From Tannerella sp. (GTDB lineage: Bacteria; Bacteroidota; Bacteroidia; Bacteroidales; Tannerellaceae), in assembly GCA_031276175.1 (NCBI GenBank), contig JAISNP010000049.1:1-44869 (forward strand): 44,869 bases of DNA. The letters are read 5' to 3'. Every line of letters starts with the position of its first letter. Position 1 is the first letter of the stretch. The notes under the pieces are model-generated. The model did no database searches. It saw nothing but the letters and a program-made list of their open reading frames with translations, and had not been told where the DNA came from. Made by a program: the position numbers and the translations under genes. Below are positions 1 to 44,869 of this stretch, one piece after another.

Positions 1-76
1 CACGCCCCCCGCCACACGTTCCCGCCACGACGCACTTCCGACCCGGAACGCCGGCAAAAGTTCCCGGAAGGCCGGC

Positions 77-430
77 TAACTTCCCCGGAAGGCCGGCGAA
101 CTTCCCCGGAAGGCCGGCGAACTTCCCCGGAAGGCAGGCGAACTTCCCAGGAAGGCCGCCGAAATTTCCCGGCAGGGCCGCGCACTTCCCCGGCAGGCCG
201 CCGAAATTCCCCGGAAGGCCGCGGAACTGCCCCGGAAGGCCGCCGAACTTCCGGGGAAGGCCGGCGAACTTCCCCGGAAGGCACCGGAACTTCCGGGGAA
301 TGCAACGGAACTTCCGGGGAATGCAACGGAACTTCCGGGGAAAGCAACGGAACTTCCGGGGAAGGCAACGGAACTTCCGGGGAAGGCAACGGAACTTCCG
401 GGGAAGGCCGCCGAAGTTCCGGCGAGATTC
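77..430. repeat. 21-bp tandem array 1 (TTCC/GGAA dyads)
   Basis: About seventeen consecutive units of exactly 21 bp. The anchor base before the AAC/TTCC core falls at 77, 98, 119, 140, 161, 182, 203, 224, 245, 266, 287, 308, 329, 350, 371, 392 and 413, with no insertion or deletion. Each unit holds a short dyad, TTCC-CC-GGAA in the left half and TTCC-GG-GGAA in the right half, often followed by a GGCCGG-like second dyad. Bases drift between units but spacing does not. The array lies 3' of the minus-strand gene that ends at 582. Long open frames cross it on both strands because 21 is a multiple of three; they encode only heptapeptide repeats and are not credible genes. Confidence 0.95.
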
Positions 431-548
431 CATCTCGTCCGGTCTATCACCGGAGATTCCATCTCAAGTTATTAAAATATAAACGGCACATGCGGACAAG
501 TCCCGCACAGATAGAATCTGTGAAATAGACCCGCCGAGATGGAATCTC
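424..548. repeat. Group of 13-bp dyads GAGAT-nnn-ATCTC, copy A
   Basis: Four short inverted repeats of 5-3-5 design sit just right of array 1: GAGAT-TCC-ATCTC at 424-436 and 453-465, CAGAT-AGA-ATCTG at 508-520 and GAGAT-GGA-ATCTC at 536-548. Start-to-start distances are 29, 55 and 28 bp. The same kind of dyad recurs at 16540-16611. No gene or promoter assignment can be made for this stretch. Confidence 0.8.
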
Positions 549-581
549 GTCGGAACGGCGAAAGTGCGGGGAAGGCTGTCG

Positions 582-779
582 TTATTTCCGGTCGCGATCG
601 TCGCCCGCGCGTTTCCTGTTTTTCCAAAGCGGGACGAAAACGATAATCCCCGAAGTAATGATGATGAAAATGGTGTAGAAATCAATCGTAGCGCTATACG
701 TCAGCAGCATATAACACAATATGCTCCAAAGCAGGATGATGCAAACCGCCTGCGTGTTTGTGATTTTACGTCGCGCCAT
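582..779 (-). CDS. Small two-helix membrane protein
   Basis: Sixty-five residues with two hydrophobic stretches, roughly residues 10-28 and 34-52, and a basic Lys/Arg-rich tail, as expected for a small inner-membrane protein. Its start overlaps the end of the DUF2007 gene (766-1164) by 14 bp on the same strand, which suggests translational coupling at the end of the long operon that begins near 6405. No family was recognised. Other frames here are also open, so the call rests on the membrane-protein character and the overlap. Confidence 0.55.
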   Translation of the reverse strand: MARRKITNTQAVCIILLWSILCYMLLTYSATIDFYTIFIIITSGIIVFVPLWKNRKRAGDDRDRK

Positions 780-1164
780 GCTGTGAGGATAAAAGATGCC
801 CGGCGAAAAGCAGCAATGCCAGTAAGCCGAGGGTCAGTGCGATGATGATAAGTATCTGTCGGTCGAAAGCAAATTTGCGCAGGAAGGGAATAAGTTTGAC
901 CGTCGCCGGGTCGTCGCCTCCGTAGTCGGCCTGCAGGATTTCGTCGGGCAGGGGGTAGCCGTATGCTTTCATGATTTCGAGGGCGCGGGGGGCGTCGCTC
1001 TCTTGCAGTTCGACTTTGGCGCCGATGTCTACCCCGCCGCCAAAGACGTTACTGCTGATGCCGTTACGCACATAACATGCGATGCCTTCGCCCCGCAGCA
1101 GCGAGGCCAGTATCTCTGCCCTGTCCGTATATCTGAAATTGGCTATTTCGACGATGCGGTCCAT
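766..1164 (-). CDS. DUF2007-type protein with C-terminal TM helix
   Basis: This 132-residue protein starts with a small alpha/beta domain typical of the putative signal-transducing DUF2007 family: an initial strand, a helix rich in Glu/Leu that follows TDRAEILASLL, then a GEGI-CYVRN strand and a V-L-ESDAPRALEIM helix. A hydrophobic segment at about residues 104-127 would anchor it in the inner membrane. It lies 12 bp after the TIM-barrel gene and overlaps the next small membrane gene by 14 bp, so all belong to one transcription unit. The molecular role of DUF2007 is not established; regulatory-ligand or protein binding is only inferred. Confidence 0.75.
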   Translation of the reverse strand: MDRIVEIANFRYTDRAEILASLLRGEGIACYVRNGISSNVFGGGVDIGAKVELQESDAPRALEIMKAYGYPLPDEILQADYGGDDPATVKLIPFLRKFAFDRQILIIIALTLGLLALLLFAGHLLSSQHGAT

Positions 1165-1176
1165 TCGTCGCCGTGT

Positions 1177-2109
1177 TTATGCCTTCTCCCACTGGTCGCG
1201 CAGGAGTTTGACGGCAGCCGTGACGGTGGCGGCGCGGTCTTCGCTCCGGCAGCCGCATTCGAAGCTGACGTATTTATCGTAGCCGATGAGTTTCAATCCC
1301 TTGAAGCCGTCCGTGTAATTATCCGCCTCGCCGTCTTCACCCGGCATGGCGCGCCGTTTGCGGCTGGCGATGTGGACGTGTTGCAGGTATTCGCCTGCCG
1401 AGATGAAGGCGCCCATGTCGGACGTTTCTTCCCACGTCATATGCCAGAAATCGCCCAGGCACCTGACGCCCGCGTTGCGGATGTCGCGGCAAATGGAAGC
1501 GGCGTCGGCCACGAGGCGCAGGTAAAAGGCTTCGTCGCGGTTGAGCGGTTCGAGTATGATCGTCGTGCCGTGTTGAAGGGCAAACGTGCCGAGCGCGTCG
1601 AACTGTTCGCAGAGGAAATCGCGCGTAGCCTGCGTATGCGGCTTTGCCGGCGTCTGGCTGTTGAAAGCCGGTACGATGATGACGCCCGTCGAGCCGAGTT
1701 CGCCCGCAGCCGTGATGATCTCGTGCATCGTGTCGATACATTCCTGCCGCACTTTTTCGTCTTCCGAAAGGATAAACCCGGAGAATCCGGCGCAGATGGC
1801 GCTCACTTTGATGTTACGGCCGCTGAGCGCTTCTTTGATTTCGCCTGTCCGTCCGGCAAGTCCTCTTCCGCCGGGTTCGAAGCCGGTGACGCCCAGGTTT
1901 TCCATGAAGTCAAACTTTTCCTTCAGGGTTTCGCCCGGAGGCGTGCCTTCCTGGAAGGAGATATTCAGCTTCACATCCTTGCCTTTGCAGCAGGCGCTTT
2001 CGCCGTCCGTACCCGATTTTTCTCCCTTCGTCCCCCCGCAGGCGGACAGGGCGGCGCCGCCGACTGTTGCGGCGGCAGCCCTTAAAAAGTTTCGTCTGTC
2101 CAGTGCCAT
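1177..2109 (-). CDS. Tat-exported sugar isomerase/epimerase-like TIM barrel lipoprotein
   Basis: A 310-residue protein of the xylose isomerase-like TIM-barrel (AP endonuclease 2) superfamily. The N-terminus has a twin-arginine motif RRNFLR and, after a hydrophobic stretch, a lipobox LSAC, so the protein is probably folded in the cytosol, exported by Tat and lipid-anchored. Likely metal and substrate residues lie in LEPLNR, GDFWHM, VHIAS and SFECG, in the usual order for the family. It starts 3 bp after the stop of an oxidoreductase that also has a Tat signal, so the two probably act on one substrate in the periplasm. Homologues act as isomerases, epimerases or, in 3-keto-sugar pathways, lyase-like enzymes; the exact reaction here is not visible. 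Confidence 0.85.
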   Translation of the reverse strand: MALDRRNFLRAAAATVGGAALSACGGTKGEKSGTDGESACCKGKDVKLNISFQEGTPPGETLKEKFDFMENLGVTGFEPGGRGLAGRTGEIKEALSGRNIKVSAICAGFSGFILSEDEKVRQECIDTMHEIITAAGELGSTGVIIVPAFNSQTPAKPHTQATRDFLCEQFDALGTFALQHGTTIILEPLNRDEAFYLRLVADAASICRDIRNAGVRCLGDFWHMTWEETSDMGAFISAGEYLQHVHIASRKRRAMPGEDGEADNYTDGFKGLKLIGYDKYVSFECGCRSEDRAATVTAAVKLLRDQWEKA

Positions 2110-2112
2110 CGG

Positions 2113-3531
2113 TCAGCGCGTTTGGTTGCCCTGGGGTTTTCCGGGAATATGGATATAATCCGGCAATTTGTATTCTTTCCCTGCGCCGTATCCGCTGATG
2201 CTCATCTTCTTCACAAGGTCGATGTCTGTGGGATACAGGTCCAGCGGCGATGCCGTCATTTCGTCCCACGTCGTATACTTGCCCGTGTAAGCCGATTCGC
2301 GTCCCATGATGGCGGCCATGTTGGCCACGGCTGTTTCGGATGCCTGTTCGATCGGTTTGCCGCTGCGGATATGGTTAATCCAGTTGACGTGTTCCAGCGT
2401 GTAGGGGTCGATCTGCTTGAAGCTGGTTTTTTCGGCTTCGTAGTCGTATTTCCAGATTACTTTTCCGGCCAGGTCTTTGATCGTATGTCCGTCCTGAGTC
2501 GACCACGATCCTTTCGATCCCTGGATAAATTCGCCGACGATGCCTTCCGTTTCGTGTACCTGACGGCACATGCTGTGCAGGTGAATACCGTTTTCCATTT
2601 CAAAGTCGATGCTGAAATTGTCGAACTGGTCTCCCGTGACGCGACGCTGCCGCGAGCCGAAGCCCAAGGCCTTTACCGGTTTCAGTCCGGTGAACCATGT
2701 GAATACGTCCAGGTTGTGTACGTGCTGTTCCACGATGTGATCTCCCGACAGCCATGCCCAGTTTACCCAGTCGCGAATCATCCATTCGCAGTCCGACCAT
2801 TCGGGCCGGCGTTCATTGAACCACAGCATTCCGCCGTTCCAGTAAACCGCACCGCCGGTGATTTCGCCGATGGCGCCGTTCATAATCTGCTTGTAAGATT
2901 CTACATAATCGCGCTTGTGGTGGCGTTGCGTACCGGTTACGACGCACAGGTTTTTGGCGGCGGCCTGCTTTGCCGTAGCTACGATGGTACGGTAGCCGAC
3001 GGGGTCTACGCAAATCGGTTTTTCAAGGAAGGAATGTTTTCCCTTTTCGGTAGCGTACTGAAAAATCATCGGACGGAAATTGGGCGGTGTAGCCACGATT
3101 ACCACATCCACGCCGCTGTCGATAACCTGCCTGTAAGCATCCAGCCCGGTGAAGCGCCTGTCTTCCGGGATGTCGACGTTCTTTTCGGTTTTCAGTTTGC
3201 CGGCCAGGTCGTCCACACGGTCTTTGAAGGCATCGCCCAGAGCCGTAATCGTCAAACCGTTTGCCGCGTTCAGGAAATTGATTGCCGCGCCCGAACCGCG
3301 TCCGCCGCAGCCGATAACGCCGGCTTTCAGTTCCTGACCGTCCGCTGCAAAATCTACCAAGTCGGGGACATAATACGTGCCCGGCGCCTTAAGAGGTACG
3401 TTGGCCGAAGCATTGCTGCCTCCGCCGCACGATGTGAATACTGCGGCGCTCCCTGTTCCCATGGCGCCCAATGCTCCGGCCATTGCCGTACTTTTCAGAA
3501 AAGTTCTTCTGTTGATACTTTCTTTCTTCAT
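2113..3531 (-). CDS. Tat-exported Gfo/Idh/MocA family oxidoreductase lipoprotein
   Basis: A 472-residue Gfo/Idh/MocA family enzyme. After a Tat signal (RRTFLK) and a lipobox-like FTSC comes the Rossmann dinucleotide-binding motif GCGGRGSG near residue 75, then VIVATPP and the family EKP motif (LEKPICVDP). The C-terminal half contains GDHIVEQHVHNLDV, carrying the His/Asp residues usually involved in catalysis. Exported members keep a tightly bound NAD(P) cofactor, as in glucose-fructose oxidoreductase. It is directly followed, 3 bp later, by the exported TIM-barrel gene and preceded by the multiheme cytochrome fusion 30 bp upstream. Role inferred: periplasmic oxidation or reduction of a sugar or cyclitol. 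Confidence 0.9.
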   Translation of the reverse strand: MKKESINRRTFLKSTAMAGALGAMGTGSAAVFTSCGGGSNASANVPLKAPGTYYVPDLVDFAADGQELKAGVIGCGGRGSGAAINFLNAANGLTITALGDAFKDRVDDLAGKLKTEKNVDIPEDRRFTGLDAYRQVIDSGVDVVIVATPPNFRPMIFQYATEKGKHSFLEKPICVDPVGYRTIVATAKQAAAKNLCVVTGTQRHHKRDYVESYKQIMNGAIGEITGGAVYWNGGMLWFNERRPEWSDCEWMIRDWVNWAWLSGDHIVEQHVHNLDVFTWFTGLKPVKALGFGSRQRRVTGDQFDNFSIDFEMENGIHLHSMCRQVHETEGIVGEFIQGSKGSWSTQDGHTIKDLAGKVIWKYDYEAEKTSFKQIDPYTLEHVNWINHIRSGKPIEQASETAVANMAAIMGRESAYTGKYTTWDEMTASPLDLYPTDIDLVKKMSISGYGAGKEYKLPDYIHIPGKPQGNQTR

Positions 3532-3561
3532 GATGATTGAGTTTAAAAAAATTGATACATG

Positions 3562-5139
3562 TTATTTTGATAGGATTGATTCGTTTGTTTCACAGACTAC
3601 CCTGAATCCGATGCCGCGTATATCGGAGTACCACCAGATGCTTTTGGGCTGTTGCGGGTCGGTCTTCAGCCATGCCTCGTGGCGGCTGTAATCGCGTGCT
3701 GCGACGCGCACGTCGGCGGCGTCGGACGTATAGTTGCCTCCGCGCACTACCCATTCGTCGCCTTCGGCACACAGCGGGTTTGTCGCCTTTTCGCCGGTTT
3801 TGCCGTATGCCCCGGCGTCGTATTTATCCGCACAATATTCCATTACGTTTCCGAGCATGTTTTTCAGCCCGAAGGGATTTGCTTTCACCATGTCCGGTTC
3901 CTGCGTTTTGTTCAGGCTGTTTTTGGCATAAATCACGTAGGCGCCGATGCTGTCGGTCTTTGCTCCGAAAAACCTGCGCCAGAATCCCCTGTCGGAAAAG
4001 TCCTTCGGGTTTCCGGGGAAGAAGTAAGGCGTTTCCGTACCGCCGCGCGCGGCATATTCCCATTCGGCTTCGGTGGGGAGGCGGTACTTTTTGCCTGTTT
4101 TTTTCGAGAGCCACAGGCAGAATGTTTCGGCCGCATAGTGGGTCATTGTAATGGCGGGTCGTGCGCCGAAGCCCCAGCCCTGGTCGGGGAGGCCGAACGG
4201 CGGCGTGGGGCCGGAGACGGCATCTACTTTCGGATTGCTGTTGTTGGCATAGACTTGTTCGGGGGGGGTACGGCCTTCGCTCATCGTGGCGGCGTAGAAA
4301 GCCCAGAACTGTTCCCATGTCGTTTCCGTTTCGGCCATGAAGAACGGGCTGACGGTAACTTCGCGTACGGGCGATTCGTCGGCTTTGCGGAAAGATTCTT
4401 TTTCCGTGCTGCCCATGCGGAACGTGCCGCCGGGGATGGCTTTCATGTTGAGCGATACCGATGTGCCCGGAATCTGCTCGGTATAGTCGGCAAACGTCGT
4501 CACTTCGGTTGCTTTTTCGAAGATTATTCCCCGGTTTCCCGAATTTCCGCCCAGTCCGGGGATGCCTGTCATTTTGCCGTGTTTGTAGTTCGGGTTGTGA
4601 TGCCCGGCGTCCAGGTGGCAACTGATACATTGCAGGTTCAGTTTCTTCTCGTTTTCTTCGTAATAGAGATGGGCGGTGATGGCGTCGTCCGTCACGCCTT
4701 CGGGGAAGAGGTTCGTGTGACATTCCTTGCAGGATTCGTTGGGGATGTATTTCACGGCGTGTTCCAGTTCCGACTTTGTTTCCCACTTGAAATCGGCGCT
4801 GTCTTTTGTCAGGAAGCCCCATACGTCCTTGATGCCGAGGCTTGCCTTTGCCATGTAATGGCTTACGGTTTGATTTTTCGGCGGCAGGTGGCAATCTATG
4901 CAATGGACTTTCACGCCGCTTGAATTGTTCACGTGCTTGGATAATTTCCAGCTGTTTTCTACATGCGGATGTACGTGGCACATCATGCAGGATTCGTCCG
5001 TGGAAAAGTATACCGTTACCTGATACAGGGAGGCGAAGGCAATCGCTCCCGTCAGGCATCCGGCAAAAAAGATGAACTTGTTCCGCTTTTTTTTGGATTC
5101 CTGCGTATGGGAATATGTTTGATGCCGCATGTAATACAT
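3562..5139 (-). CDS. NapC/NirT-type tetraheme cytochrome fused to FGE/SUMF1-like domain
   Basis: A 525-residue fusion. Residues 21-45 form one TM helix. Four c-type heme sites follow: CMMCH (51-55), CIDCH (80-84), CKECH (137-141) and CISCH (161-165), in the layout of NapC/NirT/NrfH quinol dehydrogenases. From about residue 205 to the end is a formylglycine-generating-enzyme/SUMF1 fold with IPGGTFRMGS, ETTWEQF, YRLPTEAEWEYAARGG, GNVMEYC and GIGFRVV. The segment that in true FGE carries the two active-site cysteines reads GGNYTSDAADVRVAAR here, so formylglycine synthesis is unlikely; a structural or binding role, as in GldK/GldJ-type proteins, is more probable. Inferred role: passing electrons between the quinone pool and a periplasmic partner in the sugar-redox operon. 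Confidence 0.9.
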   Translation of the reverse strand: MYYMRHQTYSHTQESKKKRNKFIFFAGCLTGAIAFASLYQVTVYFSTDESCMMCHVHPHVENSWKLSKHVNNSSGVKVHCIDCHLPPKNQTVSHYMAKASLGIKDVWGFLTKDSADFKWETKSELEHAVKYIPNESCKECHTNLFPEGVTDDAITAHLYYEENEKKLNLQCISCHLDAGHHNPNYKHGKMTGIPGLGGNSGNRGIIFEKATEVTTFADYTEQIPGTSVSLNMKAIPGGTFRMGSTEKESFRKADESPVREVTVSPFFMAETETTWEQFWAFYAATMSEGRTPPEQVYANNSNPKVDAVSGPTPPFGLPDQGWGFGARPAITMTHYAAETFCLWLSKKTGKKYRLPTEAEWEYAARGGTETPYFFPGNPKDFSDRGFWRRFFGAKTDSIGAYVIYAKNSLNKTQEPDMVKANPFGLKNMLGNVMEYCADKYDAGAYGKTGEKATNPLCAEGDEWVVRGGNYTSDAADVRVAARDYSRHEAWLKTDPQQPKSIWWYSDIRGIGFRVVCETNESILSK

Positions 5140-5226
5140 GTCCGTTCTAAGATTCGATAATGAAAGTAGGTGTTTTTACTGTTTTTCCTGTGTTTGTCCG
5201 GGGCGGGGAATATTTCCGATACCGCG

Positions 5227-6405
5227 TTATCCGACGTGCCGGTCGATCCAGGGCTGCCATTTTATTTTGTCGTTCCATCCGGCACGTACCATTGTTTCGA
5301 TGAACTGCATTCCGCGGAGGCCGTCGTATACGTTGGGGAAGTCCAGCATGTTTGCGGAGGGTTGTTCGCCGTTGCGTTCGGCCAGTACGGTGAGGGTGAA
5401 ATTCCGGTAGATGTTGGCAAATGCTTCGATGAATCCTTCCGGATGTCCGGCGGGTGTACGGACGTTCCAGAGGGCTTCGGGGCCGAGGAAGGTGTTTCCG
5501 CCGATATGGATCAGTTCTTCCGGGCGGTCGAGCCATTTTAGTTTAAGCCTGTTGGGATCCATTTGATGCCACTCTGCGCCTCCTTTTTCGCCGTAGATGC
5601 GGATGCGGATGCTGTTGGCTTCGCCGACGGCGATTTGCGAGGCGGTCAGTACGCCTTTCAGGCCTCCGTCGTAATGGAGGAAGGCGGCGCCGTCGTCGTC
5701 TATCGGGCGTCCGGGGACGAACGTATGGAGTTCGGCGCAGAGTTCGGTGACTTTCTGTCCGGTGACGTATTCGCTCAGATGCCATGCGTGCGTGCCGATG
5801 TCGCCGATACAGCCGGCTTTGCCGGATTGCTTCGGGTCGGTACGCCATCCGGCGTTGTTGCCGCTCTGCAGTTCGATGCGCTCGGACAGCCATCCCTGCG
5901 GGTATTCGACGTAGAGGCGGCGCAGTTTGCCGAAGTCGCCCCGGGCTATGCGCGCTTTCATTTCTTTTACGGCGGGATAGCCGGTGTAGACGTGCGTCAA
6001 GGCCAGCGTCAGTCCGGTTTCTTCCACTTTTTTCCGTAACGCTTCGGCTTCGTCGAGCGAGAAGGTCATCGGTTTGTCGAGCACGACGTGTATTCCGCGT
6101 TCGAGCGCCATCATTGCCGGTTCAAAATGCAGGTGATTGGGGGTAACGATAGTGACGAAGTCCATCCGTTCCGCTTCGTCCAGTTGCATTTCGTGTGCGA
6201 ACATTTCGTGGAAGGAGGAATAAATCCTGTCGTCGGGCAACAGGTATGCACGCCCCGAACTTTTCGAGATTTCCGGATTCGCGCTGAAACAGCCGCATAC
6301 CAGTTCTACCTGATTTTCCATTAAGGCTGCCCGCAGGTGTATCGCCCCGATAAAACCAGTGCTCCCTCCGCCTATCATTCCCATTTTTAATTTTCTGCGT
6401 CCCAT
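5227..6405 (-). CDS. Cytosolic Gfo/Idh/MocA family oxidoreductase
   Basis: I chose the start MGRRKLKMGMIGGG at 6405 (392 residues); the open frame runs 31 codons further upstream, but that extension has no homologue-like features. A Rossmann motif GGGSTGFIG follows at once, then VTIVTPNH, the DKPMTF version of the EKP motif, and CIGDIGTHAWHLSEY, which holds the conserved Asp/His pair. There is no signal peptide, so unlike the paralogue at 2113-3531 this enzyme is cytosolic. It is the first gene of the apparent minus-strand operon; 87 bp separate it from the cytochrome fusion. The substrate is unknown, probably a sugar, sugar acid or inositol. Confidence 0.85.
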   Translation of the reverse strand: MGRRKLKMGMIGGGSTGFIGAIHLRAALMENQVELVCGCFSANPEISKSSGRAYLLPDDRIYSSFHEMFAHEMQLDEAERMDFVTIVTPNHLHFEPAMMALERGIHVVLDKPMTFSLDEAEALRKKVEETGLTLALTHVYTGYPAVKEMKARIARGDFGKLRRLYVEYPQGWLSERIELQSGNNAGWRTDPKQSGKAGCIGDIGTHAWHLSEYVTGQKVTELCAELHTFVPGRPIDDDGAAFLHYDGGLKGVLTASQIAVGEANSIRIRIYGEKGGAEWHQMDPNRLKLKWLDRPEELIHIGGNTFLGPEALWNVRTPAGHPEGFIEAFANIYRNFTLTVLAERNGEQPSANMLDFPNVYDGLRGMQFIETMVRAGWNDKIKWQPWIDRHVG

Positions 6406-6611
6406 GATACAAAGTATTTTATATGTTTTATAATTTTTCGGGGCTAAAATTACTGTGTTTTTTCGAGAGGGCAAAAAAAAACGACATAAAACATTCAAAA
6501 CTTGTAAACAGTGTTATCATTCGTGTAAGAATTTTTGCCCTTGCGCGAATCATAAGCACAGGCAAAGCGCCGCGCGGGGTATTTTTTGCTTCGCGGGGCT
6601 TCGAACCCGGT

Positions 6612-8675
6612 TTATTTAAGATACTCGTCCATCCACGCCGTGATTTCTTCAATCCGCCTGACGCGGTTTTTCGGTTTTCCCGAACGCGAGAGTTCGTGAT
6701 TCTCGCCCTTGAACAGACACAGGCGGGCGGGGACTTCGAAGTATTTGAGCGCGTAAAACATCTGAATCCCCTCCGACTGCCAGCAGCGGTAGTCTTCGTC
6801 GGAATGGATAAAGAGGGTGGGCGTCTTCACCTTGTCGGCATATTTGAGCGGCGACTGCGTCCAGAGGCCGTCGAGATTTGTCCACACGTCGCCGCCGATC
6901 TGCGTGGCGGTAAAGGAAAAACCTATATCTGTTGTATTGCTGAACGAAATCCACGAGGCGATACTCCGCTGCGATGCGGCGGCTTTGAATCGATCCGTAT
7001 GCCCGATTATCCAGTTCGTCATAAATCCGCCGTAGGATCCGCCGGTGACGCCCAGACGGTCGGGGTCGATGAAGTCGAACGTCGCAACGGCCGTGTCTAC
7101 AAACCGCATCAGGTCGCGGTAGTCCACCGTGCCGTATCGTTTGCCGATGTCGGCAAAGGCATTGCCGCCTCCGTCGCTGCCCGTCGGGTTGGTAAAAATT
7201 ACCGCATATCCCTGTGCAGCCCAGTACTGCATTTCGTGGAAAAGGCAGGCGCCGAAGGCCGTGCGCGGCCCGCCGTGGATGTCGAGAATGGTCGGGTACT
7301 TGCGGCCCTTTTCGTAACCGGCGGGGGGGATGGCATAGCCTGTAATATCGACCCCGTCGTCGTTCGTGAATGTAACCGGACGCGGGGTTACGATTTCGAA
7401 CTCTTTCTCCAGACGGTCGTTTTCGCCCGTCAGCGCCGTAAACGCGCCCTTCCGGTCGAGGGAATATATCTCCGTCGCCTTGTTGCCGAGCATGGCTATT
7501 ACAAGAAATCCGTCTTTCCACGGGACGTATTCGAGCACGATTTCCTTACCCTTGTTGACGAACGAGACGGCGCCGTCGCGATAGTCGACATGAATCAGCG
7601 GCGCATGGTCGCCTGCCGTCGTCAGGTAGTAGAAGCCCGTTTTGTCTGTTTTTATTCCCGAAGAGGCGTTTCCCATCTTCACGTCCGAACCTATGCTTAC
7701 TCCCATTCCGTACGGGTCGCCGCCGTAGAGCGAATCCAGCTTACCGTTCTCCGTATTCAGGCGGTAGAAGGCTGCGCTGCTTATCTCCGTCAGCCTGCGG
7801 TTGGCGGTCAGGATAATTTCGCTGTCCGAAATGCCGGTAATGCTGCCGTAGGAGGCGGGCGCGTCGAAGGGCGAAATGTCTTCGGCTTTCAGCGTGGCCA
7901 CGGAAAGTTTCATCAGCCTGTTGCCGCGCACTTGCTTCCCTTTGAAGGTGGAGGAGGTGTAGAACAGCGTCCGTTTGTCTTTACCGAGTTCCAGTCCGCC
8001 CACTGTTTCCCACGCTTCCGACAGCGCTTTCACTTCGCCGTCTTCATAATAATAAAGGTGATTACGCTTGCCGCTCACGTCGCCCCGGCCGTTCGACCAG
8101 AACGGTATCTCCTCGAACACACGGTACGAACTCTGCTCCTCCTTTGCCTTCAGCGCCTTTTCCATGTCGCCGCCGGCCTCTTCCAGCAGGCGGGCAAAGT
8201 GGTTGTCGTACTCTGCCGTGAAGAAAAAACGGCGCTCGTCTATGAACCGGATGTCTCCCACCGCATACGGCAGGCGCAGGAACTCTTCCGCCTCGCCCAT
8301 ACGTTCGCCCAATTTCACGAATACCGAAAGCGGTTCGCCCCGGCGGATTCGCTCCCTGTCTTTCGCTTCGCGTACTCTGCGGAACACGACGCTCCCGTCG
8401 TCCGTCACGAAATAGTTCCCCACGTCGTGCGTCGAAGTCAGCCGGCGCACCTTTCCGTCTTCCAGACGGTACAAGTCGCTTGTATAGCCGTTGTCTTCCA
8501 TGCTCGCCTGGCGAATAATAAAATATACCGAACCGTGCTTTTCTTTCAGGTTCGAAATCATGCGTACTTCCTTGAAGAAGTCCGCGCCCACCGCTTTACG
8601 GTCTCCTTCCGCACGCACCGCACCGGCGGATACGCTAAGCAGAAGTACAATTGCAAGTAATGATTGCTTTTTCAT
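6612..8675 (-). CDS. S9 family prolyl-oligopeptidase-type peptidase, DPP5-like
   Basis: A 687-residue exported serine peptidase. The signal peptide ends at about AVRAEG. An N-terminal beta-propeller region of about 400 residues is followed by an alpha/beta-hydrolase domain. The catalytic triad can be placed: Ser547 in GGSYGG, Asp628 in HSDEDYR and His660 in GENHEL. Length and triad spacing closely resemble, from memory, the dipeptidyl-peptidase 5 of Porphyromonas gingivalis, so it probably trims dipeptides from oligopeptides in the periplasm. A TAnnTTTG promoter element lies 22 bp before the start. The stop is close to the next operon's leader, with a 207-bp gap. Confidence 0.9.
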   Translation of the reverse strand: MKKQSLLAIVLLLSVSAGAVRAEGDRKAVGADFFKEVRMISNLKEKHGSVYFIIRQASMEDNGYTSDLYRLEDGKVRRLTSTHDVGNYFVTDDGSVVFRRVREAKDRERIRRGEPLSVFVKLGERMGEAEEFLRLPYAVGDIRFIDERRFFFTAEYDNHFARLLEEAGGDMEKALKAKEEQSSYRVFEEIPFWSNGRGDVSGKRNHLYYYEDGEVKALSEAWETVGGLELGKDKRTLFYTSSTFKGKQVRGNRLMKLSVATLKAEDISPFDAPASYGSITGISDSEIILTANRRLTEISSAAFYRLNTENGKLDSLYGGDPYGMGVSIGSDVKMGNASSGIKTDKTGFYYLTTAGDHAPLIHVDYRDGAVSFVNKGKEIVLEYVPWKDGFLVIAMLGNKATEIYSLDRKGAFTALTGENDRLEKEFEIVTPRPVTFTNDDGVDITGYAIPPAGYEKGRKYPTILDIHGGPRTAFGACLFHEMQYWAAQGYAVIFTNPTGSDGGGNAFADIGKRYGTVDYRDLMRFVDTAVATFDFIDPDRLGVTGGSYGGFMTNWIIGHTDRFKAAASQRSIASWISFSNTTDIGFSFTATQIGGDVWTNLDGLWTQSPLKYADKVKTPTLFIHSDEDYRCWQSEGIQMFYALKYFEVPARLCLFKGENHELSRSGKPKNRVRRIEEITAWMDEYLK

Positions 8676-8697
8676 ATCTTTTTTCTATTAAATGCTG

Positions 8698-8705
8698 CAA
8701 ATGTA
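8698..8705 (-). promoter_or_regulatory. Bacteroidetes -7 element (TACATTTG) of the S9 peptidase gene
   Basis: On the minus strand this reads TACATTTG, matching the TAnnTTTG element of the Bacteroidetes primary sigma factor. The spacing puts transcription start about 15 nt before the ATG at 8675. Confidence 0.6.
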
Positions 8706-8801
8706 CGCTTTTTTTTCGTCGGCGCACACTCTTCGGGCAACAAAACGGGCAGGTATTTCCCGCACGGCAAAGAAATGCGATTATTTCCTGCACGCCGGGC
8801 G

Positions 8802-9626
8802 CTAATCTTCCGGCGGCAGATGCAGGTTGATGCCGTTTGTGCATCTCGTCGACTTCCTGTTTCTTTCGTGCAAATAGTATTGTCGGTTTTTGGCGACGTG
8901 CTGCTGTGAGGATTCTTTGTGCCACAAGTGATATACTATCCCGGAGAATTTCAGGGTCAGTCGTTTTATGCCGCAGTTTGTCAGTCGGCTTGCAAAGTCG
9001 TAGTCTTCGCCTCCCCAGCCTTCGAAGAACTCGTCGTAGCCGTTGACGCGGATGAAATCGTCGCGCCAGAACGACATGTTGCATCCCAGGGCGGTGAATT
9101 TGTTTTTCCGGTAGCGCGGCGCCAGCCAGCGGCTCAGGCACAGGCAGCGCAGTGCGTTGAGACGCCGCAGGATGCCCCGGCTGAAGAGGTTGAACGCAGG
9201 CAGTTTCCCGCTCCGGCAACACGTTTCGCTGCGCTTACGGGAGAGGAGCACGCGCCCGCCCTTCAGGAAATGGCCTCGACGGGCGAAATACAGATGGTCG
9301 GCCACGAAGTCGCGGTGCAGAATCACGTCGCCGTCTATTTCGATAATGTATTCGCAGCGGGCGGCGGCGACCGACCTGTTCCGGCTCATTGCCAGACGGA
9401 ATCCCCTGTCTTCCTGCCATACGTGAATGAGCGGAACCGGAAATCCGCGCCGGAACGATTCGATCAGTTTGCCGGTCTCTTCCGTCGAGCCGTCGTCGCC
9501 GATGATTACTTCATCCGGCAAAACGCTTTGGCGGGCAATGCTCTGCAAACACAAGCCCAGTGCGTCCGGACGGTTGTACGTCGAAACGATGAGCGAGACT
9601 TCCGGTGCGGAAAGGCGGTTCGTCAT
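8802..9626 (-). CDS. Family 2 glycosyltransferase
   Basis: A 274-residue GT-A glycosyltransferase of family 2. It opens with the classic VSLIVSTYNRPDAL strand-loop and EVIIGDDGSTE, then has EIDGDVILH, whose DGD is the metal- and nucleotide-sugar-binding DxD-like motif. The C-terminal half has NMSFWRDDFIRVNGYDE and GWGGEDYDF, typical of galactosyltransferase-type C-terminal domains (Glyco_transf_7C) fused to GT2. There is no TM helix, so it probably works at the cytosolic face of the membrane on glycan or lipid-linked acceptors. It follows the Spy-like gene by 31 bp and is probably co-transcribed with it. Confidence 0.9.
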   Translation of the reverse strand: MTNRLSAPEVSLIVSTYNRPDALGLCLQSIARQSVLPDEVIIGDDGSTEETGKLIESFRRGFPVPLIHVWQEDRGFRLAMSRNRSVAAARCEYIIEIDGDVILHRDFVADHLYFARRGHFLKGGRVLLSRKRSETCCRSGKLPAFNLFSRGILRRLNALRCLCLSRWLAPRYRKNKFTALGCNMSFWRDDFIRVNGYDEFFEGWGGEDYDFASRLTNCGIKRLTLKFSGIVYHLWHKESSQQHVAKNRQYYLHERNRKSTRCTNGINLHLPPED

Positions 9627-9657
9627 AACGGATACGGTTTGATGGGGAGGCTTTGCG

Positions 9658-10026
9658 TCATCGCCGCCTCCGGTTGTTCATTCTTTCGGCCGATTTCTTT
9701 TTGTAATCTTCCAGTTGTTCGCTCGTCAGCACGGCCTCCAGCGCTTTTTCTTTTTCCGAGTTAAGCGCCGTCATTGCTTCGCGGATTTTCTCGCGGTCGC
9801 CTTCGAACGACTGGAAAAGGATTTGCTGCGCTTTGGTGAAAAGCAGATTAATCGAATCTACGGCGTGTTTTTGGGTATCGTCCAGTTTCAACTCTTCCGT
9901 CATCCACTCCGTTTGGCGTTGAGCTACTTCTTCGACAGTGAAACGACGGCCTTCGCCCTGCCGCCCCTGTGCATGGAGGGAGGTGCATACAAATAGACTT
10001 ACAATGAGTACAAGATACGTTTTCAT
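9658..10026 (-). CDS. Small periplasmic Spy/CpxP-like protein
   Basis: 122 residues with a clean signal peptide (MKTYLVLIVSLFVCTSLHAQ) followed by an all-helical, charged domain. RFTVEEVAQRQTEWM and a later LTSEQLEDYKKKSAERM recall the LTxxQ helices of the Spy/CpxP/CnrR group of periplasmic stress chaperones and metal sensors, which are common as short proteins in Bacteroidetes. The protein ends in an Arg-rich tail. A TAnnTTTG element lies at 10108-10115, giving a leader of about 80 nt. The specific function is unknown. Confidence 0.7.
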   Translation of the reverse strand: MKTYLVLIVSLFVCTSLHAQGRQGEGRRFTVEEVAQRQTEWMTEELKLDDTQKHAVDSINLLFTKAQQILFQSFEGDREKIREAMTALNSEKEKALEAVLTSEQLEDYKKKSAERMNNRRRR

Positions 10027-10107
10027 AGCATTTTTATTTTAATAATTGGTGTTCTCATATTCAAACGTTGCAAGCCGGTTTTTCGGTTCGCCCGCCGGCT
10101 TCGGGTA

Positions 10108-10115
10108 CAAATATA
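10108..10115 (-). promoter_or_regulatory. Bacteroidetes -7 element (TATATTTG) of the Spy-like/GT2 unit
   Basis: The minus strand reads TATATTTG 82 bp before the start codon at 10026. Confidence 0.45.
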
Positions 10116-10200
10116 CGCTTTATTTGCGCGCCGGAAATGTTTCCGTACAAAAATGAGGGCGAAGTATTTTTTTCGATGTCGAAGCGGTTTTAAAGCGTAA

Positions 10201-10254
10201 ATCCGGCAAGTTGTCGGGCGAAAAGAAAAGAGTATCCCGTACAACCTGCCGGAT
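10201..10254 (-). terminator. Long hairpin 3' of btuG
   Basis: Fourteen-base arms, ATCCGGCAaGTTGT and ACAACcTGCCGGAT, pair with one mismatch around a 26-base loop that contains a further CGGG/CCCG pairing. It starts 22 bp after the btuG stop and may end that transcript or protect its 3' end. There is no clear U-tract, so factor-independent termination is uncertain. Confidence 0.5.
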
Positions 10255-10275
10255 GCGCCGGTCAAACGCGCCGGA

Positions 10276-11376
10276 CTATTTCCGCTCGTGTATTACGACG
10301 GCTTTCACCGGGTTCAGCCCGGCTTCCCAGCGATTCGTGCGTTTGCCCTGCAAATCGTAGGCGTAGAAATCCCCGTTATCGCTGTAGTTGCTTGAGGAGA
10401 TGAAGAGGGTTTCCGTCTGCGGGTCGACGCTGATTTTGTAGGGCGAGGGCGGCTCGGAGCCGGGTTCGACAAAATGGTCGGAGAGCACGCGCTCCTGTTT
10501 GGTGTCGAAAGAAACGAATGTGTACACGGATTTCCCGGCGCTGTCATACCGCACCGAAAGGATGTAGAGGCGATCGCCGGCAAAAGCCAGTTCGCCGGCG
10601 GGCACGCCTTCGACGACGGTCACGCGGTCGTCGCCGTCTATCCGCTGAAGCACGGCCGGCACGTCGCCGTAGTTACCCATCGAAGCGACGTATACGTCTC
10701 CTTCGCCGTCGGCAACGATGCCGACGGGGTTCACGGCCACATCAATCCGCTTTGTTTCCTTGAACGCGGGGATGTCGACGACCGATACCGTCCGGTCGTA
10801 TCCGGTAGCCGAGGCATAGTCCAGTCCGCCGGAGTTGGTTACGTAGAGGCGGTTGCGGGCTATCGCGATTTGTTCCGGGTTTCGCCCCACCGCCGTCGTG
10901 CCGTCCACCGTGAGCGTCGCCGTGTCTATCCGCGCCACAAAGCCGTTGTAGAGGGTGACGTATACCTTTCCGCCGTCCGAGGCAAAGCTGCGCGGGTCGC
11001 CGTCGAAGGCGATCTGCTTAAGCGACGTACCGTCCGGCGCAACCACTTCGACCGTCTTCGATCCGGATACGGCGATGTAGAGCTTGCTTCCGCAGGCAAT
11101 CATGTCGTTCCCCGTATCGCCCAGCTTCCGCTGGTTTTGCGCGAAAAACAAGCCGTGTACCACCGCCGGGTTGTCGCCGTCGCCCATGATGCGCACGAAG
11201 TCCAGCGTCGTATTGTTTCCCCCGTAGTTTCCGCTGTTGAGGAAATACACGGCGCCTACGGCCGGCGGTTCCACAACCAGTTCGGGTTCGGGATCATTAC
11301 CCTTGTCGCACGATGCGACAAAATACATGCACAAAATACTCGCCGATGCGAGAAAATAAAGTCTCAAAGTTTTCAT
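10276..11376 (-). CDS. btuG: BtuG-like cobalamin-binding beta-propeller surface lipoprotein (DUF5074)
   Basis: A 366-residue lipoprotein (lipobox VASC after a short signal peptide) made of repeated beta-propeller blades of the YncE/DUF5074 kind: VYFLNSGNYGGNN, KLYIAVSGSKTVEVV, KVYVTLYNGFVARID, RLYVTNSGGLD, DVYVASMGNYGD and TLFISSSNYSDNGDFY. This arrangement, right after a BtuB receptor under a cobalamin riboswitch, is that of BtuG, the high-affinity B12-binding surface lipoprotein described in Bacteroides thetaiotaomicron. It would sit on the cell surface and hand B12 to BtuB. The 164-bp gap to btuB is unusual because it contains a 41/42-bp repeat array. Confidence 0.85.
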   Translation of the reverse strand: MKTLRLYFLASASILCMYFVASCDKGNDPEPELVVEPPAVGAVYFLNSGNYGGNNTTLDFVRIMGDGDNPAVVHGLFFAQNQRKLGDTGNDMIACGSKLYIAVSGSKTVEVVAPDGTSLKQIAFDGDPRSFASDGGKVYVTLYNGFVARIDTATLTVDGTTAVGRNPEQIAIARNRLYVTNSGGLDYASATGYDRTVSVVDIPAFKETKRIDVAVNPVGIVADGEGDVYVASMGNYGDVPAVLQRIDGDDRVTVVEGVPAGELAFAGDRLYILSVRYDSAGKSVYTFVSFDTKQERVLSDHFVEPGSEPPSPYKISVDPQTETLFISSSNYSDNGDFYAYDLQGKRTNRWEAGLNPVKAVVIHERK

Positions 11377-11412
11377 TTCAATAAAAGTTTTTAATTAGTA
11401 ATTCGAAAAAAT

Positions 11413-11500
11413 GTCCGGGACGAAAAATTCCGTGGAATTTTCTTCCGTGGAGTGTCCGGGACGAAAAATTCCGTGGAATTTCTCTTTCGCGGAGTGTCTG
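11413..11500. repeat. 41/42-bp array 6 in the btuB-btuG gap
   Basis: A unit beginning GTCCGGGAC starts at 11413 and 11454, and a third, decayed start (GTCTGTCG) follows at 11496, so the spacings are 41 and 42 bp. Each full unit holds two dyads about half a unit apart: GTCC-G-GGAC and ATTCC-GT-GGAAT. This matches the alternating-dyad plan of array 2 with an unrelated sequence. It lies inside an operon, after the btuB stop and before btuG. Confidence 0.85.
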
Positions 11501-11540
11501 TCGCCGTAGCGCCGGAAGTAATGTAAGTGCAGAGGACGCA

Positions 11541-13547
11541 TCAGTAATCCACGGTTAAGCCTAATCTGAACGCGCGTCCGGGCATCGGGTAGTAGCGGAT
11601 GACGTCATACGTTCTATTGCCGATATTTAGCGCTTCGCCCTGCAGGCGGATGCGGAACCGGCGGAGCCGAAGCGTCCGGTTCACCGAAAGCGTATGCTCC
11701 GCATATCCGCCCATCCGGTTGGCGGCGATGTTTTGCGGCAGGACGTAGCGTTCGCCCGTCAGCGTCAGTATGTAGCCGATGTTTATCCAGGGATTTTCGA
11801 AAGCGGCGGACGCCGTGCCCGAAAAACGCGGCGTGTAGGGTATCTGGTGGCGGTAGCTTTTGCTGCCGGGATTCGTCGCATCCGTGGCATGGCGGTAGCC
11901 GAAGGTGGCCGAGAGCATCAGGAGACATGCGCTGCCGAGGGGCGATTCCGTCGACAGGCTGATGTCCGCGCCTTTGATTTCGACCTTCCCCATGTTCATC
12001 ATTTTGAAGACGTACATCGTCGGGATGGCTACGATTTTATCCGCTACGCGATTGTAATATACGTCCGCCGAAAACGCCGCATACCGCGCCACGGCGGGAA
12101 TCCGCCCGCTCCACGTCAGCCCCACGTTGTACTGCGCCGCCCTTTCGGGCAGGAGATTCGTGTTGCCCATGCGGATGTAATACAGGTCGGTGAACGTCGG
12201 CACGCGGAAGATGTCCCTGTACGAAACCCTCAGCCGCAACGCATCGCCCGCAAAGGGACGGAAGGAGAGGGCGGCAGCCGGCGAGAGGCGGCGTTTGTCG
12301 CCGGGACGCGCCCCCTGCCCTGCGTCGTCTCTCATATACGTAGCCAGCAGGCTGGCCGTGGCCGTGAGCCGCGCGTTTTTAAACTGTGCGGCCACGACCG
12401 TAAGCGACGTCAGGCGCTGCGGCGACAAAAGGGCGACGACGTTGCTCTTGAGCGACGTGTGCGACAAATCGCTGCTCAGCGAGGCCGACCATGCCCCGGC
12501 GGGCGTAAACCACAATCCCGCCGAGCCGTAATATTCCTTCTGCACGTTCCGGTCGGCCGTAAGTCCTTCCGCATACTGCGGATCCATGTTGTGATACAAA
12601 CTGTATGTGCGGTTGAATTTGGCCTGCAGCTGCACGGACAGCGTCCGGCTCAGGGGCGCCCTGCCGTGCGCCTGTACGAAAAAATTCCTGTCCCACAGGC
12701 GTTCCCTTGTGCGGTCGGCATACAGTACGACCGAGCCGGGCAGCCCCCGCTCGGAATCGTAATAATACGCCTTTGCCTGCCACGTCCCCCCGCGCGCAAG
12801 GCGGCCGTACACGTTGGCCTCCGTGCGGAGGGATTGAATGTCGCTGTTCTTACGCATCTCCTTCGTCACGATCCGGCCGTTTGTCAGCGTAAAAGGATAA
12901 TTGCCCCCGGCGCTCAGCCATTCGGCATGAGAAGAGAGGGAGAAAAACTCTCCGAGCTTCCGCTCATAGCGCACGGAAGGATTAAACAGCCCGAACGACC
13001 CGCCCCTGACCTTTACGCGCAGACGGTGCGACCGGTCGGTAAACGCCGGCACGCCGGTGCGGATGTTCAGCGCCCCTGCCGAAGCATACATGCGGGCGGA
13101 CTGGAAAATATCGTCTGTCTGCCCGGCAACGAGCGTGACGCTCTCCACATTGTCCAGCGAGAAGCAGCTGATGTCCACCTGTCCGCGCTGCGCGTCGGTA
13201 ATCGCGATTCCGTCGTAATTGACCGCCGTATGCTGCGAGCCGAGACTGCGCACCGACACGGTTTTCAGTCCGCCGATGCCGCCGTAGTCCTGCACCGTCA
13301 CGCCCGAAAAGCGGCCTACGGCTTCGGACAGTTCCTGCATCCCCAGGCGATCCATCTCCGCGCGATCTATCTGCTGTACGGGCACGCCGGCGCGCAACGC
13401 CGGAAAGCGTACCCGCTCCACCACCTCCACGCCGGAAAGCGTACGGAGGAGCACGGTATCTTTTTCCTGCGATGCCGCCACGACGGCAAACAACAGTCCT
13501 GCGCCGAGCAGTAACTCTTTTCTGTATAATATATCCGACATTTCCAT
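11541..13547 (-). CDS. btuB: BtuB-type TonB-dependent cobalamin receptor
   Basis: A 668-residue outer-membrane TonB-dependent receptor. After the signal peptide the plug domain is recognisable (IDRAEMDRLGMQELSEAVGR, VSVRSLGSQH and NYDGIAITDAQRG), followed by a barrel of about 22 strands ending in LGLTVDY with a C-terminal aromatic residue. Substrate assignment comes from the cobalamin riboswitch about 50 bp upstream of the start and from the btuG gene downstream. It lacks the extra N-terminal carboxypeptidase-like domain of SusC-type receptors. MEMSDI at 13547 or the internal MSDI at 13541 could both be the start. Confidence 0.9.
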   Translation of the reverse strand: MEMSDILYRKELLLGAGLLFAVVAASQEKDTVLLRTLSGVEVVERVRFPALRAGVPVQQIDRAEMDRLGMQELSEAVGRFSGVTVQDYGGIGGLKTVSVRSLGSQHTAVNYDGIAITDAQRGQVDISCFSLDNVESVTLVAGQTDDIFQSARMYASAGALNIRTGVPAFTDRSHRLRVKVRGGSFGLFNPSVRYERKLGEFFSLSSHAEWLSAGGNYPFTLTNGRIVTKEMRKNSDIQSLRTEANVYGRLARGGTWQAKAYYYDSERGLPGSVVLYADRTRERLWDRNFFVQAHGRAPLSRTLSVQLQAKFNRTYSLYHNMDPQYAEGLTADRNVQKEYYGSAGLWFTPAGAWSASLSSDLSHTSLKSNVVALLSPQRLTSLTVVAAQFKNARLTATASLLATYMRDDAGQGARPGDKRRLSPAAALSFRPFAGDALRLRVSYRDIFRVPTFTDLYYIRMGNTNLLPERAAQYNVGLTWSGRIPAVARYAAFSADVYYNRVADKIVAIPTMYVFKMMNMGKVEIKGADISLSTESPLGSACLLMLSATFGYRHATDATNPGSKSYRHQIPYTPRFSGTASAAFENPWINIGYILTLTGERYVLPQNIAANRMGGYAEHTLSVNRTLRLRRFRIRLQGEALNIGNRTYDVIRYYPMPGRAFRLGLTVDY

Positions 13548-13594
13548 TTGACTTATCTTACGCCTTTACCCGCGGCGCAAGGATAACGGGGGAC

Positions 13595-13745
13595 GACGGC
13601 AGGTTTTCTGACTTGTTCTCCTCTTCCGGCGGCCTTCCCGGGACAAACAGCCCAGTGGCCAAAGAGATACCGAGGATTTACAGAACTTACAGCTACGGGT
13701 ATAGTTCCGGCTTTTCACCGGATTCCCTTTTACTAACCGCCTGCG
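13595..13745 (-). ncRNA. Cobalamin riboswitch (btuB leader)
   Basis: On the minus strand, in 5'-3' order, I find GCGGTTAGTA then GGGAATCCGGTGAAAAGCCGG at about 13709-13730, CCCGTAGCTGTAA, GCCACTG at 13653-13659 and the B12 box AGTCAGAAAACCTGCC at 13598-13613 (consensus AGYCAGRAGACCTGCC). These are the conserved blocks of the adenosyl-/methylcobalamin aptamer in the right order and spacing. About 50 nt separate the B12 box from the btuB start, enough to hide the ribosome-entry region when B12 is bound. Confidence 0.95.
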
Positions 13746-13852
13746 AAAGCATTGCGGCTACACCGACATCCACCAACTATGTATATGCTTTCCTCAAAAC
13801 AATCCGAAGATTGCCGGGATTCCGGATCGCTTCCGGAACAGCTTTAAAATAC

Positions 13853-13870
13853 GCCTGCCCGAAGGCAGAC
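13853..13870 (-). terminator. UUCG-loop hairpin 3' of the two-gene islet
   Basis: The minus strand reads GTCTGCC-TTCG-GGCAGGC followed by GTATTTT. It starts 29 bp after the stop of the gene at 13899 and would separate the islet transcript from the riboswitch. Confidence 0.6.
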
Positions 13871-13898
13871 GTTGAATTACGTCATGCAACTGCCGAAA

Positions 13899-14372
13899 TT
13901 AATAAAGCGGAAGCTTCCATCTTTTCAGCGTTTCATCAATATTTCTTACCATATATTCTTTTCCCGGAATAATTTTATCGTCGCTCTGATGATAATATTT
14001 CACTTTTTGGAAAATCTCGCTATATTCTTTTTTCCAATCCCTGCCGGGAAATTGATCACGCAAATAATCGGCATTAATTAATGCGGCAAGTTTATCCGCA
14101 GAAGTTATGTAAATCTCAAAGGCATTTGTTGCCTTATTTACCAAACTGCTAATATCTTTATCATTGACATTGTCACATTCTTTTACCGCTGCTTTGTATT
14201 GTATATGGTTTTTTCTCACTTCATTTTCCAATGAAATCAGACTCATTTGAGCCTGCAATGTTTGACTTCTTTGTAGCCCTCTCAAATTTTTCCATGCCAC
14301 ACACAATGCTATAGCCGCAACAATAACGCTTGTTAACTGAACAATTGGAGTTAATACTTGATTTAGAAGCAT
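13899..14372 (-). CDS. Hypothetical protein with one TM helix (islet gene 2)
   Basis: 157 residues. An N-terminal hydrophobic helix (about residues 8-29) is followed by a charged, largely helical soluble part with Gln/Ser-rich and Asp-rich stretches. No family was recognised. It starts 1 bp after the stop of the 88-residue gene, so the two are translationally linked. Base composition is clearly more AT-rich than in neighbouring btu genes, and the pair separates the DUF6580 gene from the riboswitch, so the pair was probably acquired. A two-gene defence or toxin module is possible but nothing in the sequence proves it. Confidence 0.75.
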   Translation of the reverse strand: MLLNQVLTPIVQLTSVIVAAIALCVAWKNLRGLQRSQTLQAQMSLISLENEVRKNHIQYKAAVKECDNVNDKDISSLVNKATNAFEIYITSADKLAALINADYLRDQFPGRDWKKEYSEIFQKVKYYHQSDDKIIPGKEYMVRNIDETLKRWKLPLY

Positions 14373-14373
14373 G

Positions 14374-14640
14374 TCAAATAGTCTTGATTAAGTCGACAAT
14401 ATCTTTGCGTGCATTAATAGCTCTTTCTTCTTTATCTTGTCCGACTTCGTCAAGCCTGTTCAACAGAATATTTAGAAATAACATATTCATGTATCGATAA
14501 AACTCTTTCCGGAGTTTTTTGTCTTCTATACCCTTTATCGAATCGGTTAATTCACACTTTAAATCAACCTCTCCCTCAAGGGAAATTATTCTTTCAACTT
14601 CGTCAACAGCACACTTAATTAGCTCTGATGTTAATGCCAT
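14374..14640 (-). CDS. Hypothetical helical protein (islet gene 1)
   Basis: 88 residues, all-helical in character and acidic at the start (VDEVERIISLEGEVD), with a Leu/Phe-rich central segment MNMLFLNILLNRLDEVG. No known family was recognised. The start is set by a strong Shine-Dalgarno sequence, AGGAGG on the minus strand at 14646-14651, 5 bp before ATG. Most genes in this window lack such a site, in keeping with Bacteroidetes practice, so this supports a foreign origin. It is followed after 1 bp by the membrane-anchored partner. Confidence 0.75.
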   Translation of the reverse strand: MALTSELIKCAVDEVERIISLEGEVDLKCELTDSIKGIEDKKLRKEFYRYMNMLFLNILLNRLDEVGQDKEERAINARKDIVDLIKTI

Positions 14641-14645
14641 GGGCG

Positions 14646-14651
14646 CCTCCT
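14646..14651 (-). promoter_or_regulatory. Strong Shine-Dalgarno site of the islet
   Basis: AGGAGG on the minus strand, 5 bp from the ATG at 14640. It is one of only two strong sites of this kind I noticed in the window; the other precedes folP. Confidence 0.75.
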
Positions 14652-14712
14652 TTTATTTGTATACATTTACAATTTCCTCTCCCATCTATTTCATGCGTCC
14701 TGCAGAAGCGCA

Positions 14713-15294
14713 TCACATGCCGGCACGCTGTGCCTTGAGCGCGGGAAACCTGTACTGTATGAGTTCAAAAGCGCCGAACAGCGCGGCCGTGTAAAGCAAA
14801 TCGCCGGCCACGGCATTTTGCAGGAACGGCAATCCGGCCACGTAACAAGCCGTCAATCCCGCAAACGTGTGCGGATACATGCCTCCCGACAGCCATACGC
14901 CGAAGTTCGACACGAGGTAAAAGACGGCGGAAGCGCCCAGCGCCGACACGACAAGGTTCGGGATGCGGACTTTACGCAGCGTAAAGGCACCCATCAGCAC
15001 AATCAGCGCTATGGCGCCATACGTAAACCCTGCGCCACCGTAAAACCATACAAATTCGCCTTCGCCGAGAAGCGAGCGGTAAACCACGTTGTTCATCACC
15101 AGGTCGCTCAGGAACATGGCCGCAAGCGGAATGAGGTACGACCAGAAACGTCTGCCGTAATAAGCCGCCCCAAACAGGGCGATACTGCCGACAGGCGAGA
15201 AATTGGGCGGATGCGGAAGAAACCGGCTCCCCGCCGCTAAAACAATAATCGCGCATACAATGCCGAAACGTAAATTCAATTTTTTATTTTCCAT
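14713..15294 (-). CDS. DUF6580 family membrane protein, possible vitamin-uptake component
   Basis: 193 residues with about five or six hydrophobic helices and the conserved family start, RFLPHPPNFSPVGSIALFGAAYYG. Proteins of this type resemble the substrate-binding S components of ECF transporters in size and topology. Here it lies upstream of the riboswitch-btuB-btuG unit with only the two-gene islet between, so a role in B12 or corrinoid passage over the inner membrane is a reasonable inference, not a demonstrated one. No B12 box was found upstream of this gene; it has its own TAnnTTTG element. Confidence 0.8.
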   Translation of the reverse strand: MENKKLNLRFGIVCAIIVLAAGSRFLPHPPNFSPVGSIALFGAAYYGRRFWSYLIPLAAMFLSDLVMNNVVYRSLLGEGEFVWFYGGAGFTYGAIALIVLMGAFTLRKVRIPNLVVSALGASAVFYLVSNFGVWLSGGMYPHTFAGLTACYVAGLPFLQNAVAGDLLYTAALFGAFELIQYRFPALKAQRAGM

Positions 15295-15383
15295 ATTATT
15301 TCCAAACCATATAAATTATTCGTGTATCACACAAAACTTATCCATCCCCGACGAAGCAGGGTAAATGCTTTCAAAATGTGCGG

Positions 15384-15391
15384 CAAAGATA
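15384..15391 (-). promoter_or_regulatory. Bacteroidetes -7 element (TATCTTTG) of the DUF6580 gene
   Basis: TATCTTTG on the minus strand, about 90 bp before the start codon at 15294. Confidence 0.6.
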
Positions 15392-15494
15392 AAAAGATAT
15401 GATGAGAAAATCGCGTTTCGAACGAAAATTTTGCGCAATGACGGCGTGTTTCCGCCACCATTGCAGGGTAACGGAGCAATCCGTCCGTGGCTTC

Positions 15495-16058
15495 TTATCG
15501 CTCTTCTTTCGCGTCCTCGTAGTGAAAAAGATCAATGAACGAGCCTGCCATATCGACAATCTCGTTAAAGTGCGCATTGACTTCCCTTTCTATCACAGGC
15601 TTCAAAATTTTGCCGTGGCTTGACAATTTCCCTTCTTTTGTATACACATATTGCCTGCTTTCGCCTTCAAAGAGAGATATGCGGTGCAGCTTGAAATCAC
15701 GGGCACGAATTTCTACCGACCCGTCTTTAATGATAAACAGCAACACATACGACGCACTGCCGGCCTTTACGGCATGTATTCCGAAACGCCCCACACGGGT
15801 AAACTTAATCATAAAACCGTCCGACTGGTTGTCGAAACAGGACAGTCCCCGTTTCTTTGCCGAGTAGGTTCGGGCATAATTCTTATACACTTCAAGCAGT
15901 TTTTCTTTCGGCACACCCGGATACTTGACCGTAACAATATCGGCAGTTAAATCGTTTGCGTTCATCAAACCGTCGGGAGTGACGGCAAACTGGGCTTTCA
16001 CGCAATGCCCTGCAAGCAGCAGAGAGAGAATCAAGATAACGGTATTACTCTTTTTCAT
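15495..16058 (-). CDS. Secreted DUF4468-domain protein
   Basis: 187 residues with a signal peptide ending about CVKAQF. The mature part fits the DUF4468 domain, a beta-rich domain of about 90 residues common in secreted Bacteroidetes proteins (here around SYVLLFIIKDGSVEIRARDF), with a helical C-terminal tail ending in FHYEDAKEER. It stands alone between the DUF6580 gene and a repeat-rich gap. The function of DUF4468 is unknown. Confidence 0.75.
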   Translation of the reverse strand: MKKSNTVILILSLLLAGHCVKAQFAVTPDGLMNANDLTADIVTVKYPGVPKEKLLEVYKNYARTYSAKKRGLSCFDNQSDGFMIKFTRVGRFGIHAVKAGSASYVLLFIIKDGSVEIRARDFKLHRISLFEGESRQYVYTKEGKLSSHGKILKPVIEREVNAHFNEIVDMAGSFIDLFHYEDAKEER

Positions 16059-16086
16059 AATTTCAAAAACTTATAATTTACTCCCG

Positions 16087-16094
16087 CAAAGGTA
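16087..16094 (-). promoter_or_regulatory. Bacteroidetes -7 element (TACCTTTG) of the DUF4468 gene
   Basis: TACCTTTG on the minus strand 29 bp before the start codon at 16058. Confidence 0.65.
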
Positions 16095-16378
16095 ATGAAA
16101 TAGAAACAGCAATAACAGCAAATCGAAAACGAATTGACTTCGGCGTATGGCAAGGTAAAACGAATATTTACAAATCAGGATTCTTCACAGTTCGGGGAAT
16201 ACATCCGGCGGAGAGGAGAAAAGTAATGCAGTGGGGCGATCTTTCCGACCGGTTCGACGGCTTTGAACGGAGCGTATATGTCGGCTGATTAGTACGGACA
16301 GTTATACGATAGCGGAGAGCGGAAAATAGAATCCCACGCGAATCGCTACACCTTTGTATGGCGCAAGTCGGAAGAAAA
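16095..16378. other. Gene-free stretch left of the dispersed repeat
   Basis: No credible gene. A short plus-strand frame at 16226-16288 (about 20 codons, MQWGDLSDRF...) looks protein-like but is closed on both sides and could be a remnant. Nothing else was recognised. Confidence 0.5.
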
Positions 16379-16526
16379 AATCCGCCCGGAGTGCAACAAA
16401 GCGCGTTTCTCCCGTATCTTTTGTCCGGGTTGCCGAAAATCGGTCAAGTTCAACATTTCGGGTTGGGAAAACCGGGGCTTGCGCCGCCTGAAAATATGAA
16501 TAAAGCTGCTGCGTTTTGGGATAGCC
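16379..16526 (+). repeat. Dispersed repeat, copy A (about 150 bp)
   Basis: This segment matches the reverse complement of 44369-44529. Shared stretches include AATCCGCCCGGAGTGCAA, TTGCCGAAAATCGGTCAAGT, GGGCTTGCGC and CTGAAAATAT. The two copies are diverged, have small indels in the middle and lie about 28 kb apart in opposite orientation. Both contain similar partial reading frames (for example PENMNKAAAFWDS in copy A and PENINEAATFWDS on the minus strand of copy B), but neither looks like a complete gene. Confidence 0.85.
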
Positions 16527-16539
16527 TCTGCAATTCTTG

Positions 16540-16611
16540 CAGATTCAATCTGTGCATCTGTTTATACGGGAGATAGAATCGCCGGTGACAGATTGAACGG
16601 GATAGAATCTC
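16540..16611. repeat. Group of 13-bp dyads GAGAT-nnn-ATCTC, copy B
   Basis: CAGAT-TCA-ATCTG at 16540-16552, GAGAT-AGA-ATCGC at 16570-16582 and GGGAT-AGA-ATCTC at 16599-16611, spaced 30 and 29 bp. It is the same element family and nearly the same spacing as at 424-548. It directly follows copy A of the dispersed repeat. Confidence 0.75.
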
Positions 16612-16856
16612 GTCCCAACTCCGCACAGATACATTGCAAAGAAAATGACTGCTGTATCCGTAAAGATGATGCCGGAGGTATTACAATTCATGCAGGGTAA
16701 CGTACCGCTGCGTAAAGTATCCGGCAAAAGACCATATAATCTTTAAGCCCACGCTATGGCAGTGATAAAACAACGCGATGTTATTTAATTTATGCAATAT
16801 TTAATACTGAAATAACATTATGTCTTTTTCATTCACCTCTCTTTACGAAAACAGAT

Positions 16857-17192
16857 ACACAGTGTTTTTTTATTCCCGACGTCGTCGGCGGAAAAAATAC
16901 ACAGTGTTTTTTTATTCCCGACATTGTCGGCGAAAAAAATACACAGCGCTTTTTTATTGCCGACGTTGTCGAGAGAAAAAATACACAGCGCTTTTTTCTT
17001 CTCGACGCTGTCGGGAGAAAAAATACATAGTGTATTTCTCTTTTTGATGCTGTCGGCATGAAAAAAACATGATGTTTTTCTTGTTTTGATATTGTCGGCA
17101 GTAAAGAAACATGATGTTTTTTCTATTTTGATAATGTCGGCAGTAAAAAAGCGAAGTGTTTTTCTATTCTTAACTATGTCTTAAGAAAAATA
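16857..17192. repeat. 42-bp tandem array 2 with alternating dyads
   Basis: Eight units of exactly 42 bp start at 16857, 16899, 16941, 16983, 17025, 17067, 17109 and 17151. Each carries an AT-flanked ACAC-a-GTGT-like dyad and, about 21 bp further, a CCGAC-nnn-GTCGG dyad. Sequence drifts strongly along the array (ACACAGTG, ACACAGCG, ACATAGTG, ACATGATG), yet no unit gains or loses a base. Decayed relatives of both halves continue to about 17310, including CTGCCGTCGGCAG at 17254-17266. The array fills the gap between the DUF2141 gene end and the DUF4468 gene. Confidence 0.95.
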
Positions 17193-17347
17193 TCGCTATG
17201 GTTTTATTTTAGAAATGAAGGTGTAAAAATAACACTGTACGGTTTTCTTTTTACTGCCGTCGGCAGACGAAAAATACAGTGTTATTTATTTAATGCTGCC
17301 GTCGTGTGAAGGCAGATGCAGTACAGGGATGCAGGTGTCGTTCGGCG

Positions 17348-17773
17348 CTACATTTCAAGTGTGTATTTCCACAGAGTGATGTATATCACACCGTCTTCTT
17401 CTATCTTGATCATACAGTCCGCGAATGTTGGCGCGCCGCGAGTACCTCTGGCGTTGTTGCTGAATCCCGTCTTTTCGGTCGGGATGTTGAACGTACCTGA
17501 TGTGTCGAGCTTGTAGTTGCCGTTTTCGTCGTGGAAGATGGATACGGCGTATTCGCCGGGAGCAATGTTTTCTATCACTACGCTTGCCTCTTCGCTTTCG
17601 ACGGCGACGAGGCCTGCATATGCCGGTTTGCGGAGAAAGCCGGTCGAGTCGTACACTGCTGCCAGAATCGTGCCTTCTGTTTTTTCGATTCCGTCTACTA
17701 CGATGGTGAGTTTGTTCTGCGCGGCGGCAATGCTTGCCGTAAGCGCCATTAATGTAAATAATACGGTTTTCAT
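17348..17773 (-). CDS. Secreted DUF2141 protein
   Basis: 141 residues. After a signal peptide (MKTVLFTLMALTASIAAAQ) the mature protein shows the DUF2141 pattern: an initial LTIVVDGIEKTEGTILAAVY strand pair, GEYAVSIFHDENGNYKLDT with a Ca-binding-like DxNxNxxxD run, and GFSNNARG--GAPTFADC. DUF2141 proteins are small periplasmic or surface beta-sandwich proteins of unknown role. It begins 26 bp after the TonB-dependent receptor stop and closes the four-gene operon that starts at 20917. Confidence 0.85.
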   Translation of the reverse strand: MKTVLFTLMALTASIAAAQNKLTIVVDGIEKTEGTILAAVYDSTGFLRKPAYAGLVAVESEEASVVIENIAPGEYAVSIFHDENGNYKLDTSGTFNIPTEKTGFSNNARGTRGAPTFADCMIKIEEDGVIYITLWKYTLEM

Positions 17774-17799
17774 TTTAGTTTGTTTTTAGTGTGTAAATA

Positions 17800-19965
17800 T
17801 TAAAGCGATTTCAATTGATTCAATGTTTTGGATCGGCTCAGGGTGATGAACACGCCGAGAAAGACGAAGCGGTCGTATGCGGCGGTGATGGTTTTGCGTC
17901 TGCCGGGCGATGCGGCAGAATATTCGTAGCCGTATACGTTTTTCCGCCCCAGGATGTTTTGGCAGCCGAAGTGTACGACGATCCATTGCGCCGGCAGAAA
18001 GGACCACGAGACGTCGATTCGGCTGTGATGCGGTGTTTCGCCTGCCTTCGTGCGCATGTCGTCGGCGTACCATGGTCTGCCGGATGAGATGTAGCCGTTT
18101 GCGGCCGGCAGCGATTTCAGGGCGGCGATCCAGTATTTCAGCGTGAGGTTGAATGAATGTCGTGCGACATACGGGGGCGCGACGGCGACGGTGAAATTGT
18201 CGTACCTCTTCCGCGTGTTGTTGAACGAATACGTAGCCCAGTATTCCAGCGATCGGAAGCTGCTTTTCAGGAATACATCCGCGCCGTAGCCGTGACCGTA
18301 GCCGGAATTGTCGAAGCCTGTTTCCGGCGAGCCGGTCACGAGGCAGCTGTATTTTTTATAATACGCGTCTATCTGAAACTTGCTTTCGTGCCTGACGTAG
18401 CTGTATGCGACCGTTGCCTTTCGTACCGATGCGAAGTCGAGCCTGTCCGTGACTTTCAGGTAATCCGTCGCGGGTAGCTGAAAGTAATCGCCCGCCGAGA
18501 CGGAGAAAATGTGGACATCGTCCGCCCGGTAAGCCATATACAGACGCGGGGCGACGTTCCATTTTCGCATCCCGGTCTTATACTCTCCGCGCAGGCCTGT
18601 GCTGACGGAGAGTTTGTCGGAAAGGAAAAATTTTGTGTCGCTGTACACGGCGGCAAGATTGCTGTGCGCGCTTCGCCGGTAATCGCCGTCGGGCAGCGTA
18701 TAAGTCTCGCGGTAAGGATTGGCGATAAACTCTGCTCCCGAACGGTTGACTGCTTTGGCGGTGCGGTATTGGAGCGTGACTTTACTGTGGTTCCAGATGT
18801 TTTGCGTGGCGAGGGCGTCGTCGTTGCGCGCCATTCCCGTGCCCGAAAGTCCGTCGACGACCAGATTGGTTGCCGCCGACAGCGAAAGCCTGTCGCCAAA
18901 GGCATGATGGAAGTTCATCTGGCCGTACAGGTAAGTTTGCGTCAGGTGGTTTGCCGTTCCGGCGCCGTCCGCGTTTGCGTACATATATATACTGTTGGCA
19001 TGACTGCCGCTGAATTGGGCGGTCATTTTCGTATCGGGCGACAAATCTCCTTCGACGAAAATATCCGACTTCACGGATTGATACGGTTTGACGGCATCGT
19101 ATGCAAAGCCTGAGATTTTTTCGGCAAGGAAGATATTATTGTAGTCGATACTTGCGCGGCAGGCGTACGCAGGCTTTTGCACGATATGCGTCAGCCCCGA
19201 ATAGATAGACGAAACGGCGATGTCGGTTTTTGCCGTCATTTGTTCACGCGCTTTGGTGTTGAGATTGACAATCCCCGACAGCGCCTGTCCGAACTCCGCA
19301 TTAAAGCCGCCGGACCGGAGGACGACGCCCGAAAACAGGTCGGGCGTGAAACGGCTGCGCACGGCGACATTCTTTATCGCCGATAATGAGTAGGGATTGG
19401 CGACGATCAAATCGTTGATATAGATCTGCGATTCGTCGGAGCTGCCGCCCTGGATGATGAGCCGTCCGTCGTTGTCGTTGGTCTGCACGCCGGGCAGGAC
19501 GCGCATGTTGCCGATAATGTCGGCCATGGCTGCCGGGTTGGTGACAATATCGAATGTGGACATTTGCACCGTTTGCGCCGAATAATCGGCGAAGCGTCCG
19601 TTGCGCGAGGCCGAAACCGTCGCCGTTCCGAGGGAGTAAACGCTGTCGAGCAAAATCACTCGAAGCGTTTGCTGCCCTCTGTTCAGCGACATCGTTTTCG
19701 TCTTGTACCCGATTGATCGGAAGCATATCGAGCGATTCGTCAACGTATCAGGGTAAGTGAACGCGAATCTCCCGTCGCTGTCCGACAGCGTCCGCATCAG
19801 TTCGTGGTTGAAATCGACCGATACGCCTGCAATAGCCCGGCCGTTTTTGTCCGCAATCTCTCCCGTCAGTTTCGTTTGCGCCTGTACGCCGAATCCGCAG
19901 CAGAAAAACACAGGAATCAAAATATAACCTTTAAGCATCTTCGCGGTGTATAACTTCATATACAT
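17800..19965 (-). CDS. TonB-dependent receptor with carboxypeptidase-like regulatory domain
   Basis: An outer-membrane receptor of up to 721 residues. The signal peptide probably begins at the internal MLKGYILIPVF (start near 19938) and ends about FGVQAQ. It is followed by a carboxypeptidase regulatory-like domain (TGEIADKNGRAIAGVSVDF, FRSIGYKTKTMSL), a plug (MADIIGNMRVLPGVQTND, LIIQGGSSDESQIYINDL) and a barrel. The ligand is unknown. Placed between a winged-helix regulator (24 bp upstream) and DUF2141 (26 bp downstream), it may serve a metal or small-molecule uptake system under that regulator, but this is inference. Confidence 0.9.
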   Translation of the reverse strand: MYMKLYTAKMLKGYILIPVFFCCGFGVQAQTKLTGEIADKNGRAIAGVSVDFNHELMRTLSDSDGRFAFTYPDTLTNRSICFRSIGYKTKTMSLNRGQQTLRVILLDSVYSLGTATVSASRNGRFADYSAQTVQMSTFDIVTNPAAMADIIGNMRVLPGVQTNDNDGRLIIQGGSSDESQIYINDLIVANPYSLSAIKNVAVRSRFTPDLFSGVVLRSGGFNAEFGQALSGIVNLNTKAREQMTAKTDIAVSSIYSGLTHIVQKPAYACRASIDYNNIFLAEKISGFAYDAVKPYQSVKSDIFVEGDLSPDTKMTAQFSGSHANSIYMYANADGAGTANHLTQTYLYGQMNFHHAFGDRLSLSAATNLVVDGLSGTGMARNDDALATQNIWNHSKVTLQYRTAKAVNRSGAEFIANPYRETYTLPDGDYRRSAHSNLAAVYSDTKFFLSDKLSVSTGLRGEYKTGMRKWNVAPRLYMAYRADDVHIFSVSAGDYFQLPATDYLKVTDRLDFASVRKATVAYSYVRHESKFQIDAYYKKYSCLVTGSPETGFDNSGYGHGYGADVFLKSSFRSLEYWATYSFNNTRKRYDNFTVAVAPPYVARHSFNLTLKYWIAALKSLPAANGYISSGRPWYADDMRTKAGETPHHSRIDVSWSFLPAQWIVVHFGCQNILGRKNVYGYEYSAASPGRRKTITAAYDRFVFLGVFITLSRSKTLNQLKSL

Positions 19966-19989
19966 TATAAATTATACCGACGGAAAAAA

Positions 19990-20274
19990 TCACTTGTTGA
20001 TATACGCTTTCAAGTTGTTCACATACGTATCAAAAGCATTAATGCCTTTGGGTGTGATTTTGCAGACGGTTCTCGGCATCTTTCCGCGGAAGGTCTTTTC
20101 TATTGCGATGTATCCGGCCTCGCTCAGTTTGTCGATCTGTACGCTCAGATTTCCGGCCGTAGCGCCCGTTTCCGTTTTCAGGTAAGCAAAATCGGCTTCT
20201 TCGACACCAATCAGCAAGGACATGACGGCCAGTCTCAGCTGCGAATGTAGCAACGGATCAAGCGCTTCAAACAT
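19990..20274 (-). CDS. Winged-helix transcriptional regulator
   Basis: I prefer the start MFEALDPLLHSQLRLAVM at 20274 (94 residues). The open frame extends to 20328, but that part overlaps the upstream gene out of frame. The protein is a compact winged helix: a helix with HSQLRLAVMSLL, a recognition region AGNLSVQIDKLSEAGYI, and a wing FRGKMPRTVCKITPKG. This is typical of the MarR/ArsR-like small DNA-binding domains found with membrane partners in Bacteroidetes. The start overlaps the stop of the membrane gene by 8 bp, which indicates coupling. It probably controls its own operon through the palindrome at 20961-20977. Confidence 0.85.
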   Translation of the reverse strand: MFEALDPLLHSQLRLAVMSLLIGVEEADFAYLKTETGATAGNLSVQIDKLSEAGYIAIEKTFRGKMPRTVCKITPKGINAFDTYVNNLKAYINK

Positions 20275-20917
20275 GGTTTTCCTTTTGCTGACGGTTACCG
20301 ACATGCCCCGGCACAACGAATCCTGCAATCATGCACACGGCCAGGATCAACTGCTGTGTCCCTTGGTAAAACGTCCCGACATAGCGGTCGTCTATATTCC
20401 TCCATTCCCAGGGAACGAGACAAAGTACCGCGCCTGCCCAAAGCATGACGGCAGTCCACTTCATCCATTTCACACGACAGGCGCAGGCCGTGACATATTC
20501 GCTCAGCCCCAGCATGGTCATAATGACCGGCGTGATCAGGAACGCCGCGCTCCAGTTGTGCGTCAGGCCGCAGAAGGCCTGTATCAATCCCCAAAAGACA
20601 AACACGCTGATGCCGTTTCCAAGCCACGTTGCATTGACGATTCTGTCGATGTGCGTTTTGACGAGCGCCGTACGGTCGGCGCGCCTGCGGATGAAATACG
20701 AAACGACGCCGCCCGGAATCATCAGCCACCATACATAATAGGCCTCGACCCGGTTGCTTAGCGTATTCAGCAGGATAAAATTGGCAATGGCGGTCGTTGC
20801 CACCAGATAGCCCCAAAAAATCATCGTGCTCATGTTACGACTGAAATTGTTGCGGGCACGGGAAATCATTTCCGTGATGACTTCCATACTTTCTTGTTCT
20901 GTAAACTTCTTTTCCAT
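20267..20917 (-). CDS. Six-helix inner-membrane protein upstream of the regulator
   Basis: 216 residues. A short acidic N-terminus (EQESMEVITEMISRARNN) precedes about six hydrophobic helices, with charged loops between. No enzyme motif is visible. Membrane proteins of this size directly before a small winged-helix regulator form a common Bacteroidetes pair, perhaps a sensor or anti-regulator module; that reading is inferred from context. It is the first gene of the four-gene operon with the regulator, TonB receptor and DUF2141. Confidence 0.8.
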   Translation of the reverse strand: MEKKFTEQESMEVITEMISRARNNFSRNMSTMIFWGYLVATTAIANFILLNTLSNRVEAYYVWWLMIPGGVVSYFIRRRADRTALVKTHIDRIVNATWLGNGISVFVFWGLIQAFCGLTHNWSAAFLITPVIMTMLGLSEYVTACACRVKWMKWTAVMLWAGAVLCLVPWEWRNIDDRYVGTFYQGTQQLILAVCMIAGFVVPGHVGNRQQKENHV

Positions 20918-20948
20918 TTCAAAATTGTTTTATTCGTTAAACATGACG

Positions 20949-20956
20949 CAAAGGTA
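20949..20956 (-). promoter_or_regulatory. Bacteroidetes -7 element (TACCTTTG) of the 20917-17348 operon
   Basis: TACCTTTG on the minus strand, 32 bp before the first start codon. Confidence 0.65.
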
Positions 20957-20960
20957 AATA

Positions 20961-20977
20961 GGTTTACGGTATAAACC
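20961..20977. promoter_or_regulatory. Palindromic candidate operator GGTTTA-n5-TAAACC
   Basis: A perfect six-base inverted repeat with a five-base centre, GGTTTA-CGGTA-TAAACC, lies 4 bp upstream of the -7 element. It therefore covers the region where the -33 contact and sigma factor would sit. That is where a repressor such as the operon's own winged-helix protein would bind. Confidence 0.6.
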
Positions 20978-21065
20978 AAATTATCCCGCGATATTTAATG
21001 ATTATTAGTGATTGCATGTATATTGGTATATTACCCTGAGCTTCGCAGCCGCTTCAAAAAAATTA

Positions 21066-21101
21066 TTGCCGGTTAAGCAGTATTTCATGCTCAACCGGCA
21101 A
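21066..21101 (-). terminator. Terminator of the PadR-PspC operon
   Basis: Arms TTGCCGGTT and AACCGGCAA (extended by AGCA/TGCT pairing) form a stable hairpin. On the minus strand it is followed by AATAATTTTTTTG, so it would end the transcript of the PspC gene whose stop is at 21196. A-rich sequence on the other side may make it bidirectional. Confidence 0.75.
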
Positions 21102-21195
21102 ATAATATTATTATAATGTATTTCCGAAGTCTAAGTATGTCGAAACAGCGTTAACCGATCGCCGTCGCCCACGCAACGAACAAGCCTTAGTCCAT

Positions 21196-22236
21196 TCAGC
21201 AGAACAGATTCGCATTGACGATAGCGCCCCCTGCAATGATACTTGCTACCAGAGCAATAAACCACAGGCACAGCAACACCCATTTCGTGGTTCTCGAAAT
21301 CGGATTGAGCTTGATGAAACTGCCGAAAAAGGCATACGTCAGCCCTCCCAGCGGGATTCCAATCAGAAAAATACCTGCGATCGTTCCCATAATCAAAATG
21401 TATTCGGGCACTTGATGGAATATCATCATATGGTGAATTTCGAACGGCAAACTCTCAAGCCCGTCTGCAATTAAGGCGCCCATCACTATCAACAGCGTCA
21501 CAATCACTATCAGCAGCACCGGAATCATGACGGCAGCCAGCAGGAATACTCCGATTTTAAGCAGCACTCCGACGAAATTTACGATCAAATCGCCTGTTTT
21601 CTGCAACATCGTGCGCGGTTTGCCGGAATTGATGTAATCATTCATCTTGTCAAAACTGTTCGTCACCGTTTTCCCCAGATTTTCGAGATTCACGCTTTCT
21701 CCCCGCATAATCAGTTTGTCCTCGGCTGTTTTTGCGGAAGGAACGACTAACCATAAAATGATATACACCAATATAATGGGAATAGGAACGGGCAGAATCA
21801 GCAGGAGAATCATGAGAAGGCGCATTGCCGTCACGTCGCACCCGAAATATGCCGCAAGACCGCTTGCGACGCCTCCCAGAATATGGTCGTCCATATTCCG
21901 CATCAGACGTTTCCGCGCTTTTCCCGTAGATGACGAGTGTTGGCTGTCTCCCGTCCTATCCTGATTTTCTTCTTCGTCAAAAATCTCTTCGGGACGCCCC
22001 ATTTGTTTGATAATATCTTCGACATGCTCAATCGTAATTACGTTGAAACCTGTCTGCAACCGTTCGCTGAACAATTCGGAAATACGTATTTCAAAATCGC
22101 CCATAATCTCGTCCGTTCCTTCTTCGCGGCCGAAATGAATCCGCAAAGTGAAAAGATATTTGTCGAGTAACGCATACGCATCTTCATCAATATTGAATAC
22201 GATGCCGCCCAAACTAATGCTTAAAGTCTTTTTCAT
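21196..22236 (-). CDS. PspC-domain membrane protein
   Basis: 346 residues. The N-terminal about 90 residues form a soluble domain (MKKTLSISLGGIVFNIDEDAY..., EHVEDIIKQMGRPEEI) common in Bacteroidetes PspC proteins. Next comes the PspC domain (KRLMRNMDDHILGGVASGLAAYFG, then VTAMRLLMILLLI and LVYIILWLVVPS), and finally four further hydrophobic helices. PspC proteins sense or respond to inner-membrane stress. It lies 7 bp behind a PadR regulator, a frequent pairing, and is probably repressed by it. Confidence 0.9.
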   Translation of the reverse strand: MKKTLSISLGGIVFNIDEDAYALLDKYLFTLRIHFGREEGTDEIMGDFEIRISELFSERLQTGFNVITIEHVEDIIKQMGRPEEIFDEEENQDRTGDSQHSSSTGKARKRLMRNMDDHILGGVASGLAAYFGCDVTAMRLLMILLLILPVPIPIILVYIILWLVVPSAKTAEDKLIMRGESVNLENLGKTVTNSFDKMNDYINSGKPRTMLQKTGDLIVNFVGVLLKIGVFLLAAVMIPVLLIVIVTLLIVMGALIADGLESLPFEIHHMMIFHQVPEYILIMGTIAGIFLIGIPLGGLTYAFFGSFIKLNPISRTTKWVLLCLWFIALVASIIAGGAIVNANLFC

Positions 22237-22243
22237 CTTATAA

Positions 22244-22576
22244 TTATATTAAGTTGTTTTTAATGTGACCGATTGTATCATTCAACTCTTGCCACGACGT
22301 TTCCAGTTCTTTCAGAAAAGCGGAGCCGGCATCCGTCAGTCCATAATATTTCCGCGGCGGGCCTTGTGGAGATTCGACCCATTGATACGACAGCAAACCA
22401 CTGTTCTTAAGCCGCATCAGCAGCGGATACAAAGTCCCTTCCACGACCATCAGCCGCGCTTCGTGCAATTTCAGGATAATATCGGAGGAATATGAAGCCT
22501 CCGTCTTGAGCAGTAAAAGAATGCAATATTCCAGCACTCCTTTTCTCATTTGCGATTTTACATTTTCTACGTTCAT
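22244..22576 (-). CDS. PadR family transcriptional regulator
   Basis: I chose the start MNVENVKSQMRKGVLEYCIL at 22576 (110 residues), just downstream of a TAnnTTTG element that would lie inside a longer frame. The protein is a PadR winged helix: RKGVLEYCILLLL, a recognition helix region ending at VVEGTLYPLLMRLKNSGLL and the wing SPQGPPRKYYGLTDAG. The family represses neighbouring membrane-protein or transporter genes and releases DNA on binding small molecules. It is the first gene of the two-gene unit with PspC. Confidence 0.92.
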   Translation of the reverse strand: MNVENVKSQMRKGVLEYCILLLLKTEASYSSDIILKLHEARLMVVEGTLYPLLMRLKNSGLLSYQWVESPQGPPRKYYGLTDAGSAFLKELETSWQELNDTIGHIKNNLI

Positions 22577-22596
22577 CTTTGTTCCGAATTTTTCGA

Positions 22597-22604
22597 CAAA
22601 GATA
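22597..22604 (-). promoter_or_regulatory. Bacteroidetes -7 element (TATCTTTG) of padR-pspC
   Basis: TATCTTTG on the minus strand, 21 bp before the chosen PadR start; a TTG lies about 18-20 bp further upstream as a weak -33 element. Confidence 0.7.
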
Positions 22605-22741
22605 GGCAAAAAATATACCTTGCAATACATACTACTATATTTTACGTGTAATTAACTTTTCATGAAGTAAAAAAATCCTTCAATCTCAATCATTCGACAC
22701 AGGCCATACACCGCATATTTTTTTAATACGCGATTGGGACG

Positions 22742-22749
22742 TATCTTTG
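22742..22749 (+). promoter_or_regulatory. Bacteroidetes -7 element (TATCTTTG) of the LysE gene
   Basis: TATCTTTG on the plus strand. It lies within the upstream extension of the open frame, so it argues for the start at 22776. Confidence 0.65.
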
Positions 22750-22775
22750 CCGTCGAAAACGCAGCGCCGCATGTG

Positions 22776-23408
22776 ATGTTAGGACTATTAGGTAAAGGCA
22801 TAATTATCGGAATATTGGTATCAGCTCCAATGGGGCCTGTCGGAATATTGTGTATCCGGAGGACGCTGAGCAAGGGGCGCTGGCACGGTTTTGTTTCGGG
22901 ATTGGGCGCGGTGCTTTCCGATGTGGCTTATGCTGCCGTATCAAGCTTGTTCATGGGGTTGGTGGTTAATTTCGTAGAGACTTACATACAACTGATCGAA
23001 CTGTTCGGAGCGATTGTGCTGGCCGTTTTCGGGATTTATCTGCTCACAAATAATCCGGTCAAGAATCTGAAAAAAAACAGGGATGTCAAAAATACTTACT
23101 TCCAGGATTTTGTCACGGCATTTCTGTTCACTTTAAGCAATGCGCTTATAGTACTCCTGTATATCGGACTGTTCGCTCATTTTTCTTTTGTACTCCCCGT
23201 ACACTCGTGGTGGGAAATCACGAAAGGATTAATCGGCATTGCGCTGGGCGCCGTTTTATGGTGGTTTGTTATCACATATCTGGTATCCGGGCTGCGACGA
23301 TGGTTTAATATTCGCAGAATCCACTTGATGAACAGGATTGTCGGAGCGGTTATTCTTCTGCTGGTCATTGCCCAAATCTGTTATTACTACTTTTTTAAGC
23401 CGGCCTGA
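22776..23408 (+). CDS. LysE family exporter
   Basis: 210 residues from the start MLGLLGKGIIIG. It is a six-helix membrane protein of the LysE/RhtB amino-acid exporter superfamily. The hallmark SAPMGPVGILCIRRTLSKGRWHG segment follows the first helix, then come VSGLGAVLSDVAYA and a later FLFTLSNALIVLLYIG. These carriers export amino acids or related small molecules. The substrate cannot be read from the sequence. It is monocistronic: the MscS gene starts 158 bp downstream behind its own promoter element. Confidence 0.88.
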   Translation: MLGLLGKGIIIGILVSAPMGPVGILCIRRTLSKGRWHGFVSGLGAVLSDVAYAAVSSLFMGLVVNFVETYIQLIELFGAIVLAVFGIYLLTNNPVKNLKKNRDVKNTYFQDFVTAFLFTLSNALIVLLYIGLFAHFSFVLPVHSWWEITKGLIGIALGAVLWWFVITYLVSGLRRWFNIRRIHLMNRIVGAVILLLVIAQICYYYFFKPA

Positions 23409-23487
23409 CGTTTTACGGCTATCTGAAAAAAACAAAAAAATCGGCGGATGTGATTCTTTATTGTTGTCTAAAAGAACGGAAAAGATG

Positions 23488-23495
23488 TATTTTTG
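23488..23495 (+). promoter_or_regulatory. Bacteroidetes -7 element (TATTTTTG) of the mscS gene
   Basis: TATTTTTG on the plus strand, 71 bp before the start codon at 23567. Confidence 0.55.
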
Positions 23496-23566
23496 TATCC
23501 GAAGACAGACTGCAAATATTGTCGGAAACAAAACAACAGGGTTTAAACAGCTAAAAAACAACGCTC

Positions 23567-24637
23567 ATGCCGGATACGATTTATTATGGAAATTCATTGA
23601 AAGACTGGATAATTTGCTTGTCCGTCGTCATCGCCGCATTCATTGCCTGCAAGATTCTGGTCTTGCTGAACAACTATATTATTAAACGGATAGCGGATTC
23701 GCGCAAGTATCCTTTCGAGGGGATTTGTCTGAAATCAATCGAACGCCCTGTGCTTCTTGGCGTGATGCTGTTTTCTACGTGTCTTGCGCTGAAGTGTTTG
23801 AATATGGAAAGCGAGATGCGTCTCATTGTCGACACTTCCTGCAATCTGCTGACAATACTTGACGCAACGTGGTTTGTTGCCCGCCTGATTACGTCTCTTG
23901 TAGAAGAAGGCATCGTGTTGTCGCGGTATCGGGAAGACGGCAAAATGTTCGACGCCAAACTGCTGCCGCTCATCAAACGATGCCTGAATGTGATAGTGTG
24001 GCTGATAGGAATCGTGATGGCGCTGAACAATGCCGGCGTCAAGGTGTCGACACTGCTGGGAACGCTGGGTATCGGAGGCCTCGCCTTTGCTCTGGCCGCG
24101 CAGGATACGATCAAGAATATTTTCGGCGGAATCACTATTTTCATTGACCGCACGTTCAAAATCGGCGACATCATCAATGTCAACGGCGTGGAGGGGACGG
24201 TAGAAGACATCGGCATACGAAGTACCCGCATAAGGACTTATGACCGGCAAATCGTCATCATTCCGAATTACAAACTGACGGATGCGCTGATCACGAACAT
24301 CAGCCGCGAACATGCCCGCCGCGTGGTAGCCACGTTGGGACTGACTTACGACACGGATTACAATAAAATGAAACAGGCGCTGGAGTTGCTGAAAAAAATT
24401 CCCGAAACGGTACGCGATGTGCACAAGCGAGACCTTTACGCCACTTTCTCGGAATTTGGAGATTCGGCGCTCGTCATCACGTTTATCTATTTTATCAGAA
24501 AAACGGCAGACATAAGAGAAACCGTCTCGGTCGTAAACTTCGAAATCCTGCGGGCTTTCGGCGAGGCCGGACTGAACTTTGCATTCCCCACACAAACGAT
24601 TTTTTTGGAAAACAGCAAAGCGCAGTCGGCGAAATGA
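23567..24637 (+). CDS. MscS family mechanosensitive channel
   Basis: 356 residues. N-terminal TM helices precede the pore-lining TM3 and the start of the beta domain: VSTLLGTLGIGGLAFALAAQ, DTIKNIFGGITIFIDRTFKIGD, GTVEDIGIRSTRIRTYDRQ and the conserved IIPNYKLTDALITN. This is the family core. The C-terminal alpha/beta vestibule ends at about FPTQTIFL, as usual. The protein would open under membrane tension and release solutes on hypo-osmotic shock. It stands alone. Confidence 0.93.
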   Translation: MPDTIYYGNSLKDWIICLSVVIAAFIACKILVLLNNYIIKRIADSRKYPFEGICLKSIERPVLLGVMLFSTCLALKCLNMESEMRLIVDTSCNLLTILDATWFVARLITSLVEEGIVLSRYREDGKMFDAKLLPLIKRCLNVIVWLIGIVMALNNAGVKVSTLLGTLGIGGLAFALAAQDTIKNIFGGITIFIDRTFKIGDIINVNGVEGTVEDIGIRSTRIRTYDRQIVIIPNYKLTDALITNISREHARRVVATLGLTYDTDYNKMKQALELLKKIPETVRDVHKRDLYATFSEFGDSALVITFIYFIRKTADIRETVSVVNFEILRAFGEAGLNFAFPTQTIFLENSKAQSAK

Positions 24638-24733
24638 ATCTTATTTACAGAATATTGCGTTGTGAAATCAAAAAACAATACGCGCTATATTTTTTTTTGA
24701 ACGAATTATGTTTCTTTTCTAATATAATATACT

Positions 24734-24741
24734 TACCTTTG
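24734..24741 (+). promoter_or_regulatory. Bacteroidetes -7 element (TACCTTTG) of the Hc1-like gene
   Basis: TACCTTTG on the plus strand, 47 bp before the ATG at 24789, in a very AT-rich stretch. Confidence 0.65.
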
Positions 24742-24788
24742 CGCCATTAATATATGACAGATACAATATTATCATTTGACTATTAAAC

Positions 24789-24962
24789 ATGGAGAATTTA
24801 TTTATTGACATTAAGAGTAAATTCGAAGCTTTTTCGAAAGACGCTTCATTGCAGATTGAGAAATCGAACAAGGCGGCAGGCACTCGTGCCCGCAAAGCTT
24901 CGCTGGAATTGGAGAAACAGCTGAAAGAGTTCAGGAAAAAATCCCTGGAATTCTCGAAGTAG
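24789..24962 (+). CDS. Histone H1-like (Hc1-type) nucleoid protein, 57 residues
   Basis: A short gene translated directly from the sequence. It encodes 57 residues, MENLFIDIKSKFEAFSKDA at the start, then EKSNKAAGTRARKASLELE and a Lys/Arg-rich end (FRKKSLEFSK). The central GTRARK-SLE motif with flanking amphipathic helices is typical of the small Hc1 (histone H1-like) proteins found as single abundant genes in Bacteroidales. It likely binds DNA non-specifically and helps compact the nucleoid. A good TAnnTTTG element and an untranslated leader of about 40 nt precede it. Array 3 begins about 235 bp downstream. Confidence 0.85.
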   Translation: MENLFIDIKSKFEAFSKDASLQIEKSNKAAGTRARKASLELEKQLKEFRKKSLEFSK

Positions 24963-25194
24963 CAGCAAAGGATGAAGGAGGCTCATAATATAAGGAGTTT
25001 CCTTTTTCTTTTTTATCTCCCGCGGTATCGGCCTGACGATTCCCTCCGCATAAGACGCCGCTCCGTCCTTCCCGATTACTCATTGTCGGTTTACACGATT
25101 TCATATTGCAGCACAAATAAGAATCGAAAGTTTTTCCTTCCTTTCCGTACGGGTAATAACACCCGGAATGATTCCCATTTACGTAAACAGGTCT

Positions 25195-25475
25195 TTTATT
25201 TCCGGCAGTAACCGGATTATTTCCGGCAGTAACCAAGATATTGCGGGCAGTAACCGAATTATTGCGGGCAATAAACGGAATATTGCGGGCAATAAACGAG
25301 ATATTGCGAGCAATAAACGAGATATTGCGGGCAATAAACAGGATATTGCGGGCAATAAACAGGATATTGCGGGCAATAAACAGGATATTGCGGGCAATAA
25401 ACGAGATATTGCGAGCAATAAACAAGATATTGCGGGCAATAAACAAGATATTGCTCGCAATAACCGATTGAGAGG
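25195..25475. repeat. 21-bp tandem array 3 (TATTGC-gg-GCAATA dyads)
   Basis: Thirteen units of exactly 21 bp; the central GG/GA falls at 25204, 25225, 25246, 25267, 25288, 25309, 25330, 25351, 25372, 25393, 25414, 25435 and 25456. The typical unit holds the perfect palindrome TATTGC-GG-GCAATA joined by an AACGAGA- or AACAGGA-like linker. The first two units carry TTCCGGCAGTAA instead and the last has TTGCTCGCAA, so the ends are the most diverged. It lies in the convergent gap between the Hc1 gene and murF. Frames on both strands are open and encode heptapeptides only because the period is seven codons. Confidence 0.96.
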
Positions 25476-25506
25476 ACAATTTAATTGTCATAAAGGCGAA
25501 AAAGTT

Positions 25507-26793
25507 TTACAACTCTTCCACAATCTGTTCGAGATGAATGCCGTGCGAACCTTTTATCAGGATATGAAAGCCTTCGGGCGGATGATTTTTCAGATGCTTT
25601 TTCAACTTTTCTACGTCGGGGAAGCATGTGAAAATTCCTCCTGCGGCGCCAAAGCGGTTGCCGCAAAGAAATACTTTGTCGAAATCGTACGCCTTCAGTT
25701 TTTCCACAATTTCGGCGTGGAAGCGTGCGCTCTCCGCGCCTAATTCGAGCATGTCGCCCAGAATTACGGCTTTGGGTGCGGCCGGCAGGGAGGCGAAATT
25801 TTTTAAAGCCGCATCCATGCTGCTCGGATTGGCATTATAGGCATCAATAATAAGCGTGTTACGACTCGTTTCCGTACGTTGCGAGCGGTTATTGGACGGC
25901 TCGTAACGGGACACGGCACGGTTAATTACCTCGGCGGGGACATTGAAATAACGCCCGACGGCTATGGCCGCCAGCATATTGCACAGATTATAATCGCCCG
26001 TCATTCGCGTCTCAAGTTTGTATACATCGCCCCTTTGCTCATTCCATTCAAAGCGGAGGAAAGGATGACAGCCGGTTGCCCTGCCGTGAATAAACGCATC
26101 ATCGCTCTCGCCGTAAGTAATTTGTTCAAGTCCGAAGGCCATTTCGCGCAGATGTTCGTTTTCCTTGTGGATAAATACCTTCCCGCCCGTTTTCCGCAAA
26201 CAGTCGTACAGTTCCCCCTTCGCACGGAGTACGCCCTCGAAAGATCCGAATCCTTCCAGATGCGCATATCCCACGTTCGTGATGATGCCGTAGTCGGGGC
26301 GCGCCGTTTCAGCCAGCAATCTTATCTCGTCCGGATGATTGGCGCCCATCTCCACCACGGCCATTTCATGCTCCGGCTTCAGGCGAAGCAACGTGAGCGG
26401 GACGCCGATATGGTTGTTCAGATTACCCTGCGTATAAATCAAGCGATATGAAGCGGATAATACGGCCGCAATCAGCTCTTTCGTCGTAGTTTTCCCGTTG
26501 GTTCCCGTGATGCCGACGACAGGCGTCCCCAAAATACTCCGGTGGAGGCGAGCCAGTTGTTGCAATGTCTGCAAAACGTTTTCCGTGACAATCATACGCG
26601 CGTCGATTTTTACGGCAGGGTCGTCTATTACGGCATATGCCGCACCTGCATCGAGGGCAGCTGCGGCAAAACGGTTCCCGTCGAAAGATTCGCCTTTCAA
26701 CGCGAAGAAAACAGACCCCGGCGGACAGTTCCGGCTGTCGGTTGTCACAACCGGATGATCCCGGTAAATCTGATACAGTTCGGATATGTGCAT
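25507..26793 (-). CDS. murF: UDP-N-acetylmuramoyl-tripeptide--D-alanyl-D-alanine ligase
   Basis: 428 residues from MHISELYQIY at 26793 (the frame stays open 21 codons upstream). MurF adds D-Ala-D-Ala to UDP-MurNAc-tripeptide in the cytosol, the last soluble step of peptidoglycan precursor synthesis. Visible motifs: VVTTDSRNCPPGSVFFALKG (UDP-binding domain), the ATP-binding GITGTNGKTTTKE at about residues 94-106, VVEMGANHPDEI, ITNVGYAHLEGFGS, and IDAYNANPSSM with GDMLELG in the C-terminal domain. It is transcribed away from folP from a shared intergenic region. Its 3' end faces array 3. Confidence 0.96.
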   Translation of the reverse strand: MHISELYQIYRDHPVVTTDSRNCPPGSVFFALKGESFDGNRFAAAALDAGAAYAVIDDPAVKIDARMIVTENVLQTLQQLARLHRSILGTPVVGITGTNGKTTTKELIAAVLSASYRLIYTQGNLNNHIGVPLTLLRLKPEHEMAVVEMGANHPDEIRLLAETARPDYGIITNVGYAHLEGFGSFEGVLRAKGELYDCLRKTGGKVFIHKENEHLREMAFGLEQITYGESDDAFIHGRATGCHPFLRFEWNEQRGDVYKLETRMTGDYNLCNMLAAIAVGRYFNVPAEVINRAVSRYEPSNNRSQRTETSRNTLIIDAYNANPSSMDAALKNFASLPAAPKAVILGDMLELGAESARFHAEIVEKLKAYDFDKVFLCGNRFGAAGGIFTCFPDVEKLKKHLKNHPPEGFHILIKGSHGIHLEQIVEEL

Positions 26794-26822
26794 GAGAATT
26801 GATTTCGACATAAAAACGATAG

Positions 26823-26830
26823 CAAAAATA
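26823..26830 (-). promoter_or_regulatory. -7 element (TATTTTTG) of murF
   Basis: TATTTTTG on the minus strand, 30 bp before the chosen murF start. It supports that start over longer ones. Confidence 0.5.
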
Positions 26831-26851
26831 ACGGATAATGCAGAATTTATA

Positions 26852-26859
26852 TACATTTG
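26852..26859 (+). promoter_or_regulatory. -7 element (TACATTTG) of folP-cdaA
   Basis: TACATTTG on the plus strand, 55 bp before the folP start. With the murF element it makes a compact divergent promoter region. Confidence 0.55.
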
Positions 26860-26913
26860 TGGAAAAAATATTGTGCCCCGTATCTATATTATTAAAATAA
26901 GAAGGAGAAAGCA

Positions 26914-27747
26914 GTGAAATCACTAAATATAAAAGGCTGTCTGCATGTGCCGGACAAGCCGCTGGTAATGGGAATACTGAACGTGACGCCCGATTCGTTT
27001 TACGCCCTGAGCCGGAAACAGTCCGAAGCGGCAATACACCGGCGCATTGCCGAGATTCTGGACGAAGGCGGGGCGATTGTCGATGCAGGCGGATATTCGT
27101 CGCGTCCCGATGCGGCCGATGTATCCGAAGCGGAAGAAAAACGACGCTTGACTCCGGCATTATCCTGCCTGAAGGCAAATTATCCCGACGCGATTGTGTC
27201 GGTCGATACCTTCAGGGCGGAAATTGCACGGTGGGCGGTCGAAGAATACGGCGTAGCCATCATCAACGACATTTCGGGCGGAGAGATGGACAGCCGTATG
27301 TTTGCAGTCGCAGCCGCCTTGCGCGTACCTTATATATTAATGCACATGCGCGGTACCCCCCAAACGATGCGGCAACAGACCAACTACGAAGATATGATGG
27401 AAGAAATCATGCTCTATTTCGCAGGGAAACTGCGGACGTTGCAGTTGCTGGGCGTGCACGACATCATCCTCGACCCGGGATTCGGATTCGGCAAAACACT
27501 GGAACAGAACTATCAGCTTATGCAGGCGCTGCCCGAATTTGCCGTATTCGAACGCCCCCTCCTGGTCGGCATCTCACGCAAAAGCATGATATATAACTTG
27601 CTGCACACTACGCCCGACGAAAGCCTGAACGGCACAACGGCGCTGCACACGTTTGCGCTCCTGCACGGCGCCGACATCCTGCGCGTACACGATGTGAAAG
27701 CGGCCGTCGAAACGGTGAAAATAATTGATAAACTGAAAAACAAATAA
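26914..27747 (+). CDS. folP: Dihydropteroate synthase
   Basis: 277 residues. FolP joins p-aminobenzoate to dihydropterin pyrophosphate in folate synthesis and is the target of sulfonamides. Motifs: MGILNVTPDSF (about 19-29), IVDAGGYSSRPDA, VSVDTFRAEIA, INDISGGEMD, LMHMRGTPQTM, LDPGFGFGKT and LVGISRKSM. The start is a GTG at 26914, supported by an AAGGAG Shine-Dalgarno sequence at 26902-26907; such a strong site with a non-ATG start is unusual among the genes here. cdaA follows after 2 bp. Confidence 0.96.
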   Translation: MKSLNIKGCLHVPDKPLVMGILNVTPDSFYALSRKQSEAAIHRRIAEILDEGGAIVDAGGYSSRPDAADVSEAEEKRRLTPALSCLKANYPDAIVSVDTFRAEIARWAVEEYGVAIINDISGGEMDSRMFAVAAALRVPYILMHMRGTPQTMRQQTNYEDMMEEIMLYFAGKLRTLQLLGVHDIILDPGFGFGKTLEQNYQLMQALPEFAVFERPLLVGISRKSMIYNLLHTTPDESLNGTTALHTFALLHGADILRVHDVKAAVETVKIIDKLKNK

Positions 27748-27749
27748 GC

Positions 27750-28526
27750 ATGTTTGTATCATTCGGAATAAAAGATGTGATAGACATCCTGCTGGTAGCG
27801 TTTTTTCTCCATCAGGTATATAAACTGATGAAAAGTTCGGGTACGCTGGTTATTTTCGGCGGCGTGGTTGCCGTCATTATCGTATGGTTGCTCGTGTCGC
27901 AGGTACTGGAGATGCGGCTGATGGGGATGATTCTCGATAAATTCATCAGCGTCGGCTTTCTGGTTATCGTGATTCTTTTTCAGGATGATATACGCCGTTT
28001 TCTGGTAGCGCTGGGTTCAAATCGGGGCTGGAAATTTATAGTCAAGATCTTTTCGCGGAAAAATGAAAACGCGGAGAATAAAAACAAATACATTGCTCCG
28101 GTCGTACTGGCATGTCTGAACATGTCGCGCAAAAAGACCGGCGCGCTGATTGTCATCCGGAAAGAAATGGACCTGTCGGCATATATCCGGACGGGCGAGA
28201 TGTTCACCGCCGAAGTGAATGCCCGCCTTATCGAAAACATTTTCTTCAAGAACAGTCCCCTGCACGACGGCGCAATGATCATCGTCGACAACGAAATCAA
28301 AGCCGTAGGATGTATCCTGCCCGTAGCGCAAAACGCAAATATATCGAAAGACATGGGCGTACGCCATCGCGCCGGACTGGGCATGTCCAAAGAAACCGAT
28401 GCAATAGTCATCATCGTCTCGGAAGAACGCGGCACCATTGCCGTTGCGCACAACGGAAAACTCATCGCCCCGCTCTCGGCCGAAGAGCTTCAGCAAATCC
28501 TGTCGGAAGAGAAAAATACAGAATAG
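27750..28526 (+). CDS. cdaA: Diadenylate cyclase (CdaA/DacA type)
   Basis: 258 residues. Three N-terminal TM helices (about 9-25, 33-50 and 60-78) are followed by the DAC domain, with the two nucleotide-binding motifs DGA (173-175, in PLHDGAMIIVD) and RHR (205-207, in MGVRHRAGLG). The enzyme makes cyclic di-AMP from two ATP at the inner membrane; this messenger controls potassium and osmotic balance and wall homeostasis. The gene starts 2 bp after folP and is probably translated from the same message, the usual folP-dacA order in Bacteroidetes. Confidence 0.95.
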   Translation: MFVSFGIKDVIDILLVAFFLHQVYKLMKSSGTLVIFGGVVAVIIVWLLVSQVLEMRLMGMILDKFISVGFLVIVILFQDDIRRFLVALGSNRGWKFIVKIFSRKNENAENKNKYIAPVVLACLNMSRKKTGALIVIRKEMDLSAYIRTGEMFTAEVNARLIENIFFKNSPLHDGAMIIVDNEIKAVGCILPVAQNANISKDMGVRHRAGLGMSKETDAIVIIVSEERGTIAVAHNGKLIAPLSAEELQQILSEEKNTE

Positions 28527-28599
28527 TTAAATAAGCCGAAATAGATTGACCGCACACAGATTGTCCGCTTAATTTGCAATATATATATTACAATTTTAA

Positions 28600-28607
28600 T
28601 AATTTTG
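28600..28607 (+). promoter_or_regulatory. -7 element (TAATTTTG) of pta-ackA, with hairpin leader
   Basis: TAATTTTG on the plus strand with a TTTG 23 bp upstream (28573-28576). The leader of about 80 nt contains a hairpin, GAGGACA pairing with TGTC-t-CCTC (about 28631-28655), before the ATG at 28692. Confidence 0.5.
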
Positions 28608-28691
28608 CGGCGCAATTAAGAGGTTGCGAAGAGGACAAGCTTAGTGTCTCCTCCGGAAAATGCTTGATTACAAATAAAATAATATATAACA

Positions 28692-29711
28692 ATGACAAAC
28701 TTGATTCAAAAAATGATTGAGCGGGCAAAAGCCGACAGACAGCGGATTGTCTTGCCCGAAGGCACGGAAGAGCGAACACTGAAAGCTGCCGACCGGCTGA
28801 TTGCGGACAAAGCAGCAAACGTAATCCTGCTGGGCGAGCCTGCGGAAGTAAAACAATTGGCCTGCGGATTCGGGCTTGAGTATGTACGGAATGCAACCAT
28901 CATCGACCCGAAAGCACATGCAAAAAAACAGGATTATTCCGACTTGCTGTACCGGCTGCGCCAATCAAAAGGAATGACGCCCGAAAAAGCCGCCGTACTG
29001 GTAGAAGACCCGCTGTATCTCGGATGCCTGATGATAAAGGCCGGCGATGCGGACGGCGAGATTGCCGGCGCACGAAATTACACGAGCGATGTGCTCCGTC
29101 CCGCCTTGCAAATCATCCGCACGACATCCGGCATCAAGTGCGTATCGGGCGCTTTCCTGATGTTTCTGAAAGACGCTTCGTATGGCGATAACGGCATGAT
29201 GATATTCGCCGACTGCGCCGTAACGCCCAATCCGACTGCACAGGAACTCGCGCAGATAGCCGTTTCGACGGCGCAGACAGCCCGCATCCTGCTGGGACTG
29301 GAGCCGCGCGTCGCCATGCTCAGTTTTTCCACCAAAGGAAGCGCCCACCACGAGATGGTCGACAAGGTAGTGGAAGCCACAAAACTGGCTAAGGAAATGG
29401 ATCCGGAACTGACGATCGACGGCGAACTGCAGGCCGACGCGGCGCTGGTACCGGGCGTCGCATCGCAGAAGGCGCCGGGAAGTACGGTAGCCGGAAAGGC
29501 CAACATACTGGTGTTCCCGACGCTCGAAGCAGGAAATATCGGCTACAAGCTGGTGCAGCGCCTTGCCGGAGCCGAAGCTATCGGGCCGGTATTGCAGGGA
29601 ATCGCCGCTCCCGTGAATGACCTCTCGCGAGGTTGCTCGGTCAACGATATTTATCAGATGGTGGTGATTGCTTCTCTTCAGGCCATCGGACTGAAACAGG
29701 CAAAACAGTAA
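28692..29711 (+). CDS. pta: Phosphate acetyltransferase
   Basis: 339 residues, the short single-domain form of Pta. It converts acetyl-CoA and phosphate to acetyl phosphate in fermentative acetate production. Recognisable are KADRQRIVLPEGTEERTLKAA at the start, GEIAGARNYTSDVLRPALQI, DCAVTPNPTAQELAQIA, MLSFSTKGSA and the C-terminal FPTLEAGNIGYKLVQRLAGA. It is followed after 26 bp by acetate kinase, and the two work in sequence to make ATP. The leader has a possible regulatory hairpin. Confidence 0.96.
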   Translation: MTNLIQKMIERAKADRQRIVLPEGTEERTLKAADRLIADKAANVILLGEPAEVKQLACGFGLEYVRNATIIDPKAHAKKQDYSDLLYRLRQSKGMTPEKAAVLVEDPLYLGCLMIKAGDADGEIAGARNYTSDVLRPALQIIRTTSGIKCVSGAFLMFLKDASYGDNGMMIFADCAVTPNPTAQELAQIAVSTAQTARILLGLEPRVAMLSFSTKGSAHHEMVDKVVEATKLAKEMDPELTIDGELQADAALVPGVASQKAPGSTVAGKANILVFPTLEAGNIGYKLVQRLAGAEAIGPVLQGIAAPVNDLSRGCSVNDIYQMVVIASLQAIGLKQAKQ

Positions 29712-29737
29712 GGGTTATAATATAAAACACAAACACG

Positions 29738-30937
29738 ATGAAAATACTGGTGCTGAATTGCGGAAGCAGTTCAATCAAATACAAACTCTTCGATATGACG
29801 TCGGGAGAAGTGATGGCGCAGGGAGGTATCGAACGGGTCGGGATGGACGGCTCTTTCCTGAAATTAGTCGATGCGAACGGCGAAAAGGTCATCCTCGAAA
29901 AAGATATTCCCGGACACGAACAGGGAATCGGTTTTGTGCTGGACGTATTGACGGATGCCCGTTACGGGTGCATCCGGTCGTTCGACGAAATAAACGCGGT
30001 GGGGCACCGCGTCGTGCACGGCGGCGAAAAATTCTCCTCCAGCATATTGATCACCGACGAAGTCGTCGCCAAAGTCGAAGAATGTTCCGAACTGGCGCAA
30101 CTGCATAACCCCGCCAACCTGAAAGGCATCTACGCCATCCGCAAAATCATGCCCCGGCTGCCGCAGATAGCCGTTTTCGACACGGCTTTCCACCAGACGA
30201 TGCCGGATTATGCCTATATCTACGGCCTGCCGTACGAATTGTACGCCAAATACGGCGTGCGACGCTACGGTTTCCACGGCACCAGCCACCGCTACGTGTC
30301 GCAACGCGCCTGCGAGATACTCGGCCTCCCCTACGAAAAGCAACGCATCATCACGGCGCACGTAGGAAACGGCGGATCCCTCGCCGCCATCAGTAACGGC
30401 AAGTCCGTAGATACCACAATGGGGCTTACGCCGGTAGAAGGCATACTGATGGGCACGCGCTGCGGCGATGTCGACGCAGGAGCCATTTCGTTTATCATGA
30501 ACAGGGAAGGACTGGATGCCGACGGGCTGTCCGACCTCGTCAACAAGCGCAGCGGCGTACTGGGCGTATCGGGCGTATCGTCCGACATGCGCGAAATAGA
30601 AAAAGCCTGCCTCGAAGGGCACGCCCGCGCCCGCCTTGCCATGCAGATATACGTCTACCGCATCAAAAAATACGTCGGCGCCTTTGCCGCAGTGCTGGGC
30701 GGCGCAGACATTCTGGTATTTACCGGCGGCGTGGGCGAAAATCAATGCTCAATGCGCGCGGACGTTTGCCGAGGGCTGGAATTTATGGGCATACGGCTGG
30801 ACGAAAGTAAAAACAGCGTGCGCGGACAGGAAGCCGTCATCAGTACGCCGGACAGCGCTACGACGGTAATCGTTGTGCCCACCGACGAAGAGTACATGAT
30901 TGCTGCCGATACGCAGGCAATCCTGAACGCACAATAG
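29738..30937 (+). CDS. ackA: Acetate kinase
   Basis: 399 residues, the normal length. It transfers the phosphate of acetyl phosphate to ADP, giving acetate and ATP. ASKHA-fold signatures: KILVLNCGSSSIKYKLFD at the N-terminus (signature 1), AVGHRVVHGG, VFDTAFHQTMP, RRYGFHGTSHRYVS (signature 2), HVGNGGSLAAI and FTGGVGEN. It is the second gene of the pta-ackA unit, and a strong bidirectional terminator lies about 100 bp downstream. Confidence 0.97.
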   Translation: MKILVLNCGSSSIKYKLFDMTSGEVMAQGGIERVGMDGSFLKLVDANGEKVILEKDIPGHEQGIGFVLDVLTDARYGCIRSFDEINAVGHRVVHGGEKFSSSILITDEVVAKVEECSELAQLHNPANLKGIYAIRKIMPRLPQIAVFDTAFHQTMPDYAYIYGLPYELYAKYGVRRYGFHGTSHRYVSQRACEILGLPYEKQRIITAHVGNGGSLAAISNGKSVDTTMGLTPVEGILMGTRCGDVDAGAISFIMNREGLDADGLSDLVNKRSGVLGVSGVSSDMREIEKACLEGHARARLAMQIYVYRIKKYVGAFAAVLGGADILVFTGGVGENQCSMRADVCRGLEFMGIRLDESKNSVRGQEAVISTPDSATTVIVVPTDEEYMIAADTQAILNAQ

Positions 30938-31033
30938 CCTGCCGACGGATATTCCTCCGATTGAACTTCTCCGTTTAAAATCATTTTCAATAAATAAAGC
31001 CATGCCGCGAGTATAATCGGGCACGGTACGCCG

Positions 31034-31077
31034 AAAAGAAACGCTTGCACCGAAACCGGTGGCAAGCGTTTCTTTTT
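31034..31077. terminator. Bidirectional terminator after ackA
   Basis: Arms of 15 bases, AAAAGAAACGCTTGC and GCAAGCGTTTCTTTT, flank a loop that itself pairs ACC with GGT. An A-tract on one side and a T-tract on the other let it act from either strand. Confidence 0.85.
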
Positions 31078-31100
31078 CCGTACCGGAAAATGCAGGAAAA

Positions 31101-31250
31101 GAAACATATTTTTTAAAAAATACGAGACTGTCACCAAGAAACACGAGTCTATCATCAAAAAACACGAGTTTATCATCGAAAAACATGTATTTTCTGTTGA
31201 AAGACTCGTGTTTCCCGGCAAAAAAACGTGCCTTTTACCGAAAGGCGCGT
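31101..31250. repeat. 21-bp array 4 (ACGAG/CTCGT)
   Basis: ACGAG-containing units start at 31122, 31143 and 31164, then a changed unit at 31185 (ATGTA) and inverted ones at 31206 (TCGTG) and 31227 (CGTG). All steps are exactly 21 bp. The inverted units can pair with the direct ones (AAACACGAGTC with GACTCGTGTTT), making a long hairpin. The array lies in the convergent gap between ackA and the gene ending at 31350, bounded by terminators on both sides. Confidence 0.85.
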
Positions 31251-31255
31251 TTTTT
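31220..31255. terminator. Bidirectional terminator of the 34173-31350 operon
   Basis: AAAAAACGtGCCTTT pairs with AAAGGCgCGTTTTTT around a TACCG-type loop. A- and T-tracts flank it, so it can stop transcription from both sides. It merges with the last units of array 4. Confidence 0.8.
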
Positions 31256-31349
31256 TTATTCGTGTTATATATATCAAAACCGGTTTTTACGGATGTTGCC
31301 TGTTAAAATTGCCCGGATTCGATATTTAATTTTCCGCATCGAACGCTGT

Positions 31350-31886
31350 TTATTTCAACGATGCCCACCAGTCGGCAGGGGGATTGGGGATTACTGTAAA
31401 GTTATACGTACCACTCTCGTTCGCTTTGCCGTTCAGTGTGTTCGAATAAACATACTTGCAACTGGTAGCGGAAGAATAGGTGAGCGTTCCGCTATATACA
31501 AACAGCCGGTGGGGTATTACTCCATTCGTGATGTACTGATCGCAGATATAGTCGAACTTCGCCGTATTGTCTCCCGTTTTCCGGTAAGTATAGTTGGTCT
31601 TAAGAAAAGACCCGTAATACTGGCTGTTTGCATGATAGCCCTGCGTTGCGGAAATAGCCATAAATTCGAGGTAATAGTCTCCTTTGGCATTCATTCCTTT
31701 GGCAAATGCGTACCGGTAGGACAGCGATTCGGGAGCATAGCCGGTCGGCGCCGGTTCGGGTGTCGGTTTGGAAGGCGTTTTGGGCGTTTCGTCGTCGTCC
31801 AGCGGCGAGGTCGGGCCGGGCAGGCAGCCTGTAAGCAACCATAATCCGAGCAGGCATATGGCGGATAGCGTTTTTCTTTTTTTCAT
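31350..31886 (-). CDS. Hypothetical lipoprotein
   Basis: 178 residues. The signal peptide ends in a lipobox, LTGC. It is followed by a Pro/Thr-rich linker of about 30 residues (roughly 27-50) and a beta-rich C-terminal domain with many Tyr, Asn and Thr residues. No family was recognised. It lies 22 bp after the stop of a beta-barrel gene and ends the four-gene operon of envelope proteins, so it is probably an outer-membrane lipoprotein working with that barrel. Confidence 0.75.
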   Translation of the reverse strand: MKKRKTLSAICLLGLWLLTGCLPGPTSPLDDDETPKTPSKPTPEPAPTGYAPESLSYRYAFAKGMNAKGDYYLEFMAISATQGYHANSQYYGSFLKTNYTYRKTGDNTAKFDYICDQYITNGVIPHRLFVYSGTLTYSSATSCKYVYSNTLNGKANESGTYNFTVIPNPPADWWASLK

Positions 31887-31908
31887 TGCCGTTCGTATTT
31901 CAGCATGG

Positions 31909-32553
31909 TTAAAAGAAAAACGTCAGGCCGATGTTGCCGGTTGCCGAGGGCTGAAAGGCAAGATCGAAATAATTTGTCGTCGTTTTCGTATCCGCGCTCG
32001 GATTGTTCGTTTTGGAATAAAACTGAAGCCCTCCGATCTGTCCGGTCAGCATAAGCCGGTCGGTGATAAAACAGGCCACTCCGGGAGCAATCATTGCGTA
32101 TAATCCGCTCGCAGAGTAGCTGGTGGTCGTATTACCCTGCTGCGTTTGCTGGCTGCCGAATATCCCGCCCAGCTTTCCGTCGAAAAACAGGCCTGCGCGC
32201 TCGTTGAACATCAGGTAGCGGCGCACGCCGGCTGCAATCCGAAATTCGGGCGTTGCCGTCACCTGATTGTCGGAGCCGGTCTTCTGATTGTCTTTGATGG
32301 TGGAACTGTAACCTATCTCCGCCAGCAGCGCCCACTTGTCGTTCAGCATAAATCCGGCCGAGGGCATAAATCCGATTTTCAGCTCACTTGGGTTGGACGT
32401 GATTGTCGAACCGCTGGTTGTGGCGCTCCGGTTGCTGGAGATATAAGCCGAGCCGGTAATAAAATACTTTTTGCCCTCCATCTGGGCATTTCCTTTAAAC
32501 GATACTGTTGTCAGTATAAGGGCCATTATGACCCAATGCATTTGCTTTTTCAT
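31909..32553 (-). CDS. Outer-membrane beta-barrel protein
   Basis: 214 residues with a signal peptide ending around FKGNAQ. The mature part alternates polar and aromatic/aliphatic residues (KIGFMPSAGFMLNDKWALLAEIGY, FRIAAGVRRYLMF, FFDGKLGGIFG) and ends in GNIGLTFFF with a terminal Phe. This is the signature of small eight-stranded barrels of the OmpA-N/OMP_b-brl type. Function unknown; probably structural or an adhesin. It sits 43 bp after the stop of the seven-repeat AVYWKNG lipoprotein gene. Confidence 0.85.
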   Translation of the reverse strand: MKKQMHWVIMALILTTVSFKGNAQMEGKKYFITGSAYISSNRSATTSGSTITSNPSELKIGFMPSAGFMLNDKWALLAEIGYSSTIKDNQKTGSDNQVTATPEFRIAAGVRRYLMFNERAGLFFDGKLGGIFGSQQTQQGNTTTSYSASGLYAMIAPGVACFITDRLMLTGQIGGLQFYSKTNNPSADTKTTTNYFDLAFQPSATGNIGLTFFF

Positions 32554-32595
32554 TTGTTTGTTATTTAGAATATTAATAATTGGTGTTTATTCGAT

Positions 32596-33615
32596 TCATT
32601 GGTTGGACTGTCTGCGAGGGACTACGGCGATGCCGTAATAATCTTCATCTGCGTTTCCGAGTTTTTCTATCTCACCGTTTTTCCAGTATACGGGATTATA
32701 GCCATCGCTTCCGGCAACATATACATCGTTGCCGTATACGGTGATGGCGTCGGCCGAAGCCCATTCGCCGGGTTTACAGGGTAACTTTGTTTCCCGACCG
32801 TTTTTCCAGTACACGGCATCGTCTCCATCGGCGCCGGCAATATATACATCGCTGCCGGATATGGCTATGGCGGTGCCGCTCATTTCCACAGGTGTCTTGC
32901 TTAACCTTGTTTTCTTTCCGTTTCTCCAGTACACAACATAGTACTCATAATCCCCGTCCGCTTCCCTTCCGGAAATATGTATATCGCTTCCGGAAACGGC
33001 GATGGCATCGGCGACAGCGTCTTCGGATTCTCTCGGCAGCGCCGTTTTCCTGCCGTTTTTCCAGTATACGGCATCATCTCCGTCGTATCCGGACACATAT
33101 ACATCATTGCCGGAAACGGCTATGGCACAGGCGGCGTTAGCGGAAGATTCTACGGGTAGCGCAGTTCTCTTTCCGTTTTTCCAGTACACGGCATCATCCC
33201 CGTCGTATCCGGCAATATATACATCGCTGCCGGATACGGCTATGGCGGCGGCGTAAGAGTCTGGATCATTATTCCCTTCCGATACTTCCGGTAATCTTGT
33301 GAGTCGGCCATTTTTCCAGTACACGGCATGTGAATCATAATTGGGGTCGGTACAATTGCCGACAATATAGATGTCCTCGCCCGATACGGCAATAGCCGTG
33401 GCGTATGACCATTTCAGATCGCCCCACGTTTCCAACTCTTCCATCTCGCCGTTCTTCCAGTAAACGGCCTGATCATCGCTCACTCCGACGACATACACAT
33501 CTACTTCGCCGGACGTTCCCACCACTTCGTCTGCGGGGCTGCTGTCTTTCAGACACCCCGTGAGGCCTGCGCCGATAACGACTGCAAGCGCGGCATGTAA
33601 AAACTTCTTTTTCAT
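32596..33615 (-). CDS. AVYWKNG-repeat lipoprotein, long paralogue
   Basis: 339 residues: a signal peptide with lipobox LTGC, then about seven tandem repeats of roughly 40 residues. Each runs AVYWKNG, a variable arm, A-AIAVSG-DVYIAG-DGD. The pattern suggests a beta-propeller or repeated beta-sheet surface protein. The C-terminus ends GIAVVPRRQSNQ. It is a tandem paralogue of the gene at 33655-34173: N- and C-termini are nearly identical and only the number and arms of inner repeats differ. Its partner ligand is unknown. Confidence 0.85.
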   Translation of the reverse strand: MKKKFLHAALAVVIGAGLTGCLKDSSPADEVVGTSGEVDVYVVGVSDDQAVYWKNGEMEELETWGDLKWSYATAIAVSGEDIYIVGNCTDPNYDSHAVYWKNGRLTRLPEVSEGNNDPDSYAAAIAVSGSDVYIAGYDGDDAVYWKNGKRTALPVESSANAACAIAVSGNDVYVSGYDGDDAVYWKNGRKTALPRESEDAVADAIAVSGSDIHISGREADGDYEYYVVYWRNGKKTRLSKTPVEMSGTAIAISGSDVYIAGADGDDAVYWKNGRETKLPCKPGEWASADAITVYGNDVYVAGSDGYNPVYWKNGEIEKLGNADEDYYGIAVVPRRQSNQ

Positions 33616-33654
33616 CTCTTTTGTTATTAATTTATATAATTGGTTTTACTCGAT

Positions 33655-34173
33655 TCATTGATTATCCTGATTGCGGGGGACTACAGCGATGCCGTGATAC
33701 TTTTCATCTTCGTTTCCGAGTTTTTCTATCTCGCCATTTTTCCAATAAACGGCATCGCCCCCGTCGTGTCCGGTAATATATACATCGTTGCCGGATACGG
33801 CGATGGCATCGGCGGAAGAGAAAAGATTCGAGGAATTCAGAAAGGGCAGCCTTGTTATCCGGCCGTTTTTCCAGTACGAGGCAGCTATATTATCATCGGA
33901 TTTGTACCAGCCTCTTCCGGCAATATATACATCCTCGCCCGACACGGCAATAGCGCCGGCTATCGCCCAATTCATGCCATCCGTTTCCAGTTCGATCATT
34001 TCGCCGTTCTTCCAATAGACGGCCTGATCGTCATCATTCTGTCCGACGACATAGACATCTACTTCGCCGGACGTTTCCACCACTCCGTCTGCGGGGCTGC
34101 TGTCTTTCAGACATCCCGTGAGGCTTGCGCCGATAACGATCGCAAGCGCGGCTTGTAAAAACTTCTTTTTCAT
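33655..34173 (-). CDS. AVYWKNG-repeat lipoprotein, short paralogue
   Basis: 172 residues from MKKKFLQAALAIV (the upstream MHM gives two more). It has the same signal peptide and LTGC lipobox and the same SSPADGVVETSGEVDVYVVG start as the long paralogue, but only about three AVYWKNG repeats before the shared end GIAVVPRNQDNQ. The gap between the genes (39 bp) and the region after the long paralogue share sequence (CGATTCATTG), so gene and flank were probably duplicated together. It is the first gene of the operon to 31350. Confidence 0.85.
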   Translation of the reverse strand: MKKKFLQAALAIVIGASLTGCLKDSSPADGVVETSGEVDVYVVGQNDDDQAVYWKNGEMIELETDGMNWAIAGAIAVSGEDVYIAGRGWYKSDDNIAASYWKNGRITRLPFLNSSNLFSSADAIAVSGNDVYITGHDGGDAVYWKNGEIEKLGNEDEKYHGIAVVPRNQDNQ

Positions 34174-34179
34174 GTGCAT

Positions 34180-34650
34180 GATATTAAAATATTCCCCCTA
34201 CTCATCAGGCTTTTCGGACTCGCCGCGTTTTTTGAATGGTCTCTGCCTCCATTGCGCCGTGCGCATACAACTTTTCTTTCGTTGTTCTCATTGTTTTATC
34301 CCTGGTACGTGTCGGGGCGCAACCTCTAAACTCTGATTTGTTGTTAATCCGTTTTCGATTTTAGACAAATAAAAAAAAGCGCAGGCAAAACTCTTTTTTA
34401 TCTGTTTTCTGAGGTTCTAGACTACCTTGCAACCAAATAAACGAGTAAAGCCTACGCCGTGAGGCGCGAGCGTCTTCGCTTTACTCTTGGTTGCATTTTG
34501 AAATTGTCTAGATTTCAGAAAACCAGATGTAAGCTATAACGCTTTTTCCAATATGTCTTAATAATATGTGCGCATCATCGCACAATTTTTCTTTTATCTC
34601 ATAGTCAAATCTGTTTTATCATTCAACTTTTCGTTTTTTCTCGAAAATCC
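34180..34650. other. 470-bp gene-free region with long inverted repeat
   Basis: No credible gene. It holds the long inverted repeat at 34401-34527, a TTTATTTG sequence on the minus strand near 34363 (one mismatch from TAnnTTTG) that may drive the lipoprotein operon, and a small hairpin GTGCG-catcat-CGCAC at about 34569-34584 followed by a T-rich run. Confidence 0.6.
34401..34527. repeat. Long interrupted inverted repeat (about 127 bp)
   Basis: Three successive blocks pair in order: TCTG-TTTTCTGA with TTCAGAAAA-CCAGA, TTCTAGAC with GTCTAGA, GCAACCAA with TTGGTTGC and GAGTAAAGC with GCTTTACTC, around a GC-rich loop near 34451-34476. If transcribed it would fold into one long stem with internal bulges. 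It could be the terminator of the gene ending at 34651, a structured RNA or a small non-autonomous element. Confidence 0.8.
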
Positions 34651-34965
34651 TTACCGTTTGTCGTCAATTCCGAACTCGCGCCACGACGACTGCGGCATGT
34701 CTAACTTGATGATTTTGCGGGCTTCGGCGGCTTTTTTCAGCATGGCCTCAAACGCGGCGTCAAACTCTTCGGTTTTTTCCTTGAGTTTGGCCTTGAGCGT
34801 TTCCTGTTCGGTGTTCAACTTAATGCACGCATCCGTGCAGGCCTGTAGTACGTCGGCAAAAGCGGTGTCGATTTTGCGTTGCGCCAGTATATCCTGATGC
34901 GCCCTGATGCCGTTCACCATTACTCCGGTGTCGGCTACTTCCTGTGCTTGAGTTTTACGTCCCAT
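34651..34965 (-). CDS. Conserved hypothetical coiled-coil-like protein
   Basis: 104 residues from MGRKTQAQEVADTGVMVNG at 34965, the start right after a TAnnTTTG element; the longer open frame upstream runs through array 5 and is discarded. The protein is helical and rich in Lys, Glu and Ala, with likely coiled coil from about residue 45 to 85 (KLNTEQETLKAKLKEKTEEF). The C-terminus ends SWREFGIDDKR. I do not recognise a named family. Confidence 0.75.
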   Translation of the reverse strand: MGRKTQAQEVADTGVMVNGIRAHQDILAQRKIDTAFADVLQACTDACIKLNTEQETLKAKLKEKTEEFDAAFEAMLKKAAEARKIIKLDMPQSSWREFGIDDKR

Positions 34966-35002
34966 AATCCGTTCGTTTTTTATTGTGAAAATTATTCTTG
35001 CG

Positions 35003-35010
35003 CAAAGATA
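35003..35010 (-). promoter_or_regulatory. -7 element (TATCTTTG), leftward gene
   Basis: TATCTTTG on the minus strand, 38 bp before the start at 34965. Array 5 begins about 45 bp upstream of it. Confidence 0.65.
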
Positions 35011-35044
35011 TATCTTTTTTTCGTGAAATATTATGCGGACATTA

Positions 35045-35222
35045 AAGTTTATTTGTACTCCTTGGAAATACAGGTGTACAGAGGCAAAATACGGGCGGAT
35101 TCTTTCGAAACGGAAGAGTACTTTTGGAAAGTGCAGGTGTACTTTGAAACAGTACGGGTGTACCGGGGCAAAGTACGGATGTACTGTTACGGAGTACAGG
35201 TGTACCGAAACAAAATCCGGAT
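35045..35222. repeat. 21-bp array 5 (GTACA-gg-TGTAC dyads) between divergent promoters
   Basis: Eight steps of exactly 21 bp: the right arm GTAC, or its drifted form, falls at 35055, 35076, 35097, 35118, 35139, 35160, 35181 and 35202. The best units hold the palindrome GTACA-GG-TGTAC. The array fills the space between two divergent TAnnTTTG promoters (35003 leftward, 35332 rightward), where phased binding sites could act on both. Confidence 0.93.
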
Positions 35223-35331
35223 CCATACATATACATATATACTGCTCTATCCGATAGACGGCAATCCGTCCCGTAAATTCCCCGTATTTTTATTTTCCTG
35301 TCCGTATGCGTGCATGTTTCAATTATTTGCA

Positions 35332-35339
35332 TATCTTTG
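35332..35339 (+). promoter_or_regulatory. -7 element (TATCTTTG), rightward gene
   Basis: TATCTTTG on the plus strand, 52 bp before the start at 35391. Confidence 0.65.
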
Positions 35340-35390
35340 CACGCCCGAGCATATTAAAAAAAACGGGATTGCAATACAAAACAATTTATC

Positions 35391-35705
35391 ATGAGCGAGG
35401 AAATAATATACGACGACGACAACGCGGTGAAATTCATACGAAATTACCTGCCGCAGGCAATGAGTGAAAATCTCGACGACGACGATATTCTCTACATTAT
35501 TGATGTGATTTACGATTTCTACGACGAAAGCGGACTTCTCAACGGCGACGACGATACGGTGGTTGAAATCGACGAAGAACAATTGATTCGGTACGTCGAA
35601 AACAACGCAAATAAAGATGGTCTCAGACATTTCGAGTCGGACGAAATAGCCCTCATTGTGCAGGGAGAACTTGATTATTGCGATTCGATTCATTTGTCCG
35701 AATAA
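35391..35705 (+). CDS. Conserved acidic hypothetical protein
   Basis: 104 residues, very acidic, with many Asp/Glu runs (IIYDDDNAVKFIRNYLPQ, LDDDDILYIIDVIYDFYDE, EIDEEQLIRYVENN). The fold appears mostly helical. Similar short acidic proteins are widespread in Bacteroidetes and have no assigned role. It starts 52 bp after a -7 element and is followed after 9 bp by the OmpA-like lipoprotein, so they are probably one unit. Confidence 0.8.
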   Translation: MSEEIIYDDDNAVKFIRNYLPQAMSENLDDDDILYIIDVIYDFYDESGLLNGDDDTVVEIDEEQLIRYVENNANKDGLRHFESDEIALIVQGELDYCDSIHLSE

Positions 35706-35714
35706 AAGGCGCGA

Positions 35715-36335
35715 ATGAAGAGGTTCAAACTTCTGGCGGGGGTAATCGTGATACTGGCGATACTGACGAGTTGCAAGACAAGGAAGTCTCCGGCAAACGA
35801 CGATGAGGATCGAACGGACAGTAACGTGCCGGCAACCGTCATCGGAGGCAAGGCCGGCGCTATCGTCGGCAAGCAGATGCAGGCGCAGAAAGAAGCCCTT
35901 CAGGGCGTTTTTCCCGTCGAAGCGACGGTCGAAACCGTCAATCGCGGCGAAGCGCTGAAACTGACGTTTAACTCCGCTCCCCTTTTCGACGCCAATTCGA
36001 GTACGCTTACCGAAACAGGACGCGCCACCCTGCGTGTGCTTGCACTTCACCTCATCCACAATCCGGGTATCTGCGCGAAAATCGTCGGATATACCGACGG
36101 TACGGGCAGGGCATCGTTTAACCGCATCCTCTCGACGCGACGCGCAAAAAGCGTCTGCGACCTGCTGACGGCAAACGGAGTGGACGCCTCCCGTACGACA
36201 TTTGAAGGCAAGGGCATACGTCATCCGGTAGCCGGCAACCAAACGGAGAAAGGACGCGCCCTGAATCGCCGCATCGAAATCTTCATCATTCCCGGCGAAG
36301 AAATGATTCGCAACGCCCGCAACAGAAAAAAGTGA
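35715..36335 (+). CDS. OmpA-family peptidoglycan-binding lipoprotein
   Basis: 206 residues. A signal peptide with lipobox LTSC is followed by a Gly-rich stretch (IGGKAGAIVGKQMQAQK, glycine-zipper-like) and a C-terminal OmpA domain. The latter has the typical FDANSSTLTETGRATLRVLA, IVGYTDGTG, the NRILSTRRAKSVCDLL diaminopimelate-binding region and NRRIEIFI. It would link the outer membrane to peptidoglycan. It is the second gene of the unit with the acidic protein; its 3' end faces cdd 2 bp away. Confidence 0.9.
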   Translation: MKRFKLLAGVIVILAILTSCKTRKSPANDDEDRTDSNVPATVIGGKAGAIVGKQMQAQKEALQGVFPVEATVETVNRGEALKLTFNSAPLFDANSSTLTETGRATLRVLALHLIHNPGICAKIVGYTDGTGRASFNRILSTRRAKSVCDLLTANGVDASRTTFEGKGIRHPVAGNQTEKGRALNRRIEIFIIPGEEMIRNARNRKK

Positions 36336-36337
36336 TT

Positions 36338-36817
36338 TTATCCGGGAGAACATTCGAGATTAAAGGCTACCGGCAGTAACTGTTCGGCCGAATCCACAAT
36401 GCGTACCACGTCCCGGCCACAGAGCATGACCGTTATCGGGCTGCGCTGCCTGCGTTCGGTTTCGAGCAATACTTGCCGACATGATCCGCATGGCGAAATC
36501 TCGTCCTGCACGACGCCGTCTTTTACGGCCATGAGCGCCAGCGCCCTTACCGTCACATCGGGATAAACGGCTCCCGCCGAGAAAAGGGCGACACGCTCGG
36601 CACACAGTCCCGACGGAAAGGCCGCATTTTCCTGATTGTTGCCCGTGAGCACCGTACCGTCGGACAGGGCTACCGCCGCTCCGACGTGAAAATGCGAATA
36701 GGGCGCGTAGGCTTTTCCGGCCGCTTCTTTCGCCAGCGCCATCCAGCGACGCGCTTCGGGCGGCAACTCGTCCGTCCGCATTTTTCTTACAATTATTTTG
36801 ATTTCATCCGGTTCCAT
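36338..36817 (-). CDS. cdd: Cytidine deaminase
   Basis: 159 residues from MEPDEIKII at 36817, just after a TAnnTTTG element; the open frame continues 39 codons upstream but runs into the divergent promoter. Cdd converts (deoxy)cytidine to (deoxy)uridine in pyrimidine salvage. The zinc site is visible: CAERVALF (Cys and catalytic Glu) and PCGSCRQ (two Cys), preceded by APYSHFHVGAAVALSDG and GNNQENAAFPSGL. It is convergent with the OmpA-like gene. Confidence 0.93.
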   Translation of the reverse strand: MEPDEIKIIVRKMRTDELPPEARRWMALAKEAAGKAYAPYSHFHVGAAVALSDGTVLTGNNQENAAFPSGLCAERVALFSAGAVYPDVTVRALALMAVKDGVVQDEISPCGSCRQVLLETERRQRSPITVMLCGRDVVRIVDSAEQLLPVAFNLECSPG

Positions 36818-36838
36818 AATTCGACTTTTCCGATTCGG

Positions 36839-36846
36839 CAAAGGTA
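36839..36846 (-). promoter_or_regulatory. -7 element (TACCTTTG) of cdd
   Basis: TACCTTTG on the minus strand, 22 bp before the cdd start. Confidence 0.65.
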
Positions 36847-36919
36847 GCGGTTTCCTCGTTTTTTTTAGTAAAACCAATGATTTTTGCGTCAACTGTTTAC
36901 GATTATCATCGTTTCTCCA

Positions 36920-36927
36920 TATCTTTG
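36920..36927 (+). promoter_or_regulatory. -7 element (TATCTTTG) of the glucosaminidase-purM-prfA unit
   Basis: TATCTTTG on the plus strand, 68 bp before the chosen start at 36995. Longer open frames would start upstream of it, so it argues for the shorter protein. Confidence 0.65.
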
Positions 36928-36994
36928 CCCCCAATTTGAACGGCGAGGATGCTGTTTCCCTGCCGGAAATACATTTGAAACGGTTGTGGTTTTT

Positions 36995-37903
36995 ATGAGA
37001 TTAAATTACGGGTACATCTTGTTTTTCCTGTGGCTTGTTGCGTTCGGTTCTCTTCGTGCGAACGTAATACGCAAGAACTCCGCTTACGGGAAATATATAG
37101 ACAAATACAGGGATGAAGCCGTCCGGCAGCAGAAAAAATATAAAATTCCTGCCGGCATCACGCTTGCGCAGGCGTTGCTGGAATCGAATGCCGGCATGTC
37201 TACGCTGGCAAAGCAATCGAACAATCATTTCGGCATCAAATGCCATTCGGACTGGAAAGGCGGCCGTTCGTATCACGACGACGACCGCAAGAACGAATGT
37301 TTCCGCAAGTATAAAAGCGTTACGGATTCGTACGAAGATCATTCCCGCTTCCTGACCGCCCATTCCCGCTACGCCCGCCTTTTCAATTATAAGATTACCG
37401 ACTACAAAAAGTGGGCGAAAGGTTTGCAGGAATGTGGTTACGCTACCGACCGGGGTTATGCCAACAAACTGATAGACATAATCGAAACGTATCAGTTATA
37501 TCACGTCGGGCGGGAGAAGCGGGAGAAAAAGAAGGAAAAAGAATCGTCGCCGCCAGTACTTCTTTCGCGCGATGTGTTCAAGACGCACGGCCTGATATAC
37601 GTCATTGCCGACGGCAACGATTCGCTTGAAGATATTGCCGACGACATCGGCATTAAGGCGAAGAAGTTGCGTAAATACAACGAAATGCCCAAAGACTACC
37701 CGCTTGCGGAAGGCGACATCGTCTACCTGCAGAAAAAGAAGAAAAAGGCCGACAAACCATACTTTTTCCATACGGTGCGAATCGGCGAGTCCATGTACAG
37801 CATTTCGCAACGCTACGGTATCCGGGTCGGGAGACTGTACAAAATGAACAATAAAAAGGCCGACTTCGTTCCCGAAGAAGGCGAAACACTCAGACTGAGA
37901 TAA
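36995..37903 (+). CDS. Secreted glucosaminidase with two LysM domains
   Basis: 302 residues from MRLNYGYILFFLWLV at 36995. After a signal peptide comes the glucosaminidase (GH73-like) domain, about residues 30-165: GITLAQALLESNAGMS with the likely catalytic Glu, NNHFGIKCHSDWKGG, YEDHSRFL and WAKGLQECGYATD. Two LysM-like repeats follow, near residues 188-245 and 252-302 (YFFHTVRIGESMYSISQRYGI), which bind peptidoglycan glycan chains. It cuts or remodels peptidoglycan in the periplasm. A second, LysM-less paralogue follows 11 bp downstream. Confidence 0.92.
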   Translation: MRLNYGYILFFLWLVAFGSLRANVIRKNSAYGKYIDKYRDEAVRQQKKYKIPAGITLAQALLESNAGMSTLAKQSNNHFGIKCHSDWKGGRSYHDDDRKNECFRKYKSVTDSYEDHSRFLTAHSRYARLFNYKITDYKKWAKGLQECGYATDRGYANKLIDIIETYQLYHVGREKREKKKEKESSPPVLLSRDVFKTHGLIYVIADGNDSLEDIADDIGIKAKKLRKYNEMPKDYPLAEGDIVYLQKKKKKADKPYFFHTVRIGESMYSISQRYGIRVGRLYKMNNKKADFVPEEGETLRLR

Positions 37904-37914
37904 ACAGGCATGAA

Positions 37915-38613
37915 ATGAAAATGTATATATCGTTTACATATTTGAAGAGATGCTTCCTGCTGCTCGCCCTGTCGGCAAGCGGCGCTACGGCGACAATCCC
38001 GTTGCAGGCCGAGCCGTTCGACTCGAAAGCCGCCGGCCTCCGCGAAACGTACGGCGCTTACATCATGGCGTATTACAAAACAGCCGTCCGGCAGCAGGAA
38101 AAATACGGAATCCCGGCAAGCATCATCCTTGCGCAGGCTATCCTGGAATCGTCCGCAGGGCAGAGTTTCCTCGCTTTGGGAGGGAACAATCATTTCGGCA
38201 TCAAGTGCAGCGACTGGAACGGGCTTTGTATCCATAAAGATCACGAAGACGGCCGTGCCTGCTACCGCAAATACCTCGCCGCCGCCGATTCGTACGAAGA
38301 CCATTCCCGCTTCCTTGTCGAACGCCCGCACTACCGCCCACTGTTCAAACTCAAGATAACCGACTACAGGAATTGGGCGAAAGGGCTGAAACAATACGGC
38401 TATGCCACCGATCCGCAATATGCCGCCAAACTGACGGATATTATCGAAACTTACGAACTGTACCGCTACGATACGCTGTCCGGAGGCGACGGCATCGCGC
38501 CTGCCGTACGGAAAGCGGCGGCGCCCAAGCCCGTCGACCGCGACCGGAAAGTTTCCGTTACGGCACATGTCGACGGTAATACACTCCCGTCCCGGCAAAA
38601 CAAAAACTTATGA
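37915..38613 (+). CDS. Secreted glucosaminidase, no LysM
   Basis: 232 residues. The signal peptide is followed by a glucosaminidase domain closely related to that of the upstream gene: ASIILAQAILESSAGQS, NNHFGIKCSDWNG, YRKYLAAADSYEDHSRFL and GLKQYGYATDPQYAAKL. It ends in a short, basic, Pro/Lys-containing tail instead of LysM repeats. The pair came from tandem duplication. Its last codons overlap the purM start by 4 bp (ATGA), so it is translationally coupled to nucleotide synthesis genes. Confidence 0.9.
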   Translation: MKMYISFTYLKRCFLLLALSASGATATIPLQAEPFDSKAAGLRETYGAYIMAYYKTAVRQQEKYGIPASIILAQAILESSAGQSFLALGGNNHFGIKCSDWNGLCIHKDHEDGRACYRKYLAAADSYEDHSRFLVERPHYRPLFKLKITDYRNWAKGLKQYGYATDPQYAAKLTDIIETYELYRYDTLSGGDGIAPAVRKAAAPKPVDRDRKVSVTAHVDGNTLPSRQNKNL

Positions 38614-39779
38614 ACGATACCCGATACGACCGGCGCGGCGTAAGCGCATCCAAGGAAGACGTGCACTGCGCCATCCGGCACATGGACAAGGGGCTTTATC
38701 CCAAAGCCTTCTGCAAGATTATCCCCGATGTGCTTGGCGGCGACCCGGCATACTGCAACATCATGCACGCCGACGGAGCGGGCACCAAATCGTCGCTCGC
38801 CTATGTCTACTGGCGCGAAACGGGCGACCTGAGCGTATGGAAAGGCATTGCACAGGATGCGCTGATTATGAACATCGACGACCTGATTTGCGTCGGCGCG
38901 ACGGACAATATCCTCGTCTCGAGCACCATCGGGCGCAACAGGCGGCTAATCCCCGGCGAGGTGGTTTCCGCCATCATCAGCGGAACGGACGAACTGCTGG
39001 CCGAACTGCGCAGCATGGGCATCGGCGCCTATGCCACGGGCGGCGAGACGGCCGACGTGGGCGACCTTGTGCGCACCATCATCGTGGACAGCTCCGTGGC
39101 CTGCCGTATGCGGCGCAGCGACGTGATTGACAACGCCCGCATCCGTCCGGGCGACGTCATTGTCGGGCTGGCATCCTCGGGGCAGGCTTCTTACGAACAT
39201 GCCTACAACGGCGGAATGGGCAGCAACGGACTGACCTCGGCGCGGCACGACATGTTTGCACGCTACATCGCGGAAAAATATCCCGAAAGTTTCGACCCCT
39301 CCCTGCCCGGCGAACTCGTCTATTCGGGCAGCCTGAAAGTGACCGACCCCGTGGAAGGCGTCCCTGCGGATGCGGGCAGGCTCGTCCTTTCGCCTACACG
39401 CACGTATGCGCCGGTGATAAAAAAGGCGCTGGATGCGTTGCGTCCGCAAATACACGGCATGGTGCACTGTTCGGGCGGCGCGCAGACGAAAATCCTGCAT
39501 TTCGCGGACAACATGCGTATCGTAAAAAACAACCTCTTCCCCATCCCGCCGCTGTTTCGCACCATTCAGGCGCAGAGCGGCACGGAGTGGAGCGAGATGT
39601 ACAGGGTGTTCAACATGGGGCACCGGATGGAGATATACCTGCCCGAAGACTGCGCGCAGCAGATTGTCGACATATCCGAATCTTTCCGCATCGACGCGCG
39701 GGTGGTGGGGCACGTGGAAGCCTGCGACGGCACAGAACTGATAATCCGTTCCGAAGCGGGAGAATTTAAATACACGTAA
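38610..39779 (+). CDS. purM: Phosphoribosylformylglycinamidine cyclo-ligase-type protein (PurM)
   Basis: 389 residues of the PurM/AIR synthetase superfamily in the form seen in Bacteroidetes. It makes AIR from FGAM in purine synthesis. Motifs: YDRRGVSASKEDV, MHADGAGTKSSLAY, DDLICVGATDNIL, YATGGETADVGDL, GLASSGQASYE, GMVHCSGGAQTKIL and the C-terminal VFNMGHRMEIYL. The ATGA overlap with the upstream glucosaminidase and a gap of 6 bp to prfA show one transcript. Confidence 0.92.
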   Translation: MNDTRYDRRGVSASKEDVHCAIRHMDKGLYPKAFCKIIPDVLGGDPAYCNIMHADGAGTKSSLAYVYWRETGDLSVWKGIAQDALIMNIDDLICVGATDNILVSSTIGRNRRLIPGEVVSAIISGTDELLAELRSMGIGAYATGGETADVGDLVRTIIVDSSVACRMRRSDVIDNARIRPGDVIVGLASSGQASYEHAYNGGMGSNGLTSARHDMFARYIAEKYPESFDPSLPGELVYSGSLKVTDPVEGVPADAGRLVLSPTRTYAPVIKKALDALRPQIHGMVHCSGGAQTKILHFADNMRIVKNNLFPIPPLFRTIQAQSGTEWSEMYRVFNMGHRMEIYLPEDCAQQIVDISESFRIDARVVGHVEACDGTELIIRSEAGEFKYT

Positions 39780-39785
39780 AAGAAA

Positions 39786-40874
39786 ATGCCGGACAACGAC
39801 ACCCTGCTCTCCAAACTCAACGGGCTGACAAGCCGTTTCGAGGAAATATCCACACGCATCACCGACACCGCGGTCATAGCCGACCGTGAGCGTTACATCC
39901 GCCTGTCGAAAGAATACAGGGAACTGGAACAGTTGATGGATGCCCGGACGGAGTATCTGACGATTCTCCGCGGCATCGACGAGGCGAAAGACATCCTCGT
40001 GAACGAAACCGATCATGAACTGAAGGAAATGGCGCGCGCCGAACTGGAAACGTATCACGAACGCCTGCCGCAGATGGAGGAAAAAATCAAGCTGATGCTT
40101 GTCCCCTCCGACCCGCAGGACGACAAGAATGCCATCGTGGAAATCCGCGGCGGCACGGGCGGCGACGAGGCAGCCCTCTTTGCCGGCGACCTGTACCGCA
40201 TGTACCAGAAATATTGCGAAACCAAAGGCTGGCAAACCGAAATCACCGGTATGACGGAAGGCTCGGCCGGCGGATTCAAGGAAATCATCTTCACCGTCAA
40301 AGGCGCGGGCGTCTACGGCATCATGAAATACGAATCGGGCGTACACCGCGTGCAGCGCGTGCCGCAGACCGAAACGCAGGGGCGCGTACACACCTCGGCC
40401 GCTACCGTGGCCGTGCTGCCCGAAGCCGAAGAAGTGGACGTGGAAATCAATCCTGCCGACATCGACATGCAGACGGCGCGCTCCGGAGGCGCGGGAGGAC
40501 AGAACGTGAACAAGGTCGAAACGAAAGTACAACTCACCCACAGGCCTTCGGGCATCGTCGTCGTATGCCAGCAGGCGCGGACGCAACTGGCCAACCGCGA
40601 ACTGGCCATGCAGATGCTGCGCGCCAAACTTTACGACATGGAACTGACACGGCATCAGAGCGAAATAGCCTCGAGACGAAAAACTATGGTCTCTACCGGC
40701 GACCGCTCGGCCAAAATCCGCACCTACAACTATCCGCAAGGACGCATCACCGACCACCGCATCAACTATACCGTCTACAATCTGGCCGCCTTTATGGACG
40801 GCGACATTCAAGACTGCATCGACCATCTGATTGTGGCGGAAAACGCGGAACGTTTGAAAGAAAGCGAGCTTTGA
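39786..40874 (+). CDS. prfA: Peptide chain release factor 1
   Basis: 362 residues. RF1 reads UAA and UAG stop codons and releases the finished peptide. The catalytic GGQ is at 237-239 ([12 protein letters not shown]). The stop-codon recognition tripeptide, PxT in RF1, is PQT at 192-194 within [12 protein letters not shown]. The N-terminal helical domain and the [19 protein letters not shown] segment are normal. It closes the glucosaminidase-purM-prfA run; a pyrF gene, which I recall following prfA in some Bacteroidetes, is not present here. Confidence 0.96.
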
Positions 40875-41190
40875 CCGGCGCCCGGAGCGCTTGCACTCCA
40901 CCATTCACGGCTACTTTTTATAATGTCCTGAAATATTTACAAGCTGTTCGGAAACATCTGCCACCTGATAATAACGGAAAATGAATATCTAATATGATAC
41001 CTCCATCGGCTGAAAGCCGCAATCTTCATTTACTCTTCCGTCATCCGGACGACGGAATAAACAGCCCTTTTCCGGGAAAAGACGAAAAAAAACACGCGCG
41101 TGGATTCCGGCGCTTTTCACGCCCCGGAAGTCCGTGTTCCAACCGATGGAAGTATCATATCCTATACGCATATAACGGAATACAAAAACA
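40875..41190. other. 316-bp gap after prfA, no gene seen
   Basis: Short frames of about 60 codons on both strands have no protein character. No tandem array, clear terminator or promoter element was found. The sequence becomes AT-rich toward 41190, which may mark the left edge of an acquired segment that includes the methyltransferase and the DUF2200 remnant. Confidence 0.5.
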
Positions 41191-41802
41191 ATGAGGGATA
41201 ATAATATCTGGAATGACGCCTTTCGAAACGAAAATCTGATTTGGGGAACCGAACCGAGTGAGGCGGCAAAAATAACCGAAAAACTGTTTTCGGAACATCA
41301 CATAAAAACAGTATTGGTAACAGGGGCAGGTTACGGAAGAAACGCAAAATATTTTTCCGATAAAGGTTATATCGTCGACGGGATTGAATATTCGACGGAG
41401 GCAATAGAAATGGGAAAAACCTTTGCGCCGAAAGTGAATTTTATATGCCGTTCGATATTGGACGATTACAATACGGATAAAAAATACGACGGAATATTTT
41501 GCCACAGTTTTATACACCTATTTAAACGTAACGAAAGAAGAAGTATAATAAAAAGATGTGTGGAGAACATGAATGACAACGGAATAATAATGGTGTCGTG
41601 CTGCACCCGCGAACACGCGGCGTATGGCGCGGGGATATTAATAGAAGAAAACACATATGAAATAAAAGACGGCTTGGTGTTGCACTTTTATGACGAAAAA
41701 GAACTCGAACATATTCACGATAAATTGGAACCGGTCGAAATCGGGACTTTAAGCGAAGAATACAAGTTTATTTACGGCATATTTAAAATAAGGAAATCAT
41801 GA
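41191..41802 (+). CDS. Class I SAM-dependent methyltransferase
   Basis: 203 residues. A Rossmann-type methyltransferase: VLVTGAGYGRNAKYF (motif I, SAM binding), IVDGIEYSTEAIEMG (acidic residue at the end of strand 2), FICRSILDDY, YDGIFCHSFIHLF (motif IV) and GIIMVSC. The layout with WNDAFRNENLIWG at the N-terminus is that of TehB/thiopurine-type small-molecule methyltransferases. The substrate is unknown. The gene is much more AT-rich than purM-prfA and is followed by a truncated gene, so it probably arrived by transfer. Confidence 0.85.
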   Translation: MRDNNIWNDAFRNENLIWGTEPSEAAKITEKLFSEHHIKTVLVTGAGYGRNAKYFSDKGYIVDGIEYSTEAIEMGKTFAPKVNFICRSILDDYNTDKKYDGIFCHSFIHLFKRNERRSIIKRCVENMNDNGIIMVSCCTREHAAYGAGILIEENTYEIKDGLVLHFYDEKELEHIHDKLEPVEIGTLSEEYKFIYGIFKIRKS

Positions 41803-41843
41803 AAGAAAAGTCGATAGTATAATTTTAAAAACGGCATAAAAAT

Positions 41844-42029
41844 ATGACAACAAAAAAAGTCGAAGCGTCAACCGTTACGGAAAAGCCAAAGATATATACG
41901 ATGTCTTTTGCAAGCGTTTATCCGCTTTACATCCAAAAAGCGGATAAAAAGGGACGCACAAAAACAGAGGTGGACACGGTCATTTGTTGGTTGACAGGAT
42001 ATAATCTGCTTTTCCCGGGCAATACTTAG
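41844..42029 (+). pseudogene. Truncated DUF2200 gene
   Basis: The first 53 codons match the start of DUF2200 proteins ([37 protein letters not shown]), which normally run to about 110-120 residues. Here the homology ends at WLTGY near 42002, and eight unrelated codons precede a stop. The missing half is not found nearby. Sequence just to the right belongs to a TonB-like gene on the other strand, so the truncation is a recombination junction, not a point mutation. Inferred non-functional. Confidence 0.75.
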
Positions 42030-42264
42030 CCGATTTGACCAAACGAAGCGCTTCTTCATCCAGTTTTGGTATTTTGGAAGACCGGAGTATTCTGACATTT
42101 GTAACGGTTCCGTCCTTCTCGACAACTCCTTGCAGGAATATCTGCTTTTTGTCGTTTTTATCCCAATCCTTAAACCTGTTGTTTTGCCTGAAATAAGCGA
42201 CGGCATCCCACTGCAAAAACGATGTGTCTTCTCCCTGACTTACCTTTAAAATTTTCGATATTCT
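42010..42264 (-). pseudogene. TonB C-terminal domain remnant
   Basis: The minus-strand frame from 42264 (opened just after a stop) reads FLQGVVEKDGTVTNVRILRS, then [18 protein letters not shown], the core of the TonB_C domain of energy-transducer TonB proteins. It lacks a proper N-terminus (no TM anchor or Pro-rich linker), and homology stops at CPGK, before the last strand and the xGKPVxV region. The right end lies 16 bp from the beta-propeller gene stop. It is a fragment truncated at both ends; the left cut coincides with the end of DUF2200 homology. Confidence 0.75.
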
Positions 42265-42279
42265 TCATTACTTAAGATG

Positions 42280-43488
42280 TTATATTATTGATTCTTCCTG
42301 CTGCTTCAGTTTCCCGATCAGGACGACATTGTTGTCGTCGTCGGTTATGCTGTTATTCAACTCGGTCAGTTTTTGACGCATTTCTTCCGTCAGCGTCCCG
42401 GGGTGCTTGAGCGCCGACTCCAGTTTTTCCTTCAATTCTGCCGGATGGAGGTTGATCGAGGCATATCCCTGATGAAATGAAAATCTTCTTTCAAAGAAGA
42501 TATTTCCCAGCATGTCCGCCTGCCATCTGACATAAGCGCCTTTCAGGGTTCGCTTGTCGACAATAACAGGCGGCAGATGGCTGTCGTCGGTGTAACTGAC
42601 CGGATAGAATATGTAGTATCCGGGCAGTTCCGTATAGAAATGATTTAACGGCTCATGAGTGAAATGCATGGTGAATGCCGGAATCAGAGCGTTGCCGTTC
42701 CCGTCATAGTGATAAAGCGTATCTTCGCTAAATACCACCCGCAATAAATAATACGCGATGTCGGGTGTATTAAATGTAACCCCCAGTTCATTACTGTAAT
42801 CTCCCGGATCAATTACAAACCGGCCGGCCGGAATCGACTGAATGATTTTCCCGTCGAAATCCTGTTTCCAGACCACCCAGGGTGTGTCTGCAAACGGGAG
42901 CGCCAGCATGACCAGCGTCCGTTCCTTCACATTGATTTTCATCCGTCCCTTATGCACGATAAATGGCAGGGGTATCGGCTCCAGGGCATTCCCGCTCAGG
43001 TCGAAAACCATAATTTTCGCTGTCCTGAAAGGAAGAATATATATTTTCCCCTCTTCTTCGTCAATGTAACTGTCGTAAATGCCAAACAGGAATTCATTGG
43101 GGCCCTGTCCGCGAGTGGTTATGTTCCTTAAAAATTTTCCTTTTCTGTCGAAGAGCCTGTAAGCTCCTACTTCATAGGAATCAATCCCCAAATAGTGCTC
43201 GCTGAGCCAGACTGGCCAGGTGCCGCCGTCTCCCACCAGTGCGTTGTCCGAGTTTTCGAGCCGCACGATTTCAAAATCGGAGAACAGTGAACTCATGGGT
43301 ATGTTTACGGTATCCCTGACCGATACGTAGTCGCATACGACGACGCCGTCTTTGTCCGTGTGCGCCACAACGGGGCAGTCGTCCAGCGTCTGTGCGCCGT
43401 TACGTCCGCCACATGCGTGCAGAAGCAGGGCGAGGATGGTGGCGGTCAGAATGCGGGCGGGTGTGAGAGATGCGGATTTTGTTTTCAT
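42280..43488 (-). CDS. 6-bladed beta-propeller lipoprotein
   Basis: 402 residues from MKTKSASLTPARILTATIL at 43488. The signal peptide ends in the lipobox LHAC. The mature protein shows repeated propeller-blade patterns (VSVRDTVNIPMSSLFSDFEI, GAYRLFDRKGKFLRNI, GQGPNEFLFGIYDSYIDEE, KIMVFDLSGN), as in the 6-bladed beta-propeller lipoproteins (BF3164/DUF4221-like) of Bacteroidetes. These often sit next to peptide-modification genes or NVEALA-type peptides; here a decayed pseudo-radical-SAM gene lies immediately upstream. Probably a surface or periplasmic protein of unknown ligand. Confidence 0.85.
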   Translation of the reverse strand: MKTKSASLTPARILTATILALLLHACGGRNGAQTLDDCPVVAHTDKDGVVVCDYVSVRDTVNIPMSSLFSDFEIVRLENSDNALVGDGGTWPVWLSEHYLGIDSYEVGAYRLFDRKGKFLRNITTRGQGPNEFLFGIYDSYIDEEEGKIYILPFRTAKIMVFDLSGNALEPIPLPFIVHKGRMKINVKERTLVMLALPFADTPWVVWKQDFDGKIIQSIPAGRFVIDPGDYSNELGVTFNTPDIAYYLLRVVFSEDTLYHYDGNGNALIPAFTMHFTHEPLNHFYTELPGYYIFYPVSYTDDSHLPPVIVDKRTLKGAYVRWQADMLGNIFFERRFSFHQGYASINLHPAELKEKLESALKHPGTLTEEMRQKLTELNNSITDDDNNVVLIGKLKQQEESII

Positions 43489-43493
43489 GAATT

Positions 43494-43985
43494 TCAATTG
43501 CTGATATTTAAATAACACATATTATGCACCTTTGTTGTGATCTCATAATTGGACAGAGACGGGCACAGGTATCGGTTAATACACTGTTTGCATGTATCGA
43601 CCCTGTCCCTGGTCATAAACCAGGCATTGGACGGATTGCTTATTTCATTATAAACAATTTGGGTCAACTTTTGTTCCAAAAGATTCCCTATGGAAGGGAA
43701 ATTTATATTGGCATATACATCCCCGTTGGGAAAAACGATTAGTTTCCCAAGAAAAATTCTCATTAAAGACTTGCCGTCTGAATATTTTTTGTTTGCTTGT
43801 TGGAATCTCCGTAATATCATTAAATGTGTTATAAACATATTTTCTAAAGAATGACATGTTAAAACCGTTAATATGGTAATAATTCTATTTTAATTGCAGA
43901 TAAATTTGCCATTTTTTCAATACAATCAACATCTTTCTTGTCCGAAACAAGTATTATCCAAACAATATTTATTTCACAAAAGTAT
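43494..43985 (-). pseudogene. Decayed SPASM/pseudo-radical-SAM peptide-maturase gene
   Basis: Three minus-strand frames join into one protein-like chain. Frame 1 (about 43985-43880) gives EINIVWIILVSDKKDVDCIEK then SAIKIELLPY. Frame 2 (about 43880-43745) gives HINGFNMSFFRKYVYNTFNDI. Frame 3 (to 43494) gives GKLIVFPNGDVYANINF and the Cys-rich CKQCINRYLCPSLSNYE. The last is the SPASM-like cluster of maturases and pseudo-rSAM partners in GG-Bacteroidales peptide systems. At least two frameshifts and loss of the N-terminal half show decay. It ends 5 bp before the beta-propeller start. Family assignment is from memory of the motif. Confidence 0.65.
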
Positions 43986-44368
43986 CAAATAAAAAAATAA
44001 TGGCAATATTTTATATTTATAAAAATGCTTAAATAATAAGGATGAAGGAATTAAGTTAATAGCAGCAAATAATAAACAGCTATCAATCAGTTATATGTGT
44101 GATATGTATTTTATATCCGTATTTCTTCCTTACAGCATAGCGTTATAAAACAGAAATTATCTGTTTTTGCACGGAACGTTTGTGCAACTGCCTGTATTTA
44201 CTGTCTGAAACAGTTGAATATACTTATCGTTTTCATTTTATCTGTCCGTTTCATGTATGAATACGGGAACCGGACGCAGGAAGAAGATATTTCCGGACGG
44301 TTAATGCCTGCGCCGACATGCCCTGCATTTTTCGCTTCATGATACGGACAAATTCATTCGCCTGTTGG
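43986..44368. other. AT-rich gap, nothing recognised
   Basis: Nearly 400 bp of AT-rich sequence with no open frame of protein character. It may contain further unrecognisable remains of the pseudo-radical-SAM gene in its left part. No promoter element, array or RNA gene was identified. Confidence 0.45.
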
Positions 44369-44529
44369 GGCTGTCCCAAAACGTAGCAGCTTCATTTATA
44401 TTTTCAGGCTGCGCAAGCCCTGTTTTCCCAAGCCGGAGTGTTGAACTTGACCGATTTTCGGCAAACCGGGCGAAGAATAATGAAAAGACACAGGAAAAAC
44501 ATCCCGTTTTGCACTCCGGGCGGATTTTG
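44369..44529 (-). repeat. Dispersed repeat, copy B (about 160 bp)
   Basis: Reverse-complement relative of 16379-16526, sharing blocks listed there and similar partial reading frames. It is about 13 bp longer in the middle. Like copy A it lies in a gene-free region. Confidence 0.85.
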
Positions 44530-44676
44530 TCCCGTGTTTTTACGCTTGCGGTGTAATTTCTGCAAGCAATGACAAAAGCCGTTGTGGAAACGCTTCGCGA
44601 CCTCTCGCGAACGGACATGTTCGAGCGCCTCGGGTATATTTCTCCGCGTATTAAAGCCTTTTGTTAAAAAACGGCA

Positions 44677-44709
44677 GAGAGGCTGCCCCGACTTGCGGGA
44701 CAGCCTCTC
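44677..44709 (-). terminator. Terminator of the partial gene at the right edge
   Basis: Arms GAGAGGCTG-CCCCG and CGGGA-CAGCCTCTC form a strong hairpin around ACTTG. On the minus strand it is followed by GCCGTTTTTTAACAA. It lies 33 bp after the stop of the partial gene. Confidence 0.88.
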
Positions 44710-44742
44710 CGTGCTGTACGATTATTTCGCTGTTTTGCGGCG

Positions 44743-44869
44743 TCAATACACCGTTTTCACTACCCGCTTGCCGCCTGCTACAATATAAATGCCGCGTGTA
44801 CGCAGGGGGATGTGCTGTTCGGCTGCGGTCGCTTTGCGCTTATGGAGCAGTTGTCCCTGTATGTTGTAG
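44743..44869 (-). CDS. C-terminus of a T9SS-type sorted protein (partial)
   Basis: Only the last 41 residues are in the window; the gene continues beyond the right end. They read YNIQGQLLHKRKATAAEQH then IPLRTRGIYIVAGGKRVVKTVY and a stop. The pattern N-xxGxxL, then L-x-x-G-IYIV and a basic K-V/T-V end matches the type A C-terminal sorting domain of type IX secretion cargo. The protein would cross the outer membrane through T9SS. What the rest of the protein does cannot be seen. Confidence 0.8.
   Translation of the reverse strand, partial: YNIQGQLLHKRKATAAEQHIPLRTRGIYIVAGGKRVVKTVY

Follow-up and report, generated by a model that had tools for sequence, protein, structure and literature searches.

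The window analysed here, a stretch of 44,869 nucleotides taken whole, is part of a Tannerella-like metagenome-assembled genome, of which 31% (860 kb) was sampled. A preliminary description had pointed to six tandem arrays in it with a common 21- or 42-bp period, and all six are present near the positions it gave. When the self-match lags of each array were tested against 200 dinucleotide-preserving shuffles, the observed maximum was reached by 0/200 shuffles in every case, and the entire unit recurs at the same lag. Array 1 (61..430) is GC-rich and holds about 17 units of 21 bp (TTCCCGGGAAGGCCGCCGAAC; best lag 21, 85% identity); its right neighbour is a DUF2007 gene (766-1164, minus strand) and its left neighbour lies past the contig end. 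Array 2 (11412..11500), located between two minus-strand genes for a DUF5074 protein and a TonB receptor, comprises 2.1 units, each 41-42 bp long and containing several small dyads (best lags 41 and 42; 68% and 61%), and no 21-bp sub-period was seen in it. Array 3 (16855..17192) is built from 8 units of 42 bp (best lag 42, 79%), each with two differing dyads, ACACAGTGT and CCGACGTTGTCGG, whose centres lie 21.0 bp apart.

The remaining three arrays have 21-bp units. Array 4 (25195..25475; about 12-13 units, TATTGCGGGCAATAAACAAGA; best lag 21, 87%) occupies a convergent region between a short Hc1 histone-like gene, which adjoins it (24789-24962, plus), and a Mur ligase gene (25507-26856, minus). 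Array 5 (31101..31256), also convergent and downstream of the acetate kinase gene (29738-30937, plus), keeps a 21-bp register across about 150 bp (best lag 21, 58%). A dyad is absent within its unit; instead, arms pair across the whole array, which terminates in an intrinsic-terminator-like hairpin and T run (31220-31256). Terminator-like sites between 25000 and 36500 number 13, against 15.5 expected. Array 6 (35045..35222), upstream of a plus-strand gene (35391-35705), consists of about 8 diverged units, several with GTAC-N4-GTAC (best lags 42/21/63; 57/56/55%). Tandem Repeats Finder (TRF, score at least 40) reports five of the six arrays and misses this one as too diverged, while its 21-bp register becomes legible once the units are written out. 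The intergenic placement previously ascribed to all six holds for five, which lie outside called genes, and fails for array 6, which lies wholly within a called minus-strand ORF (34651-35226, start provisional), in its 5′ part. An in-frame ATG at 34965, outside the array, would give a 104-aa product and may be the true start.

The observation in the window is genuine, and the phenomenon extends far past it. Across the 860-kb sample, 98 of 108 arrays with a period of at least 15 bp are intergenic, and 90 of these 98 fall on a ladder of 20-24, 40-47, 61-69 or 82-88 bp. A lag scan of the sampled intergenic DNA, performed without a repeat finder, gives peaks at 21, 42, 63, 84, 105 and 126, with minor 22, 23 and 41 ladders, and among 601 genes scanned no single lag was found in as many as three. 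Intergenic arrays with a period of at least 19 bp, nearly all on the ladder, make up 12.7% (21,401 bp) of the sampled intergenic DNA. Evenly spread periods, which had been named as the refuting outcome, were not seen, and one period is indeed common to many sequences, in this genome and outside it. The idea that each array has a private sequence is not strictly right: 66 array rows in the first 592 kb of the sample form 51 families, the largest with 3 members, and array 4 has a relative on contig C116, array 3 a relative on L208 and array 1 a resembling unit on L206. The arrays follow one length rule and no sequence rule.

The same kind of array occurs in named Bacteroides, Phocaeicola, Prevotella-like and Parabacteroides genomes, with a pooled mode of 22 bp, whereas samples of genomes from other families yielded no intergenic ladder array. 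Since the Tannerella-like genome is a metagenome assembly, chance or an assembly artefact might be suspected; given the shuffles, the lag scan and the like arrays in isolate genomes of Bacteroides, Hoylesella, Phocaeicola and Parabacteroides, we consider this negligibly probable. In sum, the arrays consist of short tandem units, often palindromic, in which length is locked (about 21 bp here, 22 bp commonest in relatives) and sequence is not.

Comparison of related arrays shows how they change. In one orthologous set, unit number and length are kept while the dyad arms have changed: the arrays downstream of murF in L055 and L058, where murF is 90.9% identical, have four 22-bp units each and differ by 9 substitutions and 0 indels in 90 bp, so that the units of this one species pair correspond one to one. 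In contrast, L040 and L240, two loci of one genome with matching flanks (82-84%, about 110 bp on each side) whose units belong to a single 21-bp family, differ in copy number, with about 19 and about 3 units respectively, which points to growth by whole units. Variation in locus occupancy across strains had been proposed for testing; between species, arrays are gained and lost, and at some loci they recur with unrelated sequence. The claim that indels are absent between units is nearly right: sampled arrays with units of up to 100 bp hold 35 indel bases against 1385 substitutions, a count to be read with the caveat that TRF is itself biased against indels, and 3 of the 35 fall in array 1.

These observations bear on a purely mutational origin, in which replication or repair would make tandem duplications of about two helical turns, prefer short palindromes and perfect their arms by template switching. 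Whole-unit growth at L040/L240 and the gain and loss of arrays agree with it. So do the smallest arrays: among the 36 that hold fewer than 2.6 copies, the period is 21 (7), 22, 23 (2), 40, 41, 42 (3), 46 or 84-85 (4) in 20, lies at 13-15 in 11, and is 28, 30, 120, 123 and 477 in the others. Arrays lacking a clear dyad are also mostly locked to 21. However, a mutational origin gives no reason for a step of 21-22 rather than 31-32, and no lag recurs in as many as three of the 601 genes, where in-frame 21-bp duplications might be tolerated. The roughly 40:1 ratio of substitutions to indel bases and the equal unit number in L055/L058 may suggest a length that is kept, with the qualification that TRF disfavours indels.

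The placement of the arrays is biased with respect to genes. Arrays occupy 18 of 37 convergent regions compared with 45 of 258 others (Fisher p=6.6e-5), and the bias persists among regions of at least 350 bp (13/18 vs 38/96, p=0.018). Of the DNA between convergent genes, 29% consists of ladder arrays. Where neighbouring genes are co-directional, 25 of 35 arrays lie closer to the 3′ end of the upstream gene; arrays are also found in 12 of 66 divergent regions. Other named Bacteroidales lean alike, with 9 arrays in 62 convergent regions versus 5 in 75, 5 in 127 and 6 in 106 elsewhere, but just 5 of their 11 co-directional arrays are closer to the 3′ end. The convergent bias may reflect promoter-free DNA alone, and in the mutational account arrays would accumulate between convergent genes because little is lost there.

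Dyads occur above chance, as had been proposed. Column permutation (60 permutations per array) identified a significant dyad (p≤0.05) in 49 of 97 arrays, where about 5 are expected; the other 48 lack one, with some weak scores arising where 64- and 85-bp arrays slip by one base in register. Folding of 106-150-base RNA pieces of each window array against shuffles showed that arrays 2-6 fold better on both strands (z -2.9 to -8.6), and array 1 no better (z -0.67 and -0.28). Changes in the dyad arms are paired in two chosen arrays. In A1 (13 units, 11 distinct, from three arrays and one solo dyad), paired cells reach 84.8% versus 77.3% in shuffles and the covariation score 0.240 versus 0.131 (0/500 each), while two of five measures do not exceed shuffles (both-sides-changed pairs, 265/500; further pair types, 184/500). 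In A2 (9 units, one array) the values are 85.2% versus 64.6% and 0.528 versus 0.176 (0/500 each). We note that both were chosen by hand, that their units are related and that the sequences tested also served to define the dyad; across the full set of 47 dyad arrays, pairing improves only slightly (88.9% vs 87.0%). Paired changes can also arise via replication template switching (PMC8794818). The wobble that a sense-strand RNA hairpin would predict was not seen in co-directional arrays oriented by transcription, which have 44 sense-tolerated and 42 antisense-tolerated G-T/A-C mismatch cells. Dyad mismatches show no strand preference.

This lack of strand preference would suit a shape-recognising, dyad-binding protein whose copies bind next to one another, each covering about two turns, and thereby keep the spacing. 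In some 42-bp units two differing dyads do alternate at a centre-to-centre distance of 21.0 bp: in array 3, its L208 relative, L213 (where the dyads are partly related) and L147 (centres read by eye). Similarly, dissimilar dyad pairs peak at exactly 21.0 bp: 18 pairs have this spacing, compared with 0-7 at each other half-bp step between 19 and 23.5, though many stem from the same few arrays. Nevertheless, the bases near the dyad centres showed no common letters, a clear bend signature did not emerge, half of the arrays lack a significant dyad and the mode is 22 in other genera. We therefore regard such a protein as unlikely. Simple helical phasing, suggested because 21 bp is two turns of B-DNA, is insufficient as well. 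The periods of 31-32 and 52-53 bp that it predicts have no intergenic array in the sample (the nearest are 30, 30, 28 and 54), and in other named Bacteroidales three 32-bp arrays and one 52-bp array do not stand out beside fourteen of 22 bp. Moreover, 22- and 23-bp ladders exist, the pooled mode elsewhere is 22, 26 of the 40 weakest-dyad arrays have a primary period of 21, and the 10.5-bp signature of unit composition is not clear against random intergenic 21-mers (1.2-fold, z 1.3).

A period of 21 bp is also seven codons, and the preliminary description had weighed a conserved reading frame and set it aside. Periods are divisible by three in 71 of the 98 intergenic arrays, and such arrays are mildly stop-poor (4.5 open frames vs 4.03, sd 0.12, in dinucleotide shuffles; 38 families), whereas arrays of other periods show no stop depletion; array 6 lies within a called ORF. 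But 27 of 98 periods are not divisible by three, and the units of these arrays, trimmed to 21 bp, give 4.22 open frames. Coding-like codon use with an open frame was not found: best-frame codon usage matches that of shuffled units (0.185 vs 0.172, sd 0.021), and variation does not follow a 3-bp rhythm (mean z 0.05, 36 arrays). The array ORFs show no start or leader in common. In a Pfam scan of ten of them, five gave no hit and the other five hit unrelated families only, many of coiled-coil type and some above cut-off, which we judge spurious. The array 4 ORF resembles a plant antifreeze beta-roll (E 2.9e-11), a match that rests on its seven-residue rhythm, and this ORF extends antisense into the gene for the Mur ligase. 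Translation as the main cause is accordingly very improbable.

We found no described system with such a length rule in the literature. Minisatellites and VNTRs are likewise tandem, intergenic and variable in copy number, but ordinary bacterial minisatellite periods usually vary by locus, whereas the periods here are quantised. Iterons and CRISPR arrays share regular spacing. Iterons, spaced at about two turns, are one sequence at one origin, and CRISPR arrays combine constant repeats with changing spacers where the window arrays repeat the whole unit; neither would account for as many as 98 intergenic arrays in a 31% genome sample. Porphyromonas gingivalis, itself a Bacteroidales species, carries the BrickBuilt minisatellite-MITE. 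It is reported to consist of intergenic 23-nt tandem units of strain-variable copy number, with one repeated sequence, a leader and a tail, and 19 elements in one strain (PMC4596501). The present arrays resemble it as intergenic tandem short units and, compared by unit and period, differ in having unrelated units with a common period, mostly 21 or 42 bp. Palindromic candidate RNAs of Bacteroidetes similarly form structures on both strands, with 230 of 250 predicted to be intrinsic terminators, but the term "tandem" is absent from that text (PMC8040213).

A close likeness is also seen to REP/BIME elements. These are described as small palindromes in intergenic DNA, at times clustered in tandem, that lie downstream of genes and mostly where neighbouring ORFs converge or run in the same direction; they fall into families with GTAG/CGTC tags and are linked to RAYT transposases (PMC3733652). 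The arrays share the short intergenic palindromes (a dyad being significant in only 49/97) and the convergent and 3′-end bias. They differ in having unlike sequences, a unit length locked at 21-22 bp and a presence independent of transposase. Spread of REP-type mobile palindromes by a RAYT (Y1) transposase might be inferred from the one Y1_Tnp match in the genome, which lies beside REP-like repeats and a 41-bp array, and from 9 of 24 GAGAT-N1-4-ATCTC sites lying within 150 bp of an array, compared with 13% of non-array intergenic DNA. However, Y1_Tnp is matched in 9 of 25 congeneric genomes, the 99%-complete genome G015 has arrays and no match, and 13 of 16 genomes of other families have it while their samples yielded no intergenic ladder array. 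The array sequences, in 51 families, do not form one or a few dispersed high-copy families, and we hold this route to be even less probable than translation.

We tentatively favour, as a possibility below even chance, that the arrays are REP/BIME-like two-strand 3′-end elements without a shared sequence, built by duplication near two helical turns. One unit, or the entire array as one long hairpin, could fold whichever strand is transcribed; because of this, an array between genes could end, stabilise or insulate transcripts from either side. Tandem duplication would create and add units, one at a time or, in arrays with a large dyad or two alternating dyads, in pairs; the letters would then drift, with selection preserving the dyads and the unit length. 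The mutational origin alone is nearly as likely as these 3′-end elements. More doubtful is a sequence-independent, length-quantised repeat system, in which a dedicated process or DNA-organising protein would create or keep palindromic arrays with a fixed step near two helical turns, itself lineage-specific (21 vs 22). Its extension to Tannerella-like bacteria and relatives in Bacteroides, Phocaeicola, Prevotella and Parabacteroides, anywhere between genes, is equally doubtful.

Repeats are usually classed by sequence, so homology searches would have difficulty revealing a class with a length rule only. If the length-quantised system is real, it would be a repeat class defined by geometry rather than sequence. 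Some gut Bacteroidales can be cultured. A mutational step would reveal an unknown duplication mechanism, while a selected step would point to a structural code in gut Bacteroidales, acting either at the ends of transcripts or on the DNA.

All six arrays of the preliminary description (arrays 1 to 6, at window positions 61..430, 11412..11500, 16855..17192, 25195..25475, 31101..31256 and 35045..35222) are present with the claimed geometry, and the self-match of each was reached in none of 200 shuffles. Array 6 has diverged too far for TRF to report it, yet its 21-bp register is legible once the units are written out. The view that all arrays are intergenic holds less well for array 6, which lies inside a called ORF (34651-35226), although an alternative ATG at 34965 would exclude the array.

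The assembly to which the window belongs, as contig C108, comprises 145 contigs and 2,794,297 bases. Among named relatives, the window's Mur ligase (murF-like) gene is closest to those of four Tannerella sp. MAGs at 74-80% identity, followed by Parabacteroides at 56-61%; the isolate codes of these MAGs resemble what we take to be termite-gut sample codes. ARAGORN found no tRNA genes in the window. We note a cobalamin riboswitch at 13581-13782 (minus strand), upstream of a TonB receptor gene (11541-13547), a DUF805 RNA at 34190-34257 (minus strand), and a 57-aa Hc1 histone-like gene at 24789-24962 (plus strand; Pfam Hc1, E 1.2e-20) that adjoins array 4.

Our survey of the own genome comprised 61 pieces, the window and 60 further stretches, covering 860,476 of the 2,794,297 bases; pieces were picked by contig number, except for three that had matched in earlier searches (C52, C116 and the window itself, C108), and C85 and C90 supplied two stretches apiece. 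At a TRF score of at least 60 and a period of at least 15, the sample holds 98 intergenic arrays, with 10 more of period at least 15 inside called genes. Their periods are 21 (32 arrays), 22 (4), 23 (9), 40 (2), 41 (4), 42 (23), 44 (1), 46 (1), 62 (1), 63 (6), 64 (1), 84 (3) and 85 (3); the remainder have periods of 28 (1), 30 (2), 54 (1), 120 (1), 123 (2) and 477 (1). The predicted genome-wide clustering of intergenic periods at 21/42 is borne out in this sample, with 90 of the 98 arrays on a ladder of 20-24, 40-47, 61-69 and 82-88 bp, bins that take up 29 of the 116 integer periods between 15 and 130. The expectation of other helical multiples failed, as three-turn steps are missing among the own arrays sampled. 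We note that the period-85 arrays at L119 7309, L123 15336 and L190 8086 (sampled stretches) consist of four 21-bp units plus one base.

A TRF-free lag scan of 333 own intergenic stretches (self-match at least 72% over 42 bases, lags 10 to 130) gave its main series at 21 (49 stretches), 42 (51), 63 (36), 84 (44), 105 (32) and 126 (40). Smaller series appeared at 22 (4), 44, 66, 88 and 110 (3 each), at 23 and 46 (8 each), 69 (7), 92 (5) and 115 (3), and at 41 (7), 82 and 123 (5 each); the remaining lags with at least three stretches were 43 (6), 64 and 85 (4 each), and 127 and 14 (3 each). The same scan of 601 own genes returned no lag with three or more genes.

Gene calls came from a simple codon-usage script with arrays masked, which misses short genes such as the 57-aa Hc1 gene, so that nearest-gene distances are approximate. 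Because this script would score a repeat-only gene as intergenic, translation tests were run on the arrays themselves. Translation as the main cause was set aside: in codon use the best frame scores the same as shuffled units, and the differences between units show no 3-bp rhythm. Stop triplets are mildly depleted, and TA steps also rarer, in own arrays with periods divisible by three, against shuffles or other intergenic DNA; own arrays with other periods show neither depletion.

Placement between genes is uneven. Among own-genome regions of at least 60 bp between called genes, arrays occur in 18 of 37 convergent regions, in 20/105 and 13/87 of the two co-directional classes and in 12/66 divergent regions (convergent versus rest, p=6.6e-5). 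Between convergent genes, arrays occupy 28.7% of the intergenic DNA, compared with 8-11% elsewhere. With only regions of at least 350 bp retained, the counts are 13/18 convergent and 38/96 others (p=0.018). We tentatively favor, with somewhat less than even confidence, a reading of the arrays as REP/BIME-like two-strand elements at transcript ends, which would act in this way with any sequence and would expand through tandem duplications of close to two helical turns at a time.

RNA folds of array pieces beat shuffles on both strands in five of the six window arrays, whereas pieces of array 1 folded no better than shuffles. At minimum energy, arrays 1, 3 and 4 fold into long nested hairpins, since palindromic units can pair with each other. 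Selection on the RNA alone was rejected. Raw single-change counts of 91 G-T versus 65 A-C, and of 36 versus 18 over all mismatch cells of convergent arrays, seemed to hint at RNA wobble, but co-directional arrays oriented by transcription give 44 versus 42, with no sense-strand wobble excess.

Dependence on RAYT/REP is disfavored, the arrays showing no link to RAYT. A separate REP-like palindrome family, GAGAT-N-ATCTC, is represented by 24 sampled sites, all outside called genes, of which 9 lie no more than 150 bp from a ladder array; by eye, it occurs in the window at 421-560 and 16540-16620, and it also flanks the own genome's only Y1_Tnp match (L200, on contig C38 around 14806). The unit of a 54-bp array (L125 12932-13283 and L188 6626-6699) matches about 11 non-array places at up to 99% identity and is perhaps a dispersed mobile repeat.

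Dyads (short inverted repeats within units), which the preliminary description placed in most units of five of its arrays, are common: a significant 6-pair dyad is present in 49 of 97 arrays, versus about 5 expected from column permutation. In consensus units of 19-25 bp, the mean stem is 4.53 versus 3.44 shuffled in the own genome (30 arrays) and 4.26 versus 3.25 in other named Bacteroidales (23 arrays), with no excess in the eight same-genus arrays (3.38 versus 3.33). No clear sharing of letters around the dyad centre was found. In one 23-bp array (L205 12867-13130), the stem appears by eye to have been swapped for others, with the former loop, AAGCGTT, kept as a linker.

The double step is more than a higher-order repeat of the 21-bp unit. 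Of the 21 own array rows in the first sample whose period is 39-48 bp, 10 are doublets of a 20-22-bp unit (best half-unit identity 60-90%); the other 11 rows, representing 10 arrays as two rows are one array, have unrelated halves (at most 45%), and their period is still 41 or 42. Two different dyads take turns, at a centre-to-centre distance of 21.0 bp, in window array 3, its relative in L208, and L213, and also, as read by eye, in L147; in others of the unrelated-half arrays dyads are irregular, or no dyad of four pairs was found. The 21.0-bp spacing of different dyads is best accounted for by a protein that binds the dyads, an explanation we consider unlikely overall. The length lock extends beyond arrays with clear dyads, since 26 of the 40 weakest-dyad arrays have a primary period of 21. 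For arrays that lack a dyad or have two copies, a purely mutational origin accounts for the lock no less well than the REP/BIME-like reading does, and we rate such an origin as almost as probable as that reading.

Summed over arrays with units of at most 100 bp, 18,125 matches and 1,385 substitutions accompany 35 indel bases; indels, first described as absent, are rare but do occur. Likewise, the sequences are not all private, as several array units have kin elsewhere in the own genome. In the genome G047, two loci with matching flanks (L040 9552-9942 and L240 112-167) hold about 19 versus about 3 copies of one 21-bp unit family, a natural example of an array growing in whole-unit steps. Dyad arms change in pairs in one array, L127 (85.2% of cells paired versus 64.6% shuffled; covariation score 0.528 versus 0.176, reached in 0/500 shuffles), and over all 47 dyad arrays the pairing gain is small (88.9% versus 87.0%).

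Bending or gyrase-type wrapping was dropped for want of a clear helical signature: GC power at 10.5 bp exceeds permuted columns 1.54-fold (z 4.1), but is not clearly raised over random intergenic 21-mers (1.2-fold, z 1.3). A 3.5-bp component is raised over the same 21-mers (1.4-1.6-fold, z 2.1-3.6). Dyad spacing peaks at 10.5, 31.5 and 52.5 bp; we attribute these peaks to arrays whose units have two symmetry centres and give them no weight as evidence.

Relatives were sampled mostly at about 20 kb per stretch and mostly at places matched by the Mur ligase search. Downstream of murF, two stretches titled Phocaeicola (L055 and L058; murF 90.9% identical) each carry four 22-bp units. Every unit has its counterpart in the other stretch, and over 90 bp the two arrays differ by 9 substitutions and 0 indels. 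Bacteroides caecigallinarum (L057) has four 22-bp units with the same ACACG-NN-CGTGT core as these, but with outer arms altered on both sides. One lone dyad lies at this position in L068, and no such array was seen there in L048, L074 and L103. The 13 murF-downstream units covary (0.240 versus 0.131, 0/500 shuffles), with two of five measures the same as shuffles. In Tannerella relatives, arrays of unrelated letters recur downstream of murF (L040, L041) or ackA (L096), and are missing at other such sites. Among the 66 murF loci for which sufficient sequence was available, 14 have an array (period at least 12, TRF score at least 40, coding or not) that starts at most 700 bases downstream (L039 and L011 being one locus twice); 12 of the 14 have a period of 21, 22, 42 or 63, and the remaining two 15 and 165.

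Across taxa (intergenic, TRF score at least 60, period at least 15), ladder arrays account for 13/18 in the same genus (20 stretches, 389 kb), 27/41 in other named Bacteroidales (43 pieces, 746 kb; commonest period 22, in 14) and 11/11 in named Tannerellaceae including Parabacteroides (8 pieces, 97 kb). Chryseobacterium, Dyadobacter and other non-Bacteroidales gave 1/4 (28 pieces, 505 kb), E. coli no array in 50 kb, and 16 other Bacteroidales families 0/1 (20 stretches, 341 kb), an absence that is weak evidence. Within the genus, 8 of 15 other genomes have a ladder array and none was seen in 7, at 14-40 kb sampled each. Isolate genomes with such arrays are those of Bacteroides caecigallinarum, Hoylesella buccalis, Phocaeicola intestinalis and Parabacteroides An277, the last with intergenic periods of 40, 40, 42, 82, 21, 22 and 23. 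In named Bacteroidales, the lag scan has its highest counts at 22 (15) and 44 (12); smaller maxima lie at 24 (7), 16, 21 and 32 (6 each) and 14 and 40 (4 each). In the control of non-Bacteroidales, lone stretches matched at 45, 48, 101 and 108. At a TRF score of 50, controls show a few two-copy 21-23-bp repeats, for example in Elizabethkingia and Chryseobacterium (L104, L105, L113).

REP arrays and minisatellites are already known kinds. In the portions of open-licence papers covered, we found no repeat class whose defining feature is the length of the unit instead of its sequence, and we know of none so defined; titles and abstract starts in the open-licence literature on Bacteroidales tandem or palindromic repeats, REP/RAYT and template switching describe no common 21/22-bp period. 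The REP/BIME-like reading, a mutational origin and a dyad-binding protein all leave unaccounted the step of 21 here versus 22 in relatives, as well as the lack of three-turn steps in the own genome, and it is this step length that makes the finding worth pursuing.
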